Virus record (IMG/VR): IMGVR_UViG_3300025098_000063
Location: 1 to 53,610 of that record
Direction: 5' to 3' (one strand)
DNA from: a virus
Length of the DNA: 53,610 nucleotides
Under the pieces are notes generated by a model. It did no database searches, was not told the origin of the DNA, and saw nothing but the letters and a program-made list of their open reading frames with translations. Shown in pieces: positions 1-53,610 of this stretch; position 1 is the first letter of the stretch, and the number at the start of each line of letters is the position of its first letter. Both the position numbers and the translations under genes were made by a program.

Positions 1-1523
1 TGTCCTGTGTAGATCATTACTTCTCCACTAGATCCAGTGCTTGTATCTGATGTGTAGACCCCAATGTTCCCACTGTTTCCATTTGTTGGTGCATTTGTGT
101 AAATAGAAATCCCACCTGTCCCTGTAGTCCCTGTACCACTTTTAATCAAAAGACTCCCACTACCTCCACCTGCGTTATTCCCTGTTGCTATGGTAATAAT
201 GCCACTATTGCCACCATCTGTAGTACCTGTTTGTAAAAATACCTCACCACTTGGTCCAGAGCTTCCACTCACACCTGTATTATTTCCTGTATTTAAATAA
301 AGATCGCCCGATTGAGTGTTACTTGTTCCTGTTTTAAGCGTAGCATCACCACTTGCTCCTCCAGTTGCATTACCCGAATATAAACTAGCACCACCTGTAG
401 CACCACTTGTCGTAGTGCCAGAGTAGAAATCAAGAACACCCGATGTAGTGTGTCCTTGACCACTATAGATAGAAATCGCACCACTCGAATAAGTAGCGTT
501 ATTGGCTGTGCCTGTGTAGAGGTTAATCACTCCACTATTCCCATTGATAGTTGAGATGCCTGTTCTTATCTCAAGAGCACCTGTATTTGCTCCTGCGTTT
601 GAGGAGAATAAATACACAGAACCACTATCTAATGTTGCTGAAGAACCAGACTTTATAAAGACTGACCCACTACTACCTGTTGACGCTTGCCCCGACTCTA
701 ACTTTACAGTTCCACTTGAACCACTACCTTGTGGTAGACCACTCTTTACGGTTACAGCACCACTATTTCCGTCATTAGGTTCACCACTTTGGATCGTGAT
801 AGCACCACTAGTTCCATCCTCTGTAGTTCCCGACCCTATTGTGATAGCACCACTGTTTCCTGTATCTGTATTACCTGTGAGTATGTTCATCAGTCCAGAG
901 TTGGCACTAGATGTATTCCCAGTGATTAGCTCAATTTTACCCGACTCGTTAGTTCCCCCTTGCCCTGTCTTAACATCGACATCCCCTGTGCTTCCTGCGT
1001 TTGCAGTTGAGCTTGTGCTACCACTCTCTATGGTTATATCCCCACTTGCTGAACTCGTGTGGTTGTGAGGATTGCCAGATTTGATTGTGATTGGACCAGA
1101 CTCTGTGTTTTGAGCAGAGACATCGCCTGTTTGTATGCTAATCAATCCTGTTGTTGTTGTGCTTGTGCTTGTTGTAAGGATGTTCTCTTTATCAACTCCC
1201 CCTGTTGAAAGGTAAATTCCCCCAAAGGTACTTAAGGGAGGTTCGGTTAAGTTTGATCCCCCAAAGATATAGACATTACCTGCATAAAGTCCATCACCAG
1301 AGTTGATGGTAACATCTCCACCCATTCTTCCATGACCACTATCTCCTGCTTCAACAGTCACAGATCCCGAATAGGCTCCTGTTGTTCCGTTAGAGCCAGA
1401 GATTAGAACACCGACTTCTTTCTCATCGACTAGAGATGTGTCGGCAGAGTTCGGCTCAACTTTGATAGCTTTTGCTTTGTTTTGAGCTTCTATAGTTTTT
1501 TGTATCGCAGTAAGTGTAGACAT
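1..1523 (-). CDS. beta-solenoid repeat protein, probable tail fibre or virion decoration (partial, 3' end outside window)
   Basis: An open minus-strand frame runs from an ATG at 1523, with AAGGAGAA seven bases upstream, for about 507 codons to the window edge without a stop. The first ~50 residues (start MSTLTAIQKTIEAQNKAKAI) look helical. The rest is a low-complexity array of 13-17-residue units of the type SGNSGAITIxSGxxxx, alternating S/T-G turns with short hydrophobic strands, as expected for a beta-solenoid. Such arrays are typical of fibres and surface proteins in large phages. The body is almost free of Cys and Trp. It is the last visible gene of the leftward block. The C-terminus, where a receptor-binding or chaperone domain would lie, is not visible. 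Confidence 0.8.
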   Translation of the reverse strand, partial: MSTLTAIQKTIEAQNKAKAIKVEPNSADTSLVDEKEVGVLISGSNGTTGAYSGSVTVEAGDSGHGRMGGDVTINSGDGLYAGNVYIFGGSNLTEPPLSTFGGIYLSTGGVDKENILTTSTSTTTTGLISIQTGDVSAQNTESGPITIKSGNPHNHTSSASGDITIESGSTSSTANAGSTGDVDVKTGQGGTNESGKIELITGNTSSANSGLMNILTGNTDTGNSGAITIGSGTTEDGTSGAITIQSGEPNDGNSGAVTVKSGLPQGSGSSGTVKLESGQASTGSSGSVFIKSGSSATLDSGSVYLFSSNAGANTGALEIRTGISTINGNSGVINLYTGTANNATYSSGAISIYSGQGHTTSGVLDFYSGTTTSGATGGASLYSGNATGGASGDATLKTGTSNTQSGDLYLNTGNNTGVSGSSGPSGEVFLQTGTTDGGNSGIITIATGNNAGGGSGSLLIKSGTGTTGTGGISIYTNAPTNGNSGNIGVYTSDTSTGSSGEVMIYTG

Positions 1524-1574
1524 GATGCGTTCTCCTTAAAGGTGATCTTTACATCATACTACACAATAAAAGAT

Positions 1575-1877
1575 TTATGAGAGAACTGCCTCTATGATTT
1601 CTTCTGTAACTTGAGACACATTCTTTCTTCTACCTTTTTCGATAAAGACTTTGCGTTTGTTGACTTGGACGACCCACACATCTTTTTTGATAGCGTAGCT
1701 ATAGGAAACTTCAATCAGACCTTTGTTGAGTTGAACCTTAAATGATCTGTTAGAGGATCTTTGGAAAGTATCTCTCTCTGGTCTATTCTTAAAGAACACC
1801 ATGATTTCGTGAGAGATAAGGGAGTGGATCTCGCCCAACCCTTCAAGGATATATTCGTTTAGGCTAACATTGTTCAT
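1575..1877 (-). CDS. hypothetical protein, 100 aa
   Basis: The ATG follows directly on the TAA of the gene upstream (TAAATG), so translation is probably coupled. The protein is basic in its second half (KKDVWVVQVNKRKVFIEKGRRK) with alternating hydrophobic positions suggesting beta strands, and ends in a short helix (TEEIIEAVLS). I recognise no family. It is the third gene of a leftward run that starts at 3880 and precedes the beta-solenoid gene. Confidence 0.6.
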   Translation of the reverse strand: MNNVSLNEYILEGLGEIHSLISHEIMVFFKNRPERDTFQRSSNRSFKVQLNKGLIEVSYSYAIKKDVWVVQVNKRKVFIEKGRRKNVSQVTEEIIEAVLS

Positions 1878-2444
1878 TTATACACCGTCTATAGGATGCC
1901 GAAAGTCGTATTCTTTTAGCATCTCATATTCCATAAAGGCCATGATGATCTTCACGACATCACCATGAGTCCAAGAAATGCCCTCATTAGATTCTACAGG
2001 GTCTAACTCGGTTTCTTCATCGGGAGGTGGGATGTTGGTGATGATCTTTGCTTTTATTGTTTTCTTGCTTTGAGCGAGAGCTTTTACTGTTCTGTGAGTG
2101 CCATCAATGATCTCACCATCCCATATTAGAATGGGGTATGATAGGTCGGCCTCTAAGCAACGCTCGATATGTTCCGAAGGGTGTGTTTGACCCCAATACC
2201 AATCTTCTTGAAACGAGGCAGGTATTTCCCAATCGACAGGCTCTAAAGACTCAACTTCGAGCCATAACTTCTCTATATCCCAAGCGTACCTTATATCTCC
2301 AATAACTGTACTGAACTGCTGACCCATATCTTCTTTATATCCTATGAGATCTAATGCTTTGTCTCCATAAATAGTTACGGGCTTCGGCATGATTAAAAAG
2401 TTGTAAACATATACGCTTATGATACCGAGAAGATATGAGAACAT
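1878..2444 (-). CDS. ParB/sulfiredoxin-fold-like protein
   Basis: Residues ~103-135 read YPILIWDGEIIDGTHRTVKA, the D-G-x-H-R signature of the ParB N-terminal (ParB-like nuclease/sulfiredoxin) fold, which binds or hydrolyses nucleotides in chromosome-partition proteins and some phage proteins. The start at 2444 is preceded by AAGGG at good spacing and gives a hydrophobic stretch at residues 4-18. An internal ATG at 2390 would remove it but has no visible ribosome site. No helix-turn-helix follows, so this is not a full ParB partition protein. It starts 2 nt after the stop of the gene upstream. The substrate is unknown. Confidence 0.6.
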   Translation of the reverse strand: MFSYLLGIISVYVYNFLIMPKPVTIYGDKALDLIGYKEDMGQQFSTVIGDIRYAWDIEKLWLEVESLEPVDWEIPASFQEDWYWGQTHPSEHIERCLEADLSYPILIWDGEIIDGTHRTVKALAQSKKTIKAKIITNIPPPDEETELDPVESNEGISWTHGDVVKIIMAFMEYEMLKEYDFRHPIDGV

Positions 2445-2446
2445 AA

Positions 2447-3880
2447 TCAGACCCTTATTTTGTAGTGTTTGATGAGATCTTCCCTAATCTTAGTCACATA
2501 AGCATCATCGCAGGTTTCATTGATAAGTGCGTTTCTTAGATTTCTAAGGTACTTAACTACTCTATCGTCCTCGTGATTTTTACTAAGCTCTTTTAAAAGT
2601 GCAGGATGATCCCATTCACCTGTGTATTTCTTGCTCTCTTCATTTGTAAGATAAACGACACATAAGACTCCATAAGGTGCATTTTTGTCTGAGTAGACTC
2701 GCATAACCCTTCTTATGTATGTGTTTTCTTCGTTAGATCTGTCATGCTTGTATCCCTCTCGTTCATCCAATGTCTTTAGGACTTTTTCAAGGGACTCTAC
2801 AGGGTACTCAAGCACTAAACCTTGCATAGACCCACCTGGTTTAGTGCCTATGATTAAGTGTCCATGTCTATTTTCGGACATGACATTGAAAGACCTAGAG
2901 ATTGAGTTAATATGACCTTTCCAACTGTTCGTGATCAGATCTTCGTGTTCTGGTTCGCTCATAAGCGTTCCGTAAGCAAAGACCCTAAATACTTTTTCAT
3001 TCGGGGGAGGTGCTTCTACCACTTCCTCTTTGACTTCAATCTCTTCAATGACGACTTTGTTTTCCTTGTTCGAGGTGACTCGTTTTACTTCGAGCTTGCA
3101 TCGTGAAGGCTTCTTGAAGTGTTTTTCATACCCAACGAACTCGGAGTCTTGATCGACTAAGTACATAGTCATCGTTCGTGTTTTTGCATCGAACAGGAAC
3201 TGATTTGATGTAAACATACCATCTGGTACTTTACGGACAACATTGTTAGGGTTTGGTACATCTTTGAGTCTAAGAGCAAAGAGCTTTTTGATGATGTCCT
3301 CTGATTTCTTGGGTTTGCTTTCAAGGACTCCCATCATGGTTTCATATCGTGTTTCGGAGGACTCACGATCATCACCAGAGACATATCCTGCATCTGAGTA
3401 GTAGATCCCATGATTTGTACGAACAAAGTTCTTTTCAAGGATCTCATCTACTTTAGCATCATGTTTTGAGGTTTGTTCTATAACGAAAGCGTGTCTCTCG
3501 TCCGAGATCATTGTATGTCCTTTAACACCGGTCTTGAGGTGTGTGAGGATATGCAATGCTTGTAGGAGAGAAGTACATTCTAAAGCTGATATGATCCGAT
3601 GGGCATCTTGAGAAAATCGTATTGCTTTAGATTTCTTTTTTGTACCCTCTTTTTCATCTTCGAGAACCATTAGAGCCGCGTTAGAGACAACAATCCCATG
3701 CTCGTTAATGCCTTCGACCCAACCTGTACGCTCATCTTTGAAATACAGGATTTCAACTCCATTGTCAGAGATGATGTGGTGGACTCGAATGTCGGGGATA
3801 TAGTTTCTGTCTCTATTTTTAAAGACCCACTTTTTATCGCCAATATGGGTGATAGCGATTACACAGGATTGCTTTATCAT
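2447..3880 (-). CDS. bifunctional protein: Ntn-hydrolase-like N-terminus fused to gamma-glutamylcyclotransferase-like C-terminus
   Basis: The first ~250 residues resemble NRDE/C45-type Ntn hydrolases: Cys6 near the N-terminus as a candidate nucleophile, KNRDRNY at 21-27 (like the NRDE motif), GWVEGINEHGIVVSNAAL at 53-70, and VRTNHG at 153-158. An acidic/Pro-rich linker (~275-295) leads to a gamma-glutamylcyclotransferase fold: VFRVFAYGTLM at 297-307 (YGTLM substrate loop) and LDEREGY at 371-377, where Glu375 fits the catalytic glutamate. GGCT enzymes release 5-oxoproline from gamma-glutamyl compounds; C45-type enzymes cut or form amide bonds. The five residues before Cys6 would have to be removed for classical Ntn chemistry. 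The pairing suggests gamma-glutamyl or peptide chemistry, which is inference. Confidence 0.65.
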   Translation of the reverse strand: MIKQSCVIAITHIGDKKWVFKNRDRNYIPDIRVHHIISDNGVEILYFKDERTGWVEGINEHGIVVSNAALMVLEDEKEGTKKKSKAIRFSQDAHRIISALECTSLLQALHILTHLKTGVKGHTMISDERHAFVIEQTSKHDAKVDEILEKNFVRTNHGIYYSDAGYVSGDDRESSETRYETMMGVLESKPKKSEDIIKKLFALRLKDVPNPNNVVRKVPDGMFTSNQFLFDAKTRTMTMYLVDQDSEFVGYEKHFKKPSRCKLEVKRVTSNKENKVVIEEIEVKEEVVEAPPPNEKVFRVFAYGTLMSEPEHEDLITNSWKGHINSISRSFNVMSENRHGHLIIGTKPGGSMQGLVLEYPVESLEKVLKTLDEREGYKHDRSNEENTYIRRVMRVYSDKNAPYGVLCVVYLTNEESKKYTGEWDHPALLKELSKNHEDDRVVKYLRNLRNALINETCDDAYVTKIREDLIKHYKIRV

Positions 3881-3892
3881 AACTAAACCTCT

Positions 3893-5338
3893 TTAGACAT
3901 GAGCGAGCGAATATGCTCGCCTAAATCTACTATTTTCACGAAGCATTTGATGGATCTGTCGTACAGCCGCTCTCCTAAAGATCTTCTTGAAGAGTGATTT
4001 CCCACCTTCCCATATACTCTTTGCGACCCCTCCTAAGAACTTGAAGCTCCGAGCGAGGTCTTTAAATATAGCAGGGGCAAGTGCGGCTGCCGAAACACCT
4101 AGCTTACGCACAATCTGTGCTGTTGCCTTTGTGTCTGTGAGAATGCAGATCAGTAAGATTACAGCGAGGATTTTAACGATCCCTACACCGACTACAGCGA
4201 GTCCTGTTTTCATTAACAGGGCAATGGCGGCCGTTTTAAGGATAAACATACCCACATAAACTACGATCAACTTATGGTCGGGCATATCTTTGAATGTAGA
4301 CTTATTAAAGTCTTCCCATTTAGTCATCGCCCAATTTTTAAGCGTAATGTCTTTAGGGTTTATACCTAAAGAGTTTCTTATTTCATCAGTGCCAATACCT
4401 GCCACCTCTGAAACTTGGTGTGGAGTTCTAGCAGAGATGAGTTTACCCATCATTTTAAGGGTTGCACTGAAGTTCCCTGCCTTTTGTAGTCGGTCAGCAA
4501 TCAAACGCTCATATTCGGTCTTAGGCTTAGTATTTGCGTCTACTAAGGTGTGTAGTTTCTTAGTTAGACCTTTAGCTTTAAGGACATTTGCAATGAGGGT
4601 GAACTCACCTTTATGTAGACCAAAGAGCTTAGTCTTGAAGTTATTGATGATTTCAGAGAAGTAGCTCAAACCGACTTGGTTTTTGACCTGTGGATCATCG
4701 AGTTGATCCATCATATCATCCATTGTTCCAGCATACGCTGTCTTTGAGTCGCTAAGGATCGCAGAGTAAACTCTACGCATACGCTCAAACTCTCTAGCGT
4801 TCCCTGTGGCTAAGATAGCCCTACGGATCATTTGGTTTTGCTGATGTGCTACTAACACATTATGGATGCTTGCTTGACGATTTCTCATGCGAGAACCTTC
4901 TTTCTTTTTGGTGTGCTTATTATTCCAAGCCTTCCACTTAGCGTGTTGAGGGCTGGATTTGAGTGAGGGATCATGCCCCCAATTTTTGAGACTAATCTCC
5001 CATTTGGACATACCCGACCCTCCAATTATTTCTCCAGGCTTTCCTCCGAGCATACGAGAGTTGAAGCCATTTTCTTGAGAAGCATTGTCGAAATCTTGAG
5101 CTGACCAATCCTCGAACTTTTTCTCTTTTCGCCTTTTGATACGATGGAATGAGTCATACCCCGACTGTATCCCACCTTCTTCTTTTGCTTTGCTACGGTT
5201 AATAGAAGCTAGAAGTCTGTGGTCATTAACAGCCCATTCGTCAAGTGCCTTCTGACTCATATTAATGAGCTTATGCCACTTGTCGTATATCTCTTTTTTT
5301 TCCTCGTCCGAGCGAGGTTTTGCGTATCTATAAGGCAT
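3893..5338 (-). CDS. large hypothetical protein with C-terminal membrane segments
   Basis: 481 aa. The N-terminal ~150 residues are rich in Trp, Lys and Asn (DKWHKLINMSQKALDEWAV, SKWEISLKNWGHDPSLKSS). A helical middle follows, then an uninterrupted hydrophobic stretch at ~357-400 that could form two membrane helices, then a basic tail (KSLFKKIFRRAAVRQIHQM). It is the first leftward gene behind the class B box at 5372-5386. The combination could fit a protein carried in the virion and inserted in a host membrane, but nothing proves that. No family recognised. Confidence 0.6.
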   Translation of the reverse strand: MPYRYAKPRSDEEKKEIYDKWHKLINMSQKALDEWAVNDHRLLASINRSKAKEEGGIQSGYDSFHRIKRRKEKKFEDWSAQDFDNASQENGFNSRMLGGKPGEIIGGSGMSKWEISLKNWGHDPSLKSSPQHAKWKAWNNKHTKKKEGSRMRNRQASIHNVLVAHQQNQMIRRAILATGNAREFERMRRVYSAILSDSKTAYAGTMDDMMDQLDDPQVKNQVGLSYFSEIINNFKTKLFGLHKGEFTLIANVLKAKGLTKKLHTLVDANTKPKTEYERLIADRLQKAGNFSATLKMMGKLISARTPHQVSEVAGIGTDEIRNSLGINPKDITLKNWAMTKWEDFNKSTFKDMPDHKLIVVYVGMFILKTAAIALLMKTGLAVVGVGIVKILAVILLICILTDTKATAQIVRKLGVSAAALAPAIFKDLARSFKFLGGVAKSIWEGGKSLFKKIFRRAAVRQIHQMLRENSRFRRAYSLAHV

Positions 5339-5371
5339 TACGATAACTCCTGTTCTTTCATATAGTTTGGT

Positions 5372-5386
5372 CTATAAATAAACTAC
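5372..5386 (-). promoter_or_regulatory. class B promoter-like box
   Basis: On the minus strand this reads GTAGTTTATTTATAG, 34 bases before the ATG at 5338. It matches the recurring class B consensus TAGTTTATTTATA(G) found before many leftward genes here. It lies back to back with the plus-strand class A box at 5399, so the two form a divergent promoter region. Confidence 0.6.
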
Positions 5387-5398
5387 AACAGAGTGAGC

Positions 5399-5416
5399 GT
5401 AACCCCTTATCTATGG
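5399..5416 (+). promoter_or_regulatory. class A promoter-like box
   Basis: Reads GTAACCCCTTATCTATGG. The near-identical motif recurs at 5963, 7496, 18368, 18759, 23672, 23802 and 24078 on the plus strand and at 18295 and 32627 on the minus strand, each a few tens of bases before a gene with a strong ribosome site. The TTATCTATA part is the likely -10 region. Confidence 0.65.
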
Positions 5417-5464
5417 ATTAGTGTCGATAAGACTATTCCCCCCACTCTAACAAGGAGAAAAACT

Positions 5465-5959
5465 ATGAGCTTTGCTTTTAAAACAACAAACAAGAACGCA
5501 AAAGGCTACTATCAACAAGCCTATACTGATCGCATCTTTTCGATCAAAGACCTCGTGTCTCACTCTGTTTCAGAAGCAGGTTATGACCTGCAAACAGAGG
5601 GCTTTTATCTAGGTCGTATTGACCTTGATAAAGGTCAAGTGGTCAGTGTTGACTTCGCAGTATCTTCAAGACGAGAGGGTACAGAAACGAGTGGTGTATC
5701 TCTAGGTGGTGGATCAATCGGGAAAGGTATATGGGGCAATCAATGGGTTGTCTCCATGTCATCTTTGACCATGAACGGTGAGAGACAGCAAGTGAAGCAG
5801 TTCTTGTTCACTCAACCGATGTTGAGTCGATACTCCGATAGCTTATCAGACCTTACTGTAAAGCGTAATCATACTAAGTTGGTTAAAGACCACTTAGAGC
5901 GATCAACCACAGACATGATCAGCTTCCTCAAACACTATCTGAAAAGAGTGCAAGGTTAG
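5465..5959 (+). CDS. hypothetical protein, 164 aa
   Basis: ATG at 5465 is chosen because CAAGGAGAAA lies just upstream. A longer frame from 5393 would begin inside the class A box. The protein starts MSFAFKTTNKNAKGYYQQ, has a Gly/Ser-rich middle (SGVSLGGGSIGKGIWGN) and a basic helical C-terminus (KDHLERSTTDMISFLKHYL). It is the first gene of the rightward run and has its own class A box. No family recognised. Confidence 0.6.
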   Translation: MSFAFKTTNKNAKGYYQQAYTDRIFSIKDLVSHSVSEAGYDLQTEGFYLGRIDLDKGQVVSVDFAVSSRREGTETSGVSLGGGSIGKGIWGNQWVVSMSSLTMNGERQQVKQFLFTQPMLSRYSDSLSDLTVKRNHTKLVKDHLERSTTDMISFLKHYLKRVQG

Positions 5960-5962
5960 AGT

Positions 5963-5980
5963 GTAACCCCTTATCTATAG
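5963..5980 (+). promoter_or_regulatory. class A promoter-like box
   Basis: GTAACCCCTTATCTATAG, the best match to the class A consensus. It starts 3 bases after the stop of the gene ending at 5959 and 57 bases before the ATG at 6020. Confidence 0.7.
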
Positions 5981-6019
5981 ACCTATGTAATCAACTTCCA
6001 CTTCGACAAGGAGAACACT

Positions 6020-6247
6020 ATGTCTCGTACACATAATCATCGTAAACCAGCATATGAGGGTGGAGAGCCTAAGTCTTGGCACTCTCGTTGGTCATCACCT
6101 GCTTCACAGTCTGCTAATCGCAGACGAGATCAGAACAAGACTCGCTCTATCTGGAAAGTTGCTCTTGAGCAACTCCCTACTGAGGCTTGGGAAGATGGAG
6201 TGTCTCTTCGGTTCGGTAGAAGCCACTTTTTAGGTCATATACACTAA
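6020..6247 (+). CDS. hypothetical basic protein, 75 aa
   Basis: ATG with AAGGAGAA nine bases upstream. Very rich in Arg, His and Ser in the first half (RTHNHRKPAYEGGEPKSWHS), which may bind nucleic acid. It lies behind a class A box and is followed after 21 bases by a small zinc-finger gene. No family recognised. Confidence 0.6.
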   Translation: MSRTHNHRKPAYEGGEPKSWHSRWSSPASQSANRRRDQNKTRSIWKVALEQLPTEAWEDGVSLRFGRSHFLGHIH

Positions 6248-6268
6248 ATACCTAGAAAGGGGTCAATA

Positions 6269-6475
6269 ATGAAAACCTGTGATCGCTGTGGAGTCCAAAC
6301 TAAGACATACACGATGAGTATGTTCAACACGCAGGAGATTTGTCCAGTGTGTAAAGAAGAGGAGCGTAAGCACCCTCGCTACCAAGAGGCTTGCGAAGCT
6401 GACAGGGAAGCCATTGTGCGTGGCGACTATAACTTTAAGGGAATAGGCTGGACAGCCCTACACTCAAGTAAGTAA
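6269..6475 (+). CDS. small zinc-finger protein, 68 aa
   Basis: CDRCG at residues 4-8 and CPVC at 25-28 make a CxxC...CxxC zinc-ribbon pair. The rest is acidic and helical. AAAGGGG precedes the ATG. Small two-knuckle proteins of this kind are common in large phages, and the role (regulator or nuclease helper) is unknown. The stop is followed 4 bases later by the ATG of the HTH-repeat gene, so the two are probably co-translated. Confidence 0.6.
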   Translation: MKTCDRCGVQTKTYTMSMFNTQEICPVCKEEERKHPRYQEACEADREAIVRGDYNFKGIGWTALHSSK

Positions 6476-6479
6476 GTAA

Positions 6480-7499
6480 ATGACAGATAGACTAAAAATA
6501 CCTATGGATAAAGTTATCGCTGATTATCAGCGAGGGATGAACACAGAAGCACTTGCTGAAAAGTATGGTGGTTCGGGTCGGACAATCCAAAGAAGGCTGA
6601 AAAAAGCAGGTGTGTGGGAAGCCTACAAGAACCCGAATAGTCTTTTTTATGAGGACGATCCTACAGAGCCTCCTGTGGACTATGAATCAAGGTGTGTCGA
6701 ACTTGAAGAAACTCTTGATCTCCTTGTAAAACAGATCAGTGGTGGACATATCTATCACCCTCAAGACTCAACCCTTGCAAGAGTCTTAGAGTCCAAATGT
6801 GAGTCTGATATAGCATCGGCTATCGAGATCAGCCTCAGACAACACTATCTTGAGGAAGCAATCGCCTTACGGTTTAAAGACTTGCGTAGAGCGAATGTTA
6901 GCTTAGATGGCATCTGGTTAACCCTTTCGGAAGGGTATGCTCTACCTGTGTCCAAAGTGAAGCGTGTAGTCTCTAATCAACTTGGTGATGTATCTTCGAG
7001 GTATGAACTCTTTAAGAGTGAGATCATTGAGGCATACCTCAATGGTGCTTCTACTAGAGACTTGGGTTTTCAATGGGATACCTCAACCGATGTGATGAGG
7101 AGACAACTTAGAGTATGGGGTGTATCTGACTCAAATAGAGTGAAGAAGAAACGCATCAGACATGACCACAGAGACCAACTACCTATGCAAGACATCATCA
7201 AAGACTACAAGGCTAATATGCCGATGACTAGGTTGGAACAGAAATACTATGTATCAGCATCTTTCATCGAAAAGTGTTTGAGAAAGATGGGTGTGCCTAA
7301 GCGACCACCTCTCCCGACAGGGGCGAAACCAAAACAAGTGGAGTCTACAACCTTAAGCCTACTTGTCTCTGACTATAATGCAGGGTCTGGCGTGAGCTTC
7401 TTGAGTAGAAAGTACAACTTGAGTCGGTCTTCAATCAAACGGTCTTTAGAGCAAGCAGGTGTTGAGTTGAGGCGAAAAGGGCGATCAAAGAAAGTGTAA
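6480..7499 (+). CDS. protein with four repeated helix-turn-helix-like units
   Basis: 339 aa with at least four ~37-residue copies of the pattern I-x2-DY-x2-G-x5-LA-x-KY-x2-S-x2-I-x-R-x-L-x3-GV, at about residues 9-45, 178-216, 236-272 and 292-328. Each looks like a resolvase- or homeodomain-type HTH. The segment between units 1 and 2 is a different, helical region. Four tandem units could read an extended DNA site. I infer a DNA-binding regulator. The gene at 7962 carries four related units. The ATG has no clear ribosome site and sits after a GTAAGTAAGTAA run, so coupling to the gene upstream is likely. Confidence 0.65.
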   Translation: MTDRLKIPMDKVIADYQRGMNTEALAEKYGGSGRTIQRRLKKAGVWEAYKNPNSLFYEDDPTEPPVDYESRCVELEETLDLLVKQISGGHIYHPQDSTLARVLESKCESDIASAIEISLRQHYLEEAIALRFKDLRRANVSLDGIWLTLSEGYALPVSKVKRVVSNQLGDVSSRYELFKSEIIEAYLNGASTRDLGFQWDTSTDVMRRQLRVWGVSDSNRVKKKRIRHDHRDQLPMQDIIKDYKANMPMTRLEQKYYVSASFIEKCLRKMGVPKRPPLPTGAKPKQVESTTLSLLVSDYNAGSGVSFLSRKYNLSRSSIKRSLEQAGVELRRKGRSKKV

Positions 7500-7513
7500 C
7501 CCCTCATTTATAG
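7496..7513 (+). promoter_or_regulatory. class A promoter-like box overlapping a stop codon
   Basis: GTAACCCCTCATTTATAG. The TAA within GTAA is the stop codon of the gene ending at 7499, so the promoter is fused to the end of the preceding reading frame. The next ATG is at 7550 with GAAAGGAGAA. Confidence 0.65.
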
Positions 7514-7549
7514 GATCACATAAGCCGAAACTCTTGAAAGGAGAATGAC

Positions 7550-7957
7550 ATGGCATACGACTTTGAAACAATCAAACAACTCCACAATAAAACCCTTGAG
7601 CGTGTGGAAAAAAGTGGCGATGAACAACTGTGGTTCTACACCACAGACAACAAAGCTATAAAAATGTACCACTCACAAGACTGTTCTGAGAGCGTCTACA
7701 TTGAAGACATCGCAGGTGATCTCAATGATCTTGTAGGCAACCCAATCCTTCGTGCAGAGGTTCGTACAGAGGACGGACAGTCATCTTATGGTGATCTCAC
7801 CTATACCTACTATGAGATTGCTACCATCAAGGGTAGCGTGACGATCCGATGGTATGGGTCAAGTAATGGCTACTACTCTACGAGTGTCTATCTTGCTTCA
7901 TACGATGTCGATGACGAGGGAGATGTTGTTTGGTCTAGTGAAGATATAGACTGGTAA
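7550..7957 (+). CDS. DUF7448-like protein
   Basis: 135 aa. The middle and end match the family I know as DUF7448: LWFYTTDNKAIKMYHSQDC, SESVYIEDIAGDLNDLVG and GSVTIRWYGSSNGYYSTSV. The family is widespread in phages and bacteria with unknown function; the conserved HxQDCCESVYIEDI core suggests a compact beta-rich fold. The ATG has GAAAGGAGAA upstream and lies behind a class A box. The gene at 7962 follows after 4 bases. Confidence 0.8.
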   Translation: MAYDFETIKQLHNKTLERVEKSGDEQLWFYTTDNKAIKMYHSQDCSESVYIEDIAGDLNDLVGNPILRAEVRTEDGQSSYGDLTYTYYEIATIKGSVTIRWYGSSNGYYSTSVYLASYDVDDEGDVVWSSEDIDW

Positions 7958-7961
7958 TACT

Positions 7962-9941
7962 ATGGCATACAATACAAAACATCCAGATAATGCAAGTAAG
8001 CGTTCTTTACAAAGACACATCCTCAATCGGATGATGAAGCACCCACACAAGACTCAACCGTATACCATTGTCTGTCTGCCAGGTCGGAAGTGTTGGGAGG
8101 TCGAATACCTACTGCCCTACAAACACGATACTTATGAGGGAGTCGGACCAGGTGTAGAAAAGATTATCGCACTTGAGCAAGACCAAGAGGTTTTTGAGAT
8201 TATCCAAGACAAGTACAAAGATAACGATATGGTTGAGGTGTTAAACACTAGCACAACTGAGTTTCTTTACACTTATGAGGATCAAGTCGATTTAATCTAC
8301 TTTGACTACTACTCGTACTTTTCATCAAAAGTGAAGCAAGACATTGAGATCATGTTTGAGCGTAAGGTGTTATCTGAGGGTGGTAAGTTCATTGTCAACT
8401 TTTTAGCTACTAGGGAGTCTGTACCCAATCAGATCATGCAAGACCGACTCGTTAGAAAGTTCTGTGAGATTGGCAAGTATGAGCTTGATGTGGATAGTCT
8501 TGATGAGGATCGCAAGAGGTGTGTTGCGTTTAATGGTTTGATAGGTCGTTATAGGTCAAAGTCTATTAATGATAGGACTTACTCTCAAGGTAATAACTAT
8601 GTTGCTACTACAGCACCTTTATGGCACAGATACAAAACCTTAGCTGGTCATTCGATGTTGACAGGTTATTTCACACTCAACTCTTACCCCTCCAAGCAAA
8701 GCAGAGGAGCACTCTATTATGCTGAGGAAGTGTGGACAACCGATCCTGTTCGTTGGGGTATAACAGACTGGAACACAGAAGTAAGCGTTAAACCTCAGCA
8801 AAACTACGACATTTGGAAAACGCTGGTTGAGGACTTTTATGCGAAAAACCACTACACACCATCAAGTTTAGACTTAGGTCGTACATCAATCAATTGTTTA
8901 ACTCAGATCATTCGTGATCTTGGTTTGTGCCCTAGACATGATAGGACTGTAGAGGACATTAAAGGTGAGATTGATCGCATTTATCAGAGGGTGGGTGTGG
9001 TTTGCCCCTTTACAGTGGCTCAAGCGAAGCTCGGACTCAAATCGGGTAAGAATGAGAAGATGAATGTACGCATGATTATTGATTATTGCGAGGAAAAGGG
9101 TTATCCACATCGCCTCCTTTTAAATCCAATCAAAACGAACATCAATCAGTTAAATACTGTTAAGGAATACCTCGACCACCTTCAAGCAGATAAGCCACCA
9201 TCAAGTTTCCCTAAGTATCGCAACCTGTATTTTACGATCTTGGGTAGAGACTGTTCTTTTAAGAACGCTCATAACACTAAGTTAGCTTTAGAGGAGTCTC
9301 TGATGCGTGTCGGGTTGACTAAAGATGGTGAGATGACTGTTCAATACACAGATCAGCAGTTGATTGATATGTACTATAAGAAAGACATTACGATTAACGC
9401 TCTAGCTTCTTTGAGATTAATGTCTCGCCCTTTGATGATTGAATACCTAAAAGGGCTAGGGGTTGATGTGAGGCATAAAAATGATCGCAATAAAGACAAG
9501 ATCACTCCCGAAAAGGTGCTTCGGGAGTTTAAGAAGAATGAGTCAATCATTGAGGTCGCTGTCAAGTTTGGTGTCAGCACCAAGTATATCAAAGACATCT
9601 TAGATGAGTTAGGTGTAGCACCAGCTAAAACAGGTGGGTATATCAACCTTGATGAACAGGCTTTAATCTCTGATTACAAGTCGGGTATGACTTGTCCTCA
9701 AATCGCTAAAAAGTATGGTGTTCAAATATGGGTCGTTCATAGCAGACTCAAAAGTGCAGGGATAAAAGTTAAAGAGAGGGGAGGTGGGGTGCGTATCAAT
9801 CTCCCAAAGGAAGAGATCATTGCTGACTATCAGTCGGGGCTAAGTATGGCTAAGATTGGACGCAAGCAATTTGTGAGTGGTGGTACGATTAGTAAGCGTT
9901 TGAAAGAGTGGGGTGTGGCTAAATCATATAATAGACCCTAA
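7962..9941 (+). CDS. Rossmann/methyltransferase-like N-terminus with C-terminal helix-turn-helix repeats
   Basis: 659 aa. Residues 34-150 have the order of a SAM-dependent methyltransferase fold: TIVCLPGRKCWEVEYL (position of motif I), IIALEQD at 68-74 (acidic end of strand 2), DLIYFDYYS at 110-118 (position of motif IV) and LSEGGKFIVNF. The Gly-rich loop is degenerate and no DPPY is seen, so activity is uncertain. The C-terminus carries four HTH-like units (about 463-503, 516-552, 565-601, 617-652) closely like those of the gene at 6480. I infer a site-specific DNA-binding protein that may modify or regulate DNA. No good ribosome site; coupled to the gene 4 bases upstream. Confidence 0.55.
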   Translation: MAYNTKHPDNASKRSLQRHILNRMMKHPHKTQPYTIVCLPGRKCWEVEYLLPYKHDTYEGVGPGVEKIIALEQDQEVFEIIQDKYKDNDMVEVLNTSTTEFLYTYEDQVDLIYFDYYSYFSSKVKQDIEIMFERKVLSEGGKFIVNFLATRESVPNQIMQDRLVRKFCEIGKYELDVDSLDEDRKRCVAFNGLIGRYRSKSINDRTYSQGNNYVATTAPLWHRYKTLAGHSMLTGYFTLNSYPSKQSRGALYYAEEVWTTDPVRWGITDWNTEVSVKPQQNYDIWKTLVEDFYAKNHYTPSSLDLGRTSINCLTQIIRDLGLCPRHDRTVEDIKGEIDRIYQRVGVVCPFTVAQAKLGLKSGKNEKMNVRMIIDYCEEKGYPHRLLLNPIKTNINQLNTVKEYLDHLQADKPPSSFPKYRNLYFTILGRDCSFKNAHNTKLALEESLMRVGLTKDGEMTVQYTDQQLIDMYYKKDITINALASLRLMSRPLMIEYLKGLGVDVRHKNDRNKDKITPEKVLREFKKNESIIEVAVKFGVSTKYIKDILDELGVAPAKTGGYINLDEQALISDYKSGMTCPQIAKKYGVQIWVVHSRLKSAGIKVKERGGGVRINLPKEEIIADYQSGLSMAKIGRKQFVSGGTISKRLKEWGVAKSYNRP

Positions 9942-9963
9942 CCCACTAAGGTTAGGAGAACCT

Positions 9964-10362
9964 ATGAAAATACCATTATGGAGAGATGCCCTTCATCAGT
10001 TTTTTAACTCAACCGAAGAGCGAGAGGCTTATTCTACAATCTTTAACTCTGAGCTTGGTCTTAGGGTTGATCTGTCTCACCCTTTAAAGGGAGTGACTTC
10101 TATCAAGTTTGAAGGTTCGGTTGAGAGCATTGAAAAGATTGATGGAGTCTGCGATGCCATTAAAAACTATGTTCGAGTTTACACGATCACAAATCGAGGG
10201 AGAAATCTTTTAGATACCATGCCTATTTATGATTTCGATAACATCACCTGCGATAAGGACTCCTTTAAGGCTTTCATCGCTAAAAACAAAACAAGATACC
10301 CTAACTACAATAACATCGTAGATTTTCATAAGACCATTCATTCTGGCCTCAAAGGCTACTAA
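9964..10362 (+). CDS. hypothetical protein, 132 aa
   Basis: ATG at 9964 has TTAGGAGAA upstream, and a longer frame from 9913 overlaps the previous gene. Starts MKIPLWRDALHQFFNSTEER with mixed alpha/beta character. The next gene begins 1 base after its stop. No family recognised. Confidence 0.6.
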   Translation: MKIPLWRDALHQFFNSTEEREAYSTIFNSELGLRVDLSHPLKGVTSIKFEGSVESIEKIDGVCDAIKNYVRVYTITNRGRNLLDTMPIYDFDNITCDKDSFKAFIAKNKTRYPNYNNIVDFHKTIHSGLKGY

Positions 10363-10363
10363 G

Positions 10364-10714
10364 ATGTATACAGCAGACAAATGTGTCGAAAACGAGGTTT
10401 ACTGCAATGTCAGTATGCTCATGGCAGAAATCTTAAAGAACCCCGATGCTGTAGACTCCGAGTGGTATGAGGAGCTTTTCTATGTAGCCGAACAGACAGA
10501 GGAAGATTTTAGAGAGAATGGGGGATACTACATTCAACCATTGAGCTTTTGGGCGATCTCTGAGCGTCTAGCTACCTTTTTGAAACTAGAGGGTCATCCT
10601 GTCACGAACTACTTTGGCACATGGATTTGGGGTCGCCCGACTTATGGACAGATGATTAAGTGCGATGGTGTGATTGAGAACTTTGTAGAGGAGGTCAACA
10701 ACGCTTCTCTGTAG
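10364..10714 (+). CDS. hypothetical acidic protein, 116 aa
   Basis: Begins immediately after the preceding stop (TAAGATG), so it is probably coupled. Acidic, with several Trp and Tyr (FWAISERLATFLKLEG, NYFGTWIWGRPTYG). No signal peptide or motif seen. It ends 3 bases from the convergent YkuK-like gene. Confidence 0.6.
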   Translation: MYTADKCVENEVYCNVSMLMAEILKNPDAVDSEWYEELFYVAEQTEEDFRENGGYYIQPLSFWAISERLATFLKLEGHPVTNYFGTWIWGRPTYGQMIKCDGVIENFVEEVNNASL

Positions 10715-10717
10715 GGT

Positions 10718-11203
10718 CTACCTAAGCCATGAGGGGATACGCTTAGTGTACTTGTCTGCTAACTTAGAAGCACACCAAGCGTTTGGTTTGACCTCTACGC
10801 TATCGTAGCCATACCCTCGCACCATAGCGACCAAAGAGCGTGAAAAGCGACCTGTCCTGTGACTTGTGTTCTCATGGCTAACATCTAGGTGGATAGAGAT
10901 GTTAGCATGGGGTATGGTTTCTCTTATGTTACAGGCTAAGTCGATAGTGGTTTGTGTTTCACAGAAGATACGCTCATAAAGGTTGTGGTGTCGTGGTCTA
11001 GTTCTGTGTTCGAGATAAAAGTATCGGCAGTGGTATTCTTTATCATCGCAGAGGACTGCGATTACAGAGACTAGAAAAGTTCCTGTGTTGAAGGGCTGGC
11101 TGTCAGTCCCTAAAACGATCTCATGTCCGTATCGAGATGCTTCGTTTAGGAACTGGATGATACAGTCATACTCGATGATCTTTTTAGTGCCTGTTTTCCA
11201 CAT
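10718..11203 (-). CDS. YkuK/DUF458-like ribonuclease H-fold protein
   Basis: 161 aa from the ATG at 11203 with AAAGGCAGGG upstream. IVLGTDSQ near residues 29-36 puts an Asp at the end of the first strand, as in RNase H-like nucleases. ISIHLDVSHENTSHRTGRF and VEVKPNAWCASKLADKYTK match the conserved blocks of the DUF458/YkuK family. That family is predicted to be an RNase H-like nuclease; the substrate is not known. It is an isolated leftward gene between two rightward blocks. Confidence 0.7.
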   Translation of the reverse strand: MWKTGTKKIIEYDCIIQFLNEASRYGHEIVLGTDSQPFNTGTFLVSVIAVLCDDKEYHCRYFYLEHRTRPRHHNLYERIFCETQTTIDLACNIRETIPHANISIHLDVSHENTSHRTGRFSRSLVAMVRGYGYDSVEVKPNAWCASKLADKYTKRIPSWLR

Positions 11204-11217
11204 CACCCTGCCTTTCG

Positions 11218-11232
11218 ATTATTTATTTATAG
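11218..11232 (+). promoter_or_regulatory. class B promoter-like box before the tail block
   Basis: ATTATTTATTTATAG on the plus strand, 30 bases before the ATG at 11262, between the divergent gene ending its 5' side at 11203 and the tail genes. It carries the TTTATTTATAG core of class B. Confidence 0.5.
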
Positions 11233-11261
11233 TTAACCATACCATATAAGGAGGGCTAAAT

Positions 11262-12368
11262 ATGTTTCATCACTTAACCTTAGCTGTAAGAGACAGAATG
11301 ATCAAAGAGCTACAAGAGTATTGGCAGGATCACCCCCGATACAAGACTCTAGCTCAAAACATACAAGGGAAATATGCTTTCGAGGAGCGTCCTCAGTTCG
11401 GCATGATAGTCAAAACAGGTGGGGCAAGTAATGTTGTGTTAAGTCCAGATAACTTTATAGCCACCGTCAAAGGTTCAGTTGTTTTAGCAAGTGTGCTTGG
11501 CAAGAAAAGCGTAGCGATTGAGTGGGTGAGGGAGTCTTCCTTTGAGACACCGAGAAAAGGGGTGTACCACTTTAAGTTTGCTAAAGCACAAAGCACAGAT
11601 CCTAATAAATATGTCATCACACAGGATATATATCAGTACCAAAAAGAAGATGTGCTGATTTTCACTGACCCTACAACGATAGAGCTACTTGAAGAACCTG
11701 TTGCTAACTCGTTTAGGTTGATTGAAAATCCTTCGGGTAGATTGCTAGAGTCAACAGAGTATGTTCGTAATGGTACGACTGTTACTTTGACCGAAGAAGT
11801 ACCTAGAGGGTTAAGTCTAAGAGCACAATACACATATAAAGAGGCTGATGCTCCCGACCCTTACACAGTATATCCCGACCAAGTGTACCGAGAAATCATC
11901 CCTGGTTGTCTTATAGCGATTGGGAGATGGATTGAAGATGGGGATGAGCAGATCATCGTGGTAGAGGAAGACCAACAAGCCACTTATCATGAATATGGTG
12001 GTCGTTGGGACATAAGCGTAGACATTGATCTTGTGACTAGGGATGTTCATTCACAGGCCGATATAGCCGACAGAACTGTTGTATGGCTTTGGTCGGCTTT
12101 AAGACCTAAGCTCGCCAATCTTGGTCTTGAAGTTTCGGATGTGAGCTTGGGTGGTGAGGGAGAAGAAGTATATGACGATAACGCTGATGATTATTTTTTC
12201 ACAGCGAGCATGAGCTTATCTATCCAAGCAGATTGGTTCGTCCATTTCCCACTTATCATACCTTTGTTGAGGTATAACTTAGAGGGGGTTGTGCCTGTTA
12301 AAGAGATTATCACCTCGCCACTGGCAGGTATTGGATCTGATACCGATTTCTTACAGAGGCTTCTTTAA
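11262..12368 (+). CDS. probable neck or tail-completion protein
   Basis: 368 aa, ATG with ATAAGGAGGG upstream. It sits two genes before the tail sheath, where neck, connector or tail-terminator genes usually lie. The N-terminal part is beta-rich (FGMIVKTGGASNVVLS, VTLTEEVPRGLSLRAQYTYK). The C-terminal part (WDISVDIDLVTRDVHSQADI, then an alpha helix RPKLANLGLEV and TASMSLSIQADWFVHFPL) has the strand-helix-strand layout seen in tail-terminator proteins, with mixed anchoring evidence. The role is inferred from position and layout, not from a recognised family. Confidence 0.45.
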   Translation: MFHHLTLAVRDRMIKELQEYWQDHPRYKTLAQNIQGKYAFEERPQFGMIVKTGGASNVVLSPDNFIATVKGSVVLASVLGKKSVAIEWVRESSFETPRKGVYHFKFAKAQSTDPNKYVITQDIYQYQKEDVLIFTDPTTIELLEEPVANSFRLIENPSGRLLESTEYVRNGTTVTLTEEVPRGLSLRAQYTYKEADAPDPYTVYPDQVYREIIPGCLIAIGRWIEDGDEQIIVVEEDQQATYHEYGGRWDISVDIDLVTRDVHSQADIADRTVVWLWSALRPKLANLGLEVSDVSLGGEGEEVYDDNADDYFFTASMSLSIQADWFVHFPLIIPLLRYNLEGVVPVKEIITSPLAGIGSDTDFLQRLL

Positions 12369-12381
12369 TAGTTTATTTATG
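12366..12381 (+). promoter_or_regulatory. class B promoter-like box overlapping a stop codon
   Basis: TAATAGTTTATTTATG; its first three bases are the stop codon of the preceding gene. 32 bases before the ATG at 12413. Confidence 0.6.
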
Positions 12382-12412
12382 AAACAACTTATACAAGAGA
12401 AAGGGTCTATCT

Positions 12413-12847
12413 ATGCCTATCCTAAAGTTTCAATGCACGAGTTGTGGTTTTTCACAACGCAAAAGAGTCTCACGAGGAACGGACAGTATCTCATGTTCTT
12501 CCTGTGGGGAAAGTGCGTTTGCTGAAGGTTCTCCTAATCTCACAGTCGGTTTTCAAGCTGATGTCTCTCAATCTATGCGAGTTCAAGACTCTGGTATAGA
12601 GTCTTTCGACATGGATTATGATCGAGTGATTGGCGAGGACGCTCAAGCGAAGTGGGATATAGTCTATAGGAGAAATCGGGATAAATGGGACATCTTACAT
12701 TCTACGGGTGATACTGGGAATGACATAATGAGGTTACCCGATGGCTCATACGACTCTTTGCCCGACCCTGCAAAGGTGTTTCGTGAGACTCGTCTGACTG
12801 GAATGAATAAATTAGAACAACAAAGATCATCCTCAACTAAGGAGTAA
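12413..12847 (+). CDS. zinc-ribbon protein upstream of the sheath
   Basis: 144 aa. Residues 8-31 hold CTSCG and CSSCG, a two-knuckle FmdB-like zinc ribbon right after MPILKFQ. The remainder is acidic and polar with a Pro-Asp motif region (RLPDGSYDSLPDPAKVFRET). AAAGGG precedes the ATG, and the sheath gene starts 5 bases after its stop, so it is likely a tail or assembly protein. A second FmdB-like ribbon protein is encoded at 37817-38221. Confidence 0.6.
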   Translation: MPILKFQCTSCGFSQRKRVSRGTDSISCSSCGESAFAEGSPNLTVGFQADVSQSMRVQDSGIESFDMDYDRVIGEDAQAKWDIVYRRNRDKWDILHSTGDTGNDIMRLPDGSYDSLPDPAKVFRETRLTGMNKLEQQRSSSTKE

Positions 12848-12852
12848 AACTC

Positions 12853-15800
12853 ATGGCTATTGAAGGCGGATACGCACCACCTGGTGTATATACCAGAACA
12901 ATTTTTGAAGATACCAATACTAATCTTGCACAGTTACAAGGTAAAGTACCGACCATCGTAGGTGTAGGTAAACAAACCTTTCAAGTGAATGGTAGTGAGT
13001 TAGTAAGAGGATCTTCTTCAACTATAGATCAACGCATAGTTGAAGAAGATCCGACAGGACGCATGATTGCAGACACGAACCCCGATGGGTCTTTTGTGTT
13101 GTCGGATTTTAATGGTGTCTTGACAGAAGTATATGTCAGACATTTCCCCATCGTAACTGGAGAAGGGTCGGGAACAACCTCAAATACCCCTAGCTCTGTA
13201 TCAGCTACTATCAATGGCAACGCTACTGTTATCATTGAGGTGGATGGTGCGAACGGAAAAATTCGTCTTGCAGAAGCACCAAGTCAAGGTGACGATGTTA
13301 GGATTTCTTACTTCTTCAATCGTACAGATACCTTTGTTGAAGATGAGGTCTTGTCATCGCAGGTTAGCGATTTCCAAACAGAGATCAGAGGTTCAGCTTC
13401 TAGCTTTGTTATTACTGCCGAGACTAATACCCTCATCATCACTTGTGATGGTGAGACTCAAGTTTTGACTTTAGGTGTTGATGCTGTTCGTGCAGACTCA
13501 CTTAATAAAGTACAGAACGCTATTAACGGAGCAGAGATCGGATCTTTAACTGCAACCACATATGTAGACCAAAATGGCTCTGAGAACCTCCTCCTCTCTG
13601 CTGATGGCGAAATCATCGTAGGTGCAGGTACAGCTAACACAGCTCTTGGTGTTTACGCTAGTCAGCGTGGTACAGACAGAAATCGTATCTTCTTCACTGC
13701 GAATGGACCGATTGTTGATGGTTCAAATGGTGGTGTCATCACTACTGATGTTAGCCTCATTACTGTTAAGATAGATAACGCTGTCGTTCAAGCTGAGTCT
13801 GTTGACGGTGCTAATGGATCGTTTACCCTTTCGAGTCCTCCAAAGGTCGGTTCGACTGTGAGCGTTTCTTATCATCACAATACTTTCCAAGATAAGTTCG
13901 ATTACATCCCTGGTCGAGATGTCAAATCAATTGATCGTGTTTCAATTGTTGCTAGTGGTGGTGGAGAAGCCGCTCAGTTTATTCAAGATGTAGACTTTGT
14001 TTTAAGTGATGACAGGATCGTTTGGGGAACTGCTTCAATCGTATCTCAAGGTGGTACTCAAACAGGTAATACAGCTTTTGGAACTGCTCAAGTTTCAGCA
14101 CTCCTTCGTGATGAGCGTGGGTATCTCTTAGAGTGTTCTCCTGTTGTAATCACTAGCGTGACTCCTAGTAGAATTCTTGCGAAGACCTTTAAACTCCCTT
14201 ATCAGCCAGTAGACGGTACAGGTTCGGGTATCCCTACTTCTAACCCTGCTTTGATCCAAGTTCGTACAGGTGTTTCATTTGCTGACGCTCTTGAGAACTC
14301 TGTAGCGACTGTGACGAGGGTTGATCCTGCTACTTCTCAAATCACCCTTGCGACAGAACCTCCTACAAACCACAAGGTCTTTGCTACATTCTTCTATAGC
14401 ATCCTTCAAGACAAGTTTGATCTTAATGCTTACAATGTAGCTGTGGAGACTGTTGGAGCGAGTGGGCTTGGTACTTATACTCTTACTTCGGGTACTACAT
14501 CATTCTTCGGTGCAGAGCTTACTGCTAAGGGGAATGACCTCAGTGAGACTGTCATTGAGTTCCCAAGTGGATCAGAGGCATTAACAGGTATTCGCTTCTC
14601 TAGTGGTGTTCCAGTTGAAGAAATCATCACCCTTCAGTTCGGCAACTTTGACGAAACACCTGCTACCTTCTTTGTCGAGGGATCTGCCCCTTATTATCTT
14701 GTTGATGGTCAAAGCGATACCTTAGCGATCACCGTTGATCAACAGGCTGTAAGTGTCGATTTCTCTGCTCCTACCGATGGTACTCGTCTTGGTAACATCA
14801 CTCATCATGTAGGGGGAGTTCTTCCTTACACCGCTGAGTCGGACAACTCTAATCTAGGTGATGGCATCTCAACCTCTATCACACTAAAAGTGGATGGGTT
14901 AGATTTACCCCCTTGTACCGTTGCAGGTGATGATAAGAAAGTTGCTGATCTTGTCACCGAGATCAACACTCAATCTCTAACTGTTAAACCAACCTATACT
15001 GCAATGTCTGTTATGGGTGCATGGAGTGCTAAGAACAATACCTATAAGGTGTTCAAGTTCTCATATCGTGGGTCTACTACAGCAGAGTCAGAGGTCGAGT
15101 GTACGATTGATGAAGCAGATTACTTAACTGCCGAAGCTCTAGCAGGAGACTCAACGATCTTAGGTGATCAAGCCGACACAGGTGTGAATAAAGCACTTGT
15201 TGCTGGTATTCTTGCTGAACCTGCTTTAGCTGGACTTCAAATCACCTGTTCTTCAGTTGGTGGTCGTTTAGTATTTACACTAGATGCAATCCCTGGTGCA
15301 GACACCTACGGTTATATTGAGTTCATCACCGATGCCGATCCCGATACCTCTTTCTTGAGTGTTGCTGGTATTGATGGTCATCAAAATACAGGCTCGGCAG
15401 GTGGTACGCAGACTAAGTGGGGCTTCATGCCTGTAGCCGCACTAGCGTCTGTGGACATTCTTGGTAATGGTGTTCTGACAGAACCTCATAGAGATCGTTT
15501 GGTCTTGAAGAACCGTACTTTGATCGGTAATACCTATTACCCACCATCAAGTATAGATCTTGGTTTGAGCGTTTCTACAGGAACGAACCTTAACCTTATG
15601 GGTATCACTCCTTCTTTAAGTTTGGTTGCTTCAAGAACTTCTGTGATTGATAAACCATCTATCCTCTTGAATGTGGGTTGGGATGAGGTCGATGCTGTTT
15701 CTGGTATTCCTGCCAAGACCATGTATGATGGAACAGATGCAGAAGATCAGAACGATACTTTGGTGCTTGTCCTTAGTGGATTCACTGTATCAGTTACCTT

Positions 15801-17703
15801 TACTTCAAGTGGTGCAGGAACAGAGCGAGACATCAGTGAGCTGATTGCTACTCTTAATACTGCTTTGGCTACACATGGGTCTGCTCACGCAGAGGGTCAA
15901 AACATTCGAGTAGTGAGTGCTTATGGTGATACTAATGCTTACATTCGTGTAGGTGCAGGTGTTGGCAATACAGCATTTAACTTGATTGAAGGAGATACTG
16001 CTTCAGCTAAGGGTGTGAGTGCAAGTGCTTTGGTTTCTGCTCTCATGTCTCATTCAGAGGCACAGGCAGACATTGCCGATTTCTTAGTCTCTGATACTGA
16101 GACTAAAATAGATGATGGTGCGGCAGATAAGTATGCGACCAATGCAGTTTCATTTATCCACACTGACGCTGTGGGTAAGCAATACATTGGTTTTGAGTCG
16201 CTTTCTGTAGGTGTCGCAAGTATCCTCGATGTGACAGCTCAAGGTAATGTTGCTACCACTAAGGGAACAGGTCTAAAGCTCACCACAAGTTCGGGAGCTG
16301 TGGGAGAAGCGTCTACACAAGGCTTCTTCTTAACCTCTAACAACCCTAATGGTACAGGATCAGCTAACACTTCTTCGATCAATGATGGAACAGGTGCAGA
16401 CGGTCGTATCAGTCAGACTTATGTTGACTCTGTGACAGGTTTCACCATCACTATTCTCCCACGAGAAGGTGGTATTGCTTACCCGACAGGTGCAGATTCG
16501 ACTTTGACTTTTAATGTAAGCACTAGCATCAAGACTAATGCGAACATCCCACAGTATGCCATTCCTGGTGTTTCATTGGTTGTTTCTAACACCCTTGATA
16601 CAGCGATTGGTGATAATGCTCTTGTAGAGACTTTCTACAAAGGTGGGAAAGAGCCTACTATCGGTCAGACTTATTACATCGACTTCACTAGAGATCGTTC
16701 GAGCTTCAACACTCGTACCTTCACTAACCTTGCCGATGTGGTTCGTACTTATGGTGAGATTTCTCTTGAGAACACCTTATCAATGGGTGCGTTCCTTGCG
16801 TTCTCGAATGGGGCTACAGCACTTGCTTGTAAGCAGATTCAGCTCGATACAGGAGTTGTTGAGCCTTCCGAAGATCAGATGGTGACAGCACTCCAAGAGA
16901 TTGAGGGCGAGATTGTGCCAGGTCTTTCACCAAGTGTGATCGTACCTCTCATGCCTGCTTCGACAGCACTTCTTTCAGCGATTTCTAATCACTGTGATGT
17001 TCAGTCATCACTCCGTTATCGTTCAGAGCGTAGGGCTGTTCTTGGTTGTGCTGTAGGTACTCAACCTCGTGATGCTCAAGCACTTGCTCAAGCGACAGGG
17101 AACTCTCGTATATGTTTGATTTATCCAGACATTGCTAACATTCGTTTCACTGACTCTCAAGGGGTGGCACAGAGCTACTTCGTAGGTGGTGAGATGATCG
17201 CAGTTGCTGTTGCGATGGCTACTTCTAACCCTGCAATCGACTCGGCTACCCCTTGGACTAACCGATCTGTTAATGGCTTCACTGATCTTGGTCGTATCCT
17301 TGATGATGTTGATGCTAATACCACAGCGAATGCAGGTATCACTGTCCTCAAGCAGACTCCACAAGGCATCCAAGTTCGTCATGGTCTGACCACCAATATG
17401 ACTTCTGTGCTGACCAAGACTCCGACTGTTGTTCAGATCGCAGACGATGTTCACTTGCGAGTACGCAATCTCTGTAATCGTTATATCGGTACTAAGTTTG
17501 TTCCGAATACGATTTCTCAGATTGAAGGTCGTGTGAATGGACTCTTTAAGCAGTTGGTTCGAGATCAAATCATCTCGACTTACACAGGTCTTACTGTAGC
17601 GACTGACCCGAATGACCCAACAGGTCTTTTGGTAGATGTGTTCTACAAGCCTGTATTCCCTCTCCTTTACATTCAGTTCACCTTTACGGTTCAAGGTAGC
17701 TGA
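12853..17703 (+). CDS. contractile tail sheath protein, very large (1616 aa)
   Basis: The N-terminus GGYAPPGVYTRTIFED and the C-terminal end (GLFKQLVRDQIISTYTGLTV ... VDVFYKPVFPLLYIQFTFTV) are the two hallmarks of myovirus tail sheath proteins, which polymerise around the tube and contract. The sheath core maps to about residues 1-60 and 1230-1616, including DVVRTYGEISLENTLSMGAF and ALACKQIQLDTG. Between them lies an enormous insertion. It contains three copies of a beta module, VDGANGKIxLxxxPxxGDxVxISYFxN-type, at roughly 126-170, 304-350 and 483-530, plus more beta-rich, Ser/Thr/Gly-rich domains, likely exposed on the tail surface. Usual sheaths are about 400-750 residues. ATG with AAGGAG upstream. 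Confidence 0.92.
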   Translation: MAIEGGYAPPGVYTRTIFEDTNTNLAQLQGKVPTIVGVGKQTFQVNGSELVRGSSSTIDQRIVEEDPTGRMIADTNPDGSFVLSDFNGVLTEVYVRHFPIVTGEGSGTTSNTPSSVSATINGNATVIIEVDGANGKIRLAEAPSQGDDVRISYFFNRTDTFVEDEVLSSQVSDFQTEIRGSASSFVITAETNTLIITCDGETQVLTLGVDAVRADSLNKVQNAINGAEIGSLTATTYVDQNGSENLLLSADGEIIVGAGTANTALGVYASQRGTDRNRIFFTANGPIVDGSNGGVITTDVSLITVKIDNAVVQAESVDGANGSFTLSSPPKVGSTVSVSYHHNTFQDKFDYIPGRDVKSIDRVSIVASGGGEAAQFIQDVDFVLSDDRIVWGTASIVSQGGTQTGNTAFGTAQVSALLRDERGYLLECSPVVITSVTPSRILAKTFKLPYQPVDGTGSGIPTSNPALIQVRTGVSFADALENSVATVTRVDPATSQITLATEPPTNHKVFATFFYSILQDKFDLNAYNVAVETVGASGLGTYTLTSGTTSFFGAELTAKGNDLSETVIEFPSGSEALTGIRFSSGVPVEEIITLQFGNFDETPATFFVEGSAPYYLVDGQSDTLAITVDQQAVSVDFSAPTDGTRLGNITHHVGGVLPYTAESDNSNLGDGISTSITLKVDGLDLPPCTVAGDDKKVADLVTEINTQSLTVKPTYTAMSVMGAWSAKNNTYKVFKFSYRGSTTAESEVECTIDEADYLTAEALAGDSTILGDQADTGVNKALVAGILAEPALAGLQITCSSVGGRLVFTLDAIPGADTYGYIEFITDADPDTSFLSVAGIDGHQNTGSAGGTQTKWGFMPVAALASVDILGNGVLTEPHRDRLVLKNRTLIGNTYYPPSSIDLGLSVSTGTNLNLMGITPSLSLVASRTSVIDKPSILLNVGWDEVDAVSGIPAKTMYDGTDAEDQNDTLVLVLSGFTVSVTFTSSGAGTERDISELIATLNTALATHGSAHAEGQNIRVVSAYGDTNAYIRVGAGVGNTAFNLIEGDTASAKGVSASALVSALMSHSEAQADIADFLVSDTETKIDDGAADKYATNAVSFIHTDAVGKQYIGFESLSVGVASILDVTAQGNVATTKGTGLKLTTSSGAVGEASTQGFFLTSNNPNGTGSANTSSINDGTGADGRISQTYVDSVTGFTITILPREGGIAYPTGADSTLTFNVSTSIKTNANIPQYAIPGVSLVVSNTLDTAIGDNALVETFYKGGKEPTIGQTYYIDFTRDRSSFNTRTFTNLADVVRTYGEISLENTLSMGAFLAFSNGATALACKQIQLDTGVVEPSEDQMVTALQEIEGEIVPGLSPSVIVPLMPASTALLSAISNHCDVQSSLRYRSERRAVLGCAVGTQPRDAQALAQATGNSRICLIYPDIANIRFTDSQGVAQSYFVGGEMIAVAVAMATSNPAIDSATPWTNRSVNGFTDLGRILDDVDANTTANAGITVLKQTPQGIQVRHGLTTNMTSVLTKTPTVVQIADDVHLRVRNLCNRYIGTKFVPNTISQIEGRVNGLFKQLVRDQIISTYTGLTVATDPNDPTGLLVDVFYKPVFPLLYIQFTFTVQGS

Positions 17704-17712
17704 TTAAAGGAA

Positions 17713-17754
17713 AGTCCTCTCTAAGAGCCATTTAAGCAACTCTTAGAGAGGACT
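17713..17754 (+). terminator. perfect 15-bp hairpin after the sheath gene
   Basis: AGTCCTCTCTAAGAG (17713-17727) pairs perfectly with CTCTTAGAGAGGACT (17740-17754) across a 12-nt loop, ten bases after the sheath stop. No T-run follows, so it may act as a factor-assisted terminator or as a 3' stabiliser of the abundant sheath mRNA. A second hairpin, GACCGAT/ATCGGTC at 777-783 and 788-794 of the 17 kb block, overlaps the end of the convergent gene. Confidence 0.7.
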
Positions 17755-17785
17755 GACCGACCATGCTTGGTTTACTGACCGATCA

Positions 17786-18016
17786 TTATCGGTCTTCATC
17801 TTCGATGTCCTCTAGGGCATTGGGCACATCTTCCCAATCCCCATGTTCCCAAAGCTCACCGAACTCAATGGACTCGCTGTCAGTCCAATAGCTGAAACTT
17901 AGGCTGTCGGGTCGCTTGGTATCTTCTTCTTCATCAAGACCATCAAGGTCAAGTTCCCACTCATGTCCATTGACTCGTAGGAAACAGTATTTTACGCTGA
18001 CCTCCCACTCTCGCAC
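17786..18016 (-). CDS. hypothetical acidic protein, 76 aa
   Basis: GTG start at 18016, 7 bases after the preceding stop, with a weak GAAG ribosome site. Strongly acidic and Trp-rich (HEWELDLDGLDEEEDTKRPD, ELWEHGDWEDVPNALEDIED). Small acidic proteins can mimic DNA or bind host proteins, but there is no direct sign of that. The C-terminus overlaps a 7-bp hairpin (17777-17794). No family recognised. Confidence 0.5.
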   Translation of the reverse strand: MREWEVSVKYCFLRVNGHEWELDLDGLDEEEDTKRPDSLSFSYWTDSESIEFGELWEHGDWEDVPNALEDIEDEDR

Positions 18017-18022
18017 TTTACT

Positions 18023-18217
18023 TCAGTCATGGTATTCATCGAGTTCGATGAGGTCGATCTCAAAGTCAACGACCTCTCCATCATGGTACTCATAGGTGAG
18101 TTCCAAAGTGGCTTGGGGAGTCTCGATAGACCATGTAGAGTTCTCTAGGTCATCCCTAGAGAGTAGTCCAACATTGATTTTTGCAACGATCTCATCGGGG
18201 GGTGGTGATTGATCCAT
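18023..18217 (-). CDS. hypothetical acidic protein, 64 aa, overlapped by a leader ORF
   Basis: Starts MDQSPPPDEIVAKINVGLL with beta-rich acidic remainder ending LIELDEYHD. The ATG at 18217 has no ribosome site of its own; a well-initiated leader ORF (18239-18192) overlaps it in another frame. A C6 run at the overlap could permit frameshifting. It is driven by the minus class A box at 18295-18314 and paired with the acidic gene downstream. Confidence 0.5.
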   Translation of the reverse strand: MDQSPPPDEIVAKINVGLLSRDDLENSTWSIETPQATLELTYEYHDGEVVDFEIDLIELDEYHD

Positions 18218-18239
18218 TTATTGCGATGATGGTATTCAT
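18192..18239 (-). CDS. 15-aa leader ORF overlapping the next gene
   Basis: MNTIIAINGSITTPR, preceded by GAAAGAAG at normal spacing and lying downstream of the class A box. It ends just after a run of six C residues and overlaps the start of the 64-aa gene. It may couple translation into that gene, or be the true N-terminus reached by frameshifting. Confidence 0.35.
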   Translation of the reverse strand: MNTIIAINGSITTPR

Positions 18240-18294
18240 GTTTGTTCTTCTTTCGGGGGAGTGGGTTTCGTGAGTTCCTCTGCTCCTCACACTA

Positions 18295-18314
18295 GGGTAT
18301 AGATAAGGGATTAC
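18295..18314 (-). promoter_or_regulatory. class A promoter-like box, minus strand
   Basis: Minus strand reads GTAATCCCTTATCTATACCC. It is back to back with the plus-strand box at 18368, forming a divergent pair for the acidic genes on the left and the small genes on the right. Confidence 0.6.
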
Positions 18315-18367
18315 GGTTCGCTTAAAGTCTTGCTTTTGTTGAGCTTTTCGATAAGTATGCCGATCTC

Positions 18368-18385
18368 GTAACCCCTTATCTATAG
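18368..18385 (+). promoter_or_regulatory. class A promoter-like box
   Basis: GTAACCCCTTATCTATAG, a perfect class A match, 40 bases before the ATG at 18425 with GAAAGGAGAA. Confidence 0.7.
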
Positions 18386-18424
18386 TGATTGTGTAGCCCG
18401 ACACACTCTTGAAAGGAGAACACA

Positions 18425-18598
18425 ATGGCTCGCAAGAACAAAACCCAAGACAGCAACAAGGCTCAGAAAGCCGCCATGCGTAAGGCTCACTTCGCAAATG
18501 GTGGGTCAACCAGTGTGTGGTGTGGTAAATCTAACGCACACTCGGATCTTAAGAAGGCTCGCAACAAGTCGTCTTGCCGAAAGAAGGTTCAGTGGTGA
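18425..18598 (+). CDS. small basic protein, 57 aa
   Basis: Starts MARKNKTQDSNKAQKAAMRK and ends KKARNKSSCRKKVQW. Nearly a quarter of the residues are Lys or Arg, with two Cys; it probably binds nucleic acid. Strong ribosome site GAAAGGAGAA and a perfect class A box. Its TGA overlaps the ATG of the next gene. Confidence 0.6.
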   Translation: MARKNKTQDSNKAQKAAMRKAHFANGGSTSVWCGKSNAHSDLKKARNKSSCRKKVQW

Positions 18599-18762
18599 TG
18601 AACATACTAAGACAAATGATAGCTCTCATTGAGAGCAGAACAGATCCTAGCATGACACGCATGGAAGCGTGGAACGCTGTCGAAGATGACCTCAGAAACC
18701 TCAACCCTCGTATGAGGTGGGAGTCTTTCAAAAGACTGTGGGCTGAGTGCCACAAGTCGTAA
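18598..18762 (+). CDS. hypothetical helical protein, 54 aa
   Basis: The ATG overlaps the preceding stop by one base (TGATG), with AAGAAGG upstream. All-helical look (MNILRQMIALIESRTDPSMT, RWESFKRLWAECHKS). Its TAA stop lies inside the next class A box. No family recognised. Confidence 0.55.
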   Translation: MNILRQMIALIESRTDPSMTRMEAWNAVEDDLRNLNPRMRWESFKRLWAECHKS

Positions 18763-18776
18763 CCCCTTATTTATAC
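18759..18776 (+). promoter_or_regulatory. class A promoter-like box overlapping a stop codon, upstream of ligase
   Basis: GTAACCCCTTATTTATAC; its TAA is the stop of the 54-aa gene. 44 bases before the DNA ligase ATG. Confidence 0.65.
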
Positions 18777-18819
18777 CTTTATGTCATCAACACTTACTCT
18801 CTGAAAGGAGAACAACACT

Positions 18820-19767
18820 ATGCCAAAGGCAATCAATCTAACTTCATCATGTGGAACATATGACTTTCTTCGCCCTCAGTTGGCTAAGGGCAGTCATAAG
18901 GGCAAGAATGTCTTGGAGAACATCGCAGGGTCAGCTTCTTGGGTGGGCGAGATGAAACTCGATGGGCATCGTATGCTCGTATCGTCTACCTGTGCTTGGT
19001 CAAGGATCGGCAAGGACATCGCTCGTATGGATCATATCCAAAACGAGTGTCCTGTGGGAACTTTGCTAGATGGTGAGATCCTCCCTAAGAGTGGAGCAGA
19101 GGGTTCAGATCGTGTATCGAACCTTCGGGCTGATGACCCTACAGCTCTTGGGTTCGTGGCTTTCGACATCTTGTATCATGAAGGTCAGTATGTCGGTGAT
19201 CTATCTTGGGACAAGCGTAGAGTTATCCTTGAGTCTGTCATCGAGGACAGCATGGAGCATATCAGCTTGAGTCAACTCTACTACATGAACGAGTGGAGTA
19301 CAGAACAACTCATGGAGATCGCTTCTGATCGAGAGCATGAGGGTATCATGCTCAAGAAGGTAAACGCTCCATACAAGGCAAACTCACGCTCTGCATGGGT
19401 GAAGCATAAGTTCACCGACACCCATGATGTGGTGATCGTGGACGCAAACGCAAAGCCTAGTGAGTGGCGAGTCCGACCAGGTGAGGTCTATCGTCAAGAT
19501 GGAAAGCTCTATCCCGAAGGTCTGCATACCGACCCTTGGATCAAGGGGTATGTCGGGCTTAACTATGGCTTCTATGACCAACAGGGAACGCTCCGTATCG
19601 TAGGCTCACTTGGTGAGACTGGTCCTCGTGAAGATATGGAACAATATGTGGGTCGGGTAGCCGAGATCAAGGCTTATGGACAGTACCCTACAGGAGCGTT
19701 GCGACACCCTGTCCTTGAGCGTTGGCGAGAGGATAAACTACCAGAGGACTGTACCTTTGACTTTTAA
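18820..19767 (+). CDS. ATP-dependent DNA ligase
   Basis: 315 aa. Motif I EMKLDGHR at 44-51 gives Lys46 as the residue that becomes adenylated. Further nucleotidyltransferase motifs follow in order: LLDGEI (82-87), GFVAFDILYHEG (111-122), EGIMLKK (174-180) and WVKHKF (193-198). A C-terminal OB-fold region follows. Seals nicks in phage DNA during replication and repair using ATP. The length fits small phage ligases without extra domains. The start has GAAAGGAGAA, and the class A box implies it is expressed with the accessory genes rather than the virion genes. Confidence 0.92.
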   Translation: MPKAINLTSSCGTYDFLRPQLAKGSHKGKNVLENIAGSASWVGEMKLDGHRMLVSSTCAWSRIGKDIARMDHIQNECPVGTLLDGEILPKSGAEGSDRVSNLRADDPTALGFVAFDILYHEGQYVGDLSWDKRRVILESVIEDSMEHISLSQLYYMNEWSTEQLMEIASDREHEGIMLKKVNAPYKANSRSAWVKHKFTDTHDVVIVDANAKPSEWRVRPGEVYRQDGKLYPEGLHTDPWIKGYVGLNYGFYDQQGTLRIVGSLGETGPREDMEQYVGRVAEIKAYGQYPTGALRHPVLERWREDKLPEDCTFDF

Positions 19768-19780
19768 GGAGAATAACAAC

Positions 19781-20077
19781 ATGAAGAAACCAAGTTTACT
19801 GATCGTGAAAAGCCGAGTAAAGATTGACCCTACCTTTGAGAACCATATCGGGTATATCGACTTCAGCTTTGCTAACCGAGAGTACAAAAAGTTTGAGGGC
19901 ATCTATCTCAAGTCTTTTGATAGTCGTAAAAACTCTCCTAGATTTAGATCGGGTCTGACCCAAAGTCAGACCAAGCTCACAAACACGATCTCGATGAACT
20001 TAGTTGACTATAAAGGTCTTGATGTAGGCTCATTTCTTGAGAGCTTACAGTCAGTTTTCAATGTGGTCGAGGGATGA
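19781..20077 (+). CDS. hypothetical protein, 98 aa
   Basis: ATG at 19781, 13 bases after the ligase stop, with TTAAGGAGAA. Beta-rich (SLLIVKSRVKIDPTFENHIG, YIDFSFANREYKKFEGIYLK). It probably shares the ligase transcript. Its last codons form part of a 21-bp sequence repeated at 20666-20686. No family recognised. Confidence 0.6.
   Translation: MKKPSLLIVKSRVKIDPTFENHIGYIDFSFANREYKKFEGIYLKSFDSRKNSPRFRSGLTQSQTKLTNTISMNLVDYKGLDVGSFLESLQSVFNVVEG
20057..20077 (+). repeat. 21-bp direct repeat, copy 1 (copy 2 at 20666-20686)
   Basis: The 21-base sequence beginning TTCAATGTGGTCGAGGG is identical at both places. Copy 1 is the 3' end of the rightward gene ending at 20077. Copy 2 is read on the other strand as the C-terminus (DHIEDEG) of the leftward gene 20654-20923. 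A partial third copy (CTTCAATGTGG) is at 20141-20151. Confidence 0.75.
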
Positions 20078-20154
20078 ACAGGCACAAGATAAAAGCCAAA
20101 GTCTCAATGTCTTGGGTTTCTTGGAGATCTTAAGATCAGTCTTCAATGTGGCTC

Positions 20155-20170
20155 AATAGTTTATTTATAC
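20155..20170 (+). promoter_or_regulatory. class B promoter-like box
   Basis: AATAGTTTATTTATAC, followed by ATAAGTGATCTC and an AACCTTAAACAATGGAG leader. The same box, spacer and leader precede most other genes with the shared N-terminal tag. Confidence 0.65.
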
Positions 20171-20217
20171 CTACACATAAGTGATCTCAATCAACCTTAA
20201 ACAATGGAGAAATCGTT

Positions 20218-20646
20218 ATGAGAAGATCTGCCAGTGAAGTAATCCGTAATCTTGAGAGTCGTATTGCACAACTTGAAAAATCTGCAAAGTCTACTCCGAT
20301 TACATTGGAGTCTCCAGGTAGTCAGATGAGGGGTACTGTAAATACTCAGACTGTAAACGGTTTGAAAGAAATGCTCAAATCCGTACAAGAAATGTACGAC
20401 ATGGGTACATATATTGAAGACCCTAAAGATGAGTTTGAAGAGATTAATGTTTCTTGGGACTATAAAGGTTGGATTGATCTCGGAAACAGTATTCAGTTCC
20501 AGGTCAATCACGAAATCAACTACGATGGTAACCCTTACCTTGAGGTATCTAAAGAGGAACTTTGTAGAGCCATGTGTGCAGAGGGTCTTTGCGATGACCT
20601 TATCAAGAAGTTCTTAAAGAGAAACTTAAAGAACCATTCTATGTAG
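20218..20646 (+). CDS. SASE-tag protein (shared N-terminal motif), 142 aa
   Basis: Begins MRRSASEVIRNLESRIAQLE, the tag shared with six other proteins here. RIAQLE fits the R-h-x-x-h-E pattern known to favour trimeric coiled coils. After a Ser/Thr/Pro linker the body is unrelated to the other members, with an acidic beta-rich centre (EINVSWDYKGWIDLGNSIQF) and a helical C-terminus with two Cys. It is the only plus-strand member. Strong AATGGAG ribosome site. I infer a virion or assembly role from the tag and class B promoter. Confidence 0.65.
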   Translation: MRRSASEVIRNLESRIAQLEKSAKSTPITLESPGSQMRGTVNTQTVNGLKEMLKSVQEMYDMGTYIEDPKDEFEEINVSWDYKGWIDLGNSIQFQVNHEINYDGNPYLEVSKEELCRAMCAEGLCDDLIKKFLKRNLKNHSM

Positions 20647-20653
20647 GATTCTT

Positions 20654-20923
20654 TTATCCCTCGTCTTCAATGTGGTCGAGGGATGATTTAGAGACATAGA
20701 CAGGAGTGTGCTCTCCCCAATATGCACCGAGTACATTAAACTCGTACCACTCCCAAGCCATTTCATAGGCTCTTTCCTCATCAGTTTCTTCATCTTGAAA
20801 CTCATTTTTCCAATGAGAAATCATCCTGTCGAGGTCATACACAAGAGCGTAAGGCTTTGAAGCTACACCTATAATCATGCTGTCAAATACTGATCTCGGT
20901 TCAAGGTAAACAAGATTTTCCAT
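20654..20923 (-). CDS. hypothetical acidic protein, 89 aa
   Basis: ATG at 20923 with AAAAGGAGCA. Acidic and Trp-rich (FQDEETDEERAYEMAWEWYE). The C-terminal codons coincide with copy 2 of the 21-bp repeat. It converges on the tag gene ending at 20646. No family recognised. Confidence 0.6.
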   Translation of the reverse strand: MENLVYLEPRSVFDSMIIGVASKPYALVYDLDRMISHWKNEFQDEETDEERAYEMAWEWYEFNVLGAYWGEHTPVYVSKSSLDHIEDEG

Positions 20924-21018
20924 TTTTTTGCTCCTTTTGAGGTTAGTTTTGTATAATACCAATGTGAGTGTTATTGAACGCTCCGATGATCTTTGAAAAC
21001 TTGTTGAACTTAACTTGA

Positions 21019-21085
21019 ACACCTATGCTCTTTGGTAAGAGCGTCAGATGACTGACGATGACAGGTTCGACTCCTGTTAGGTGTT
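21019..21085 (+). tRNA. atypical tRNA-like gene with shortened anticodon arm
   Basis: Acceptor ACACCTA/TAGGTGT (7 bp), D arm GCTC-loop TTTGGTAA-GAGC, and T arm ACAGG-TTCGACT-CCTGT are all intact. Between D and T arms there are only 18 bases; the best stem is GTCAG/CTGAC with a 4-base loop. At 67 nt it is about six bases short of a normal tRNA, and no anticodon can be assigned. It may be degenerate or a specialised tRNA-like RNA. Confidence 0.5.
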
Positions 21086-21087
21086 TT

Positions 21088-21162
21088 AGGTTATCCTCCC
21101 CTTTAGTTTTTTCACACTTTAAGTTTGAGAGTACCAAGGTTTAGGCAATGGGGGGATAACCT
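21088..21162 (+). other. long-loop hairpin after tRNA-like element
   Basis: AGGTTATCC (21088-21096) pairs with GGATAACCT (21154-21162), extended by C/G runs, around a ~57-base loop. It is the first of five stems of this type following tRNA or tRNA-like genes in this cluster. Confidence 0.55.
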
Positions 21163-21166
21163 TTAA

Positions 21167-21238
21167 GCATTAGTAGCTCAGTGGAAGAGCAACACTTTCC
21201 TAAAGTGTAGGTCGTAGGTTCGATCCCTACCTAGTGTA
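21167..21238 (+). tRNA. tRNA-Arg (CCU)
   Basis: Complete cloverleaf: acceptor GCATTAG/CTAGTGT with G-U pairs, D arm GCTC/GAGC, anticodon stem ACACT/AGTGT, loop TTCCTAA giving CCU (reads AGG), T arm GTAGG-TTCGATC-CCTAC. No encoded CCA. The body closely resembles tRNA-Arg(UCU) at 21903. Confidence 0.88.
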
Positions 21239-21240
21239 CT

Positions 21241-21313
21241 AGACCCTCCTTTTCATCTTTTTACAAAAATATCTAGGGGTAGATAGTGGGTAGATGTGGA
21301 AGGGTCTTTTTTT
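21241..21313 (+). terminator. long-loop hairpin with T-run after tRNA-Arg(CCU)
   Basis: AGACCCT (21241-21247) pairs with AGGGTCT (21301-21307), followed by seven T residues. It is the only stem of the series with a T-run, so it could terminate transcription, although the ~50-base loop is unusual for an intrinsic terminator. Confidence 0.5.
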
Positions 21314-21316
21314 ATC

Positions 21317-21370
21317 ATGTCAGACCTCAATGGTGAGGTTGAGAAATAGGGTTCGATCCCCTCTGATGTG
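21317..21370 (+). ncRNA. tRNA-like element without anticodon arm (54 nt)
   Basis: Acceptor ATGTCAG (21317-21323) pairs with CTGATGT (21363-21369) with two G-U pairs. The D arm is ACCTC-AATGGT-GAGGT. The T arm is AGGG-TTCGATC-CCCT with the standard T-loop. Only seven bases separate D and T arms, so there is no room for an anticodon arm. It cannot decode; it could be a processing signal, a decoy or a remnant. Confidence 0.5.
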
Positions 21371-21372
21371 TT

Positions 21373-21438
21373 AGACTCCCCCTACTTTCTTTTATTTTCT
21401 TGTCTTGGATAAAAGAGGAGTAGGGTAGGGGTGGGTCT
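21373..21438 (+). other. long-loop hairpin after tRNA-like element
   Basis: AGACTCCCCCTAC (21373-21385) pairs with 21425-21438 over 13 base pairs with one bulged T and one G-U, around a ~39-base loop. Same AGACyCC/GGGTCT theme as its neighbours. No T-run follows. Confidence 0.55.
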
Positions 21439-21469
21439 ATTAGGCGATTTACCGAGACAAGAAGAAAAA

Positions 21470-21577
21470 ATGCTGTGCCTAAGCCAGTATACCTACGAAA
21501 GCCCGTATGCGTGGGAGACTGTAGACAAGAGAAAGCGGTGGGTCAACCTCTCAGACCTAAGCCCTCACTACACTTGA
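21470..21577 (+). CDS. small protein, 35 aa
   Basis: MLCLSQYTYESPYAWETVDK followed by a basic, aromatic stretch to a TGA. AAGAAG lies five bases before the ATG. Too short for family recognition, but the ribosome site and a plausible hydrophilic composition support it. It lies between two tRNA-like elements. Confidence 0.4.
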   Translation: MLCLSQYTYESPYAWETVDKRKRWVNLSDLSPHYT

Positions 21578-21607
21578 GAGATAACATTAACCTTTAGGAG
21601 TTTGATT

Positions 21608-21685
21608 ATGAGTAATCCAAACTATCCATCTAAGACTGGAAACCCATCGGGTGGAGGTCGAGGAAACACACCTAAATCTAAATAA
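21608..21685 (+). CDS. Gly/Asn/Pro-rich microprotein, 25 aa
   Basis: MSNPNYPSKTGNPSGGGRGN plus TPKSK. TTAGGAG precedes the ATG at ideal spacing. No Cys, no hydrophobic core, and C-terminal Lys residues: likely disordered. The stop is followed by a short hairpin. Function unknown. Confidence 0.5.
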   Translation: MSNPNYPSKTGNPSGGGRGNTPKSK

Positions 21686-21787
21686 GGATTTAGATGAAAT
21701 CCACACTCTGTAAAAGTGATCTTCTTCCCTTTTACTCATAAACACTATCTGTTGTTCCTAGATAGGTGGTAAAAAAGGAACACCTAA

Positions 21788-21839
21788 CATATCTGACTCC
21801 TCTTGGTGGAGCTTGTCGGGTTCGACTCCCACAGATATG
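21788..21839 (+). ncRNA. tRNA-like element without anticodon arm (52 nt)
   Basis: Acceptor CATATCTG (21788-21795) pairs perfectly with CAGATATG (21832-21839). D arm CTCC-TCTTGGT-GGAG; T-loop TTCGACT on a short, bulged stem (GGG/CCC). As at 21317, there is no anticodon arm. It is followed two bases later by another AGACCC-type stem. Confidence 0.5.
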
Positions 21840-21840
21840 C

Positions 21841-21896
21841 TAGACCCTCTTTTTATTGTTCATTTTGAACGGTGTGTGATAATCTTCGAGGGTCTA
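21841..21896 (+). other. long-loop hairpin after tRNA-like element
   Basis: TAGACCCTC (21841-21849) pairs perfectly with GAGGGTCTA (21888-21896), 38-base loop, no T-run. Directly upstream of tRNA-Arg(UCU). Confidence 0.55.
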
Positions 21897-21902
21897 AACT
21901 TT

Positions 21903-21974
21903 GCACTTGTAGCTCAGTGGAAGAGCAGGGGCCTTCTAAGCCCAAGGTCGTAGGTTCGACCCCTACCAGGTGCG
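21903..21974 (+). tRNA. tRNA-Arg (UCU)
   Basis: Acceptor GCACTTG/CAGGTGC, D arm GCTC/GAGC, anticodon loop CTTCTAA giving UCU (reads AGA) on a four-pair stem with one mismatch, T arm GTAGG-TTCGACC-CCTAC. No encoded CCA. Confidence 0.87.
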
Positions 21975-21976
21975 TT

Positions 21977-22075
21977 CGCTTGATTGGCATAAGACCTCTT
22001 ATTGGAGATTTCTCTAATAGGGTTAGTTCTCCTTTAAGAGATCAAACTTTGGTTCGATTCCAAATCGAGCGACCA
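21977..22075 (+). ncRNA. tRNA-like element with encoded CCA and abnormal central arms
   Basis: CGCTTGA (21977-21983) pairs with TCGAGCG (22065-22071), followed by A and CCA. The T arm TTTGG-TTCGATT-CCAAA is perfect. The 64 bases between do not give a normal D and anticodon arm. They form a 10-12-bp hairpin (21997-22022) and a short TCTC/GAGA stem. No anticodon can be assigned. It could be a degenerate long-variable-arm tRNA or a dedicated tRNA-like RNA. Confidence 0.4.
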
Positions 22076-22396
22076 CACTCTGTTCCTTTATAGGAACTCT
22101 TCAAACAGACGCATAGAGAGTAGTGGAAAAACAGATAAGCGTTTGCTCTGGCTTATTTGGGGTCTGTTTACGCTTCTTATTGCCACCGTTAAAGAAGATG
22201 CAAGCTCTTGGAGAACTATGGCTTTCGCACCATAACCTACCTAAGAGGGAAGCAGACCAAAAATGTCAAATGGTGAAGCGAGGGCATTACGCTAATGCGA
22301 ATAAGGCATCGAGGGAGTCTGCTCATTCCTCTCGTTCATATCTCCTTTGCTCTTGGTAAAAGGGATATGAGCCAATTTTGTTGTGAGGTAGAAATC
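22076..22396. other. gene-poor stretch between tRNA-like element and membrane protein gene
   Basis: Holds a GTTCC/GGAAC hairpin near 22085-22096 and a 10-codon micro-ORF (22263-22295, MSNGEARALR) behind GAGGGAAG. One frame from ~22111 to 22224 encodes a membrane-like segment (LLWLIWGLFTLLIATV) but lacks an ATG, GTG or TTG with a ribosome site. I do not call a gene here. Confidence 0.4.
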
Positions 22397-22666
22397 ATGG
22401 GTTCTGATAAAGTCGAAAGTTTAAGGGTGTTAGTCAATCAAAAAATGAAGCTCGAAAAGTTCCTTAGTATTTGCGAGGGGCTTCACAGTGTGAGCTTCAT
22501 CATGTTGATCTTCTATGTGGTAACATATAAACACAGTGATACCCTTTATGTTATCGCTTGGTCTTTTTTAGCGGTAGTAGGTTGGCTTATTACCTACCTC
22601 TTAGAGAAGAAGATTTTACTCGTAAAGAAATCCATCGCTGATGAACTCTTTGAAAGAGAAGAGTAA
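22397..22666 (+). CDS. two-helix membrane protein, 89 aa
   Basis: ATG at 22397 with TGAGGTAG seven bases upstream is preferred over an in-frame ATG at 22367. Hydrophobic segments at ~29-43 and 49-69 are separated by a short polar loop and flanked by Lys-rich helices (KKILLVKKSIADELFEREE). Probably an inner-membrane protein. The stop is 3 bases from tRNA-Asn. No family recognised. Confidence 0.6.
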   Translation: MGSDKVESLRVLVNQKMKLEKFLSICEGLHSVSFIMLIFYVVTYKHSDTLYVIAWSFLAVVGWLITYLLEKKILLVKKSIADELFEREE

Positions 22667-22669
22667 TAT

Positions 22670-22741
22670 GCTCACTTAGCTCAGTGGTAGAGCAATCGGC
22701 TGTTAACCGATCGGTCCAAGGTTCAAATCCTTGAGTGAGCG
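22670..22741 (+). tRNA. tRNA-Asn (GUU)
   Basis: Acceptor GCTCACT/AGTGAGC perfect, anticodon stem ATCGG/CCGAT, loop CTGTTAA giving GUU, T arm CAAGG-TTCAAAT-CCTTG. All canonical. No encoded CCA. Confidence 0.93.
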
Positions 22742-22775
22742 ATACCTCCTTTGGTTGGTGGTTAAGAGCAACCAT

Positions 22776-22844
22776 GACCCCTCATGTAAATGGGTTGTGC
22801 AAAGATAGCTTCTAGGTTGTTGGTCGCTTCTTTGTTTAGGGGTC
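22776..22844 (+). other. long-loop hairpin after tRNA-Asn
   Basis: GACCCCT (22776-22782) pairs with AGGGGTC (22838-22844) across a ~55-base loop. Fifth stem of the series that follows tRNA or tRNA-like genes. Confidence 0.45.
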
Positions 22845-22850
22845 GCTTAT

Positions 22851-22922
22851 GTACCTGTAGCTCAACGAACAGAGCCTCATCGTTGTAGGTGAGAGGTCTA
22901 GGTGTAAGTCCTAGTGGGTGCA
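22851..22922 (+). tRNA. degenerate tRNA, tentatively Thr (UGU)
   Basis: Acceptor GTACCTG/TGGGTGC with three G-U pairs, D stem GCTC/GAGC but with no GG in the loop, anticodon stem CTCAT/GTGAG enclosing an 8-base loop containing T-TGT-A, T stem CTAGG/CCTAG but loop TGTAAGT instead of TTCRANY. The fold is present, but several invariant bases are lost, so it may be a pseudogene. Confidence 0.45.
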
Positions 22923-23325
22923 AATTGGAGTTAAGTATATGTCCGCTGTCGGAGGTTCGTTAACATTTCCCTTCCGATGGAAGTTGCCCTCTCTACTACG
23001 CTAGTCGAAATCCACTACAGAGGAAGCGTAAATGACAGACCACTTAACTTGAGTAGTGATAGTCGCTTACTCGATTGAAACATATCGGGTAGGTAGAACC
23101 TCTACCCTTACAGGATTACTCCTGTGAGCTATACTAATACAGAAAATGTTAACGCTGTGGCTTTACGCTGATTGTGGTATGTACTTGGAGGACTTAAGCC
23201 CATCCTACCCTAAGACTCGTTCAACTCTTATTCGTTTAAGGGGAATGGGCTTATAGTAGAATGACTAGCTTGGTCTAGGATTTCCCTAGACCATACTACT
23301 AAGGGTAGGGAAACTTACCCACTTT
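22923..23325. other. structured stretch without a confident gene
   Basis: Contains a 21-codon micro-ORF (22939-23004, MSAVGGSLTFPFRWKLPSLL-R) behind TTGGAG, a 6-codon ORF behind AGAGGAAG at ~23032, and many stems: GGGTAG/CTACCC, CAGGA/TCCTG, AAGCCCAT/ATGGGCTT with a long loop, and TGGTCTAGG/CCTAGACCA. Possibly a non-coding RNA or tRNA-operon spacer; no known RNA family recognised. Confidence 0.35.
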
Positions 23326-23408
23326 GGACAGGTGGTCGAGTGGTTAAAGACATCAGACTGTAAATCTGACCTCTTAGGAGTACGCAGGTTCAAATCCTGC
23401 CCTGTCCA
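23326..23408 (+). tRNA. tRNA-Tyr (GUA)
   Basis: Acceptor GGACAGG/CCTGTCC perfect, anticodon stem TCAGA/TCTGA, loop CTGTAAA giving GUA, long variable arm typical of bacterial tRNA-Tyr, T arm GCAGG-TTCAAAT-CCTGC. No encoded CCA. Confidence 0.93.
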
Positions 23409-23424
23409 TTAAAGGATAAAACAC

Positions 23425-23661
23425 ATGAGTACAAAAGCGACAATCGCACATGGAGATGAGTTCCATGTGTACCAAGAGATGTTTGAGGGGGATGCCGTCT
23501 ATCTCCAAATAGATAAGCATGGTGGGTTCGTTCAGATCATGGGCGATAGGATTACTGTAAGCCTACCTCCGAGCCTTTTAGACAAGATCGCAAAGGGTTG
23601 GCTAGATAATCGTGGAAAGTTCGATACAGAGCCAAATAAAGAGCTTAATCTTGAGGGTTAA
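23425..23661 (+). CDS. conserved small hypothetical protein, 78 aa
   Basis: MSTKATIAHGDEFHVYQEMF and a following strand-rich half (AVYLQIDKHGGFVQIMGDRI, TVSLPP) resemble a small family I have seen as TKATIAHG...FHLYxEVxDxxxVYLEL in phages and bacteria; no function is known for it. AAAGGAT precedes the ATG. It begins 17 bases after tRNA-Tyr. Confidence 0.65.
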   Translation: MSTKATIAHGDEFHVYQEMFEGDAVYLQIDKHGGFVQIMGDRITVSLPPSLLDKIAKGWLDNRGKFDTEPNKELNLEG

Positions 23662-23671
23662 AGAAAGAGTC

Positions 23672-23689
23672 GTAACCCCTTATCTATAG
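23672..23689 (+). promoter_or_regulatory. class A promoter-like box
   Basis: GTAACCCCTTATCTATAG, perfect match, 10 bases after the stop at 23661 and 33 bases before the 27-aa ORF at 23722. Confidence 0.7.
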
Positions 23690-23721
23690 CCTAGTGTATC
23701 AACAACCACTAGGAGTCAAAT

Positions 23722-23805
23722 ATGAGCTTTTTTATCATGTCGGTCATCTTTGCAGTTGTGTTCGCACCTGCGTTTGATGTCCACCTCTACTTGAAGAAGG
23801 TGTAA
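23722..23805 (+). CDS. 27-aa membrane peptide
   Basis: MSFFIMSVIFAVVFAPAFDV followed by HLYLKKV. CTAGGAG lies upstream of the ATG, it has its own perfect class A box, and its stop codon lies within the next box. The peptide is one hydrophobic helix with a basic end, like known small inner-membrane peptides. Function unknown. Confidence 0.55.
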   Translation: MSFFIMSVIFAVVFAPAFDVHLYLKKV

Positions 23806-23819
23806 CCCCTTATTTATTA
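23802..23819 (+). promoter_or_regulatory. class A promoter-like box overlapping a stop codon
   Basis: GTAACCCCTTATTTATTA; its TAA is the stop of the 27-aa peptide gene. 23 bases before the ATG at 23842. Confidence 0.65.
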
Positions 23820-23841
23820 ACTCTTGAAAGGAGAACCAACT

Positions 23842-24081
23842 ATGTCAGATCACATCAGCCCAATCGTTTGGTCTAAGCCTGTAGGCAAGGCCGCTGATAC
23901 TAACGCATCTCGTATCGCTCGCATCAAGTCATACCGAGATGAACATACCACCGTCCTCGCAAACGGTGTCCGTCCGATCCCTAAGATCGAAACTATCCTC
24001 AACATCCTCAACTGCCACGATATGTTTGAGGGTCGGTTTGAAGCTCGCCTCATTGTTGAGATGGACGACTTCCGAGTGTAA
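23842..24081 (+). CDS. hypothetical protein, 79 aa
   Basis: ATG with GAAAGGAGAA upstream. Starts MSDHISPIVWSKPVGKAADT, basic N-terminal half and helical C-terminus (KIETILNILNCHDMFEGRFE). Its own class A box before it and another overlapping its stop codon make it a single-gene transcription unit. No family recognised. Confidence 0.6.
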   Translation: MSDHISPIVWSKPVGKAADTNASRIARIKSYRDEHTTVLANGVRPIPKIETILNILNCHDMFEGRFEARLIVEMDDFRV

Positions 24082-24095
24082 CCCCTTATTGTATC
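24078..24095 (+). promoter_or_regulatory. class A promoter-like box overlapping a stop codon
   Basis: GTAACCCCTTATTGTATC; its TAA is the stop of the 79-aa gene. The -10 part deviates most from consensus. 39 bases before the ATG at 24134. Confidence 0.55.
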
Positions 24096-24133
24096 CTTAA
24101 ACATCAACCCCTACTCCCCAATGGAGAACAGAT

Positions 24134-24502
24134 ATGCCATACGACTTAAACTACAATCACTTCAACTATGTTCGGAGCTTCGAGAGTGAGATCAAGTCTC
24201 ACCTTGAGAAGCCCGACCTCCCCTACCTTGCTCGGCAGTTCGCCATGATGGGCTGTGGGAGAAACTTCCTCGATGGAACTCTCGTGTGGCCTCACGAGAG
24301 TCTTGATCAGCAGTTCAATGAGATGGTTCACCATCTCCTCAAAGAGTACAAGCTCTTAGACACCCTTCGGGGCTACTTTGAGTTTGACTGCACTCTTGAT
24401 GAGGATAATCCTAACAAGGTTCTCGTTAAGGGTTCAGACAAGGATATAGTATCGTTCCTTGTGGATGATCCCGATCCCCGATACTTCACCCTTTCCGACT
24501 AA
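24134..24502 (+). CDS. hypothetical protein, 122 aa
   Basis: ATG with AATGGAGAA upstream. Mixed alpha/beta: aromatic N-terminus (MPYDLNYNHFNYVRSFESEI), a helical centre (FNEMVHHLLKEYKLLDTLRG) and an acidic end (DPDPRYFTLSD). No family recognised. Last gene before tRNA-Glu. Confidence 0.6.
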   Translation: MPYDLNYNHFNYVRSFESEIKSHLEKPDLPYLARQFAMMGCGRNFLDGTLVWPHESLDQQFNEMVHHLLKEYKLLDTLRGYFEFDCTLDEDNPNKVLVKGSDKDIVSFLVDDPDPRYFTLSD

Positions 24503-24564
24503 AAAAAGACTTGCATAGGGGTGTTCAGATCAGATAAAAGACTCACCAACTACCTTCTATTCAA

Positions 24565-24637
24565 GGTCCATTCGTCTAGGGGTCTAGGACACTGGCCTTT
24601 CACGCCAGGAACACGAGTTCAAATCTCGTATGGATCA
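24565..24637 (+). tRNA. tRNA-Glu (UUC)
   Basis: Acceptor GGTCCAT/ATGGATC with one G-U, anticodon stem CTGGC/GCCAG, loop CTTTCAC giving UUC, T arm ACGAG-TTCAAAT-CTCGT. Canonical; no encoded CCA. Confidence 0.92.
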
Positions 24638-24672
24638 TTAGGTGTTAAGCACCCATCGTTGCGAGTCATGTC

Positions 24673-24888
24673 ATGAAAAAAGTTAAGTTCACCAAGAAAG
24701 ACGGAAAGAAGTCGTACATCGAGGTCGATCAGTCTTTACTTAAAAACAAAATCCTCTCCCTCTATGGAGACAATAATCCTTACTCACTACAGAGCTTTTT
24801 GAACAACCCCCTTTCTTTCTCAGTAGATCGTGTAAACTATCAGAGGTTCAACTACTCTGATGGGAGCTTTGAGTATAAGGAGATGTAG
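24673..24888 (+). CDS. hypothetical basic protein, 71 aa
   Basis: MKKVKFTKKDGKKSYIEVDQ, a very Lys-rich N-terminus, then an Asn/Ser-rich middle and Tyr-rich end. The ribosome site is weak (GCGAG). Its last base overlaps the GTG start of the next gene, which supports a coupled pair. No family recognised. Confidence 0.5.
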   Translation: MKKVKFTKKDGKKSYIEVDQSLLKNKILSLYGDNNPYSLQSFLNNPLSFSVDRVNYQRFNYSDGSFEYKEM

Positions 24889-25094
24889 TGGGTTATCAAT
24901 CTAAGTGGGCTAAAGACAGGTCTAAGAGTAAGATAAACAAGATAGCTTCTCTGAAGCACCTTGCGAACAAGGTGTCAGACCCAACAGACAAAGCTAAAAT
25001 TGAAGAGTTGATCTCTGTCTACCTAGACGCTCATGACTTTACAACAAGAGTAGGGTTAGAGATTGCAAAGTATGGAGACAAGTACACAGAGTAA
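24888..25094 (+). CDS. hypothetical helical protein, 68 aa
   Basis: GTG start overlapping the stop of the gene before (TAGTG), with AAGGAG five bases upstream. Starts MGYQSKWAKDRSKSKINKIA, all helical, basic N-terminus and mixed C-terminus. No family recognised. Confidence 0.55.
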   Translation: MGYQSKWAKDRSKSKINKIASLKHLANKVSDPTDKAKIEELISVYLDAHDFTTRVGLEIAKYGDKYTE

Positions 25095-25136
25095 TCATAT
25101 AATGTGATCTAAACTGATTGCTTTAAGGATTATCCT

Positions 25137-25277
25137 ATGTACGACAACAAGAGTATATACTGCGAGAGATGCAAAAAAGACCGATGGGTAGGGGCGACCT
25201 GCTCGGCTTCAAAGAAGAATGAAAAGTGTGTCGATAAAATCTTTTTCACTAAAAAAAGAGTTGAAAAGAGTCTCTAA
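25137..25277 (+). CDS. small zinc-knuckle-like protein, 46 aa
   Basis: CERC at residues 9-12 plus Cys22 and Cys31 could hold one zinc ion, and the C-terminus is Lys-rich (FFTKKRVEKSL). TTAAGGAT precedes the ATG, and a TCATATAA element (25095-25103) precedes that. Below the size of most annotated genes but well supported by start signals. Confidence 0.5.
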   Translation: MYDNKSIYCERCKKDRWVGATCSASKKNEKCVDKIFFTKKRVEKSL

Positions 25278-25319
25278 AGAGGGGTAGAAGATCACTCCAA
25301 TCATATAAGTATTACATGA

Positions 25320-25392
25320 GGGTTGTTAGCTCAATTGGTAGAGCAACGGACTTTTAATCCGCAGGTTCTGGGTTCGAGTCCCAGACGACCCA
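25320..25392 (+). tRNA. tRNA-Lys (UUU)
   Basis: Acceptor GGGTTGT/ACGACCC, D arm GCTC/GAGC, anticodon loop CTTTTAA giving UUU on a four-pair stem with one A-C mismatch, T arm CTGGG-TTCGAGT-CCCAG. Degenerate copies lie at 28618 and 29459. Confidence 0.9.
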
Positions 25393-25423
25393 TCTGTTAA
25401 ATGCTTATATGATTGGAGATGCA

Positions 25424-26491
25424 GTGCAGGAGATCAAGAAATACTCTTTTGAACAAGAGATACATGGAACGACCGTTCGTGTCGAACTACCCGACTACAA
25501 GATTAGAGAAATCAGCGAGTCCGAGGGGAAGAACTTTGATCAGTTCTTAAAAGACACGAACGCTAAAATTGTCGGAACTATCTATCCCGATACTTTCCCA
25601 AAAGGAGCAGAACCTTTTACGACTCATCTTTTGGATGTGCGTACAAAAAATACCGATTTCAGTTATTATCACGCTAGCTATGATAAGAACGCTAAAAGAG
25701 ACTATGCGTATCACATGAAACTCATTCCATCGGGTGAGTTTGAAGCCGTAAGGTCACCGAATCAATCTAACTGCGAACGAGACAATCCTCATAAGTATCT
25801 TGATACTATGCCTAAAGAGGGTTCAATCAAGGTTAAGATCACTCGCCCCTTTTGGATTGGCACTCACATGGTAAGTGGGAATCTCATCTCACATTATGTT
25901 CGGAAGTCTGCAACGAGAAAACCATCAAGAGATTGGAGCTTTGAAAGTACCGCTAGGTATGAGCATCTTTGTAATGAACTCTCCGAAGCAATCGGTTTAG
26001 AACCTTGTTATTTCAATAACGAAGTAGACATCACTAAGAATGGCTTCAGATTGCCCACAGAAGCTGAGTGGTATTATGTCGCCAAAGCTAATGAAGATTT
26101 CGTCTATTCGGGTTCAGACAATATAAATTCAGTTGCCCATTGGAGAGGTGGTCATGGTCTTAAATGGTACAACTATAACCAAGTAGGGAAACTAAAGCCT
26201 AACGCTTGGGGTATGTATGACATGAGTGGCAACGGAAATGAACTTGTCCATAACTCATTTGGTACGCTCAAAGGTAGATACTCTAGCAACAAAGAATGCC
26301 CTATGGGTGAGCTAGATGGAGAGGGTTATCTTGTAGACCCTATTTCAGAGATACGCACTAACTATTTGGTGGCTAAAGGAGGTTCACATGAACCTTACGA
26401 AAATGACTGGTCGGCAACAACTTGTCGTATCGACTTTAGAAACACTTATGCCCATCACCCTATGTTTAGACTTGTAAGGAACGCACTATGA
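25424..26491 (+). CDS. FGE/SUMF1-fold protein without the canonical active site
   Basis: GTG at 25424 is chosen because GATTGGAGA, the leader also used at 28724, lies just upstream; an ATG at 25409 would precede that ribosome site. The protein has the formylglycine-generating-enzyme (C-type-lectin-like) block order: KLIPSGEFEAVRS, FWIGTHMVSG, GFRLPTEAEWYYVAKA, PNAWGMYDMSGNGNELVHN, AKGGSH, FRLVRNAL. The usual NVWEW is replaced by NGNELV, and only one Cys (TTCRIDFRN) stands where FGE has a reactive pair, so sulfatase maturation is unlikely. In phages this fold often binds ligands at the tail tip; in diversity-generating retroelements it is the variable target, but no reverse transcriptase is seen here. 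Confidence 0.75.
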   Translation: MQEIKKYSFEQEIHGTTVRVELPDYKIREISESEGKNFDQFLKDTNAKIVGTIYPDTFPKGAEPFTTHLLDVRTKNTDFSYYHASYDKNAKRDYAYHMKLIPSGEFEAVRSPNQSNCERDNPHKYLDTMPKEGSIKVKITRPFWIGTHMVSGNLISHYVRKSATRKPSRDWSFESTARYEHLCNELSEAIGLEPCYFNNEVDITKNGFRLPTEAEWYYVAKANEDFVYSGSDNINSVAHWRGGHGLKWYNYNQVGKLKPNAWGMYDMSGNGNELVHNSFGTLKGRYSSNKECPMGELDGEGYLVDPISEIRTNYLVAKGGSHEPYENDWSATTCRIDFRNTYAHHPMFRLVRNAL

Positions 26492-27303
26492 AGAAACTAA
26501 GTATCAAAAAAAATGTGACAAAAGAGATCACTTTCACCACAGTAAAAAAAGGTAAAGCCGACCTCAAAAAAGACGGTGGTACTGTCAGAGGGAGACATAT
26601 AGTCAGAGTTACTATGATGGTAGGGAATGACTATAAAACTATCGCTGGTCTTGATCTAAACAAGATGAAATCAAGTTCTTACATTGATCATTATGAGAGT
26701 GTGAAAGAAAAAACGGGTCTCGACTTCAGCACCCTTGATTTTGGGTTTGCTTGGAGGAGTCGCAGTCTTCTTGAGGGTTTGGAACAATCAAGCCAAGGTG
26801 AGAACGATTATAGCACTCATTTAAAGACATACAATCCACACCCAAGTGGAGTTCGTGGAGTCTTGGTACATAAAGAGACTGGAAACCTCTACATCATGGG
26901 TGTGGTTGTGGAGGAAAAAATCATTCAACATGACCCTAAAGGTAATGCTCGTAAGACAAAGGGATCTACGAGAGGAGCTATCGTAAAAGGCATACAAGAA
27001 GAACTTGGACTCCATAGTGGTAAGTGGAGAATGTATCAGTTAGCCAAAGACACAACGATTAATGGTCTTGGTGTTGAAGATAAGATCGAAGAACCTAAAG
27101 AAGATAAGATCGAAGATACTAAATATGTTCGCATCTACACAATCTTAAACAAAGACAATGAGGTAGTGAAGACTTCTAAGGGTAGATACTATTTCACTAG
27201 AGAGATTGCCCGACAAGCTCGTAAAGAGGTAGCTCTTAAGCAAAAGAAAGTTAGGATTGCTGAGAGTTGGTTTACATCAAGCGAATGGAAGACTGCAAAA
27301 TGA
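26488..27303 (+). CDS. hypothetical basic protein, 271 aa
   Basis: Overlaps the FGE-fold gene by an ATGA. The N-terminus is Lys-rich (MKKLSIKKNVTKEITFTTVK). Residues ~125-180 (GVRGVLVHKETGNLYIMGVV, RGAIVKGIQEELGL) form a beta-then-helix unit. A charged repeat, VEDKIEEPKEDKIEDTK, links it to a basic C-terminal domain. The coupling suggests it acts with the FGE-fold protein, perhaps as chaperone or partner. No family recognised. Confidence 0.6.
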   Translation: MKKLSIKKNVTKEITFTTVKKGKADLKKDGGTVRGRHIVRVTMMVGNDYKTIAGLDLNKMKSSSYIDHYESVKEKTGLDFSTLDFGFAWRSRSLLEGLEQSSQGENDYSTHLKTYNPHPSGVRGVLVHKETGNLYIMGVVVEEKIIQHDPKGNARKTKGSTRGAIVKGIQEELGLHSGKWRMYQLAKDTTINGLGVEDKIEEPKEDKIEDTKYVRIYTILNKDNEVVKTSKGRYYFTREIARQARKEVALKQKKVRIAESWFTSSEWKTAK

Positions 27304-27641
27304 GTACGATTGATCGAGTCGAAAAAAGTCTGAGGAATAATTACTTCGCATCCTCTCAGTTTGAAACCGTAGGGTCTTTCTTTATTCATCTATGCTACAA
27401 GTATGAAGCGGAGAAAGCAGGAGCTATATGTGAATGGGCAGTGTCTCATCTTGCAGACGATGGCTATGTAAACAAAGGATCGCTTCAAACACTTGATAAA
27501 ATACTCTCTAACGACACTTTGTCCGATATAGATAGGGAGTATGCAGAGATCGTAAGAAAAGCGATTGGTGGTTGTGATTTTGGACTCTCACGAACACCTA
27601 AACATTGGCATAAGACAGGACTGAAAGGACTAAGCAGATGA
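27300..27641 (+). CDS. paralogue family P1, member 1 (113 aa)
   Basis: ATGA overlap with the preceding gene; GGAAG upstream. Shares with the gene at 28724 the pattern FETVGxFFxxLxxxYxxxKAGxIxEWxVxxLADxGYVxKG and LSDxDREYAEIVxKxxxxxDFGLxRTPKxW; the gene at 27758 is a more distant copy. All-helical small proteins of unknown function in three copies inside 1.8 kb, next to tRNA-Lys or its pseudogene. Confidence 0.65.
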   Translation: MSTIDRVEKSLRNNYFASSQFETVGSFFIHLCYKYEAEKAGAICEWAVSHLADDGYVNKGSLQTLDKILSNDTLSDIDREYAEIVRKAIGGCDFGLSRTPKHWHKTGLKGLSR

Positions 27642-27734
27642 GTGAACCATTTGAAGGTTGGGAGCAACTGGTGTCATGTAGATCCAACCGAAACAGAAGA
27701 CGATTTTTTAGACGATGATGATGTTATCATATAA
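27638..27734 (+). CDS. small ORF pair, possibly one frameshifted acidic protein
   Basis: An ATG at 27638 with AAAGGA at ideal spacing, overlapping the previous stop, opens a 26-codon frame that ends at 27718 in a basic tail (NRNRRRFFRR). In the +1 frame, 27642-27734 encodes a much more protein-like acidic tail, NWCHVDPTETEDDFLDDDDV-II. Either a +1 shift near the GGTTGGGAGC sequence joins the two or one base has been lost. I cannot decide which frame is used. Confidence 0.3.
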
Positions 27735-27757
27735 CTTTACGATTGGGAGACTACAAA

Positions 27758-28072
27758 ATGAAAAGAACTACTGCTTGGGGTTGTGATAAAGAGTGTTTGG
27801 CTATGGGTCGATTTTACAACTATCTGTCTCAACATTTGAGTCTTGAAGCAGAAAAGGTGGGTCGGGTCATGGCTTGGGCAGAGGAAGTCTTTGAACAAGA
27901 TCAGCTTTATACTAAAGAGATGAAGATCACTGTTAAGATTCTCTTAACTTCGGGTACTGAGGAGGACAAAGAGTTCGCTCAGTATGCTCAAGATGCTATT
28001 GAGGAAGTCAACTTTGGTATGATTAGGATGCCTAGAGATCATCAGATGCGTTATCGGAAAGAGATTCGTTGA
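27758..28072 (+). CDS. paralogue family P1, member 2 (104 aa)
   Basis: ATG at 27758 with TTGGGAGA upstream and a TCATATAA element at 27726-27733. Divergent relative of the 27300 and 28724 proteins: LSLEAEKVGRVMAWAEEVFE and EDKEFAQYAQDAIEEVNFGM align with their KAG-EWA and DREYAEIV-DFGL blocks. Function unknown. Confidence 0.6.
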   Translation: MKRTTAWGCDKECLAMGRFYNYLSQHLSLEAEKVGRVMAWAEEVFEQDQLYTKEMKITVKILLTSGTEEDKEFAQYAQDAIEEVNFGMIRMPRDHQMRYRKEIR

Positions 28073-28088
28073 AGCGTTTGGTTGATCT

Positions 28089-28178
28089 ACAACATTTCCT
28101 AACAAGCCTATCTCTTTTTGAGATAAGTGTTTATCATTCGCTTATGATAAAGGGCTATGGAAAAACTTAAAATGTTGT
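28089..28178 (+). ncRNA. predicted three-way-junction RNA between convergent genes
   Basis: ACAACATTT (28089-28097) pairs with AAATGTTGT (28170-28178). Inside, AGCC (28105-28108) pairs with GGCT (28153-28156) and encloses two hairpins: TATCTC-TTTTT-GAGATA (28109-28125) and TTTATCAT-TCGCTT-ATGATAAA (28130-28151). Another small stem, GGTAAG/CTTACT, follows at 28183-28200. It could be a structured RNA or a bidirectional terminator. Confidence 0.4.
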
Positions 28179-28207
28179 GCAAGGTAAGAAACACCTTACT
28201 CTAGGAT

Positions 28208-28534
28208 CTAGCAAGATCGAAAGGCTGAATGGGCCTCTCTTCTGTTTGTTGTGATCTCCTCAACACGACAATCATCTGCTCTAAGAGAGCATTTTACGAC
28301 TGCAAATACTTCTCCTACGGACACGAGGAAAACGCTGTTGCTCCCACTCATCTTAGCATCGAGATCTACGATCTCCTTCGCTTCGTAGGCCATATCCATT
28401 TCTTCATAGATTTCGTCAAGAAGCTGACCCTCGGCAAAGGAAGGCATCTGACTAGCCGTTTTTCTCGTTGCACTTTCAAGTCTTGCAATTCTCATCTCAA
28501 GGTTACGAATGATTTCACTAGCAGATCTTCTCAT
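28208..28534 (-). CDS. SASE-tag protein, 108 aa (paralogue of 29040-29390)
   Basis: Begins MRRSASEIIRNLEMRIARLE. The body is also related to the 29040 gene: LLDEIYEEMDMAYEAKEIVD, a strand pair around SVFLVSVGEVFAVVKC, and an Arg-rich C-terminus. The ribosome site is AATGGAGAA inside the TTAACCTTAACC leader shared by most tag genes, behind a weaker class B box at ~28583. Virion or assembly role inferred only. Confidence 0.65.
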   Translation of the reverse strand: MRRSASEIIRNLEMRIARLESATRKTASQMPSFAEGQLLDEIYEEMDMAYEAKEIVDLDAKMSGSNSVFLVSVGEVFAVVKCSLRADDCRVEEITTNRREAHSAFRSC

Positions 28535-28617
28535 AATGGTTCTCCATTGGTTAAGGTTAAAGAGATCACTTATTGGTGAGTGATAAAGAAACTACAAATC
28601 ATATAAGAGAGGCATGA

Positions 28618-28689
28618 GGGCAGTTAGCTCAATCGGTAGAGCAGTAGACTTTAATCTATTGGTTCTGAGTTCGAGTTCCAGACGACCCA
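28618..28689 (+). pseudogene. degenerate tRNA-Lys copy
   Basis: Aligns with tRNA-Lys at 25320 through the D arm (GTTAGCTCAAT-GGTAGAGCA), the anticodon region and the 3' end (CGAGT..CCAGACGACCCA). The acceptor 5' half is GGGCAGT, giving two mismatches; the anticodon loop has lost a T (CTTTAA) and the T stem has two poor pairs. Probably non-functional. Confidence 0.6.
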
Positions 28690-28723
28690 CTCTGTAAATG
28701 CTCTTATATGATTGGAGACAATA

Positions 28724-29035
28724 ATGAGCCTAGAACGCAAAGAGCTTCAGAAGCATCTCTTTTGCAATACTCAGTACGAGACTGTTGGACTATTCTTTTT
28801 CGATTTGATCCATCAGTATCAAGGGGATAAGGCAGGGTCTATTCTTGAATGGACAGTCTGTACACTTGCCGACACCGGCTATGTGAGAAAGGGTATGCTC
28901 ACACATCTCAAGAAGCTCTTAAAGGATGAGTCTTTATCTGACCAAGATCGGGAGTATGCTGAGATTGTCTATAAGAGCGTAGACGACTACGACTTTGGTC
29001 TACAGCGAACCCCTAAAAACTGGATGCAGAGATAA
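28724..29035 (+). CDS. paralogue family P1, member 3 (103 aa)
   Basis: ATG at 28724; GATTGGAGACA upstream, the same leader as the FGE-fold gene, and again just 3' of a tRNA-Lys copy. Close relative of the 27300 protein: QYETVGLFFFDLIHQYQGDK, GSILEWTVCTLADTGYVRKG, SLSDQDREYAEIVYKSVDDY, DFGLQRTPKNW. Function unknown. Confidence 0.65.
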   Translation: MSLERKELQKHLFCNTQYETVGLFFFDLIHQYQGDKAGSILEWTVCTLADTGYVRKGMLTHLKKLLKDESLSDQDREYAEIVYKSVDDYDFGLQRTPKNWMQR

Positions 29036-29039
29036 GATC

Positions 29040-29390
29040 TTATCTTGCAGTTCTGAATGTGTTAATGGCACTTCTTTGGGAGTTAGCGATTTCAAGCACA
29101 TCACAACTGAAGCTATTAGGCTCGTCCATTTCGCATTTGACAACTGCGAAGATACCTGGGAGTAAGTTGCCAACTTCCACAAGGAAAATACTGCTTCCGG
29201 TAACAGACTTAGAGTCGATAACTCTAATGTCAGATTCATCAAATCCAAGATCCATCTCTTCATAAATCTCATCAAGGAGCAGGGTTTCGGCTTCAAAGGG
29301 CATCGAACTTGCCTTCTTCATGGTTGATCTTTCAAGCCGAGCGATCCTACGCTCAAGGTTACGAATGATTTCACTTGCTGATCTTCTCAT
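29040..29390 (-). CDS. SASE-tag protein, 116 aa (paralogue of 28208-28534)
   Basis: Begins MRRSASEIIRNLERRIARLE, then a body related to that of the 28208 gene (LLLDEIYEEMDLGFDESDIR, IFAVVKCEM). Leader TTAACCTTAACC-AATGGAGAA and a class B box at 29438. Together with the P1 genes and tRNA-Lys copies it forms a duplicated module. Confidence 0.65.
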   Translation of the reverse strand: MRRSASEIIRNLERRIARLERSTMKKASSMPFEAETLLLDEIYEEMDLGFDESDIRVIDSKSVTGSSIFLVEVGNLLPGIFAVVKCEMDEPNSFSCDVLEIANSQRSAINTFRTAR

Positions 29391-29437
29391 AATGGTTCTC
29401 CATTGGTTAAGGTTAAAGAGATCACTTATTGATAGGG

Positions 29438-29450
29438 TATAAATAAACTA
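29438..29450 (-). promoter_or_regulatory. class B promoter-like box
   Basis: Minus strand TAGTTTATTTATA, 48 bases before the ATG at 29390, followed by the conserved ATAAGTGATCTC spacer. Confidence 0.6.
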
Positions 29451-29458
29451 CAAATCAT

Positions 29459-29483
29459 CTGAGTTCGAGTTCCAGACGACCCA
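29459..29483 (+). pseudogene. tRNA-Lys remnant (T arm and acceptor only)
   Basis: These 25 bases are identical to the 3' end of the degenerate tRNA-Lys at 28618-28689, joined directly to the AATCAT sequence that elsewhere precedes the tRNA. The junction shows that a duplicate copy was mostly deleted. Confidence 0.65.
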
Positions 29484-29528
29484 CTATACATCTTGGTGGT
29501 GATACTTTGTGTGGTATCATTACCACAC

Positions 29529-29610
29529 GCCTAGATGGTGGAATTGGTAGACACAGGAGACTTAAAATCTCCCGACTTCGGTCGTGTGGGTTCGATCCCC
29601 ACTCTAGGCA
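29529..29610 (+). tRNA. tRNA-Leu (UAA)
   Basis: Acceptor GCCTAGA/TCTAGGC perfect, anticodon stem GGAGA/TCTCC, loop CTTAAAA giving UAA, long variable arm CGACTTCGGTCG, T arm GTGGG-TTCGATC-CCCAC. Canonical class II tRNA; no encoded CCA. Confidence 0.93.
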
Positions 29611-29615
29611 TATAA

Positions 29616-29689
29616 GGGCAGTTAGCCAAGTTGGTCAAGGCATCCGTCTCATAAACGGAAGATCCTGGGTTCAATCCCCAGACTGCCCA
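29616..29689 (+). tRNA. tRNA-Met (CAU), or Ile2 if modified
   Basis: Acceptor GGGCAGT/ACTGCCC perfect, anticodon stem TCCGT/ACGGA, loop CTCATAA giving CAU, T arm CTGGG-TTCAATC-CCCAG. The paired first base argues against initiator tRNA. CAU could also be the lysidine-modified Ile type; the sequence alone does not decide. Confidence 0.9.
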
Positions 29690-29745
29690 TTATTTATATT
29701 TTTCTATAATCATATAAGGCTAGGTATACATAAGAAAGGAACACT

Positions 29746-29928
29746 ATGAGAACATTCGTATCAAAGCTAGGTCGCTTTAACTACACAATCCACAACCTTA
29801 TCGCTCACCCCTTAATGGAAATCCTACATCTCGTAGGTCTTACGGAGTGGGGCGATAAGGTACATGACGCTACCTTACCCTTACGACATGATGAACATCA
29901 TGCTGAGGAGGAGTCCATTATCTCCTAG
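29746..29928 (+). CDS. conserved small phage protein, 60 aa
   Basis: ATG with AAAGGAAC upstream and a TCATATAA element at 29708-29715. YTIHNLIAHPLMEILHLVGL followed by WGDKVHDATLP matches a short conserved phage family I recognise by the HNLIAHPL and VHDATLP blocks; the function is not known. His-rich C-terminus (RHDEHHAEEES). Confidence 0.7.
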   Translation: MRTFVSKLGRFNYTIHNLIAHPLMEILHLVGLTEWGDKVHDATLPLRHDEHHAEEESIIS

Positions 29929-29961
29929 AAGCAAGGCGATAAGAGGACTTTCTCATAATGA

Positions 29962-30969
29962 TTACCTTCTCTCTGCTCTGTAGACTGCATTGATCAAGGC
30001 ACGAGCGATTACACGATCCTTTTCTTTCTCACCCTCAGATAAAGAGCGATAAGATGCGTCTGCAAGTGCGATACGATTTGCCTTTTTTTCGGGCTGTGTT
30101 TGATAACGAGGGTCATCAACATTGTATGCCGCATAACTCCAACCATCGTGAACAGCATCAGCCACGATTTCTACGACTTTCTTGTCTTTCGGGTTTGACA
30201 ATACAGTTTCGAGATTGTCCATAATTGCATCAAGAGCATAGAGACTTGAATACTTGTTTGCTTTTCTCCCAAAGCTTCCAGGTGTACTCAAACCATATCC
30301 GTACTCTTTATCTAGGGCTTTGTCCGAAATGTGGGTCGCTCTTTTGATGTCCACAAGGCTTCGGTTCTGAGGAGGTTTAGGGATAGACCGAGCATATTTG
30401 TTACGACTTGCGAACTTCTTTCCATAAAACTTTTCATTCGCCCATTCAATAGCAGATCTAAAGTTCCTACCCATTACTACTTTTGAAACTTTTCCGTCCT
30501 CTGTAGTTACAACAGTACCAGCAATCCCATTAAGTTCGTCTTTGTAGCCAAGATAAATTCTATCTTTAACAAGAATAAAAGGAAACTCATAGGGGCTTCC
30601 TTCTAGCGTGAAAGATACTTTTCCCTCTCCCTCAGCCTTTAGAGGCCATGAAGCAGGCTCATCGGGGTTTGCTTTGCCATAAGGGTTAATGAACTCGCCA
30701 ACAATTCTTGATGATGGCTCAAAACTCACCTTGATGCCTCTTGCTCCTTCGCTTTTAAGTGCTCTTTCGATCTGCTTATTAAAGGTGCGACCTAAAAGGC
30801 GATCAAATAAAGAAGTTGCTTTCAACTTGTTCTTGCGATCATCAACAGGAAAGTAGCCTCCTGGAGAATGCTCTCCTCTTGTTACAACTTTATATCCAGA
30901 TGCTTGCTTCTCAAGCCGAGCTAGTCTCATCTCAAGATTTCTGATTACTTCTGATGCTGATCTTCTCAT
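29962..30969 (-). CDS. SASE-tag protein with RyR-like C-terminus, 335 aa
   Basis: Begins MRRSASEVIRNLEMRLARLE. Then a basic region, a beta-rich centre (GKVSFTLEGSPYEFPFILVK, RIYLGYKDELNGIAGTVVTT) and a C-terminal helical region from ~265: EIVADAVHDGWSYAAYNVDD ... YRSLSEGEKEKDRVIARALI. The last resembles the RyR domain (HxxW..W..L...EKDxx). Largest of the tag proteins. Leader AACCTCAAACCTAATGGAG behind the class B box at 31019. Likely virion protein by tag and promoter; no enzyme motif seen. Confidence 0.6.
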   Translation of the reverse strand: MRRSASEVIRNLEMRLARLEKQASGYKVVTRGEHSPGGYFPVDDRKNKLKATSLFDRLLGRTFNKQIERALKSEGARGIKVSFEPSSRIVGEFINPYGKANPDEPASWPLKAEGEGKVSFTLEGSPYEFPFILVKDRIYLGYKDELNGIAGTVVTTEDGKVSKVVMGRNFRSAIEWANEKFYGKKFASRNKYARSIPKPPQNRSLVDIKRATHISDKALDKEYGYGLSTPGSFGRKANKYSSLYALDAIMDNLETVLSNPKDKKVVEIVADAVHDGWSYAAYNVDDPRYQTQPEKKANRIALADASYRSLSEGEKEKDRVIARALINAVYRAERR

Positions 30970-31018
30970 GGTTTATTCTCCATTAGGTTTGAGGTTAATG
31001 AGATCACTTATGAGAAGC

Positions 31019-31034
31019 TATAAATAAACTATTA
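31019..31034 (-). promoter_or_regulatory. class B promoter-like box overlapping a stop codon
   Basis: Minus strand TAATAGTTTATTTATA; its TAA is the stop codon of the lipoprotein gene 31032-31304. 50 bases before the tag gene ATG at 30969. Confidence 0.65.
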
Positions 31035-31304
31035 AATACATACGAGATTGAAGGTTGGTAGCTCTTCGTCTTTGGGAATGGGGAGGTAGGGGATCACCAC
31101 TTTGTCTTCGTATAATCTCCAGGGATCGTCAGAGAGTAAGATTTCTAATGGGTCATTTGAAGGTTTGATTTCAAATTTACATAGTGGTGTTGAGTAGGCT
31201 TTAACTGTCTTACAGTCCAAAGAGTCACATGGCAACTTCTGTGGGTTTATACCACAGGATGCGAGGGCGAGATTTAAAATTGAAAAGGCAATAATTTTTT
31301 GCAT
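31032..31304 (-). CDS. predicted lipoprotein, 90 aa
   Basis: MQKIIAFSILNLALASCGIN: a short basic n-region, hydrophobic core and lipobox L-A-S-C with Cys17 as the lipidated residue. The mature part has four more Cys and many Pro (NPQKLPCDSLDCK, VVIPYLPIPKDEELP). AATAAAGGAA precedes the ATG. A phage lipoprotein could serve as outer spanin or in superinfection exclusion; no partner inner spanin is seen next to it, so the role is open. Confidence 0.65.
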   Translation of the reverse strand: MQKIIAFSILNLALASCGINPQKLPCDSLDCKTVKAYSTPLCKFEIKPSNDPLEILLSDDPWRLYEDKVVIPYLPIPKDEELPTFNLVCI

Positions 31305-31363
31305 GACATTTCCTTTATTGTAGTATCTACTGTTTACACAGAATAGATTATAAAGGAACTACA

Positions 31364-31633
31364 ATGGATCCAGATTACGGTTATGGAGACATCTTAATAA
31401 AGCGAGTAGCTAACGGATGGCTTGTTGTATCTGGTTCTGAACATGAAGAAGGTCAAGTAAGGGTCTTTGTCTATGAGGACAAAGAGAACCCTAATTGGAT
31501 AGCTGAGTCTCTTTATAATCTCTTACTCGATCAGTTTGCCCCTTATATGCAATCAAAGAGGTCGGCTGGTATTAAAATGAGCTTTTCGCATAAAACGAAG
31601 GAGGAAGAAGATGGAGATCAAGAGACAAGTTGA
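31364..31633 (+). CDS. hypothetical protein, 89 aa
   Basis: ATG with AAAGGAAC upstream. Beta-rich N-terminal half (GDILIKRVANGWLVVSGSEH, VRVFVYEDK) and charged C-terminus. Overlaps the next gene by 23 bases in another frame. No family recognised. Confidence 0.55.
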   Translation: MDPDYGYGDILIKRVANGWLVVSGSEHEEGQVRVFVYEDKENPNWIAESLYNLLLDQFAPYMQSKRSAGIKMSFSHKTKEEEDGDQETS

Positions 31634-31865
31634 AGAGTTTGAGGCTGTTCAATACATAGGTGATAACGCAGATGAGGTAATCACCTTTATCGGTCTTGAA
31701 GCTGAAGTTAATGACAACAGCATTACAGTCATTGACTCTACAGGGGAATGGTCAGTTTTTGTTGACCAATGGGTTTTGAGGACTCTTGACCAAGAAATCT
31801 TAGGAACTGTAGACAAAGATCATTTTTGGGATAGCTTTGCCACAATAGATGAAGATTTAGATTAG
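31611..31865 (+). CDS. small acidic phage protein, 84 aa
   Basis: ATG with AAGGAGGAAG upstream, inside the end of the gene before. VEEFEAVQYIGDNADEVITF, followed by ITVIDSTGEWSVFVDQWVLR, resembles a common phage family with the layout EAVQYTGDNxxEVxxF...GDWVIK...F. The usual C-terminal FYPCKPDIFE is here replaced by VDKDHFWDSFATI. Function unknown. Confidence 0.6.
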   Translation: MEIKRQVEEFEAVQYIGDNADEVITFIGLEAEVNDNSITVIDSTGEWSVFVDQWVLRTLDQEILGTVDKDHFWDSFATIDEDLD

Positions 31866-31868
31866 ACT

Positions 31869-32588
31869 TTATATTCGGTATTGCAAACGCAGTGCGTTAT
31901 AGGTGCGTTGCTCTTGTCGAGATGGAGCGATACCATCACGAGCTTTTAAACCTAGTTCTTTGATTTTTTCCATGTCCTCACGATTGCCCTCAGACCGAGC
32001 CTTGCGATAGAGATCACGCAATCTCTCTACATCGAGAACAGCGTAGCGTGTGGAGGTAGATCGAGTACGATTAGCCTTGACAGCTTCAAGGATATAACGC
32101 TCTTGGTTAGCCCATAGAACGCTACCACTTTCAAGGGTATCTCGGCTTTTGATGATCTCCCTATCAGAACCACCATTCGGGAGAGAGTCGATCATTCCGA
32201 TCCATTTGTCTTTATACCCTTTACGATCTGCTATTTTCTCGTAAAACTCGTCTTTCTCCTCATAGATTGAGATCCAATGATCGACACCTTTTTTCCAAGT
32301 CACTTTCCAGTTCTTAGTGCGTTGGAAGTATTTGCGATCACGAGCTTTACGGTTCAATAAAGTACCATCTACACGAGACACAAGACTAAGGTTCATTGAA
32401 GCATTACCTTTAGATACTGATCCTCCAGTATTTTTTTGGGTCGATGAGAGCTTCACAGCTACACGATCTGACAGGTGGATAAGGTATACACCTGCTTTGC
32501 CTGCAACTTGATTCCATGACCCAAAGTTAGATGAGAGCCAACCCTCAAGGTCGCTTCTTGCGATGTTTACATAGTCTTGCCGAGCCAT
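31869..32588 (-). CDS. hypothetical basic protein, 239 aa
   Basis: Starts MARQDYVNIARSDLEGWLSS. A beta-rich part with GVYLIHLSDRVAVKLSSTQK and LSLVSRVDGTLLNRKARDRK is followed by a Lys/Trp-rich helical stretch (KNWKVTWKKGVDHWISIYEE) and a basic C-terminus. It appears to have two promoter boxes in tandem, class A at 32627 and class B at 32660, so it may be expressed in both phases. Function unknown. Confidence 0.6.
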   Translation of the reverse strand: MARQDYVNIARSDLEGWLSSNFGSWNQVAGKAGVYLIHLSDRVAVKLSSTQKNTGGSVSKGNASMNLSLVSRVDGTLLNRKARDRKYFQRTKNWKVTWKKGVDHWISIYEEKDEFYEKIADRKGYKDKWIGMIDSLPNGGSDREIIKSRDTLESGSVLWANQERYILEAVKANRTRSTSTRYAVLDVERLRDLYRKARSEGNREDMEKIKELGLKARDGIAPSRQEQRTYNALRLQYRI

Positions 32589-32626
32589 TTCATACTCCTA
32601 AGTTTTGTTTTGTTTGGTGGGACTAG

Positions 32627-32645
32627 CTAATAGATAAGGGGTTAC
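32627..32645 (-). promoter_or_regulatory. class A promoter-like box, minus strand
   Basis: Minus strand GTAACCCCTTATCTATTAG, 39 bases before the ATG at 32588. Lies downstream of a class B box at 32660, making a tandem pair. Confidence 0.6.
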
Positions 32646-32659
32646 GCTTATCTTCTAAG

Positions 32660-32675
32660 TATAAATAAGTTATTA
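32660..32675 (-). promoter_or_regulatory. class B promoter-like box, minus strand
   Basis: Minus strand TAATAACTTATTTATA, upstream of the class A box for the same gene. A TCATATAA element for the rightward gene lies nearby at 32713. Confidence 0.45.
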
Positions 32676-32752
32676 AAAAAACTATTGGGGGGTAGAGTGA
32701 GGGCTGTAGAAGTCATATAATGTATGCAGTTCAATCTTTTACGGAGCTACTT

Positions 32753-33451
32753 ATGGTTCACTACTTGTTTTCTTTTATCTTCCTTTTAACGAGCCTTTCG
32801 GCCTATGCACTTGAGTGTGTCGAAGATGCCGAAGTGTTAAAGGTCATTTCACCTTGTCAGACCTCGTACTATAAATACGCACCTTTTTGTAGGTTTGGAG
32901 ATGGTCTTTGTCTCTCCCTTATTCTTCAAGGTCTTGTTTCCAAAGACCTCTTTGATTATCGACCCGATATACGAAGGGTCTACAACACACCTTTGAAAAG
33001 AAAAGTTTTCTCAAGGACGGAGGAGTACAAAAGGCTTTACCGAGCGATGATTTCTGACTTGAGAGAGGCATCCTCAGCCGAGTTTTGCTCAACGATGAAT
33101 ACTTATTGGCTTTATGATGTGAACTTTGAAGGGTTTACATTTTTACCGAATACGCTCATCCCTAAAGGTAGGCTTTATCGGTTAACTAACATCTCGAAAG
33201 TGGCGAGCTATGATCTCATTCAGACATCGGAGTCCTCTGCAACGGACATAGAGTCTTGGGAAACACAGGCATCAATGAAGATGGCTTTCTTTAAGCTCGC
33301 TAAACAAGGGAGTGGTTATGTTGATGTTGCTTTAACCCACTTTGTATGGTTCATGCCTATGGTGTCTTATGACCATGAGGGATCGCCACAGATCGCTTAT
33401 GATGAGGGTTGTAGATCACCTTCTCACTATTTTTATAAGGTCGTTCAATGA
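32753..33451 (+). CDS. secreted Cys-containing protein, 232 aa
   Basis: ATG at 32753 with ACGGAG upstream. It gives a clean signal peptide (MVHYLFSFIFLLTSLSAYA, likely cut before LEC). The mature part has six Cys, suited to disulfides in the periplasm. TCATATAATG at 32713 looks like a -10 region. It overlaps the next gene by ATGA. No family recognised. A secreted phage protein could alter the envelope during infection, which is inference. Confidence 0.6.
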   Translation: MVHYLFSFIFLLTSLSAYALECVEDAEVLKVISPCQTSYYKYAPFCRFGDGLCLSLILQGLVSKDLFDYRPDIRRVYNTPLKRKVFSRTEEYKRLYRAMISDLREASSAEFCSTMNTYWLYDVNFEGFTFLPNTLIPKGRLYRLTNISKVASYDLIQTSESSATDIESWETQASMKMAFFKLAKQGSGYVDVALTHFVWFMPMVSYDHEGSPQIAYDEGCRSPSHYFYKVVQ

Positions 33452-33849
33452 AGAATCAAAATGCTATCTTTGCTGTAATGATGATTGCTCTCATGACAAT
33501 GATGTATTTACATACGAGTTTTAGTAATCCTAAACCTAGAGTTAGAGCGATTTTTTGGAACATACCTTTGTCAAAAGGTTGTGTGTGGCCAGTAAGAGAG
33601 GTCAAGTATACCAAGACCGAGATCAAGCACATTGTGCCTGTAGCTCAAGTTTATAAATGTACCTATGACAAGAACCATCGCTTAGTAAAGGTTAGTACCT
33701 TCAACTTTGAGCGAGGTTATCAAATGGAGATCCCAACAGAGGAAGTCTTATATGAGTGGATTGGTGTCCGACTTACACGCTATTCTGTTCGTAAGGCTTC
33801 TCATGGAAATGGGGAGATAGATGTGGAAATCTACACCCTCCATCGCTAG
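33448..33849 (+). CDS. membrane-anchored or secreted protein, 133 aa
   Basis: ATGA overlap with the secreted protein gene. The N-terminal hydrophobic segment AIFAVMMIALMTMMYLHTSF (~6-25) is a signal anchor or signal peptide. The rest is beta-rich and basic (VRAIFWNIPLSKGCVWPVRE, IEIYTLHR-like end). Two Cys. Probably acts with its partner in the envelope. No family recognised. Confidence 0.6.
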   Translation: MKNQNAIFAVMMIALMTMMYLHTSFSNPKPRVRAIFWNIPLSKGCVWPVREVKYTKTEIKHIVPVAQVYKCTYDKNHRLVKVSTFNFERGYQMEIPTEEVLYEWIGVRLTRYSVRKASHGNGEIDVEIYTLHR

Positions 33850-33853
33850 ATGA

Positions 33854-34333
33854 CTATTTTTTATTTTTGCGAGCTTCCTCACAGTTGAAAGAACCACCAT
33901 TACCGTCTGGACAGGTGGTGCGATCTTTGTGCTTCTTATTGCTCACAAACTCATCATAGAGTTCGTTATACTCTTTCTTTTTAGCTTTGTTCTTCCACCA
34001 TTTAGGTCCTAGTTTCTCGACCATTTCACCGTATTCGTGGTGGAGTCTATAGCAAGTACCACCACCTGGATTATCTTGTCCACCACCATCTTCATTATAG
34101 CAGTTTGTATTTCCAAAAGCCCACTCTTGTGAATAGTCGTAATTCTTCTTGGGGTCGAGAGGGTCATATTGACGAGCCGCTTCAAGTTCATCAGCCATTA
34201 CCATCCCTGCGTCAATGTCAGCTTGGAGTTCAGCTAAGAACGGATCTGCATAACGATTTGATGATGACTGGTTTTCGAGGCGAGCAACACGAGCTTCAAG
34301 CTCACGAATAACTTCTGATGCTAATCTTTTCAT
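33854..34333 (-). CDS. SASE-tag protein, 159 aa, Asn/Gly-rich
   Basis: ATG at 34333 with CAAAGGAGA upstream. Begins MKRLASEVIRELEARVARLE, the most divergent full-length tag copy. The body is polar with NCYNEDGGGQDNPGGGTCYR, a Trp/Lys helix (GPKWWKNKAKKKEYNELYDE) and a second Cys pair (TTCPDGNGGSFNCEEARKNK), so two disulfide or metal pairs. Class B box at 34373. Role unknown. Confidence 0.6.
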   Translation of the reverse strand: MKRLASEVIRELEARVARLENQSSSNRYADPFLAELQADIDAGMVMADELEAARQYDPLDPKKNYDYSQEWAFGNTNCYNEDGGGQDNPGGGTCYRLHHEYGEMVEKLGPKWWKNKAKKKEYNELYDEFVSNKKHKDRTTCPDGNGGSFNCEEARKNKK

Positions 34334-34372
34334 AGCGATCTCCTTTGTGAATATGAACACAATAAGATTAGC

Positions 34373-34388
34373 TATAAATAATTTATTA
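34373..34388 (-). promoter_or_regulatory. class B promoter-like box overlapping a stop codon
   Basis: Minus strand TAATAAATTATTTATA; its TAA is the stop of the DUF5659-like gene. 40 bases before the ATG at 34333. Confidence 0.6.
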
Positions 34389-34646
34389 AAAATCTTCTTT
34401 AGCCATGTAAGTTAAAGACTTCATGGATCTGATCTCATCAACAAAGGTAAGTGCAGGTACTCTTGAGGTACGATTAAAGTATTCTCTTTTGAGGTCTTTA
34501 AAGGAGTGGTGCTTTTCAAAGACAAAGATTACTTTGCGACCCTCAAGCTCTGTTTTTAATAGCTCCATACCTGTGGTCTTTAAGTACGCCGCAAAGTATA
34601 GATCAGAGGTTTTATATAGAGGCTCTGGTTTTATTTCATTGCTCAT
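34386..34646 (-). CDS. DUF5659-like protein, 86 aa
   Basis: KTSDLYFAAYLKTTGMELLK, GRKVIFVFEKHHSFKDLKRE-YFN and VPALTFVDEIRSMKSLTY follow the DUF5659 family pattern (KTSDLyLAAyL...G..v.FvFe......l...y......v....f...i..lK). The family is found in phages and bacteria without an assigned function. AAAGGC precedes the ATG. Confidence 0.75.
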   Translation of the reverse strand: MSNEIKPEPLYKTSDLYFAAYLKTTGMELLKTELEGRKVIFVFEKHHSFKDLKREYFNRTSRVPALTFVDEIRSMKSLTYMAKEDF

Positions 34647-34694
34647 AGGGTAGCCTTTGCCATTAAGGATTATGCAACCCTATGATACCAAAGA

Positions 34695-34916
34695 CTACTC
34701 TAAAAGAGAGGATAAAGCTGTTTGTGCTTTACGGACACCCTTATCACTAGATTGGATTTGAACGAGCTTATCCTTCTTATCCCATTTAGCGATAAGGGGT
34801 CGCTCACCCCATGTGCCTCTTAGCTCATCACCATCTGTGGTTAGAACTCTCCCCTCGAAAGAGGAACGCTTTAAGAAAGCACCAAGAACTTTTTTGTCTG
34901 AAAGGGCGATTTTCAC
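34695..34916 (-). CDS. hypothetical basic protein, 73 aa
   Basis: GTG start at 34916 with ATAGGAGAG eight bases upstream. Beta-rich and basic (KIALSDKKVLGAFLKRSSFE, GRVLTTDGDELRGTWGERPL). Last gene of the run that starts at 37013. No family recognised. Confidence 0.5.
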   Translation of the reverse strand: MKIALSDKKVLGAFLKRSSFEGRVLTTDGDELRGTWGERPLIAKWDKKDKLVQIQSSDKGVRKAQTALSSLLE

Positions 34917-34942
34917 CTATATCTCTCCTATAGAGTTTATGA

Positions 34943-35599
34943 TTACTGTGCAGTACCTGCACCGTCATATACTACCACAAAGTCTGCCGATTTCATTCCA
35001 CTAAGATCTCCCTGTGCAAGAGAAATCCAAAAGCTAGAGTCCTCTTCAACGATTGGGTTGAAGAAAGAACCTAGTTTAGCGAGCTGTCCTGCTTCATCGA
35101 GGAACACTTTGTTTCCGTTCTCATCTTCAAGGTCATAACCTGCTTCCACAGTAAAGGTAGCCCCACTAAGGATTTGGAGGATGTTATTTACTGTAGTAGA
35201 TGAGTTACCAAGACCAATACCTGTAGCATTTAAGTTAGGGTTATCAGCCGCTTGGATCACACCGTTGATTAGAGCTTGGGTTAGATCGTTGCCTGCTCTC
35301 ATCTCAGTGATAAGGTCAAGAGATACCTCAACAGCCTGTGCAGGAGAGATATGGTCATCACCAGCTTGAAGATCAAGGGTAACAAGTAAGTAAGAAGCAA
35401 GACCACTTACGGTGCGAGAAACTACAGTACCGTTAAGTACAGGCAGGGTAGGTGTCTCTACAACACGAAGGTAGCGAGGACCTTGTGGTGTAGGGTCAAC
35501 TACAGGGTTTGCCTGTGATCTGTTAGGCCACATATCTTTTACAAGAAGCTGACTATTTTTAATAGAAGCATCACGAATACAAATTACTGGACTAGCCAT
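34943..35599 (-). CDS. paralogue family P2, member 3 (218 aa), putative virion protein
   Basis: One of three tandem relatives. Shared layout: short N-terminus, V-x-D-[ML]-[WF]-P-N-R-[ST]-Q-[AS]-N-P, then DPTPQGPRYLRV, a helical central region (GLASYLLVTLDLQAGDDHIS, AQAVEVSLDLI), a Gly/Ser-rich link with STTVNNILQILSGATF, and a C-terminus SSFWISLAQGDLSGMKSADF. AAGGAG precedes the ATG. Virion role inferred from class B control and neighbours; function unknown. Confidence 0.65.
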   Translation of the reverse strand: MASPVICIRDASIKNSQLLVKDMWPNRSQANPVVDPTPQGPRYLRVVETPTLPVLNGTVVSRTVSGLASYLLVTLDLQAGDDHISPAQAVEVSLDLITEMRAGNDLTQALINGVIQAADNPNLNATGIGLGNSSTTVNNILQILSGATFTVEAGYDLEDENGNKVFLDEAGQLAKLGSFFNPIVEEDSSFWISLAQGDLSGMKSADFVVVYDGAGTAQ

Positions 35600-35611
35600 G
35601 AGTTAATCTCC

Positions 35612-36289
35612 TTATTGAATGAGTGAGCCATCGTCTGCATAGCAAACAACAGTGTTAGCAGTCTGAGCCTTCTTCAACTGACCTTTACGAGCTGAGATGT
35701 AGAAAGAGTCAGAGAAGGTAGTGACGAGTTTACCGATGTCTGATGGGTCGGAGAACCCAGCAGGAACAGCTACCTCTAAAGCGGCATTATCAAAGTCTAC
35801 ACCAAGTTGGATGATCGTACCTTGAGCGAGTGAGAACACCTTATATCCCGATGCGATTTGCAAGATTTCTAGTACAGTTCCAAAAGAGTCTCCTCCTGTA
35901 AGACTTGCACCTGCTTCATTCGCATCAATGATTGTATCAATGTCATCAGAAGTGAGACTTTCACCACTAAGAGTTCGACCAAGGATAACATTAGCAATAC
36001 CATTAGCCGTAGCAGGTAGCATAGCTCCACCAGCCGCTGTTTCGATTGTAGCTAGGAGATAAGTCGCAAGACCTGCGTAATCATCATCTAGTTCAAGATT
36101 ACCAAGATTAAGAGCTGTTGCAGGTAGCTCGCTCACATCACGACCATGAGCATAAAGATACTGAGGTCCTTGAAAGTTAGGAGTGTAAACAGCACTTGAT
36201 TGGGTCTTGTGTGGGAATAGATCAGTGATCTGAACAGCAACACGACCTTCGGTAGAATTGAGAACATTATTAGCAATAATAAATGGCAT
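35612..36289 (-). CDS. paralogue family P2, member 2 (225 aa), putative virion protein
   Basis: Related to its two neighbours: MPFIIANNVLNSTEGRVAVQ, ITDLFPHKTQSSAVYTPNFQ-GPQYL, GLATYLLATIETAAGGAMLP, SFGTVLEILQIASGYKV, SFYISARKGQLKKAQTANTV. ATAGGAG precedes the ATG. 13 bases separate it from the gene on either side, so the three are one transcript behind the class B box at 37059. Confidence 0.65.
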   Translation of the reverse strand: MPFIIANNVLNSTEGRVAVQITDLFPHKTQSSAVYTPNFQGPQYLYAHGRDVSELPATALNLGNLELDDDYAGLATYLLATIETAAGGAMLPATANGIANVILGRTLSGESLTSDDIDTIIDANEAGASLTGGDSFGTVLEILQIASGYKVFSLAQGTIIQLGVDFDNAALEVAVPAGFSDPSDIGKLVTTFSDSFYISARKGQLKKAQTANTVVCYADDGSLIQ

Positions 36290-36302
36290 GGTTTATCTCC
36301 TA

Positions 36303-37013
36303 TTATCCTGCGTAGATTGTACCGTCATCATTGTAGACGGTGAGTAGTGGGGTAGCAGACTTAACACCTGCAAATGCTCGGTTTACATCTTGATCACCAG
36401 TAAGACCACCGAGTACACCCTCAGAGAAAGAAATCTTCCAAGAGCTATCTTGTGGAACGAGAGTCCTCATGGTTGTCCCAAGAGTACCAGGAGCGATAAC
36501 AGGAGCAAAGTTATCACCGTTATCTTGGATTGGAACACCTGCATTAACGATGTAATCTTCACCTGCGAGAATAGCAAGAACCTCTGCTACAGATCCGGTT
36601 GAGTTACCTTGGTCAAGACCCGAACCACCACTCACAGCATTACAAACACCATTGATTTCTGCGAGTCTTAGGATCTGACCTGCACGAACTCTAGCAAGTA
36701 GACCTTGAGCGATTTCTTCAGCTTCGGGTACAGTAAGTGCGTCTGCATCACCACCTGGATCAGCTTCAACATTTGCGATGAGGTAAGCAACAAGACCATT
36801 ACACCGAGTAAGGAACTCAAGAGATCCATCTGTGTTAGTCTTGATGAAAGGACGAGTTCTACCTGTTGCTCCAATGTTTGAAACACGAACATAGAAAGGC
36901 CCTTGTGGGCGAGGGTCAATACCAGGATTTGACTGCGTGGCATTAGGGAAAAGGTCAGTGATCTGAATAGATCCGTTTTGGATCTCTGATCTTCGTGCGA
37001 GAATGAAAGGCAT
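36303..37013 (-). CDS. paralogue family P2, member 1 (236 aa), putative virion protein
   Basis: First of the three: MPFILARRSEIQNGSIQITD, LFPNATQSNPGIDPRPQGPF, GLVAYLIANVEADPGGDADA, STGSVAEVLAILAGEDYIV, SSWKISFSEGVLGGLTGDQD. TAAGGAGAA precedes the ATG. Repeated tandem copies point to a multi-copy surface or baseplate component diversified by duplication; that is inference. Confidence 0.65.
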   Translation of the reverse strand: MPFILARRSEIQNGSIQITDLFPNATQSNPGIDPRPQGPFYVRVSNIGATGRTRPFIKTNTDGSLEFLTRCNGLVAYLIANVEADPGGDADALTVPEAEEIAQGLLARVRAGQILRLAEINGVCNAVSGGSGLDQGNSTGSVAEVLAILAGEDYIVNAGVPIQDNGDNFAPVIAPGTLGTTMRTLVPQDSSWKISFSEGVLGGLTGDQDVNRAFAGVKSATPLLTVYNDDGTIYAG

Positions 37014-37058
37014 TGTCTTTCTCCTTAATAGTTAGGGTTCACCTATATATGGGTGAAA

Positions 37059-37074
37059 TATAAATAGACTATTA
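37059..37074 (-). promoter_or_regulatory. class B promoter-like box for the P2 triplet
   Basis: Minus strand TAATAGTCTATTTATA, 46 bases before the ATG at 37013. Confidence 0.6.
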
Positions 37075-37091
37075 AAGAGTCGGACTACTAT

Positions 37092-37820
37092 TTAACCTCT
37101 ATTGACGACAGAACACCGAATAGTGAACAAAGGTGTACCTGTTTGACCTGCTAAGAAGAATTCTCCTACAGCACCCGATGTTAAAGTCAATGACTCTCCT
37201 GGCCTCAAGATCGAGGGCGACATACCTGGATTAAATGAGATAAAAAGGTTAGATCCACCTTGAGGGTTATCTAGGTTTTGGATGTTGAGGGTCTGACTGA
37301 AGCTAGGGAGGTGAAAGTTTATTGATCCTGTGCTAAGAACATCTGGAATGCCATTACCTGTATCTAAATTCGGAGCGTTCCCGATAGTCGTGAAGATCGG
37401 TGCTGTTAGTGAGAAGAAATCGTAAGGAACTACACCCACTACTGGCCCAAAGTCTGTGGTTTCTTGTGTAGCACGAACTCGACCTCTGACTCTCAGATAG
37501 AGCATTTGATCATCCGTTGGCACACGAGGTGTGTTTGGTTTGAATGTAGTTGAATACTCATTGGGGTTGAATAAAAACCGAGTTTGATCTCTCTGCGACT
37601 CTTCAACACCTAGTTTTGCCTGTGTGATGAACTTGCTTCTAAAAGTCTTATCATAAGGTACAGAAAACATCTCAACAGGGTTGTTGTGTGCGTCATTGAG
37701 GTTAGAAGCACCAAACACAGTAATTTGATCCATACCTCTAAGATTTGCGTTGTGTACTACCATATCTATAAGACCTTTTGATCTATAGATAAGGCTTGGG
37801 ATTAAGCGACCTCTACTCAT
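37092..37820 (-). CDS. hypothetical beta-rich protein, 242 aa, putative virion protein
   Basis: Overlaps the zinc-ribbon gene upstream by ATGA. Starts MSRGRLIPSLIYRSKGLIDM. The second half is strand- and turn-rich (TGSINFHLPSFSQTLNIQNL, ILRPGESLTLTSGAVGEFFL), like a jelly-roll. It lies between the FmdB-like ribbon gene and the P2 triplet. No family recognised. Confidence 0.55.
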   Translation of the reverse strand: MSRGRLIPSLIYRSKGLIDMVVHNANLRGMDQITVFGASNLNDAHNNPVEMFSVPYDKTFRSKFITQAKLGVEESQRDQTRFLFNPNEYSTTFKPNTPRVPTDDQMLYLRVRGRVRATQETTDFGPVVGVVPYDFFSLTAPIFTTIGNAPNLDTGNGIPDVLSTGSINFHLPSFSQTLNIQNLDNPQGGSNLFISFNPGMSPSILRPGESLTLTSGAVGEFFLAGQTGTPLFTIRCSVVNRG

Positions 37821-38221
37821 TTCTTACTCTCTTTCTCTTTAGTTATATGGGGTTCATATGACTCGGTGTTCTTACCTTTAGACTTAGCAAGTTTTTGAGC
37901 GTCAGCCCAAGAGTCAACTCGTTCACCATCTACATTGGGAGCAAGGGCTACATTGGGAGCATCACGCTTCATCTCGTTTGTCCGAGCGTCTAGCCTCTTG
38001 TTTTTTTCACGCATCTGATTCTTGATGCGATGGTTCTTACCTGCCCATCCATCTCCTTTGAGTATGAAATTAGTAGTGGGTCTAAAAACTTTTTTGTGTT
38101 CATCACCACACTCTGGACAAGGTTGTGGGATGTCATGGTTATCCATAGATAATCGACAACTGTATTCCTCATCGAATTTTTTGCAGTCTTTGTTTCTGCA
38201 AAGGTAGGTGTAAAAAGGCAT
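37817..38221 (-). CDS. FmdB-like zinc-ribbon protein, 134 aa
   Basis: ATG at 38221 with TTGGAG upstream; a frame from 38272 would overlap the SWIM gene. MPFYTYLCRN is the usual FmdB start. Cys8, Cys13, then CPEC at ~34-37 form the ribbon, followed by KKVFRP. A basic helical linker and charged C-terminus follow. FmdB-like proteins are putative regulators, and in phages are often next to tail or head genes. The ATGA overlap with the next gene indicates coupling. Confidence 0.7.
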   Translation of the reverse strand: MPFYTYLCRNKDCKKFDEEYSCRLSMDNHDIPQPCPECGDEHKKVFRPTTNFILKGDGWAGKNHRIKNQMREKNKRLDARTNEMKRDAPNVALAPNVDGERVDSWADAQKLAKSKGKNTESYEPHITKEKESKK

Positions 38222-38226
38222 AATAG

Positions 38227-38601
38227 TTAAGCTCCAAAGAAATCTCTTAAGACCGCATAGGCGTGTTTGCATATCTTGTGCGTACCATTAGGGTCTTTCT
38301 TAGTGGGTTGTTCTGCTGTACCTCTCACTTTACCGAACAAGTAGTCGTTTTGGACTGCGTGATACTCTGGCCCTTGATACTGCCAATAGTTGCAAGTGCA
38401 AGTAAGGTGGAGATCGGGGTCTGATCTATCACCTTTAGCTTCAACAGTAACTACATAATCACCTACCTCAAACTCGATAGGCTCTTTAAGTACCTTTTCT
38501 TCAAAGCCATTTACGACAGCTTTGATTGAAGAAGCGTTCGACTTAACTTTTGAGTCGAGTCCGTTTGTAATTTGATTAAGATATGCTGATGATCTACGCA
38601 T
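38227..38601 (-). CDS. SWIM zinc-finger protein, 124 aa
   Basis: LTCTCNYWQYQ at 67-77 and HKICKHAYAVL at 108-118 give the SWIM pattern CxC-x(n)-CxH (Cys68, Cys70, Cys111, His113), a zinc module that binds DNA or protein. The N-terminus MRRSSAYLNQITNGLDSKV partly recalls the SASE tag but lacks its coiled coil. Class B box at 38641 before it. A 6-base gap leads to the FmdB-like gene. Confidence 0.75.
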   Translation of the reverse strand: MRRSSAYLNQITNGLDSKVKSNASSIKAVVNGFEEKVLKEPIEFEVGDYVVTVEAKGDRSDPDLHLTCTCNYWQYQGPEYHAVQNDYLFGKVRGTAEQPTKKDPNGTHKICKHAYAVLRDFFGA

Positions 38602-38640
38602 GATGTCTAGCCTCTCTATTGTTGCTAAGAGAGGCTAGAT

Positions 38641-38656
38641 CATAAATAGATTATTA
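38641..38656 (-). promoter_or_regulatory. class B promoter-like box overlapping a stop codon
   Basis: Minus strand TAATAATCTATTTATG; its first TAA is the stop of the gene 38654-38953. 40 bases before the SWIM gene ATG. Confidence 0.6.
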
Positions 38657-38953
38657 CTTAATAGCGATAAACTTAACCTTGTCTCCAACTCGTTCCATCT
38701 TGAAGTTTCCAGGAAACTTGAATGTCTTACCTTTAAGGTCAACCAGAGCCACCTCTGTGATTGTCTCCTCCACAATCGCAGATCCTTCTGGAAGTACCTC
38801 TTGCTTTAATGAGAAATCTTTAACTTTGTTCTTGAAGTTAAACTCACCCCAAACAAGGTTCTCTTGTTCTACTAGGGGCTTTCTCTCCCATTCTTTAGGG
38901 GTAGGGTTGAGAATCGCATCTACCATGTCTTTTATTTTAACCTCATCACTCAT
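38654..38953 (-). CDS. hypothetical protein, 99 aa
   Basis: AAAAGGAGA precedes the ATG. Helical N-terminus (DEVKIKDMVDAILNPTPKEW) then strand-rich C-terminus (VALVDLKGKTFKFPGNFKME). No family recognised. It diverges from the rightward gene at 39045. Confidence 0.55.
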   Translation of the reverse strand: MSDEVKIKDMVDAILNPTPKEWERKPLVEQENLVWGEFNFKNKVKDFSLKQEVLPEGSAIVEETITEVALVDLKGKTFKFPGNFKMERVGDKVKFIAIK

Positions 38954-39044
38954 GTTAAGTCTCCTTTTATTCGTGTGTTGCCATCATACCATGTCACCCC
39001 TTAGTTATTTACTTACTGAGATTAACCTTAACTAAGGAGAAAGT

Positions 39045-39314
39045 ATGAATCTGAAAAAACAACTTGATGATGTCATCGTTCGCACTATGCGACCTCGTAA
39101 GGGTCAACTGATCCTCGTCAATGTGTTCTATGGGAGTAAAGATGATTTTACCCCCGATATGCCGACCTGTGAAAAGTTCGAGTTAGATTGGGTTGACCCC
39201 GATCTCTACAAGGAAGGGATGGTCTTTGACGCTCTGCTCTATGATGTCTTTGATGGTGGAAACGACAAAGAGCTTAATGACTCAAGACGCTTCACCATAG
39301 ATGACCTCAACTAA
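39045..39314 (+). CDS. hypothetical acidic protein, 89 aa
   Basis: ATG with CTAAGGAGAAAG upstream. A degenerate class A box (CACCCCTTAGTTATTTAC) lies at 38995-39012 and an ATTAACCTTAAC leader follows it. Acidic alpha/beta protein (LILVNVFYGSKDDFTPDMPT, FDALLYDVFDGGNDKELNDS). No family recognised. Confidence 0.55.
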   Translation: MNLKKQLDDVIVRTMRPRKGQLILVNVFYGSKDDFTPDMPTCEKFELDWVDPDLYKEGMVFDALLYDVFDGGNDKELNDSRRFTIDDLN

Positions 39315-39318
39315 GAAC

Positions 39319-39747
39319 TTAGAAGCGAATGTAAAGTCCTGTACCCTCTTCAAAGCGATCTTTGATGTCCTCTGCATAGACATCGTTGAACTCTTTAACA
39401 ACCTTTACGCTACGACCATGAGTACGAATGAACTCCATGTCATATAAGTCCATGCCATTAAGAGTAATGCGTACTCGGTTCACTGCACCAGCGTGTTTTG
39501 GTTTTGGGAATACAAGGGTGACACCCAAAGGCTCATTGATAAGTTGTTTGAGTCCAATGAACATCTGCAACTTGCGTCCTCCACCGAGCTGTTGGACGAT
39601 GGTAGCCGCAATCGCATTGGCACTCTTACTCTCTTGTGCTTGTCTTTTGCAAGTACAATGTGAGCAACCACAACCACTAGACTGCTTCTCTAGTCGTGCG
39701 ACCCTGTTCTCTAGGTTTCTTAGCATTTCACTAGCTGATCTTCTCAT
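39319..39747 (-). CDS. SASE-tag protein with Cys cluster, 142 aa
   Basis: ATG at 39747 with AAATGGAGAA upstream. Begins MRRSASEMLRNLENRVARLE, followed at once by a Cys-rich patch (GCGCSHCTCKR) that could bind zinc or an iron-sulfur centre. The rest is a beta-rich domain (LGVTLVFPKPKHAGAVNRVR, ITLNGMDLYDMEFI). TTAACCTTAACC leader as in the other tag genes. Confidence 0.65.
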   Translation of the reverse strand: MRRSASEMLRNLENRVARLEKQSSGCGCSHCTCKRQAQESKSANAIAATIVQQLGGGRKLQMFIGLKQLINEPLGVTLVFPKPKHAGAVNRVRITLNGMDLYDMEFIRTHGRSVKVVKEFNDVYAEDIKDRFEEGTGLYIRF

Positions 39748-39811
39748 AAGGTTCTCCATTTGGTTAAGGTTAAAGAGATTACCTATGGAGAACCGATAAA
39801 GAGACTACAAA

Positions 39812-40813
39812 TTAATCCTCGTCATACTCTTGTTGAGCGAGGATTAACATACCCTTAGAGACAGCATGGAGTGGATCAGAAGCATGACGAACCTCTGAAA
39901 TCTCAATAGGGAAACGCTTACGCTTAGTCTCAAAGACCTCTCTAAAGAAATCCATGAACCCACCTGCTAGACTTGTGCCACCACCCACTACGATTGGAAT
40001 GGGCTTGTTAAGGGTGAGGTGTCCACCTTTCATCACAAACTGTTGTGCGATGTTATCCAAAGCGTGTTCAATAAGAGCCTTATAATAGAACGAGATCGCT
40101 TCTTCTTCTCTATTCTTAGGGTCTTTAAGGTTAATGCCTTTCTCTTTAACAGAACACATCTTAGAGGCTGTAGCACCTACAGAGCGAGACGCACCTTGAT
40201 CAATCCAATCACCCCCACGAGCAACTGAGAATGAAAGACCCTCAATGGTGTTGATAGCGAGGGCAATGTTGGTCATACCCGAACCAAAAGAGATGCCGAT
40301 ACCACTAAATCCTTCTTTAGATGTTTCGGCAAAGACAATAGCCATAGCTTCGTTAGCTGGATGAGCTGTATAACCACATTCTTGAACGATGCGTGTAAAG
40401 ACACCCTTGTGATAAACAACATCCATGTTAGCGTCTACAGGAGCGGCAGGGATTGAGAAATAACAATGCTCTCCCTCATGGCTTGGTTCACCGAGTACAT
40501 CTTTAACCATGTGTCCAAGAACAGTAAGGGAGTCGATCTCATCGGCAGAAATCAGACCTGCTTTTAGAGGTCTACGACCTTCACGACCAAACATATTGGC
40601 AACTTCCATAGCCTCATCACCGAGTACAAGAAGGTTATCATCAGCTTCGATGTAAGAAACCGATCCGAGTTTGAGCATCTTTTTTGCTGATTGTGGGAGG
40701 TCGATAAATAGATCACGCATTCTTCTAAGAGTGACCTCGTTTTTCTTAGCACCACTCATACGAGCGGAGACTAAGTTCATAGTTCCAATGTCAAGTCCTA
40801 CACCTTTACTCAT
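39812..40813 (-). CDS. actin/Hsp70-superfamily ATPase (ParM/MreB-like)
   Basis: 333 aa with all nucleotide-binding blocks of the actin superfamily in order: phosphate-1 GVGLDIGTMNLVSAR (4-18, Asp8), connect-1 NEAMAIVFA (154-162), phosphate-2 GISFGSGMTNIAL (173-185), GGDWID (200-205), adenosine IPIVVGGGTSLAGGF (272-286). The length fits ParM/MreB-type filament proteins rather than DnaK. Phage actins are known to position DNA or segregate it; a filament role here is inferred. The ATG overlaps the stop of the coiled-coil gene upstream (ATGA), so the two are translated together. Confidence 0.85.
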   Translation of the reverse strand: MSKGVGLDIGTMNLVSARMSGAKKNEVTLRRMRDLFIDLPQSAKKMLKLGSVSYIEADDNLLVLGDEAMEVANMFGREGRRPLKAGLISADEIDSLTVLGHMVKDVLGEPSHEGEHCYFSIPAAPVDANMDVVYHKGVFTRIVQECGYTAHPANEAMAIVFAETSKEGFSGIGISFGSGMTNIALAINTIEGLSFSVARGGDWIDQGASRSVGATASKMCSVKEKGINLKDPKNREEEAISFYYKALIEHALDNIAQQFVMKGGHLTLNKPIPIVVGGGTSLAGGFMDFFREVFETKRKRFPIEISEVRHASDPLHAVSKGMLILAQQEYDED

Positions 40814-41451
40814 TGTTTATTTGCCTTTCTTAATGCTTTCAAAGCAGAGAGTGCGTCCGAGAGTTCATCAGAACCCTCTGATTTTGTTTCATTCGCCAAA
40901 GACTCTGAGGAGGCTATGGTCTTATTAGAGATAATGTTGGATGGGATAAAGGTCAATCCTTCATCTGCTGTTGTGTTCATATTACCCATAGATGATGTAG
41001 TTTGAGCGTTATTATTTACCACCACTTGTTGTGCTGGCATCTGTTTGGCGACAGCTTCGGCTATAGCTTCGGGAGAAATCATAGTGCCGAGCTGTTGGAT
41101 GAGGACATTAGCAAGAGCGTTCATATCGAGCTGAGGTTGCTCTGCTTGTTTCTCTATGATGACCTCTTTTTCAACTTCAACAATCTTCTCAACCACTACA
41201 GGTTTTTCAACAACCTCTTTAACTACCTTTGACTCCCTAACTATTTGAAACCTATTGCTGTGTACTCCTAGTCGAGAGGGAGGACGATTGCTTTTAATCT
41301 TGAGGGCGATCACTCCTGTGTTGACTAGAAACTTCAGTTCTGAGTTTGAGTCGTACTGAGCTTTCGTACAATCAAAGGTCTGACCTTGTTTGAGTTTGAG
41401 TCGGAGGCTCTTAACCTCTATATCTTTAAGACACTGTGCTACATATATCAT
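40810..41451 (-). CDS. coiled-coil protein coupled to the actin-like gene, 213 aa
   Basis: Beta-rich N-terminus (SLRLKLKQGQTFDCTKAQYD, ELKFLVNTGVIALKIK), then a striking Val/Glu/Lys heptad-like stretch (EVVEKPVVVEKIVEVEKEVI), a helical region with a paired MISPEAIAEAVAKQMP, an Asn/Thr/Ser-rich linker and a short acidic/basic C-terminal helix (DALSALKALRKANKQ). ATGA overlaps on both sides. It could be the adaptor of the actin-like filament by analogy with ParR, although no ribbon-helix-helix is seen. It could instead be a virion protein. Confidence 0.6.
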   Translation of the reverse strand: MIYVAQCLKDIEVKSLRLKLKQGQTFDCTKAQYDSNSELKFLVNTGVIALKIKSNRPPSRLGVHSNRFQIVRESKVVKEVVEKPVVVEKIVEVEKEVIIEKQAEQPQLDMNALANVLIQQLGTMISPEAIAEAVAKQMPAQQVVVNNNAQTTSSMGNMNTTADEGLTFIPSNIISNKTIASSESLANETKSEGSDELSDALSALKALRKANKQ

Positions 41452-42020
41452 GGTTCGCCTTTGCTCATACTTTTAGTAAGAAAGAAAGTTGCCCTTCGTA
41501 TGGCTTTCATTCTACCCTTCTCAATCCCTTGCTCAATAAAGTTAAACTTATAGACGGCTGGATGTATCCATTTGTTTTCCGTTTTAAGGGGGAGATTTCT
41601 AAACACGACCTCGCCTGTCTTGGTCTTAATCGGTACGACTTTCTTCTCCATGTTGGATTTACGAGTAAGCCAATTCATTTCATAGGGTTCTTTGCGTTCA
41701 AGATACTTCTTAACCCACTGCCAATCAGACTTGAGTTTGATTGCTCCACCTTTAGTGATTTCGTAGTAGAACGAATCTAAGAACTCTTTGGTGCGAGGTA
41801 TACCTGTACCCAGACCTGCCGCTTTCTTAGCTGACTCTTTAACTGCCTTGACTATTTCTTCACCAAAGATTTCTAAGACCTTTTTCGATATGTCTTTGCC
41901 TCTTAGGTCTACATTCTGAAACTGATTTTTACGCACTCTGTAAGTACGGAGATCCCAAGGTCGATTTGGATCTCTGTTTTTGGGTGGGTTTCTTCTTGCT
42001 CGTCTTGGGTCAAACTTCAT
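41448..42020 (-). CDS. hypothetical basic protein, 190 aa, possible head-tail or tail protein
   Basis: ATG at 42020 with GAGGAGG upstream; a longer frame from 42062 lacks this. Starts MKFDPRRARRNPPKNRDPNR. The middle EEIVKAVKESAKKAAGLGTG-IPRTKEFLDSFYYEI, then strands and a C-terminal helix, loosely recall HK97-gp10-type tail-completion proteins, but I am not certain. First gene of a coupled three-gene operon ending in the actin-like ATPase. Confidence 0.5.
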   Translation of the reverse strand: MKFDPRRARRNPPKNRDPNRPWDLRTYRVRKNQFQNVDLRGKDISKKVLEIFGEEIVKAVKESAKKAAGLGTGIPRTKEFLDSFYYEITKGGAIKLKSDWQWVKKYLERKEPYEMNWLTRKSNMEKKVVPIKTKTGEVVFRNLPLKTENKWIHPAVYKFNFIEQGIEKGRMKAIRRATFFLTKSMSKGEP

Positions 42021-42260
42021 ATCTATGCCTCCTCTATTGAGGTTTTGATAAACAAAGTACAAAGCTCAATAGTTTTTTTATGATTGGTGGATAGTGATTG
42101 TATCCCCTGTTCCCGATATGTGTATCTCCCATTGGGAGTCCGAAGAAGAAGGGTGTCAGGACATATTGGGGGCAGAACTCCTTTGATCTGTTTGGTTTTC
42201 ACCCTTTCTCAAACAGTTAGGAAACAGGAGGCAATCGCTTGCTCACACAAGGATTTTTTC

Positions 42261-42548
42261 ATGTCAGATAAAGAACCAGAAGTAGACCCCATAGAGATTG
42301 AGGTCAACCTCTTAAATGAGTTGATCGAGGACAACATTATCATAGTTATTCATCGGAACGGTATGTCTATCATGATGAATGAGGATGAAGATGATAGATC
42401 TCAAGAACAGATGAGGTTATTTTCTCGCCTCTATGTAGCGGCTAACCCTAGCTTTGTTCTTCGGGTGTTTCTGATCTTAGAGGTGTTTTTGCTCTTAGTT
42501 TGGGAGACTTTAGCCGATTTCTACGACTCAAAGATCAAGAAACCGTAA
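42261..42548 (+). CDS. small membrane-tail protein, 95 aa
   Basis: ATG at 42261 with ACAAGGA upstream. Acidic N-terminal half (MSDKEPEVDPIEIEVNLLNE) and one hydrophobic helix near the C-terminus (FVLRVFLILEVFLLLVWETL), so probably tail-anchored. The ~200 bases before it hold a CTCCC/GGGAG hairpin (42126-42138) but no confident gene. It overlaps the convergent gene by 14 bases. Confidence 0.5.
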   Translation: MSDKEPEVDPIEIEVNLLNELIEDNIIIVIHRNGMSIMMNEDEDDRSQEQMRLFSRLYVAANPSFVLRVFLILEVFLLLVWETLADFYDSKIKKP

Positions 42549-43119
42549 AGTACCCTCTAGTTGGATTGTGGACAGACCCGAACTCACTCAGCCGAGACAT
42601 GAATCTATCTTGGATGGCTACTAAGTATTCCTCAAGTGTCTCAAAGCCATCTTCTCTGCCCCATTCTTCATAGTTTTCAACAGGGTAGATACTGATTTCA
42701 GTCATGCCAGAATACTCAGTGCTTTTTTCTTTAAATGCAGAAACCTCTACACCAAGAACGGAGTGGTGAAGCCAACCTCGCCCCCTTCGGTTAGATCTGA
42801 TACCAGAAGCGTGTAGGATGATTTCTTCTTTGGTGTTCTTTCCAACAATGATGTCTGGAAGCTGAAGCTCTTTTGGTGTTTTAAGTTCAACGGTTAATCC
42901 ACTATTAGAGATAAAGATGCCGTGATCCCAACCTAGATTATCAATAAAACTCCCGATCTTTAAAGTAAGATCTTCAAGTTCTCCCATATCATTAAAGTGA
43001 AGCCCACTGAATTGAAGGGAAAGTAAGTCTTTTCTGACATGAGTCGTAAGTGATCTTCCTCCTAGTGAACTAAAAAAACTTTTAGCATCTAGTGCTATAT
43101 CATCGTTGATGTTTTTCAT
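42535..43119 (-). CDS. hypothetical protein, 194 aa
   Basis: AAAGGAG precedes the ATG. Alpha/beta: helical N-terminus (MKNINDDIALDAKSFFSSLG), strands (LTVELKTPKELQLPDIIVGK), a basic loop (GIRSNRRGRGWLHHS) and a C-terminal helix (LEEYLVAIQDRFMSRLSEFG). A weak class B-like box lies at ~43146. No family recognised. Confidence 0.6.
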   Translation of the reverse strand: MKNINDDIALDAKSFFSSLGGRSLTTHVRKDLLSLQFSGLHFNDMGELEDLTLKIGSFIDNLGWDHGIFISNSGLTVELKTPKELQLPDIIVGKNTKEEIILHASGIRSNRRGRGWLHHSVLGVEVSAFKEKSTEYSGMTEISIYPVENYEEWGREDGFETLEEYLVAIQDRFMSRLSEFGSVHNPTRGYFTVS

Positions 43120-43215
43120 ATCTTCTACTCCTTTACGATATGGTGGGTCATAAACGGTCTACAAATTGTATAAGGGTAGTGTTCACATTAACCTTAACCA
43201 CAATGGAGGTCGCAC

Positions 43216-43683
43216 ATGAGCGATAAGTGGAAAGCAGGACCAGAAGTCCAAGAGCAGATCAATCATCTCATCGGAAACGCACACCCTCATCTCGCAGACA
43301 TCATGGATGACATCGTAGTCATCTTCAAAGAGAAGTGTTCAAGGAAGGGTGGTCGCCCTATTCTCGGTAAGACATCTAAAGCACCTGGTATTCTTTCAGT
43401 TCTTGGAGATCACGCATACGAGTTCGTCATTGAGCTTGGTGCAGACTGTTGGAACAATCTCAATGAGGCACAGCGTTTAGCTCTCCTCGATCATCTTCTC
43501 TGCTTCATTGGTGGTGAGGAGGACGAGAAGTCGGGTGAGATGAAGTATTTCCTCTCTACTCCCGATGTCTTTTACTTCTCAGAAGAGGTAGAGCGTAATG
43601 GTAGCTGGCGTGAGGACATGATGCCCGATGGTGTACCCGAAGAAGAAGGCTCAGACGCACCTTTGTTAGACCCTATCGGATAA
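43216..43683 (+). CDS. putative phage metallopeptidase-like protein with degenerate zinc motif
   Basis: 155 aa. HAYEFVIELGADCWNNLNEA-QRLALLDHLLCFIGG (66-100) aligns by layout with the putative phage metallopeptidase family I remember as xYDFVIxxxxDxWxxLxxxQRxALIDHELCH, and TPDVFYFSEEVERNGSW with its GHDVEEF...RRHG block. The catalytic HELCH has become HLLCF (93-97), losing Glu and the second His, so zinc hydrolysis is unlikely and it may now be a binding protein. ACAATGGAGG precedes the ATG with a TTAACCTTAACC leader. The MazG gene follows after 10 bases. Confidence 0.6.
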   Translation: MSDKWKAGPEVQEQINHLIGNAHPHLADIMDDIVVIFKEKCSRKGGRPILGKTSKAPGILSVLGDHAYEFVIELGADCWNNLNEAQRLALLDHLLCFIGGEEDEKSGEMKYFLSTPDVFYFSEEVERNGSWREDMMPDGVPEEEGSDAPLLDPIG

Positions 43684-43693
43684 GGAGCTTCAC

Positions 43694-44173
43694 ATGAAAT
43701 ACAGACGCATGGAATATGTTGACGGACGAGAGCAAATGATCGTTGCTACAAAGGAAGAGATTGATCGTGAAGCAGGGCTTCTTCCAGGTCATAACGCTTT
43801 CAATGCTGATTTCATTTTAGATGGTTGGGAGGAGTTCTCTGACGAGACATTCAACAACTACCAACAGGCAACAGCACAGACTGCCAAGTACCCACCCGAC
43901 CAAGCTCTTGAGTACCTTTCACTTGGTATTGCAAGTGAAGCAGGTGAGGTCGCAGGTAAGATGAAGAAGTGGATTCGTGATGGAGACAGCAAGATGACTC
44001 GTGAAGAGTGGGTTCAAGCTATGTCATCAGAAATCGGTGATGTGCTTTGGTACTCCGCTCGCCTAGCTGATGAGCTTGGTCTAAGCCTCTCACAGATTGC
44101 AGAGGACAATATGGATAAGCTCTTAGACCGTAAGGCGAGGGGTGTTATCGGAGGTAGTGGAGATAACCGTTAG
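43694..44173 (+). CDS. MazG-type nucleoside triphosphate pyrophosphohydrolase
   Basis: 159 aa. The C-terminal two thirds is a MazG domain: LEYLSLGIASEAGEVAGKMKK (72-92; Glu82 and Glu85) and SEIGDVLWYSARLADELGL (112-130; Glu113 and Asp116) form the ExxE...ExxD magnesium site, and NMDKLLDRKARGVI is the typical end. These enzymes hydrolyse (d)NTPs to monophosphates, and in phages are thought to tune nucleotide or ppGpp pools. The N-terminal ~60 residues are extra. TAAGGAG precedes the ATG. Confidence 0.88.
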   Translation: MKYRRMEYVDGREQMIVATKEEIDREAGLLPGHNAFNADFILDGWEEFSDETFNNYQQATAQTAKYPPDQALEYLSLGIASEAGEVAGKMKKWIRDGDSKMTREEWVQAMSSEIGDVLWYSARLADELGLSLSQIAEDNMDKLLDRKARGVIGGSGDNR

Positions 44174-44523
44174 GCTTTAGACTCAATAAGCGTGTATGTC
44201 TTAGAGAGGTCAGCAAGACAACTTTTTAAGTCTGCACCCTTATCAAAGATGACTTGAGTCGCAACCATAGGGTTAGAACCTGTACCGATAGAACCCCTCT
44301 GAGTAATTGCAGTTCCCATGTTCATTCTACAAAAGCCCTCGATGTTTTTCAGTTCTGATTTAGGGCAGAATACTTGCAGTGAAACATCGGAGCTGAAATC
44401 TTCATCATAGGAAATTTCTACAAAGACAGGGTTTTTGACTTTCGTGGTTGAGGCTGATCGGTTCTCAAGCCGAGCTAGTCTCATCTCAAGATTTCTGATT
44501 GTTTCTGATGCTGATCTTCTCAT
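44170..44523 (-). CDS. SASE-tag protein, 117 aa
   Basis: Begins MRRSASETIRNLEMRLARLE. The body is beta-rich (NPVFVEISYDEDFSSDVSLQ, VFCPKSELKNIEGFCRMNMG) with a Gly/Thr/Ser-rich loop and helical C-terminus, unrelated to other tag proteins, though the two-Cys, strand-rich layout recalls 20218. AAATGGAGAA ribosome site, class B box at 44573. It overlaps the convergent MazG gene by 4 bases. Confidence 0.65.
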   Translation of the reverse strand: MRRSASETIRNLEMRLARLENRSASTTKVKNPVFVEISYDEDFSSDVSLQVFCPKSELKNIEGFCRMNMGTAITQRGSIGTGSNPMVATQVIFDKGADLKSCLADLSKTYTLIESKA

Positions 44524-44572
44524 AGGGAGTTCTCCATTTGGTTTGTAGTTAATGAGATCACTTATTGGTGGG

Positions 44573-44588
44573 TATAAATAAACTATTA
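44573..44588 (-). promoter_or_regulatory. class B promoter-like box overlapping a stop codon
   Basis: Minus strand TAATAGTTTATTTATA; its TAA is the stop codon of the lipoprotein gene 44586-44960. 50 bases before the tag gene ATG. Confidence 0.65.
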
Positions 44589-44960
44589 GTCCTCTGCACC
44601 AGCCATATCAGCAGACCCTCCTTCAACATCCATATCGGTAGTCTCCTCAACTCCACCCTCTGAACCTGCGTCTACAGTCATGTCCTCTACACCCATGTCG
44701 GTCATGTCTGAACCAGCTTCAACGGTTGCGTCCATTTCCATACCTGCTTCTGTTGAACTAGCGTCAGTAGCACCGCCCTCTGAACCTGCGTCTGCATCAG
44801 CCATATCGCCACCTTCTGATCCTGCATCCATACCTCCCTCAGAACCACCCATCTCCATGCCTGCCATATCGCAAGCTACAGGAGTTTCGGTTGTTTCCTT
44901 GTCCTTATCGCAAGCGACAAGGGTAAGAGCAATAACTGCAATGGTAAGTAGATTTCTCAT
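44586..44960 (-). CDS. acidic repeat lipoprotein, 124 aa
   Basis: MRNLLTIAVIALTLVACDKD: signal peptide with lipobox L-V-A-C, Cys17 lipidated. The mature chain is low-complexity and strongly acidic, with three DAGSEGG units plus GGSEGG and many D-M-[AT] pairs, and hardly any basic or aromatic residues after the first 25. AAAGGTAT precedes the ATG. A surface-exposed acidic lipoprotein from a phage could mask receptors or exclude other phages; that is speculation. Confidence 0.65.
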   Translation of the reverse strand: MRNLLTIAVIALTLVACDKDKETTETPVACDMAGMEMGGSEGGMDAGSEGGDMADADAGSEGGATDASSTEAGMEMDATVEAGSDMTDMGVEDMTVDAGSEGGVEETTDMDVEGGSADMAGAED

Positions 44961-45070
44961 GGTATATACCTTTCGTTGTTAAGTGTTTGAAAGAAGGTAT
45001 ATAAAGGAACTACAAAAGTTATTCAAATTTAACTGATAAAGGTCTATATTTATAGACTCTTTATATTTCT

Positions 45071-45089
45071 CCTCAGTAAAAAACTGAGG
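45071..45089 (+). promoter_or_regulatory. hairpin covering the ribosome site of the phosphoesterase gene
   Basis: CCTCAGT-AAAAA-ACTGAGG is a perfect 7-bp stem whose 3' arm contains the GAGG ribosome site for the ATG at 45095. Folding would block initiation; it could be a translational switch. TTTATAGACTC lies ~20 bases upstream. Confidence 0.5.
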
Positions 45090-45094
45090 TGATT

Positions 45095-45778
45095 ATGAGA
45101 CTTGTTTGCATTTCAGACACCCACAATCAGCACGATAAACTTGATTTGCCCGATGGAGATGTCCTAATCCACGCAGGTGATTGGACAGGCACAGGAACGC
45201 AGAAGCAAGTGATCTCATTTATAAGGTGGTTTGCTAGTCAACCCCATAAGCATAAAATACTGATTGCAGGAAACCATGAAGTGACTCTCGATAAGTCCTT
45301 CTATCAGATCAACTGGCCTAGATTTCATCCGAAGCAACCTCACAGATCACATGACATAACTAACTATGTGTTGAGAGAGGAAGGCATCTACTATCTTGAG
45401 GACACAGAAGTGGTCATCGAGGGTGTCAAGTTTTACGGTAGTCCATGTCAGCCCTCTTTTGGAGGTTGGGCTTTCAATGTAGATAGAGGTTTACCAATAC
45501 GAGCTGTGTGGGGAAATATATCAGAGGACACCGATGTGTTGATAACGCATGGTCCACCCTATGGGTATGGGGATAAGTTAGCGTGTGGGGAGCGAGTGGG
45601 CTGTAAAGACTTACTTGATGAGATTACATCGAGAGTAAAGCCCAAAGTTCATATTTACGGTCATATTCATGAGGGATATGGTACATACGACTTAGAGGGA
45701 ATTAAGCTCATTAACCCATCGAGCTGTAATGAACACTACAAGATTACTAATAAGCCTATTGTGTACGACTTAGAATAG
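45095..45778 (+). CDS. calcineurin-like metallophosphoesterase
   Basis: 227 aa from the ATG at 45095; a GTG at 45089 would lie inside the ribosome site. Metal-binding motifs in order: DTH (8-10), GD (28-29), GNHE (59-62), THGPPYG and GHIHEGYG near the C-terminus. The order and length fit the MPPED/UPF0046 group. These enzymes hydrolyse phosphodiesters or phosphomonoesters with two metal ions. The substrate is unknown; cyclic nucleotides are one option. It overlaps the convergent gene by 9 bases. Confidence 0.85.
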   Translation: MRLVCISDTHNQHDKLDLPDGDVLIHAGDWTGTGTQKQVISFIRWFASQPHKHKILIAGNHEVTLDKSFYQINWPRFHPKQPHRSHDITNYVLREEGIYYLEDTEVVIEGVKFYGSPCQPSFGGWAFNVDRGLPIRAVWGNISEDTDVLITHGPPYGYGDKLACGERVGCKDLLDEITSRVKPKVHIYGHIHEGYGTYDLEGIKLINPSSCNEHYKITNKPIVYDLE

Positions 45779-46630
45779 ATCTTCGGACCAAACGATGTAC
45801 TTGTCTCGCATGAACTCGATATAGGCTTTTGCTCTAGGGTTTCTAGCTAGTCTAATCGCTTCCTCAAAGTCACCTCCGAAAAGTGCTTCAAACTTGTCAG
45901 AAGCACCGTCATCATACTCTGGATCAATCCTAGACAGCCCATCAATATGATCAAGAATAAAGTCCTCGAACCTCATCTTAGCTATTCTTTTAGCACTTGC
46001 TCTGCGAGTTAGTTCACTGCCTGTAGTTTGACGATCAAAATCAGACCTTGTTCGTCTTTCATCAAGAAGTATTTTTTCTAGTTGTTGGTCGCCTTCATCA
46101 TCTTGATAGATAGTCGCCCATTTATTATTTATCTCACAATGCACAAGAGCATAGAGGCTGTTTTTATCTTCACGATCTTCTTTTACGGACAACACTTTGA
46201 GACTACTAAATCCAAAGTCATCGTAAAGTCTGTTTTCAAGCCACTCTGCCACTTCAAAATTTGTTCTTGCTTGTCTATTACTACTCTGTTTACTCGTAGA
46301 AGGGAAAGGGGTCGGGTTATATTTAGATGCCATATCGACCATCTCTCTATCCTCATGTGTTAGTCGTTGTCTGTACCAATCGCTACCCATAGAGATTAGT
46401 GCATAGTTAGTTCTGTCTAAAGAACGCTCTAACTTGGACAAGTGTCTTGGGAGAGCTTCAAAGTTATCCCCACAACGCTTGTATATTTCCTCAGCGAGTT
46501 GAGGGTTTTCTTTTATGGCCTCGACCATTTGGTTCATGTGTGTACGAACGATGTGAGCTTCCACTCTCGCAGAGGAAACCCCTTGAGATAAAATAGACCA
46601 AGATGCTTGGCTTGAAGATTTCTTTTTCAT
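45770..46630 (-). CDS. hypothetical helical protein, 286 aa, putative virion protein
   Basis: AAGGAGAA precedes the ATG. The N-terminal half is helical and conserved-looking (GVSSARVEAHIVRTHMNQMV, LPRHLSKLERSLDRTNYALI, SMGSDWYRQRLTHEDREMVD), a layout I have seen in jumbo-phage proteins of unknown role. A mixed centre (FEVAEWLENRLYDDFGFSSL) follows. It belongs to the leftward run with the zinc peptidase genes. Confidence 0.6.
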   Translation of the reverse strand: MKKKSSSQASWSILSQGVSSARVEAHIVRTHMNQMVEAIKENPQLAEEIYKRCGDNFEALPRHLSKLERSLDRTNYALISMGSDWYRQRLTHEDREMVDMASKYNPTPFPSTSKQSSNRQARTNFEVAEWLENRLYDDFGFSSLKVLSVKEDREDKNSLYALVHCEINNKWATIYQDDEGDQQLEKILLDERRTRSDFDRQTTGSELTRRASAKRIAKMRFEDFILDHIDGLSRIDPEYDDGASDKFEALFGGDFEEAIRLARNPRAKAYIEFMRDKYIVWSEDLF

Positions 46631-46678
46631 TATTATTCTCCTTGTCTCTTGGTCTAAAGCAATATGATAGAAAAACTA

Positions 46679-47143
46679 TTACTCTAGTTCTTCTGGTATA
46701 TCGAAGCGTACTGTTCTTCTATACTTATCCCGATACCCAATCTTAGCTTCTACTTGGTGCTTACAAGGGATCATCTTCCCTGTCTTGATCTTGTGTACTA
46801 TTAACTCGTAATCCATGATCTCACCAGGTAATGCCATGATGATATATGGGTTCGCCATATCAGTCGGAAGGTCTTTAGGATCAACAACAAGCACAACTGC
46901 TGTTGGAGTAGAAATCCAACCTTTGATATGGATTGTTTGATTGGTAGCGAGTATTGAGGTGTATGGTTTTAAGTCGATCACAGATCCGTTCGACCCGAAT
47001 GATTTAAGAACAGCAACAGACCCTTTTTTGCTCCAATATGATGGGATTGTGGGAGTGTTAGGCTCTCTATTCCACCACAAGAACAGTTCTTCTGGTTCTC
47101 TGATGCAAGCGACTAAGCTAGAGATTTTTGTGATTAAATCCAT
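46679..47143 (-). CDS. hypothetical protein, 154 aa
   Basis: ATG overlaps the stop of the peptidase gene (TAATG). Beta-rich (HIKGWISTPTAVVLVVDPKD, NPYIIMALPGEIMDYELIVH) with a basic C-terminus. Its TAA is followed by TAGTTTTTCTATC, a weak class B box for the next gene. No family recognised. Confidence 0.55.
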   Translation of the reverse strand: MDLITKISSLVACIREPEELFLWWNREPNTPTIPSYWSKKGSVAVLKSFGSNGSVIDLKPYTSILATNQTIHIKGWISTPTAVVLVVDPKDLPTDMANPYIIMALPGEIMDYELIVHKIKTGKMIPCKHQVEAKIGYRDKYRRTVRFDIPEELE

Positions 47144-48987
47144 TATCTGATCCTCTTAGGGTGTTTGTACTTAGTTCTCCAAGAGGGCTGTATAAGTTCC
47201 ATCTCTTCAATTCCAACTTTACTCAAGATGTTGGGTTCAAAGACGCTACCTAAAGATATTTTAGTCCTGGCTAAAACTTTGTGTTTAGGGGGGTGTGCAT
47301 ACCCATTCGACTTATCTACAACTAGGTAGGTGTGAGTAGAGTTCATCTCTTCATTTTGATAGAGGAAGATGATCACATTCTTGAGTACCTTTATTGTCAT
47401 CCCTAAAGCAGATGCGATAGCTCTTGATGCTTCAATAATCGCATCCACATTGCCTTCTGGTGTAGTCGGGATTGTTGGCTCTGGAGATTGATCCACAACT
47501 TCTGTTTGGGGAGGCTCTTGAGTTGGCTCTGTAATAGCGTTCATTGTCCTCCAACGAGGCTTGAGGCTACTCATCCTCTCATGCCCTACACAGACATCTA
47601 AATTATCGTTTGTGATGTTTGAGAGGTTAACATTGAGGTTTGGCTTAGACTTCGTTTTTGGAGCGAACAGATTACCTGTAGCATAGTCGATGAACATATA
47701 AGCGTGTGTCGAACCTACAGCCTGGTTGGTGTAAATGAAGAGTCCGTACTTACGACCCTTTTTAAACAGGAGTCCAAGTCTGTTTGCCAATGACTCTGAG
47801 GTTTGGATCATCTGTTGTTTACTTGGGAGTGTTTCTTCAACCTGTGTGGTAGGCTCAACTTCTTCAGTCTCACTTGATACAAAAACCCCTTCAAAGTTTG
47901 AACCATCGGGTTCATAAGACACACCATCAACAATGATGCTGTTAAACGCTTCTAATGACTTAGGGTGGAGTTTACCCATAGCTTTGTAAGAAATTGCTTC
48001 ACAGAAGTGTTCTTCGACATCAGTGATTGCATATTTGGTAGGGAAGATACCAGTTTGTGCCTTGATGTAGTCTTTGATGTATTTCTTATTATAAGCACCA
48101 ATCTCGCTACCATCTGGTAATACGAGGTAGACACCTCCTCGTATTATCCTAGAAATCTTTGTAGGAACACCCTCATTAGGTTTCACCCCTACATAAGTTT
48201 TAGTGCGATTTTTTTTAGCATATAGATTAATGTCTATACCTATCCAGTCGGATAGGTTGATACGCTGTGCAAAGTGGCACTTACTATCGTATCTTTTCCA
48301 CAGTTGCTTTTTTTCCCTAGAGAGATTATTCTGGTAATACCTGTGTCCAATCTCATGTATGAATGTCTTCATGAACTCTTCTTTATCTCTATCCATGTAC
48401 TTCATGGTGATCTCGTCTTTTACCGAGTTGTACCATGCGTACCAGCTTGCTCTACCTAGCTTCTCAACTAATACAACATCACCATAAAGTGCTTGGGTAA
48501 AGTTGGGGGCTAATGAGTTAGTGCATCTTCTGAGTGCTTGAGTGCAAGCCTCTTTCATCTCCTCGACTTTATCTTCATTGAGGTTGATTGGGTTTTTTAA
48601 TGTGAAAGGTCCTACATCTACAGCGTTATCGCCTTCTTCTCTTAAAGGGTGTTGGAGCAGAGTAAGCATATCATCAATATGTCTTGTCTTGTCAGAGAAC
48701 CAAGAAAAAGGGTTGTACCTTGAGCGAGGGAGTTTAAGTTTATTCTTAATCGCCCGAACTCTCCTCGACTTATTTTCGGGGAAATTGATCTTATGGAATA
48801 AGAAATCAGCCAAAAGTACACAATAAACCAAAGCCCTCGATCCAAGTAATGAGGGGTCAAACTTTGCATTCTCAAGGTATTCAATGGCTTCTAAAATAGG
48901 GGTGTTATACTCAGTGTTTCTTATGAGTCCTTGCCATGCACCTATTTCACATCTTCTTAAGTGACTGTAGTTTGCGTATCTTTTCAT
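47143..48987 (-). CDS. zinc metallopeptidase with two C-terminal repeat domains, 614 aa
   Basis: FIHEIGHRYYQ places HEIGH at 211-215, and VEEHFCEAISYKAMG (~324-338) supplies a plausible third ligand Glu, so this is a gluzincin/minigluzincin-like peptidase. After an acidic linker come two related ~88-residue domains (about 395-481 and 515-606) sharing [ST]-THxY-[ML]-x-[IV]-D, PPK or APK, and a final L-x-P-x-WRT. They are presumably binding modules. A virion-borne or maturation protease is likely given the neighbours; the target is unknown. Coupled to the gene downstream by TAATG. Confidence 0.75.
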   Translation of the reverse strand: MKRYANYSHLRRCEIGAWQGLIRNTEYNTPILEAIEYLENAKFDPSLLGSRALVYCVLLADFLFHKINFPENKSRRVRAIKNKLKLPRSRYNPFSWFSDKTRHIDDMLTLLQHPLREEGDNAVDVGPFTLKNPINLNEDKVEEMKEACTQALRRCTNSLAPNFTQALYGDVVLVEKLGRASWYAWYNSVKDEITMKYMDRDKEEFMKTFIHEIGHRYYQNNLSREKKQLWKRYDSKCHFAQRINLSDWIGIDINLYAKKNRTKTYVGVKPNEGVPTKISRIIRGGVYLVLPDGSEIGAYNKKYIKDYIKAQTGIFPTKYAITDVEEHFCEAISYKAMGKLHPKSLEAFNSIIVDGVSYEPDGSNFEGVFVSSETEEVEPTTQVEETLPSKQQMIQTSESLANRLGLLFKKGRKYGLFIYTNQAVGSTHAYMFIDYATGNLFAPKTKSKPNLNVNLSNITNDNLDVCVGHERMSSLKPRWRTMNAITEPTQEPPQTEVVDQSPEPTIPTTPEGNVDAIIEASRAIASALGMTIKVLKNVIIFLYQNEEMNSTHTYLVVDKSNGYAHPPKHKVLARTKISLGSVFEPNILSKVGIEEMELIQPSWRTKYKHPKRIR

Positions 48988-48991
48988 TTAT

Positions 48992-49723
48992 TCACCATCT
49001 AACTTTGAACTTGATCTTGATCTGCATATCTTCGTTGATAACCTGTTCTGGAGGTCGGGTGTCATAAGCATAGTTAAGCTCATTGACGAGGGAGAATACT
49101 TTATTGATTCTGAACTCAAGAGATCCTGTAGTTAAGATGCGGTAATCTTCGGGGTCAGTGAACAAAGGCTGAAAGTAAGTAATCAGTTGACCTTTGATAC
49201 GGTTCTCCCATTCCTTGCCTACACGAATATAGGAGGTCGCTCTAGCATCAAGATTTCCTACCTCAAGAGTTGAGATACGCTCATAGTCTGACATCCCACC
49301 GATACCTATAGCTAGGTGGTCGTTGAACATGGTGAACCTTAACCCACATCCTGCGAGCTGTCTCAAGGTTAGTAGTTGGAACTCGGCTGTCTGTACTTGA
49401 GTGAATACCTCTGTGCCGACATGATCCCACCACATAGCTGTCCATCTAAGGTGAGCGTAAGACTGATCTTGGAAAGGCTCTCCATCGCTTTCACCATAAG
49501 ACATAGACCCAATGATGAGTGAGTGGTGTAGTCCTTTAATGTAGTCTGCTCTTAAGCCGAGTTGGTATTGGAATACTTGTACATTGCCTCTTTGGAGAGA
49601 TAATCCAACTTCGTTAGAGCCATGTAGTCCTTGCTTATCCCCACCTCGATCAGACTCAATGTTTACTACTTGCCCCCAAGCGATGAATGGGAGCATTATA
49701 ATAAAGATAAGCAAGGCTTTCAT
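48992..49723 (-). CDS. DUF481-like outer-membrane beta-barrel protein, 243 aa
   Basis: Signal peptide MKALLIFIIMLPFIAWG, likely cut before QVV. The mature chain alternates aromatic/hydrophobic and polar residues in amphipathic strands (FQYQLGLRADYIKGLHHSLI, AHLRWTAMWWDHVGTEVFTQ, GSLEFRINKVFSLVNELNYA) and ends in KIKFKVRW, typical of DUF481 (YdiY-type) barrels. The ATG overlaps the previous stop (TAATG). A phage-encoded barrel would change the host surface, for example to exclude other phages; inferred. Confidence 0.7.
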   Translation of the reverse strand: MKALLIFIIMLPFIAWGQVVNIESDRGGDKQGLHGSNEVGLSLQRGNVQVFQYQLGLRADYIKGLHHSLIIGSMSYGESDGEPFQDQSYAHLRWTAMWWDHVGTEVFTQVQTAEFQLLTLRQLAGCGLRFTMFNDHLAIGIGGMSDYERISTLEVGNLDARATSYIRVGKEWENRIKGQLITYFQPLFTDPEDYRILTTGSLEFRINKVFSLVNELNYAYDTRPPEQVINEDMQIKIKFKVRW

Positions 49724-50730
49724 TACAGGATCTCCACAGGATAATTCTCAAGTAGGAGTCTTGTAAGAGGACAACGCTTATTCTTTGCATGAGTCTCTAA
49801 ATAAGGCACATGATTTCTACTCTTTGAGTGGAGACTGTGAGCTACTTCACCCGAATAGAGAATGAGATCAGTGATCGCCTTGTGAGAAGCTCTTGCACAG
49901 CTAGGTTTAAATCCTAGAGGACCAGCTACCATACGCTTAGGCTTCTGATTGAGTAAGCAAGCACCACCAAGAGCCTTACTTGCATTACAGTTTAAACCTT
50001 GACAGCGTGTACTGAAATAAGACCCTGCTTCTGGATGCTTGTTCTCTACCATACGAGCTAGGCTATTAACCTTTTTCTCTAGTTTACGGAGAGCGACTTC
50101 AACATCATTTTGAACAGCTTTGGTGTAGCCATAGTTCCCACTAGCCGCTGTCTTGGTGCTTGCCATTCGACTCATGCCTCTATAGATCTTCATCGCCATA
50201 GCGTTGTTGGAAGCGGCGTATTCAAAGAGCTTTTCTGCGTCTTGATCTACCAATTCTTCTTCGATCTCACGAACAGAAACACCATAGTGGTCTGCTATAT
50301 GCTTTAGGATCTTTAACTTCTCTTGTGGAGAAATGCTGTTCAGATACCTTGCGTTCTCAGCACCAGACCCTGCTGTCTTGCTCATGTATGCGTTAGCAAC
50401 TCTACTTGCTTGACGCAACACAGACCTAGATTTAGATACCAAGTCCTCAACTTCTTTTTTAAGCCTGTTGATGTTCTTGTCGGCTTTTTCCATCGCCCTG
50501 TAGTAGTGGTCGAAACTAGGGTTATAAAAATCACTACCATGTGTATCTACTAGGTCTTGCTCGTTTTCTTCAGCTTCAATCCAGTTCTGATAGACCCTTC
50601 GGTCAATCATGCCGAGATCGAAAAGACCTTTGATGTCCATGTCATCAATGCACTTTTCAGCTTTGTCTATTTGAGATTGGATCTCTAAGGAGTTTTCAAT
50701 CAGACTTTCGGATACTTCGTGCCTACTCAT
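49723..50730 (-). CDS. hypothetical helical protein, 335 aa, putative virion protein
   Basis: ATG at 50730 with TTGGAGTGG upstream; a frame from 50778 overlaps the gene before. All-helical N-terminal half with coiled-coil character (YRAMEKADKNINRLKKEVED), then SPQEKLKILKHIADHYGVSV and DQDAEKLFEYAASNNAMAMK, a block I associate with internal proteins of large phages. The C-terminus has six Cys (CQGLNCNASKALGGACLLNQ, CARASHK, KRCPLTRLL). Role unknown. Confidence 0.55.
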   Translation of the reverse strand: MSRHEVSESLIENSLEIQSQIDKAEKCIDDMDIKGLFDLGMIDRRVYQNWIEAEENEQDLVDTHGSDFYNPSFDHYYRAMEKADKNINRLKKEVEDLVSKSRSVLRQASRVANAYMSKTAGSGAENARYLNSISPQEKLKILKHIADHYGVSVREIEEELVDQDAEKLFEYAASNNAMAMKIYRGMSRMASTKTAASGNYGYTKAVQNDVEVALRKLEKKVNSLARMVENKHPEAGSYFSTRCQGLNCNASKALGGACLLNQKPKRMVAGPLGFKPSCARASHKAITDLILYSGEVAHSLHSKSRNHVPYLETHAKNKRCPLTRLLLENYPVEIL

Positions 50731-50731
50731 T

Positions 50732-51592
50732 TCACCACTCCAAGTCGTCAATGATGTCGTAATGGGCGAGGCGATCAAGTGCTGTCATGCCAGATGGTTT
50801 ACCTTTTGATCCTCCTCCCTCATTCTTTTTGACCCTTGCTGGATCTAAGCCTTTAGGACCCATTGCACCCTCGTATTTCTCCCAATCTTTCCCAAAGTTC
50901 TTTTTTTGTTCCTCATAAGAGTCTTTAACATCTTTTGGGCTATGGTGTTTATGGCTCTTGACTCTTGATTCTTTATCGAAGTCTGCCATGATGCCCATGT
51001 CATCAATGATTTCGTCATCAATGTCATCAATGATTTCGTCATCAAGATCATCAATGATTTCGTCATCAAGATCATCAATGATTTCGTCATCAAGATCATC
51101 AGCGAACTTAAAGCTCTCTTCACCATGTGGGTGGTCATCACGATAGCCACGATAACGAGCAACATCATTTAGGTTTGAGTAGGACTGAGAAATCTTATCT
51201 TCTACCCAATCGTCAAGACCTTCCATACCGATGTCATCAACGATGAAATCAGCCATGTCGCTCATCTCACGAAGGTTCTGTCGGCTCATGTATGAACCAG
51301 ACTCCTCGTGGTCTTTAGCCATACGGTCAAGACCCATGTCATCTACAATCTCGAACCCTTCAAGTTCTTCAGCTTCAAACTCTGCTTCAAAGTCATCAGC
51401 GATAACCTCGTCTTTGACATTACCTGGTCCACCTTTTAATGGTTCGATCCCCATATTTACTTGAACTACATTTTCACCCAAGAAATCAGCGGCATTTCTC
51501 TCACCATAGTCGGGCTGTAGGCGAAGTGGTTGTTGTGGGAAACGAAGCTCCATGTGCTTCTGAGCGATTTTTTTTGCGAGTCTCTTAAACAT
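50732..51592 (-). CDS. acidic protein with tandem octapeptide repeats, 286 aa
   Basis: ATG at 51592 with CAAAGGAGA upstream. Basic amphipathic N-terminus (MFKRLAKKIAQKHMELRF), then an extremely acidic body with four DDLDDEII-type octapeptides and further copies of the core at the flanks (IVDDMGLDRMA, FIVDDIGMEGL, IIDDMGIMA, DIIDDLEW). The repeated I-[VI]-DD-[ML]-G core suggests docking peptides for a partner or calcium-like binding. Lys/Gly-rich C-terminal part. Probably a virion or scaffold protein; inference. Confidence 0.6.
   Translation of the reverse strand: MFKRLAKKIAQKHMELRFPQQPLRLQPDYGERNAADFLGENVVQVNMGIEPLKGGPGNVKDEVIADDFEAEFEAEELEGFEIVDDMGLDRMAKDHEESGSYMSRQNLREMSDMADFIVDDIGMEGLDDWVEDKISQSYSNLNDVARYRGYRDDHPHGEESFKFADDLDDEIIDDLDDEIIDDLDDEIIDDIDDEIIDDMGIMADFDKESRVKSHKHHSPKDVKDSYEEQKKNFGKDWEKYEGAMGPKGLDPARVKKNEGGGSKGKPSGMTALDRLAHYDIIDDLEW
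51000..51095 (-). repeat. four 24-bp tandem repeats inside the acidic gene
   Basis: Plus-strand unit TCATCAATGATTTCGTCATC plus four bases, repeated four times nearly perfectly, encodes the DDEII-DDL octapeptide array. Copy number could change by slippage. Confidence 0.85.
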
Positions 51593-51627
51593 TTCAGATC
51601 TCCTTTGATTGTTCATCTAATCTCTAA

Positions 51628-51644
51628 CAATAGATAAACTATTA
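51628..51644 (-). promoter_or_regulatory. class B promoter-like box overlapping a stop codon
   Basis: Minus strand TAATAGTTTATCTATTG; its TAA is the stop codon of the 51642-53444 gene. 36 bases before the ATG at 51592. Confidence 0.6.
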
Positions 51645-53444
51645 AATGTTAGGTAGTCCTACGAGGTACTTAACTACCTCGCCTTTACCTTCTAGGTTTC
51701 GGGTGTAGCACTTCTTGTCATCATCCCATTCGAGAGGCTTGTTGATGATTGTCCGTACTTGTTTTTCATCTTGTACATGATTTACCCCAAGTCGCTTTTT
51801 TAAAAGTCGGGCGAATCTTGCGTCAACTTCTGCATACCAGCCTCTTTTTAAGAGGAGTTCTGCACCTTTCATCAACATAGCGTTTCTACCCTCGCTTGTG
51901 CCATCAGACCCGATGAGTCCGATCTTCTTCCCGAAGCTAGTAGTGCTATAACTAACAAAAGCATCTATCTCATCATCACCTTCAACATCAACTACCCAAA
52001 AGAGGTCGTAGTTTCTCATAAGGTCTGACTTGGAGCTTATGTGTTTTCCTACTTTGGAGTATGACAGATCATAAATGACCCACAGTTGTTCTTGTTGGTC
52101 TTGGTCGAACTGTTTAGAAGGTGCTTCAATCCACTTTTTACGCTCAAGGTGGACACGAGCAATACGCTGTGCCATCCTTTGATGTGCAAATGAGTTGAAT
52201 ACTAACTTGTATGCTTCACCCACAGCTTTTTTCCACTTTAGAGGTGCTTGGATCTTAAGCGTTTCAAAGAAGAGGTTGGCTGGTATCATAACTTCTGATT
52301 GCTTTTGTGCTGTAAGTGCTTTGAAATAAATAACTTTATTTTCTGAGGGATAGGTACTTAATCTCTCCATGATGTCACCTATAGCATCTCTTAGGTTTGT
52401 GTAGAACTCAATGTCATCAAGTTGGTGGTTCTCGTTCACAAGACCTCCAAACTCTCGATGTTGATCCCGATCTGGTGTCCTTATCTTTTTAGAAGGTTTT
52501 CCGAAGGGATCTTCAACAAAGTTCATTATCATTAGCTTATTGCTCACAGCTTCGGTCAAAAGGGATTGAGCAACATGGGTCATCTCATGTACGACAATTT
52601 GCCAAATCTGCTTTTGTAATTTTTCTACAATCGGAAAGTCCTCTCCATTCGCAGGGACTTTCACATAGACACTAAGCTCTCTTCTTCCGGTTTCCCAAGA
52701 TCCTGCTGGTTTTCCATCTCCTCTTGTTCTTCCACCTACGACAACGAAGATACCTTTAAAAGCCTCTAGGCTCTGATCAAAGTCATCGAGCTTACCTTTT
52801 AGCTTATTAATAAATTTATGGTGTCTTCGAGTCGGCCAGCCCTCGTTTTCATACTCTACTATTTCTTGTTCCTTCTCCGAGATTGCCTCTACTAGATCTT
52901 GTTTTACCCTTTCTTGATGTTCTTCTAGTTTTTCTGCTCCTATGTACCAATCTTCATGCAGATCGACTGAAAACCACTTCTTCTCTTCTTTTCTAGGGGA
53001 GAGGACTAAACCTTTTAGTTCTTCTTTGATCCCCACCCATTTTGTAGATCTGACATTTCCAAAGTTGTAGTTGTTATGTACTCGTTCATAACCGAGATCT
53101 AAGATAGGCTCTAACCTCTCTTTAACGCTCTCTCTGACAGCAACGGAATTAATACCAGAGAAATCTCTTTGTTTAAGAACTGGCGTATTCCCAAAGTGTC
53201 TTAGCTTATCATGAAGCTCCTTATATTCCTTGAATAGATCCCTCGTACCTTTGGTGTCAAGAGAGGATCTGAAATCGGAGATCATGTCTTTTATCTTTTT
53301 CTCCATAGGGTCTACGCTAGACGGAGAGTCGGAGATGTATTTATTACATTCTTCGATAAGTAAAAGAGCGACCTGTGAGATCACATGGTGATATATATCT
53401 CTAGTCATTTGGGGTGGTGGTTTCATTAACCCTGCGTATTTCAT
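51642..53444 (-). CDS. HExxH zinc-peptidase-like protein with extra C-terminal domain, 600 aa
   Basis: Helical N-terminal ~230 residues with coiled-coil stretches. IVVHEMTHVAQSLL at 283-296 gives a zinc-binding HEMTH (286-290) after beta strands (GIFVVVGGRTRGDGK, LSVYVKVPA); DDIEFYTNL ~55 residues on may supply the third ligand. A separate C-terminal domain from ~440 (LWVIYDLSYSKVGKHI, DLFWVVDVEGDDEIDAFVSY, IGLIGSDGTSEGRNAM) has a strand-helix layout somewhat like GNAT folds, seen in other large-phage proteins as I recall. GGGAGAT precedes the ATG. The second peptidase-like protein of the block. Confidence 0.65.
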   Translation of the reverse strand: MKYAGLMKPPPQMTRDIYHHVISQVALLLIEECNKYISDSPSSVDPMEKKIKDMISDFRSSLDTKGTRDLFKEYKELHDKLRHFGNTPVLKQRDFSGINSVAVRESVKERLEPILDLGYERVHNNYNFGNVRSTKWVGIKEELKGLVLSPRKEEKKWFSVDLHEDWYIGAEKLEEHQERVKQDLVEAISEKEQEIVEYENEGWPTRRHHKFINKLKGKLDDFDQSLEAFKGIFVVVGGRTRGDGKPAGSWETGRRELSVYVKVPANGEDFPIVEKLQKQIWQIVVHEMTHVAQSLLTEAVSNKLMIMNFVEDPFGKPSKKIRTPDRDQHREFGGLVNENHQLDDIEFYTNLRDAIGDIMERLSTYPSENKVIYFKALTAQKQSEVMIPANLFFETLKIQAPLKWKKAVGEAYKLVFNSFAHQRMAQRIARVHLERKKWIEAPSKQFDQDQQEQLWVIYDLSYSKVGKHISSKSDLMRNYDLFWVVDVEGDDEIDAFVSYSTTSFGKKIGLIGSDGTSEGRNAMLMKGAELLLKRGWYAEVDARFARLLKKRLGVNHVQDEKQVRTIINKPLEWDDDKKCYTRNLEGKGEVVKYLVGLPNI

Positions 53445-53446
53445 TT

Positions 53447-53610
53447 TTATCTCCCATTAAGGTATATAGAAGCAATCTTGCTTGCCATTATTTGACGACC
53501 ATCCTCTGTAATCTCACGCTCAATCATAAGAGCAGGTCTGCGTACTAAATAGTTAGGCCATTTCTCATACCACTTAGAGTAGAAATCATCTTCGGACACT
53601 TCACGAGTGG
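53447..53610 (-). CDS. C-terminal part of a leftward gene (5' end outside window)
   Basis: Open minus-strand frame from the window edge to a TAA at 53447-53449. The visible part includes EDDFYSKWYEKWPNYLVRRP and ends KIASIYLNGR. It is immediately upstream of the peptidase-like gene (2-base gap), so the two are co-transcribed. Too short for family assignment. Confidence 0.55.
   Translation of the reverse strand, partial: TREVSEDDFYSKWYEKWPNYLVRRPALMIEREITEDGRQIMASKIASIYLNGR

Follow-up and report, generated by a model that had tools for sequence, protein, structure and literature searches.

The DNA analyzed here, a stretch of 53,610 nucleotides from a virus (IMG/VR record IMGVR_UViG_3300025098_000063; hereafter the window), contains seven genes whose products begin with the same N-terminal peptide of about 20 residues, termed tag A (MRRSASExIRNLExRIARLE). 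All seven genes pointed out by the initial annotation translate as it described and carry the tag, and when all six frames were scanned with a regular expression, exactly these seven tag cores turned up in the window and none besides. The gene at 20218–20646 lies on the plus strand, the other six on the minus strand. Residues M1, R3, A5, S6, E7, R10, L12, E13, R15, A17, L19 and E20 show no variation across the seven proteins. The bodies behind the tag had been described as diverged, and after removal of the tag the only homologous pair is indeed 28208/29040 (genes are named by their first coordinate); homology along full-length bodies, named beforehand as the finding that would speak against a modular tag, was looked for and is not the case.

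Gene 20218–20646 (142 aa; tag at 20218–20277) encodes a body of unknown fold. Its counterparts 28208–28534 (108 aa; tag at 28475–28534), a paralog of 29040, and 29040–29390 (116 aa; tag at 29331–29390) show RKTAS and MKKAS past the tag, respectively, while KQAS follows it in 29962–30969 (335 aa; tag at 30910–30969) and NRSAS in 44170–44523 (117 aa; tag at 44464–44523). The C-terminal part of 29962 gives a weak match to the RyR domain, and together with an untagged protein encoded at 49723–50778 it is the richest of the window in the motif [KR]xA[SGN]. Gene 33854–34333 (159 aa; tag MKRLASEVIRELEARVARLE at 34274–34333) has an ortholog in the relative G001 that is 52% identical and also tagged, and the 44170 locus of this relative contains three tagged genes with other bodies. 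The body of 39319–39747 (142 aa; tag at 39688–39747) belongs to phrog_9437 (E 1.5e-19); a structure prediction based on a 4-sequence alignment (mean pLDDT 47) suggests an N-terminal helix. A decaying copy of the tag had also been suspected on the SWIM protein (38227), an assumption we had to abandon: its N-terminus (MRRSSAYLNQITN..) aligns over its full length in three relatives, without the tag core.

Upstream of the tagged genes, we identified a promoter-like pattern consisting of a box and a leader (CATAAGTGATCTCTTTAACCTTAACC..ATGGAGAA). For gene 20218, box TAGTTTATTTATA and leader ATAAGTGATCTC..GGAGA are located at 20156–20217 on the plus strand. On the minus strand, the pattern precedes 28208 (28535–28598), 29040 (29391–29454), 29962 (30970–31033), 39319 (39748–39811) and 44170 (44524–44588). 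The leaders had been reported to be alike, which applies to these six but not to 33854, where an AT-rich box, TAATAAATTATTTATA, is combined with a different leader (34334–34389, minus strand). Judging from sequence, tag A in the window's group comes with a promoter and a leader of its own, the three elements travelling together. In G001, the sequence TTAACC is found upstream of 52% of the tagged vs. 1.9% of the untagged genes. Such a strong association would also be expected if the conserved unit were an RNA or DNA regulatory element comprising promoter, leader and first codons, with the peptide as a by-product. We give this explanation very little chance: the synonymous sites of the tag are nearly saturated, yet the peptide is kept (pS about 0.6–0.7 vs. 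pN about 0.2), the relatives G003 and G004 retain the peptide despite quite different leaders, and elsewhere an unrelated peptide is found on the same cargo families (see below). The peptide of tag A is under purifying selection. No conserved leader RNA structure common to the window's group was found, the leaders of G004 form strong hairpins of their own, and Shine-Dalgarno pairing is no more common in tagged than in untagged genes.

The seven genes of the window are only a small part of a family that is far larger across its relatives. Four related genomes of 376, 312, 290 and 227 kb contain 31, 25, 17 and 12 tagged ORFs, respectively, and altogether our collection amounts to 149 distinct tagged proteins, whose bodies are of about 100 unrelated kinds. 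They comprise 85–373 aa (median 160), and in an alignment of 90 of them conservation is confined to the tag. An unsupervised scan for recurrent N-termini in the 376-kb relative, from which pairs with homologous bodies had been taken out, yielded one component of 29 proteins, 27 of them visibly tagged, while the next largest component contained three; a chance origin of the tag is thereby excluded. Tag A was found in none of the named phages, and it could not be confirmed in any of 84,980 cellular genomes, a weak negative given the long query used in the confirmation step. Tagged genes are accessory: none occurs among 135 core ortholog triplets. Their clustering around the capsid gene is not significant (seven observed vs. 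about 3.3 expected).

The modular nature of tag A proposed by the initial annotation is strongly supported by the size of this family and its many body clusters, by the behavior of individual bodies, and by cargo common to an unrelated tag. Between the window and G001, bodies have been exchanged in situ at fixed loci, whose flanking genes are mostly 80–97% identical. A comparison of L149 with 29962 revealed a domain exchange behind the tag, and L158 is a tagless ortholog of the 39319 body with 79% identity. Homologs of phrog_9437 in KVP40, phiM12 and LR745208 are untagged as well, and the one in LR745208 demonstrates that not all members of a cargo family carry the tag. Taken together, the sequences show that bodies which are orthologous in other respects have acquired or lost tag A. 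One could still assume a single old gene family that was duplicated and diverged, its N-terminus merely being the slowest part, as the similar tag DNA of some window genes and the paralogy of 28208 and 29040 might suggest. This reading has next to no probability. The body clusters include unrelated folds (cupin/JmjC, WGR, pentapeptide, phrog_9437), some of which occur untagged elsewhere, and for the tagged set as a whole common ancestry is refuted by these unrelated bodies, the tagless ortholog and the domain exchange.

Past tag A, we noticed a second, shorter motif at a short and variable distance. Within 15 residues of the tag, [KR]xA[SG] is present in 62 of 147 proteins, compared to seven in shuffled sequences (maximum 17) and to 2.8% of body windows; the first set had given 42 of 91. 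About half of the tags are not followed by a recognizable copy. In all four genomes, the density of [KR]xA[SG] is highest in the scaffold, the protease, one large core protein and the tagged proteins, and the sites in scaffold and protease are conserved. By this enrichment, the tagged proteins have a candidate processing motif in common with scaffold and protease, and [KR]xA[SG] may represent a cleavage site. The protease belongs to a head-maturation family homologous to Tunturi_5 gp331 / phrog_18299; the T4-type family PF03420 (gp21, Peptidase_S77) gave no match in seven relatives, nor was a match to the Terminase_6N family obtained.

The phage LR745208, with a capsid protein (MCP) that is 89% identical, lacks tag A. 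Instead, 11 of its proteins carry the unrelated tag B (TLRSKLIRLAHENPALRPQLLPLLKEA; consensus TLRSKLIRLAHENPxLRPxLLPLLKxA), which is seen again in further giant phages and in 36 of 59 cases (vs. 3.5) has [KR]xA[SGA] at its end. Three cargo families are common to tags A and B (E 2e-42, 3e-45 and 1e-10). A third short motif, RVA[SN]RYM (tag C), is probably a further label for overlapping cargo, with ART-PolyVal (ADP-ribosyltransferase) proteins found under both tag B and tag C. In the window, tag C (RQASRVANAYMSKTAGSG) occurs in the tag A-free protein encoded at 49723–50778 (minus strand), which is a candidate for head packaging. Another untagged protein (51642–53444, minus strand) contains a C-terminal domain (residues 438–598), immediately preceded by the internal motif RMAQRIARVHLE, that LR745208 carries under tag B, and L057 has a related domain under tag A. 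No recurrent N-terminal tag was found in Tunturi_5. Since tags A, B and probably C are attached to overlapping cargo, they look like address labels that are equivalent in function and can replace one another.

With respect to the function of tag A, we consider it quite probable that it is a capsid-targeting propeptide, which works like that of T4 without being homologous to it and has been multiplied genome-wide. The peptide itself, found in a clade of giant myophages, is amphipathic, basic and coiled-coil-like. Its helix would dock the cargo onto the prohead scaffold, possibly at a conserved scaffold coil (LKAANARLARKVRKLA), a correlation based on two states only. The head-maturation protease would then cut at [KR]xA|[SG], and the freed cargo would remain in the head and be injected with the DNA into the next host, acting as early-infection effectors. 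The proposed location in the virion head and the removal of the tag by the head protease are suggested by the motif common to scaffold and protease, by cargo of these tag systems that includes both ADP-ribosyltransferase and WGR proteins, and by the precedents of T4 and P1.

Two other functions have to be weighed against head targeting. All of the 147 tag cores contain the trimeric coiled-coil signature R-h-x-x-h-E noted by the initial annotation, and the pattern is heptad-like, with only L12, R15, L19 and E20 invariant and E13 and A17 nearly so. The tag could accordingly serve as an oligomerization handle alone, a short trimeric coiled coil on many small proteins without a role in sorting. 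This seems improbable, as tag B, which occurs on homologous cargo, lacks such heptads and contains prolines in its interior (LAHENPxLRPxLLPLL), and as the same kind of motif past both tags would be needless for a trimerizer. It is likewise unlikely, if slightly less so, that the tag directs proteins to another site in the infected cell, such as a phage nucleus, a replication site or the membrane. The destination is deduced indirectly, and some tagged cargo of G003 contains long hydrophobic stretches, but the motif past the tag also occurs in scaffold and head protease, and an ADP-ribosyltransferase family linked to injected proteins is part of the cargo of these tag systems. Moreover, a not very sensitive search that covered the window together with a set of genomes gave no credible homolog of the phiKZ nuclear shell protein (gp54) or PhuZ (best E 0.06), and the encoded shell protein that defines import into a chimallivirus nucleus was thus not found.

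Extending head targeting to all three tags, we regard it as fairly likely that a few unrelated but functionally equivalent N-terminal labels (the coiled coil of A, LRSKLIRLAHENPxLRPxLLPLL of B, RVA[SN]RYM of C) serve the giant phages of this capsid lineage as general virion-loading signals, and that nearly any gene can receive a label along with its promoter, resulting in 10–30 exchangeable head-packaged effectors per phage. If tag A is such a signal, a profile some 20 residues long suffices to list the complete packaged, and probably injected, effector set of an uncultured giant phage, a set that is otherwise mostly unannotated. Because almost none of the tagged bodies belongs to a known family, the label makes candidate early-infection effectors out of hypothetical proteins. 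The replacement of one entire tag system by another in phages whose capsid proteins are almost the same would open the putative receptor (a scaffold region) and the principles of head loading to direct tests, and the tag would offer a new signal for protein delivery.

Such labels would be readable directly from the sequence and would resemble the signal sequences that effectors of secretion systems carry. Among phages, the polyvalent proteins, also found in conjugative elements, are predicted to be co-injected with the DNA, and phage ADP-ribosyltransferases provide a precedent for injected proteins (PMC5512222). The ART-PolyVal domain under tags B and C resembles this system, but polyvalent proteins are multidomain chains with several disparate effector domains, whereas those described here are mostly small, separate proteins united by a tag. 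The phiKZ-like phages and SPN3US are giant myophages, too, and of their numerous head proteins some have N-terminal propeptides of 20–250 residues that are cut off by a prohead protease, while 42 head proteins of SPN3US stay uncleaved; the available part of this account reports no single shared tag (PMC10052503), and the head lineage differs from the one studied here. For DarB of P1, the first 30 residues are enough to carry a reporter into the head (PMC9024508), again an N-terminal capsid signal, but on one large protein instead of many small ones. The closest parallel is T4, whose internal proteins IPI-III carry an N-terminal capsid-targeting sequence (CTS) that is proposed to dock on the prohead core and is removed by the head protease, and which also packages the ADP-ribosyltransferase Alt (PMC9026906, PMC5512222). 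Differences are evident: no sequence similarity to the CTS was seen, the protease lies outside the gp21/S77 family, the putative site is [KR]xA[SG] instead of (L/I)xE (in tag A, the two residues before a glutamate are A-S, N-L or R-L and never L-x or I-x), about 12–31 genes per genome are tagged compared to a handful in T4, and tag A has a linked promoter and leader. Nevertheless, both systems place a short N-terminal peptide on proteins that have otherwise diverged and are dispensable and lineage-specific, and the ADP-ribosyltransferase cargo of the sister phages corresponds to Alt of T4.

The initial annotation had described seven open reading frames of the window that share an N-terminal tag (tag A), and this was borne out: 20218-20646, 28208-28534, 29040-29390, 29962-30969, 33854-34333, 39319-39747 and 44170-44523 translate as stated, with the tag starting at the first codon. 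A six-frame scan of the window revealed no eighth copy. Using the seven tags as queries, we retrieved 79 loci from IMG/VR and built a profile from them. The search of related phages that had been suggested gave 31, 27, 17 and 12 matches in relatives of 376, 312, 290 and 227 kb, respectively, and 7 in the window; a slightly raised score cut-off left a list of 92 tagged ORFs, to which the 312-kb genome contributes 25. No model in Pfam, PHROG or NCBIfam describes the tag.

The window, a 53,610-base IMG/VR record without a larger assembly of its own, corresponds in gene order to positions 151-208 kb of the 376-kb relative G001 (IMGVR_UViG_3300033182_000980, 375,691 bases), and most of the proteins that the two share are 80-97% identical. 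The window tail sheath (12853-17703), together with capsid-module genes from the relatives, affiliates the group with two giant phages, LR745208 (485 kb) and Tunturi_5, with Bacillus phage G as a more distant relation. The sheath is very long (1616 aa) and most similar to that of LR745208; those of phage G and mycobacteriophages match its C-terminal quarter only. About ten tRNA genes also cluster in the window (21167-29689); one tRNA has an odd anticodon loop, and one gene was called as tRNA-Pyl (CTA anticodon), a call that Rfam did not confirm.

Genome ORFs and loci combined amounted, after removal of redundancy, to 149 tagged proteins, whose bodies fall into 100 clusters (E 1e-3) and include cupin-8/JmjC, WGR, pentapeptide-repeat and phrog_9437 bodies and, weakly, a RyR domain. 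In an alignment of 90 full tagged proteins, conservation is confined to the tag (mean column identity 6%), with L12, R15, L19 and E20 invariant. None of the 135 one-to-one core orthologues of G001, G003 and G004 is tagged. Five of the seven window genes have no body orthologue in G001, where their neighbors are highly similar, and at the 44170 locus G001 carries three tagged genes with other bodies. The 39319 body, phrog_9437, is tagged in G001, G004 and the loci L038 and L153-L157, in the last five of which the tag is fused to it without a linker. The same body is untagged in L158 (79% body identity) and in remote relatives (e.g., KVP40 and phiM12). In the G001 protein, an extra domain has been inserted between tag and body. 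In L149, the tag directly precedes the C-terminal domain of 29962, and the N-terminal half of that body is absent. Homologues of this domain and of phrog_9437 also occur within long chains on two marine viral contigs, L150 and L165, which are possibly T4-like; recurring peptides in these chains (e.g., EEVEQVDE and ESVNEG) are possibly another head-processing signal. In G001 (78106-79827) and G002 (214552-216282), the tag does not open the frame but follows an uninterrupted upstream domain of 300 residues, so that it may form an inner part of a longer chain or be translated from an internal codon.

Tag copies within genomes differ at 59-71% of synonymous but only ∼19-28% of non-synonymous sites, indicating that they are old and that the peptide itself has been kept. 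Both a promoter-like box, TTTGTAGTTTATTTATA, and a leader with the sequence CATAAGTGATCTCTTTAACCTTAACCAAATGGAGAA accompany the tag in the window, G001 and G002. Upstream of G001 genes, TTAACC precedes 52% of the tagged versus 1.9% of the untagged genes, and a strong GGAGA site 48% versus 1.6%. Since G003 and G004 retain the same peptide under other leaders, it is no mere side effect of the leader. Leaders of tagged genes in G004 often fold into strong hairpins adjoining the ribosome-binding site (e.g., L119:1528-1578), unlike those of the window group.

An unsupervised search for recurrent N-termini in G001 and LR745208 recovered tag A in the former and a different sequence in the latter, which lacks tag A; the major capsid proteins (MCP) of the two phages are 89% and their proteases 42% identical. 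This tag B, TLRSKLIRLAHENPALRPQLLPLLKEA, begins 11 LR745208 proteins whose bodies are unrelated; the gene for one of these lies between scaffold and MCP. It was also found at 45 IMG/VR loci, several of which lie on contigs measuring 265-536 kb; the bodies there form 40 clusters. Tags A and B share three cargo families: the L212/L057 domain (E 2e-42), the WGR protein L238/L070 (E 3e-45) and the L237/L018 domain (E 1e-10). When tag-B bodies were compared with every gene of the tag-A genomes, 3 of the 92 tagged genes matched as against 4 of the 1393 untagged ones (Fisher p 0.007), and three of these four untagged genes carry a motif resembling a third label, tag C. In L230, tag B heads an ART-PolyVal (ADP-ribosyltransferase domain) cargo; in G001, such a cargo has tag C (RVANRYM), likewise a short motif at the N-terminus. 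The tag-C-like motif is located near protein ends, and a reversed control is almost absent. As [RK]VA[SN]xYM, it is seen at one end (N- or C-terminal) of numerous untagged proteins in these phages, among which is an ART-PolyVal ADP-ribosyltransferase; examples are 15198, 97191, 203249, 261617 and 271122 in G001 and 49723-50778 and 50732-51616 in the window. That the same cargo occurs under unrelated labels implies that the common property resides in the labels, not in the bodies, and that the labels are equivalent.

Of 147 proteins with tag A, 62 have [KR]-x-A-[SG] within 15 residues behind the tag (shuffles inside this segment: mean 7.1, maximum 17), compared with 2.8% of body windows. It often lies several residues beyond the tag (SATRKTAS, ANLNRTAS, GGRKVAS) and is therefore not merely its last residues. 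At the end of tag B, [KR]xA[SGA] was found in 36 of 59 cases (shuffles 3.5, maximum 10). When the proteins of a genome are ranked by their content of [KR]xA[SGN], the top ones in all four relatives are a scaffold-like protein, the head-maturation protease and one large core protein, alongside tagged proteins and a few others; 29962 (tagged) and 49723 rank highest in the window. The scaffold and protease sites are conserved in alignments, and a similar motif directly precedes the conserved TQPLxxRRDY in both capsid-type proteins (KLAAS-MTQPL in the MCP, DKHAS-LTQPL in the second MCP-like protein of G004). We infer that the motif is a site of the head-maturation protease. A large conserved protein, G001 8726-11338, with orthologues in G003, G004 and LR745208, contains 10-11 [KR]xA[SGN] motifs and is possibly a second scaffold or core protein.

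The most economical destination of the labelled cargo would be the head, because the motif behind the labels concentrates in scaffold and protease, T4 packages an ADP-ribosyltransferase, Alt (PMC5512222), and N-terminal capsid-targeting peptides are proven in T4 (PMC9026906) and P1 (PMC9024508). In the tag-A genomes, the scaffold contains a single conserved coil, AxLKAANARLARKVRKL, that is missing from the LR745208 scaffold; this coil could be the tag A receptor, a correlation resting on two states only.

The proposed parallel to T4 internal proteins would hold for function but not for descent: judged from sequence, tag A would act like the T4 and P1 signals, but it does not belong to the T4 family, whose S77 protease and (L/I)xE site are both absent here. 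We found no earlier description of such a tag system in the literature searched, the coverage of which was incomplete. Compared with these known signals, three features are new: each genome has as many as 12-31 tagged genes, a promoter and leader are coupled to the tag, and tags are exchangeable.
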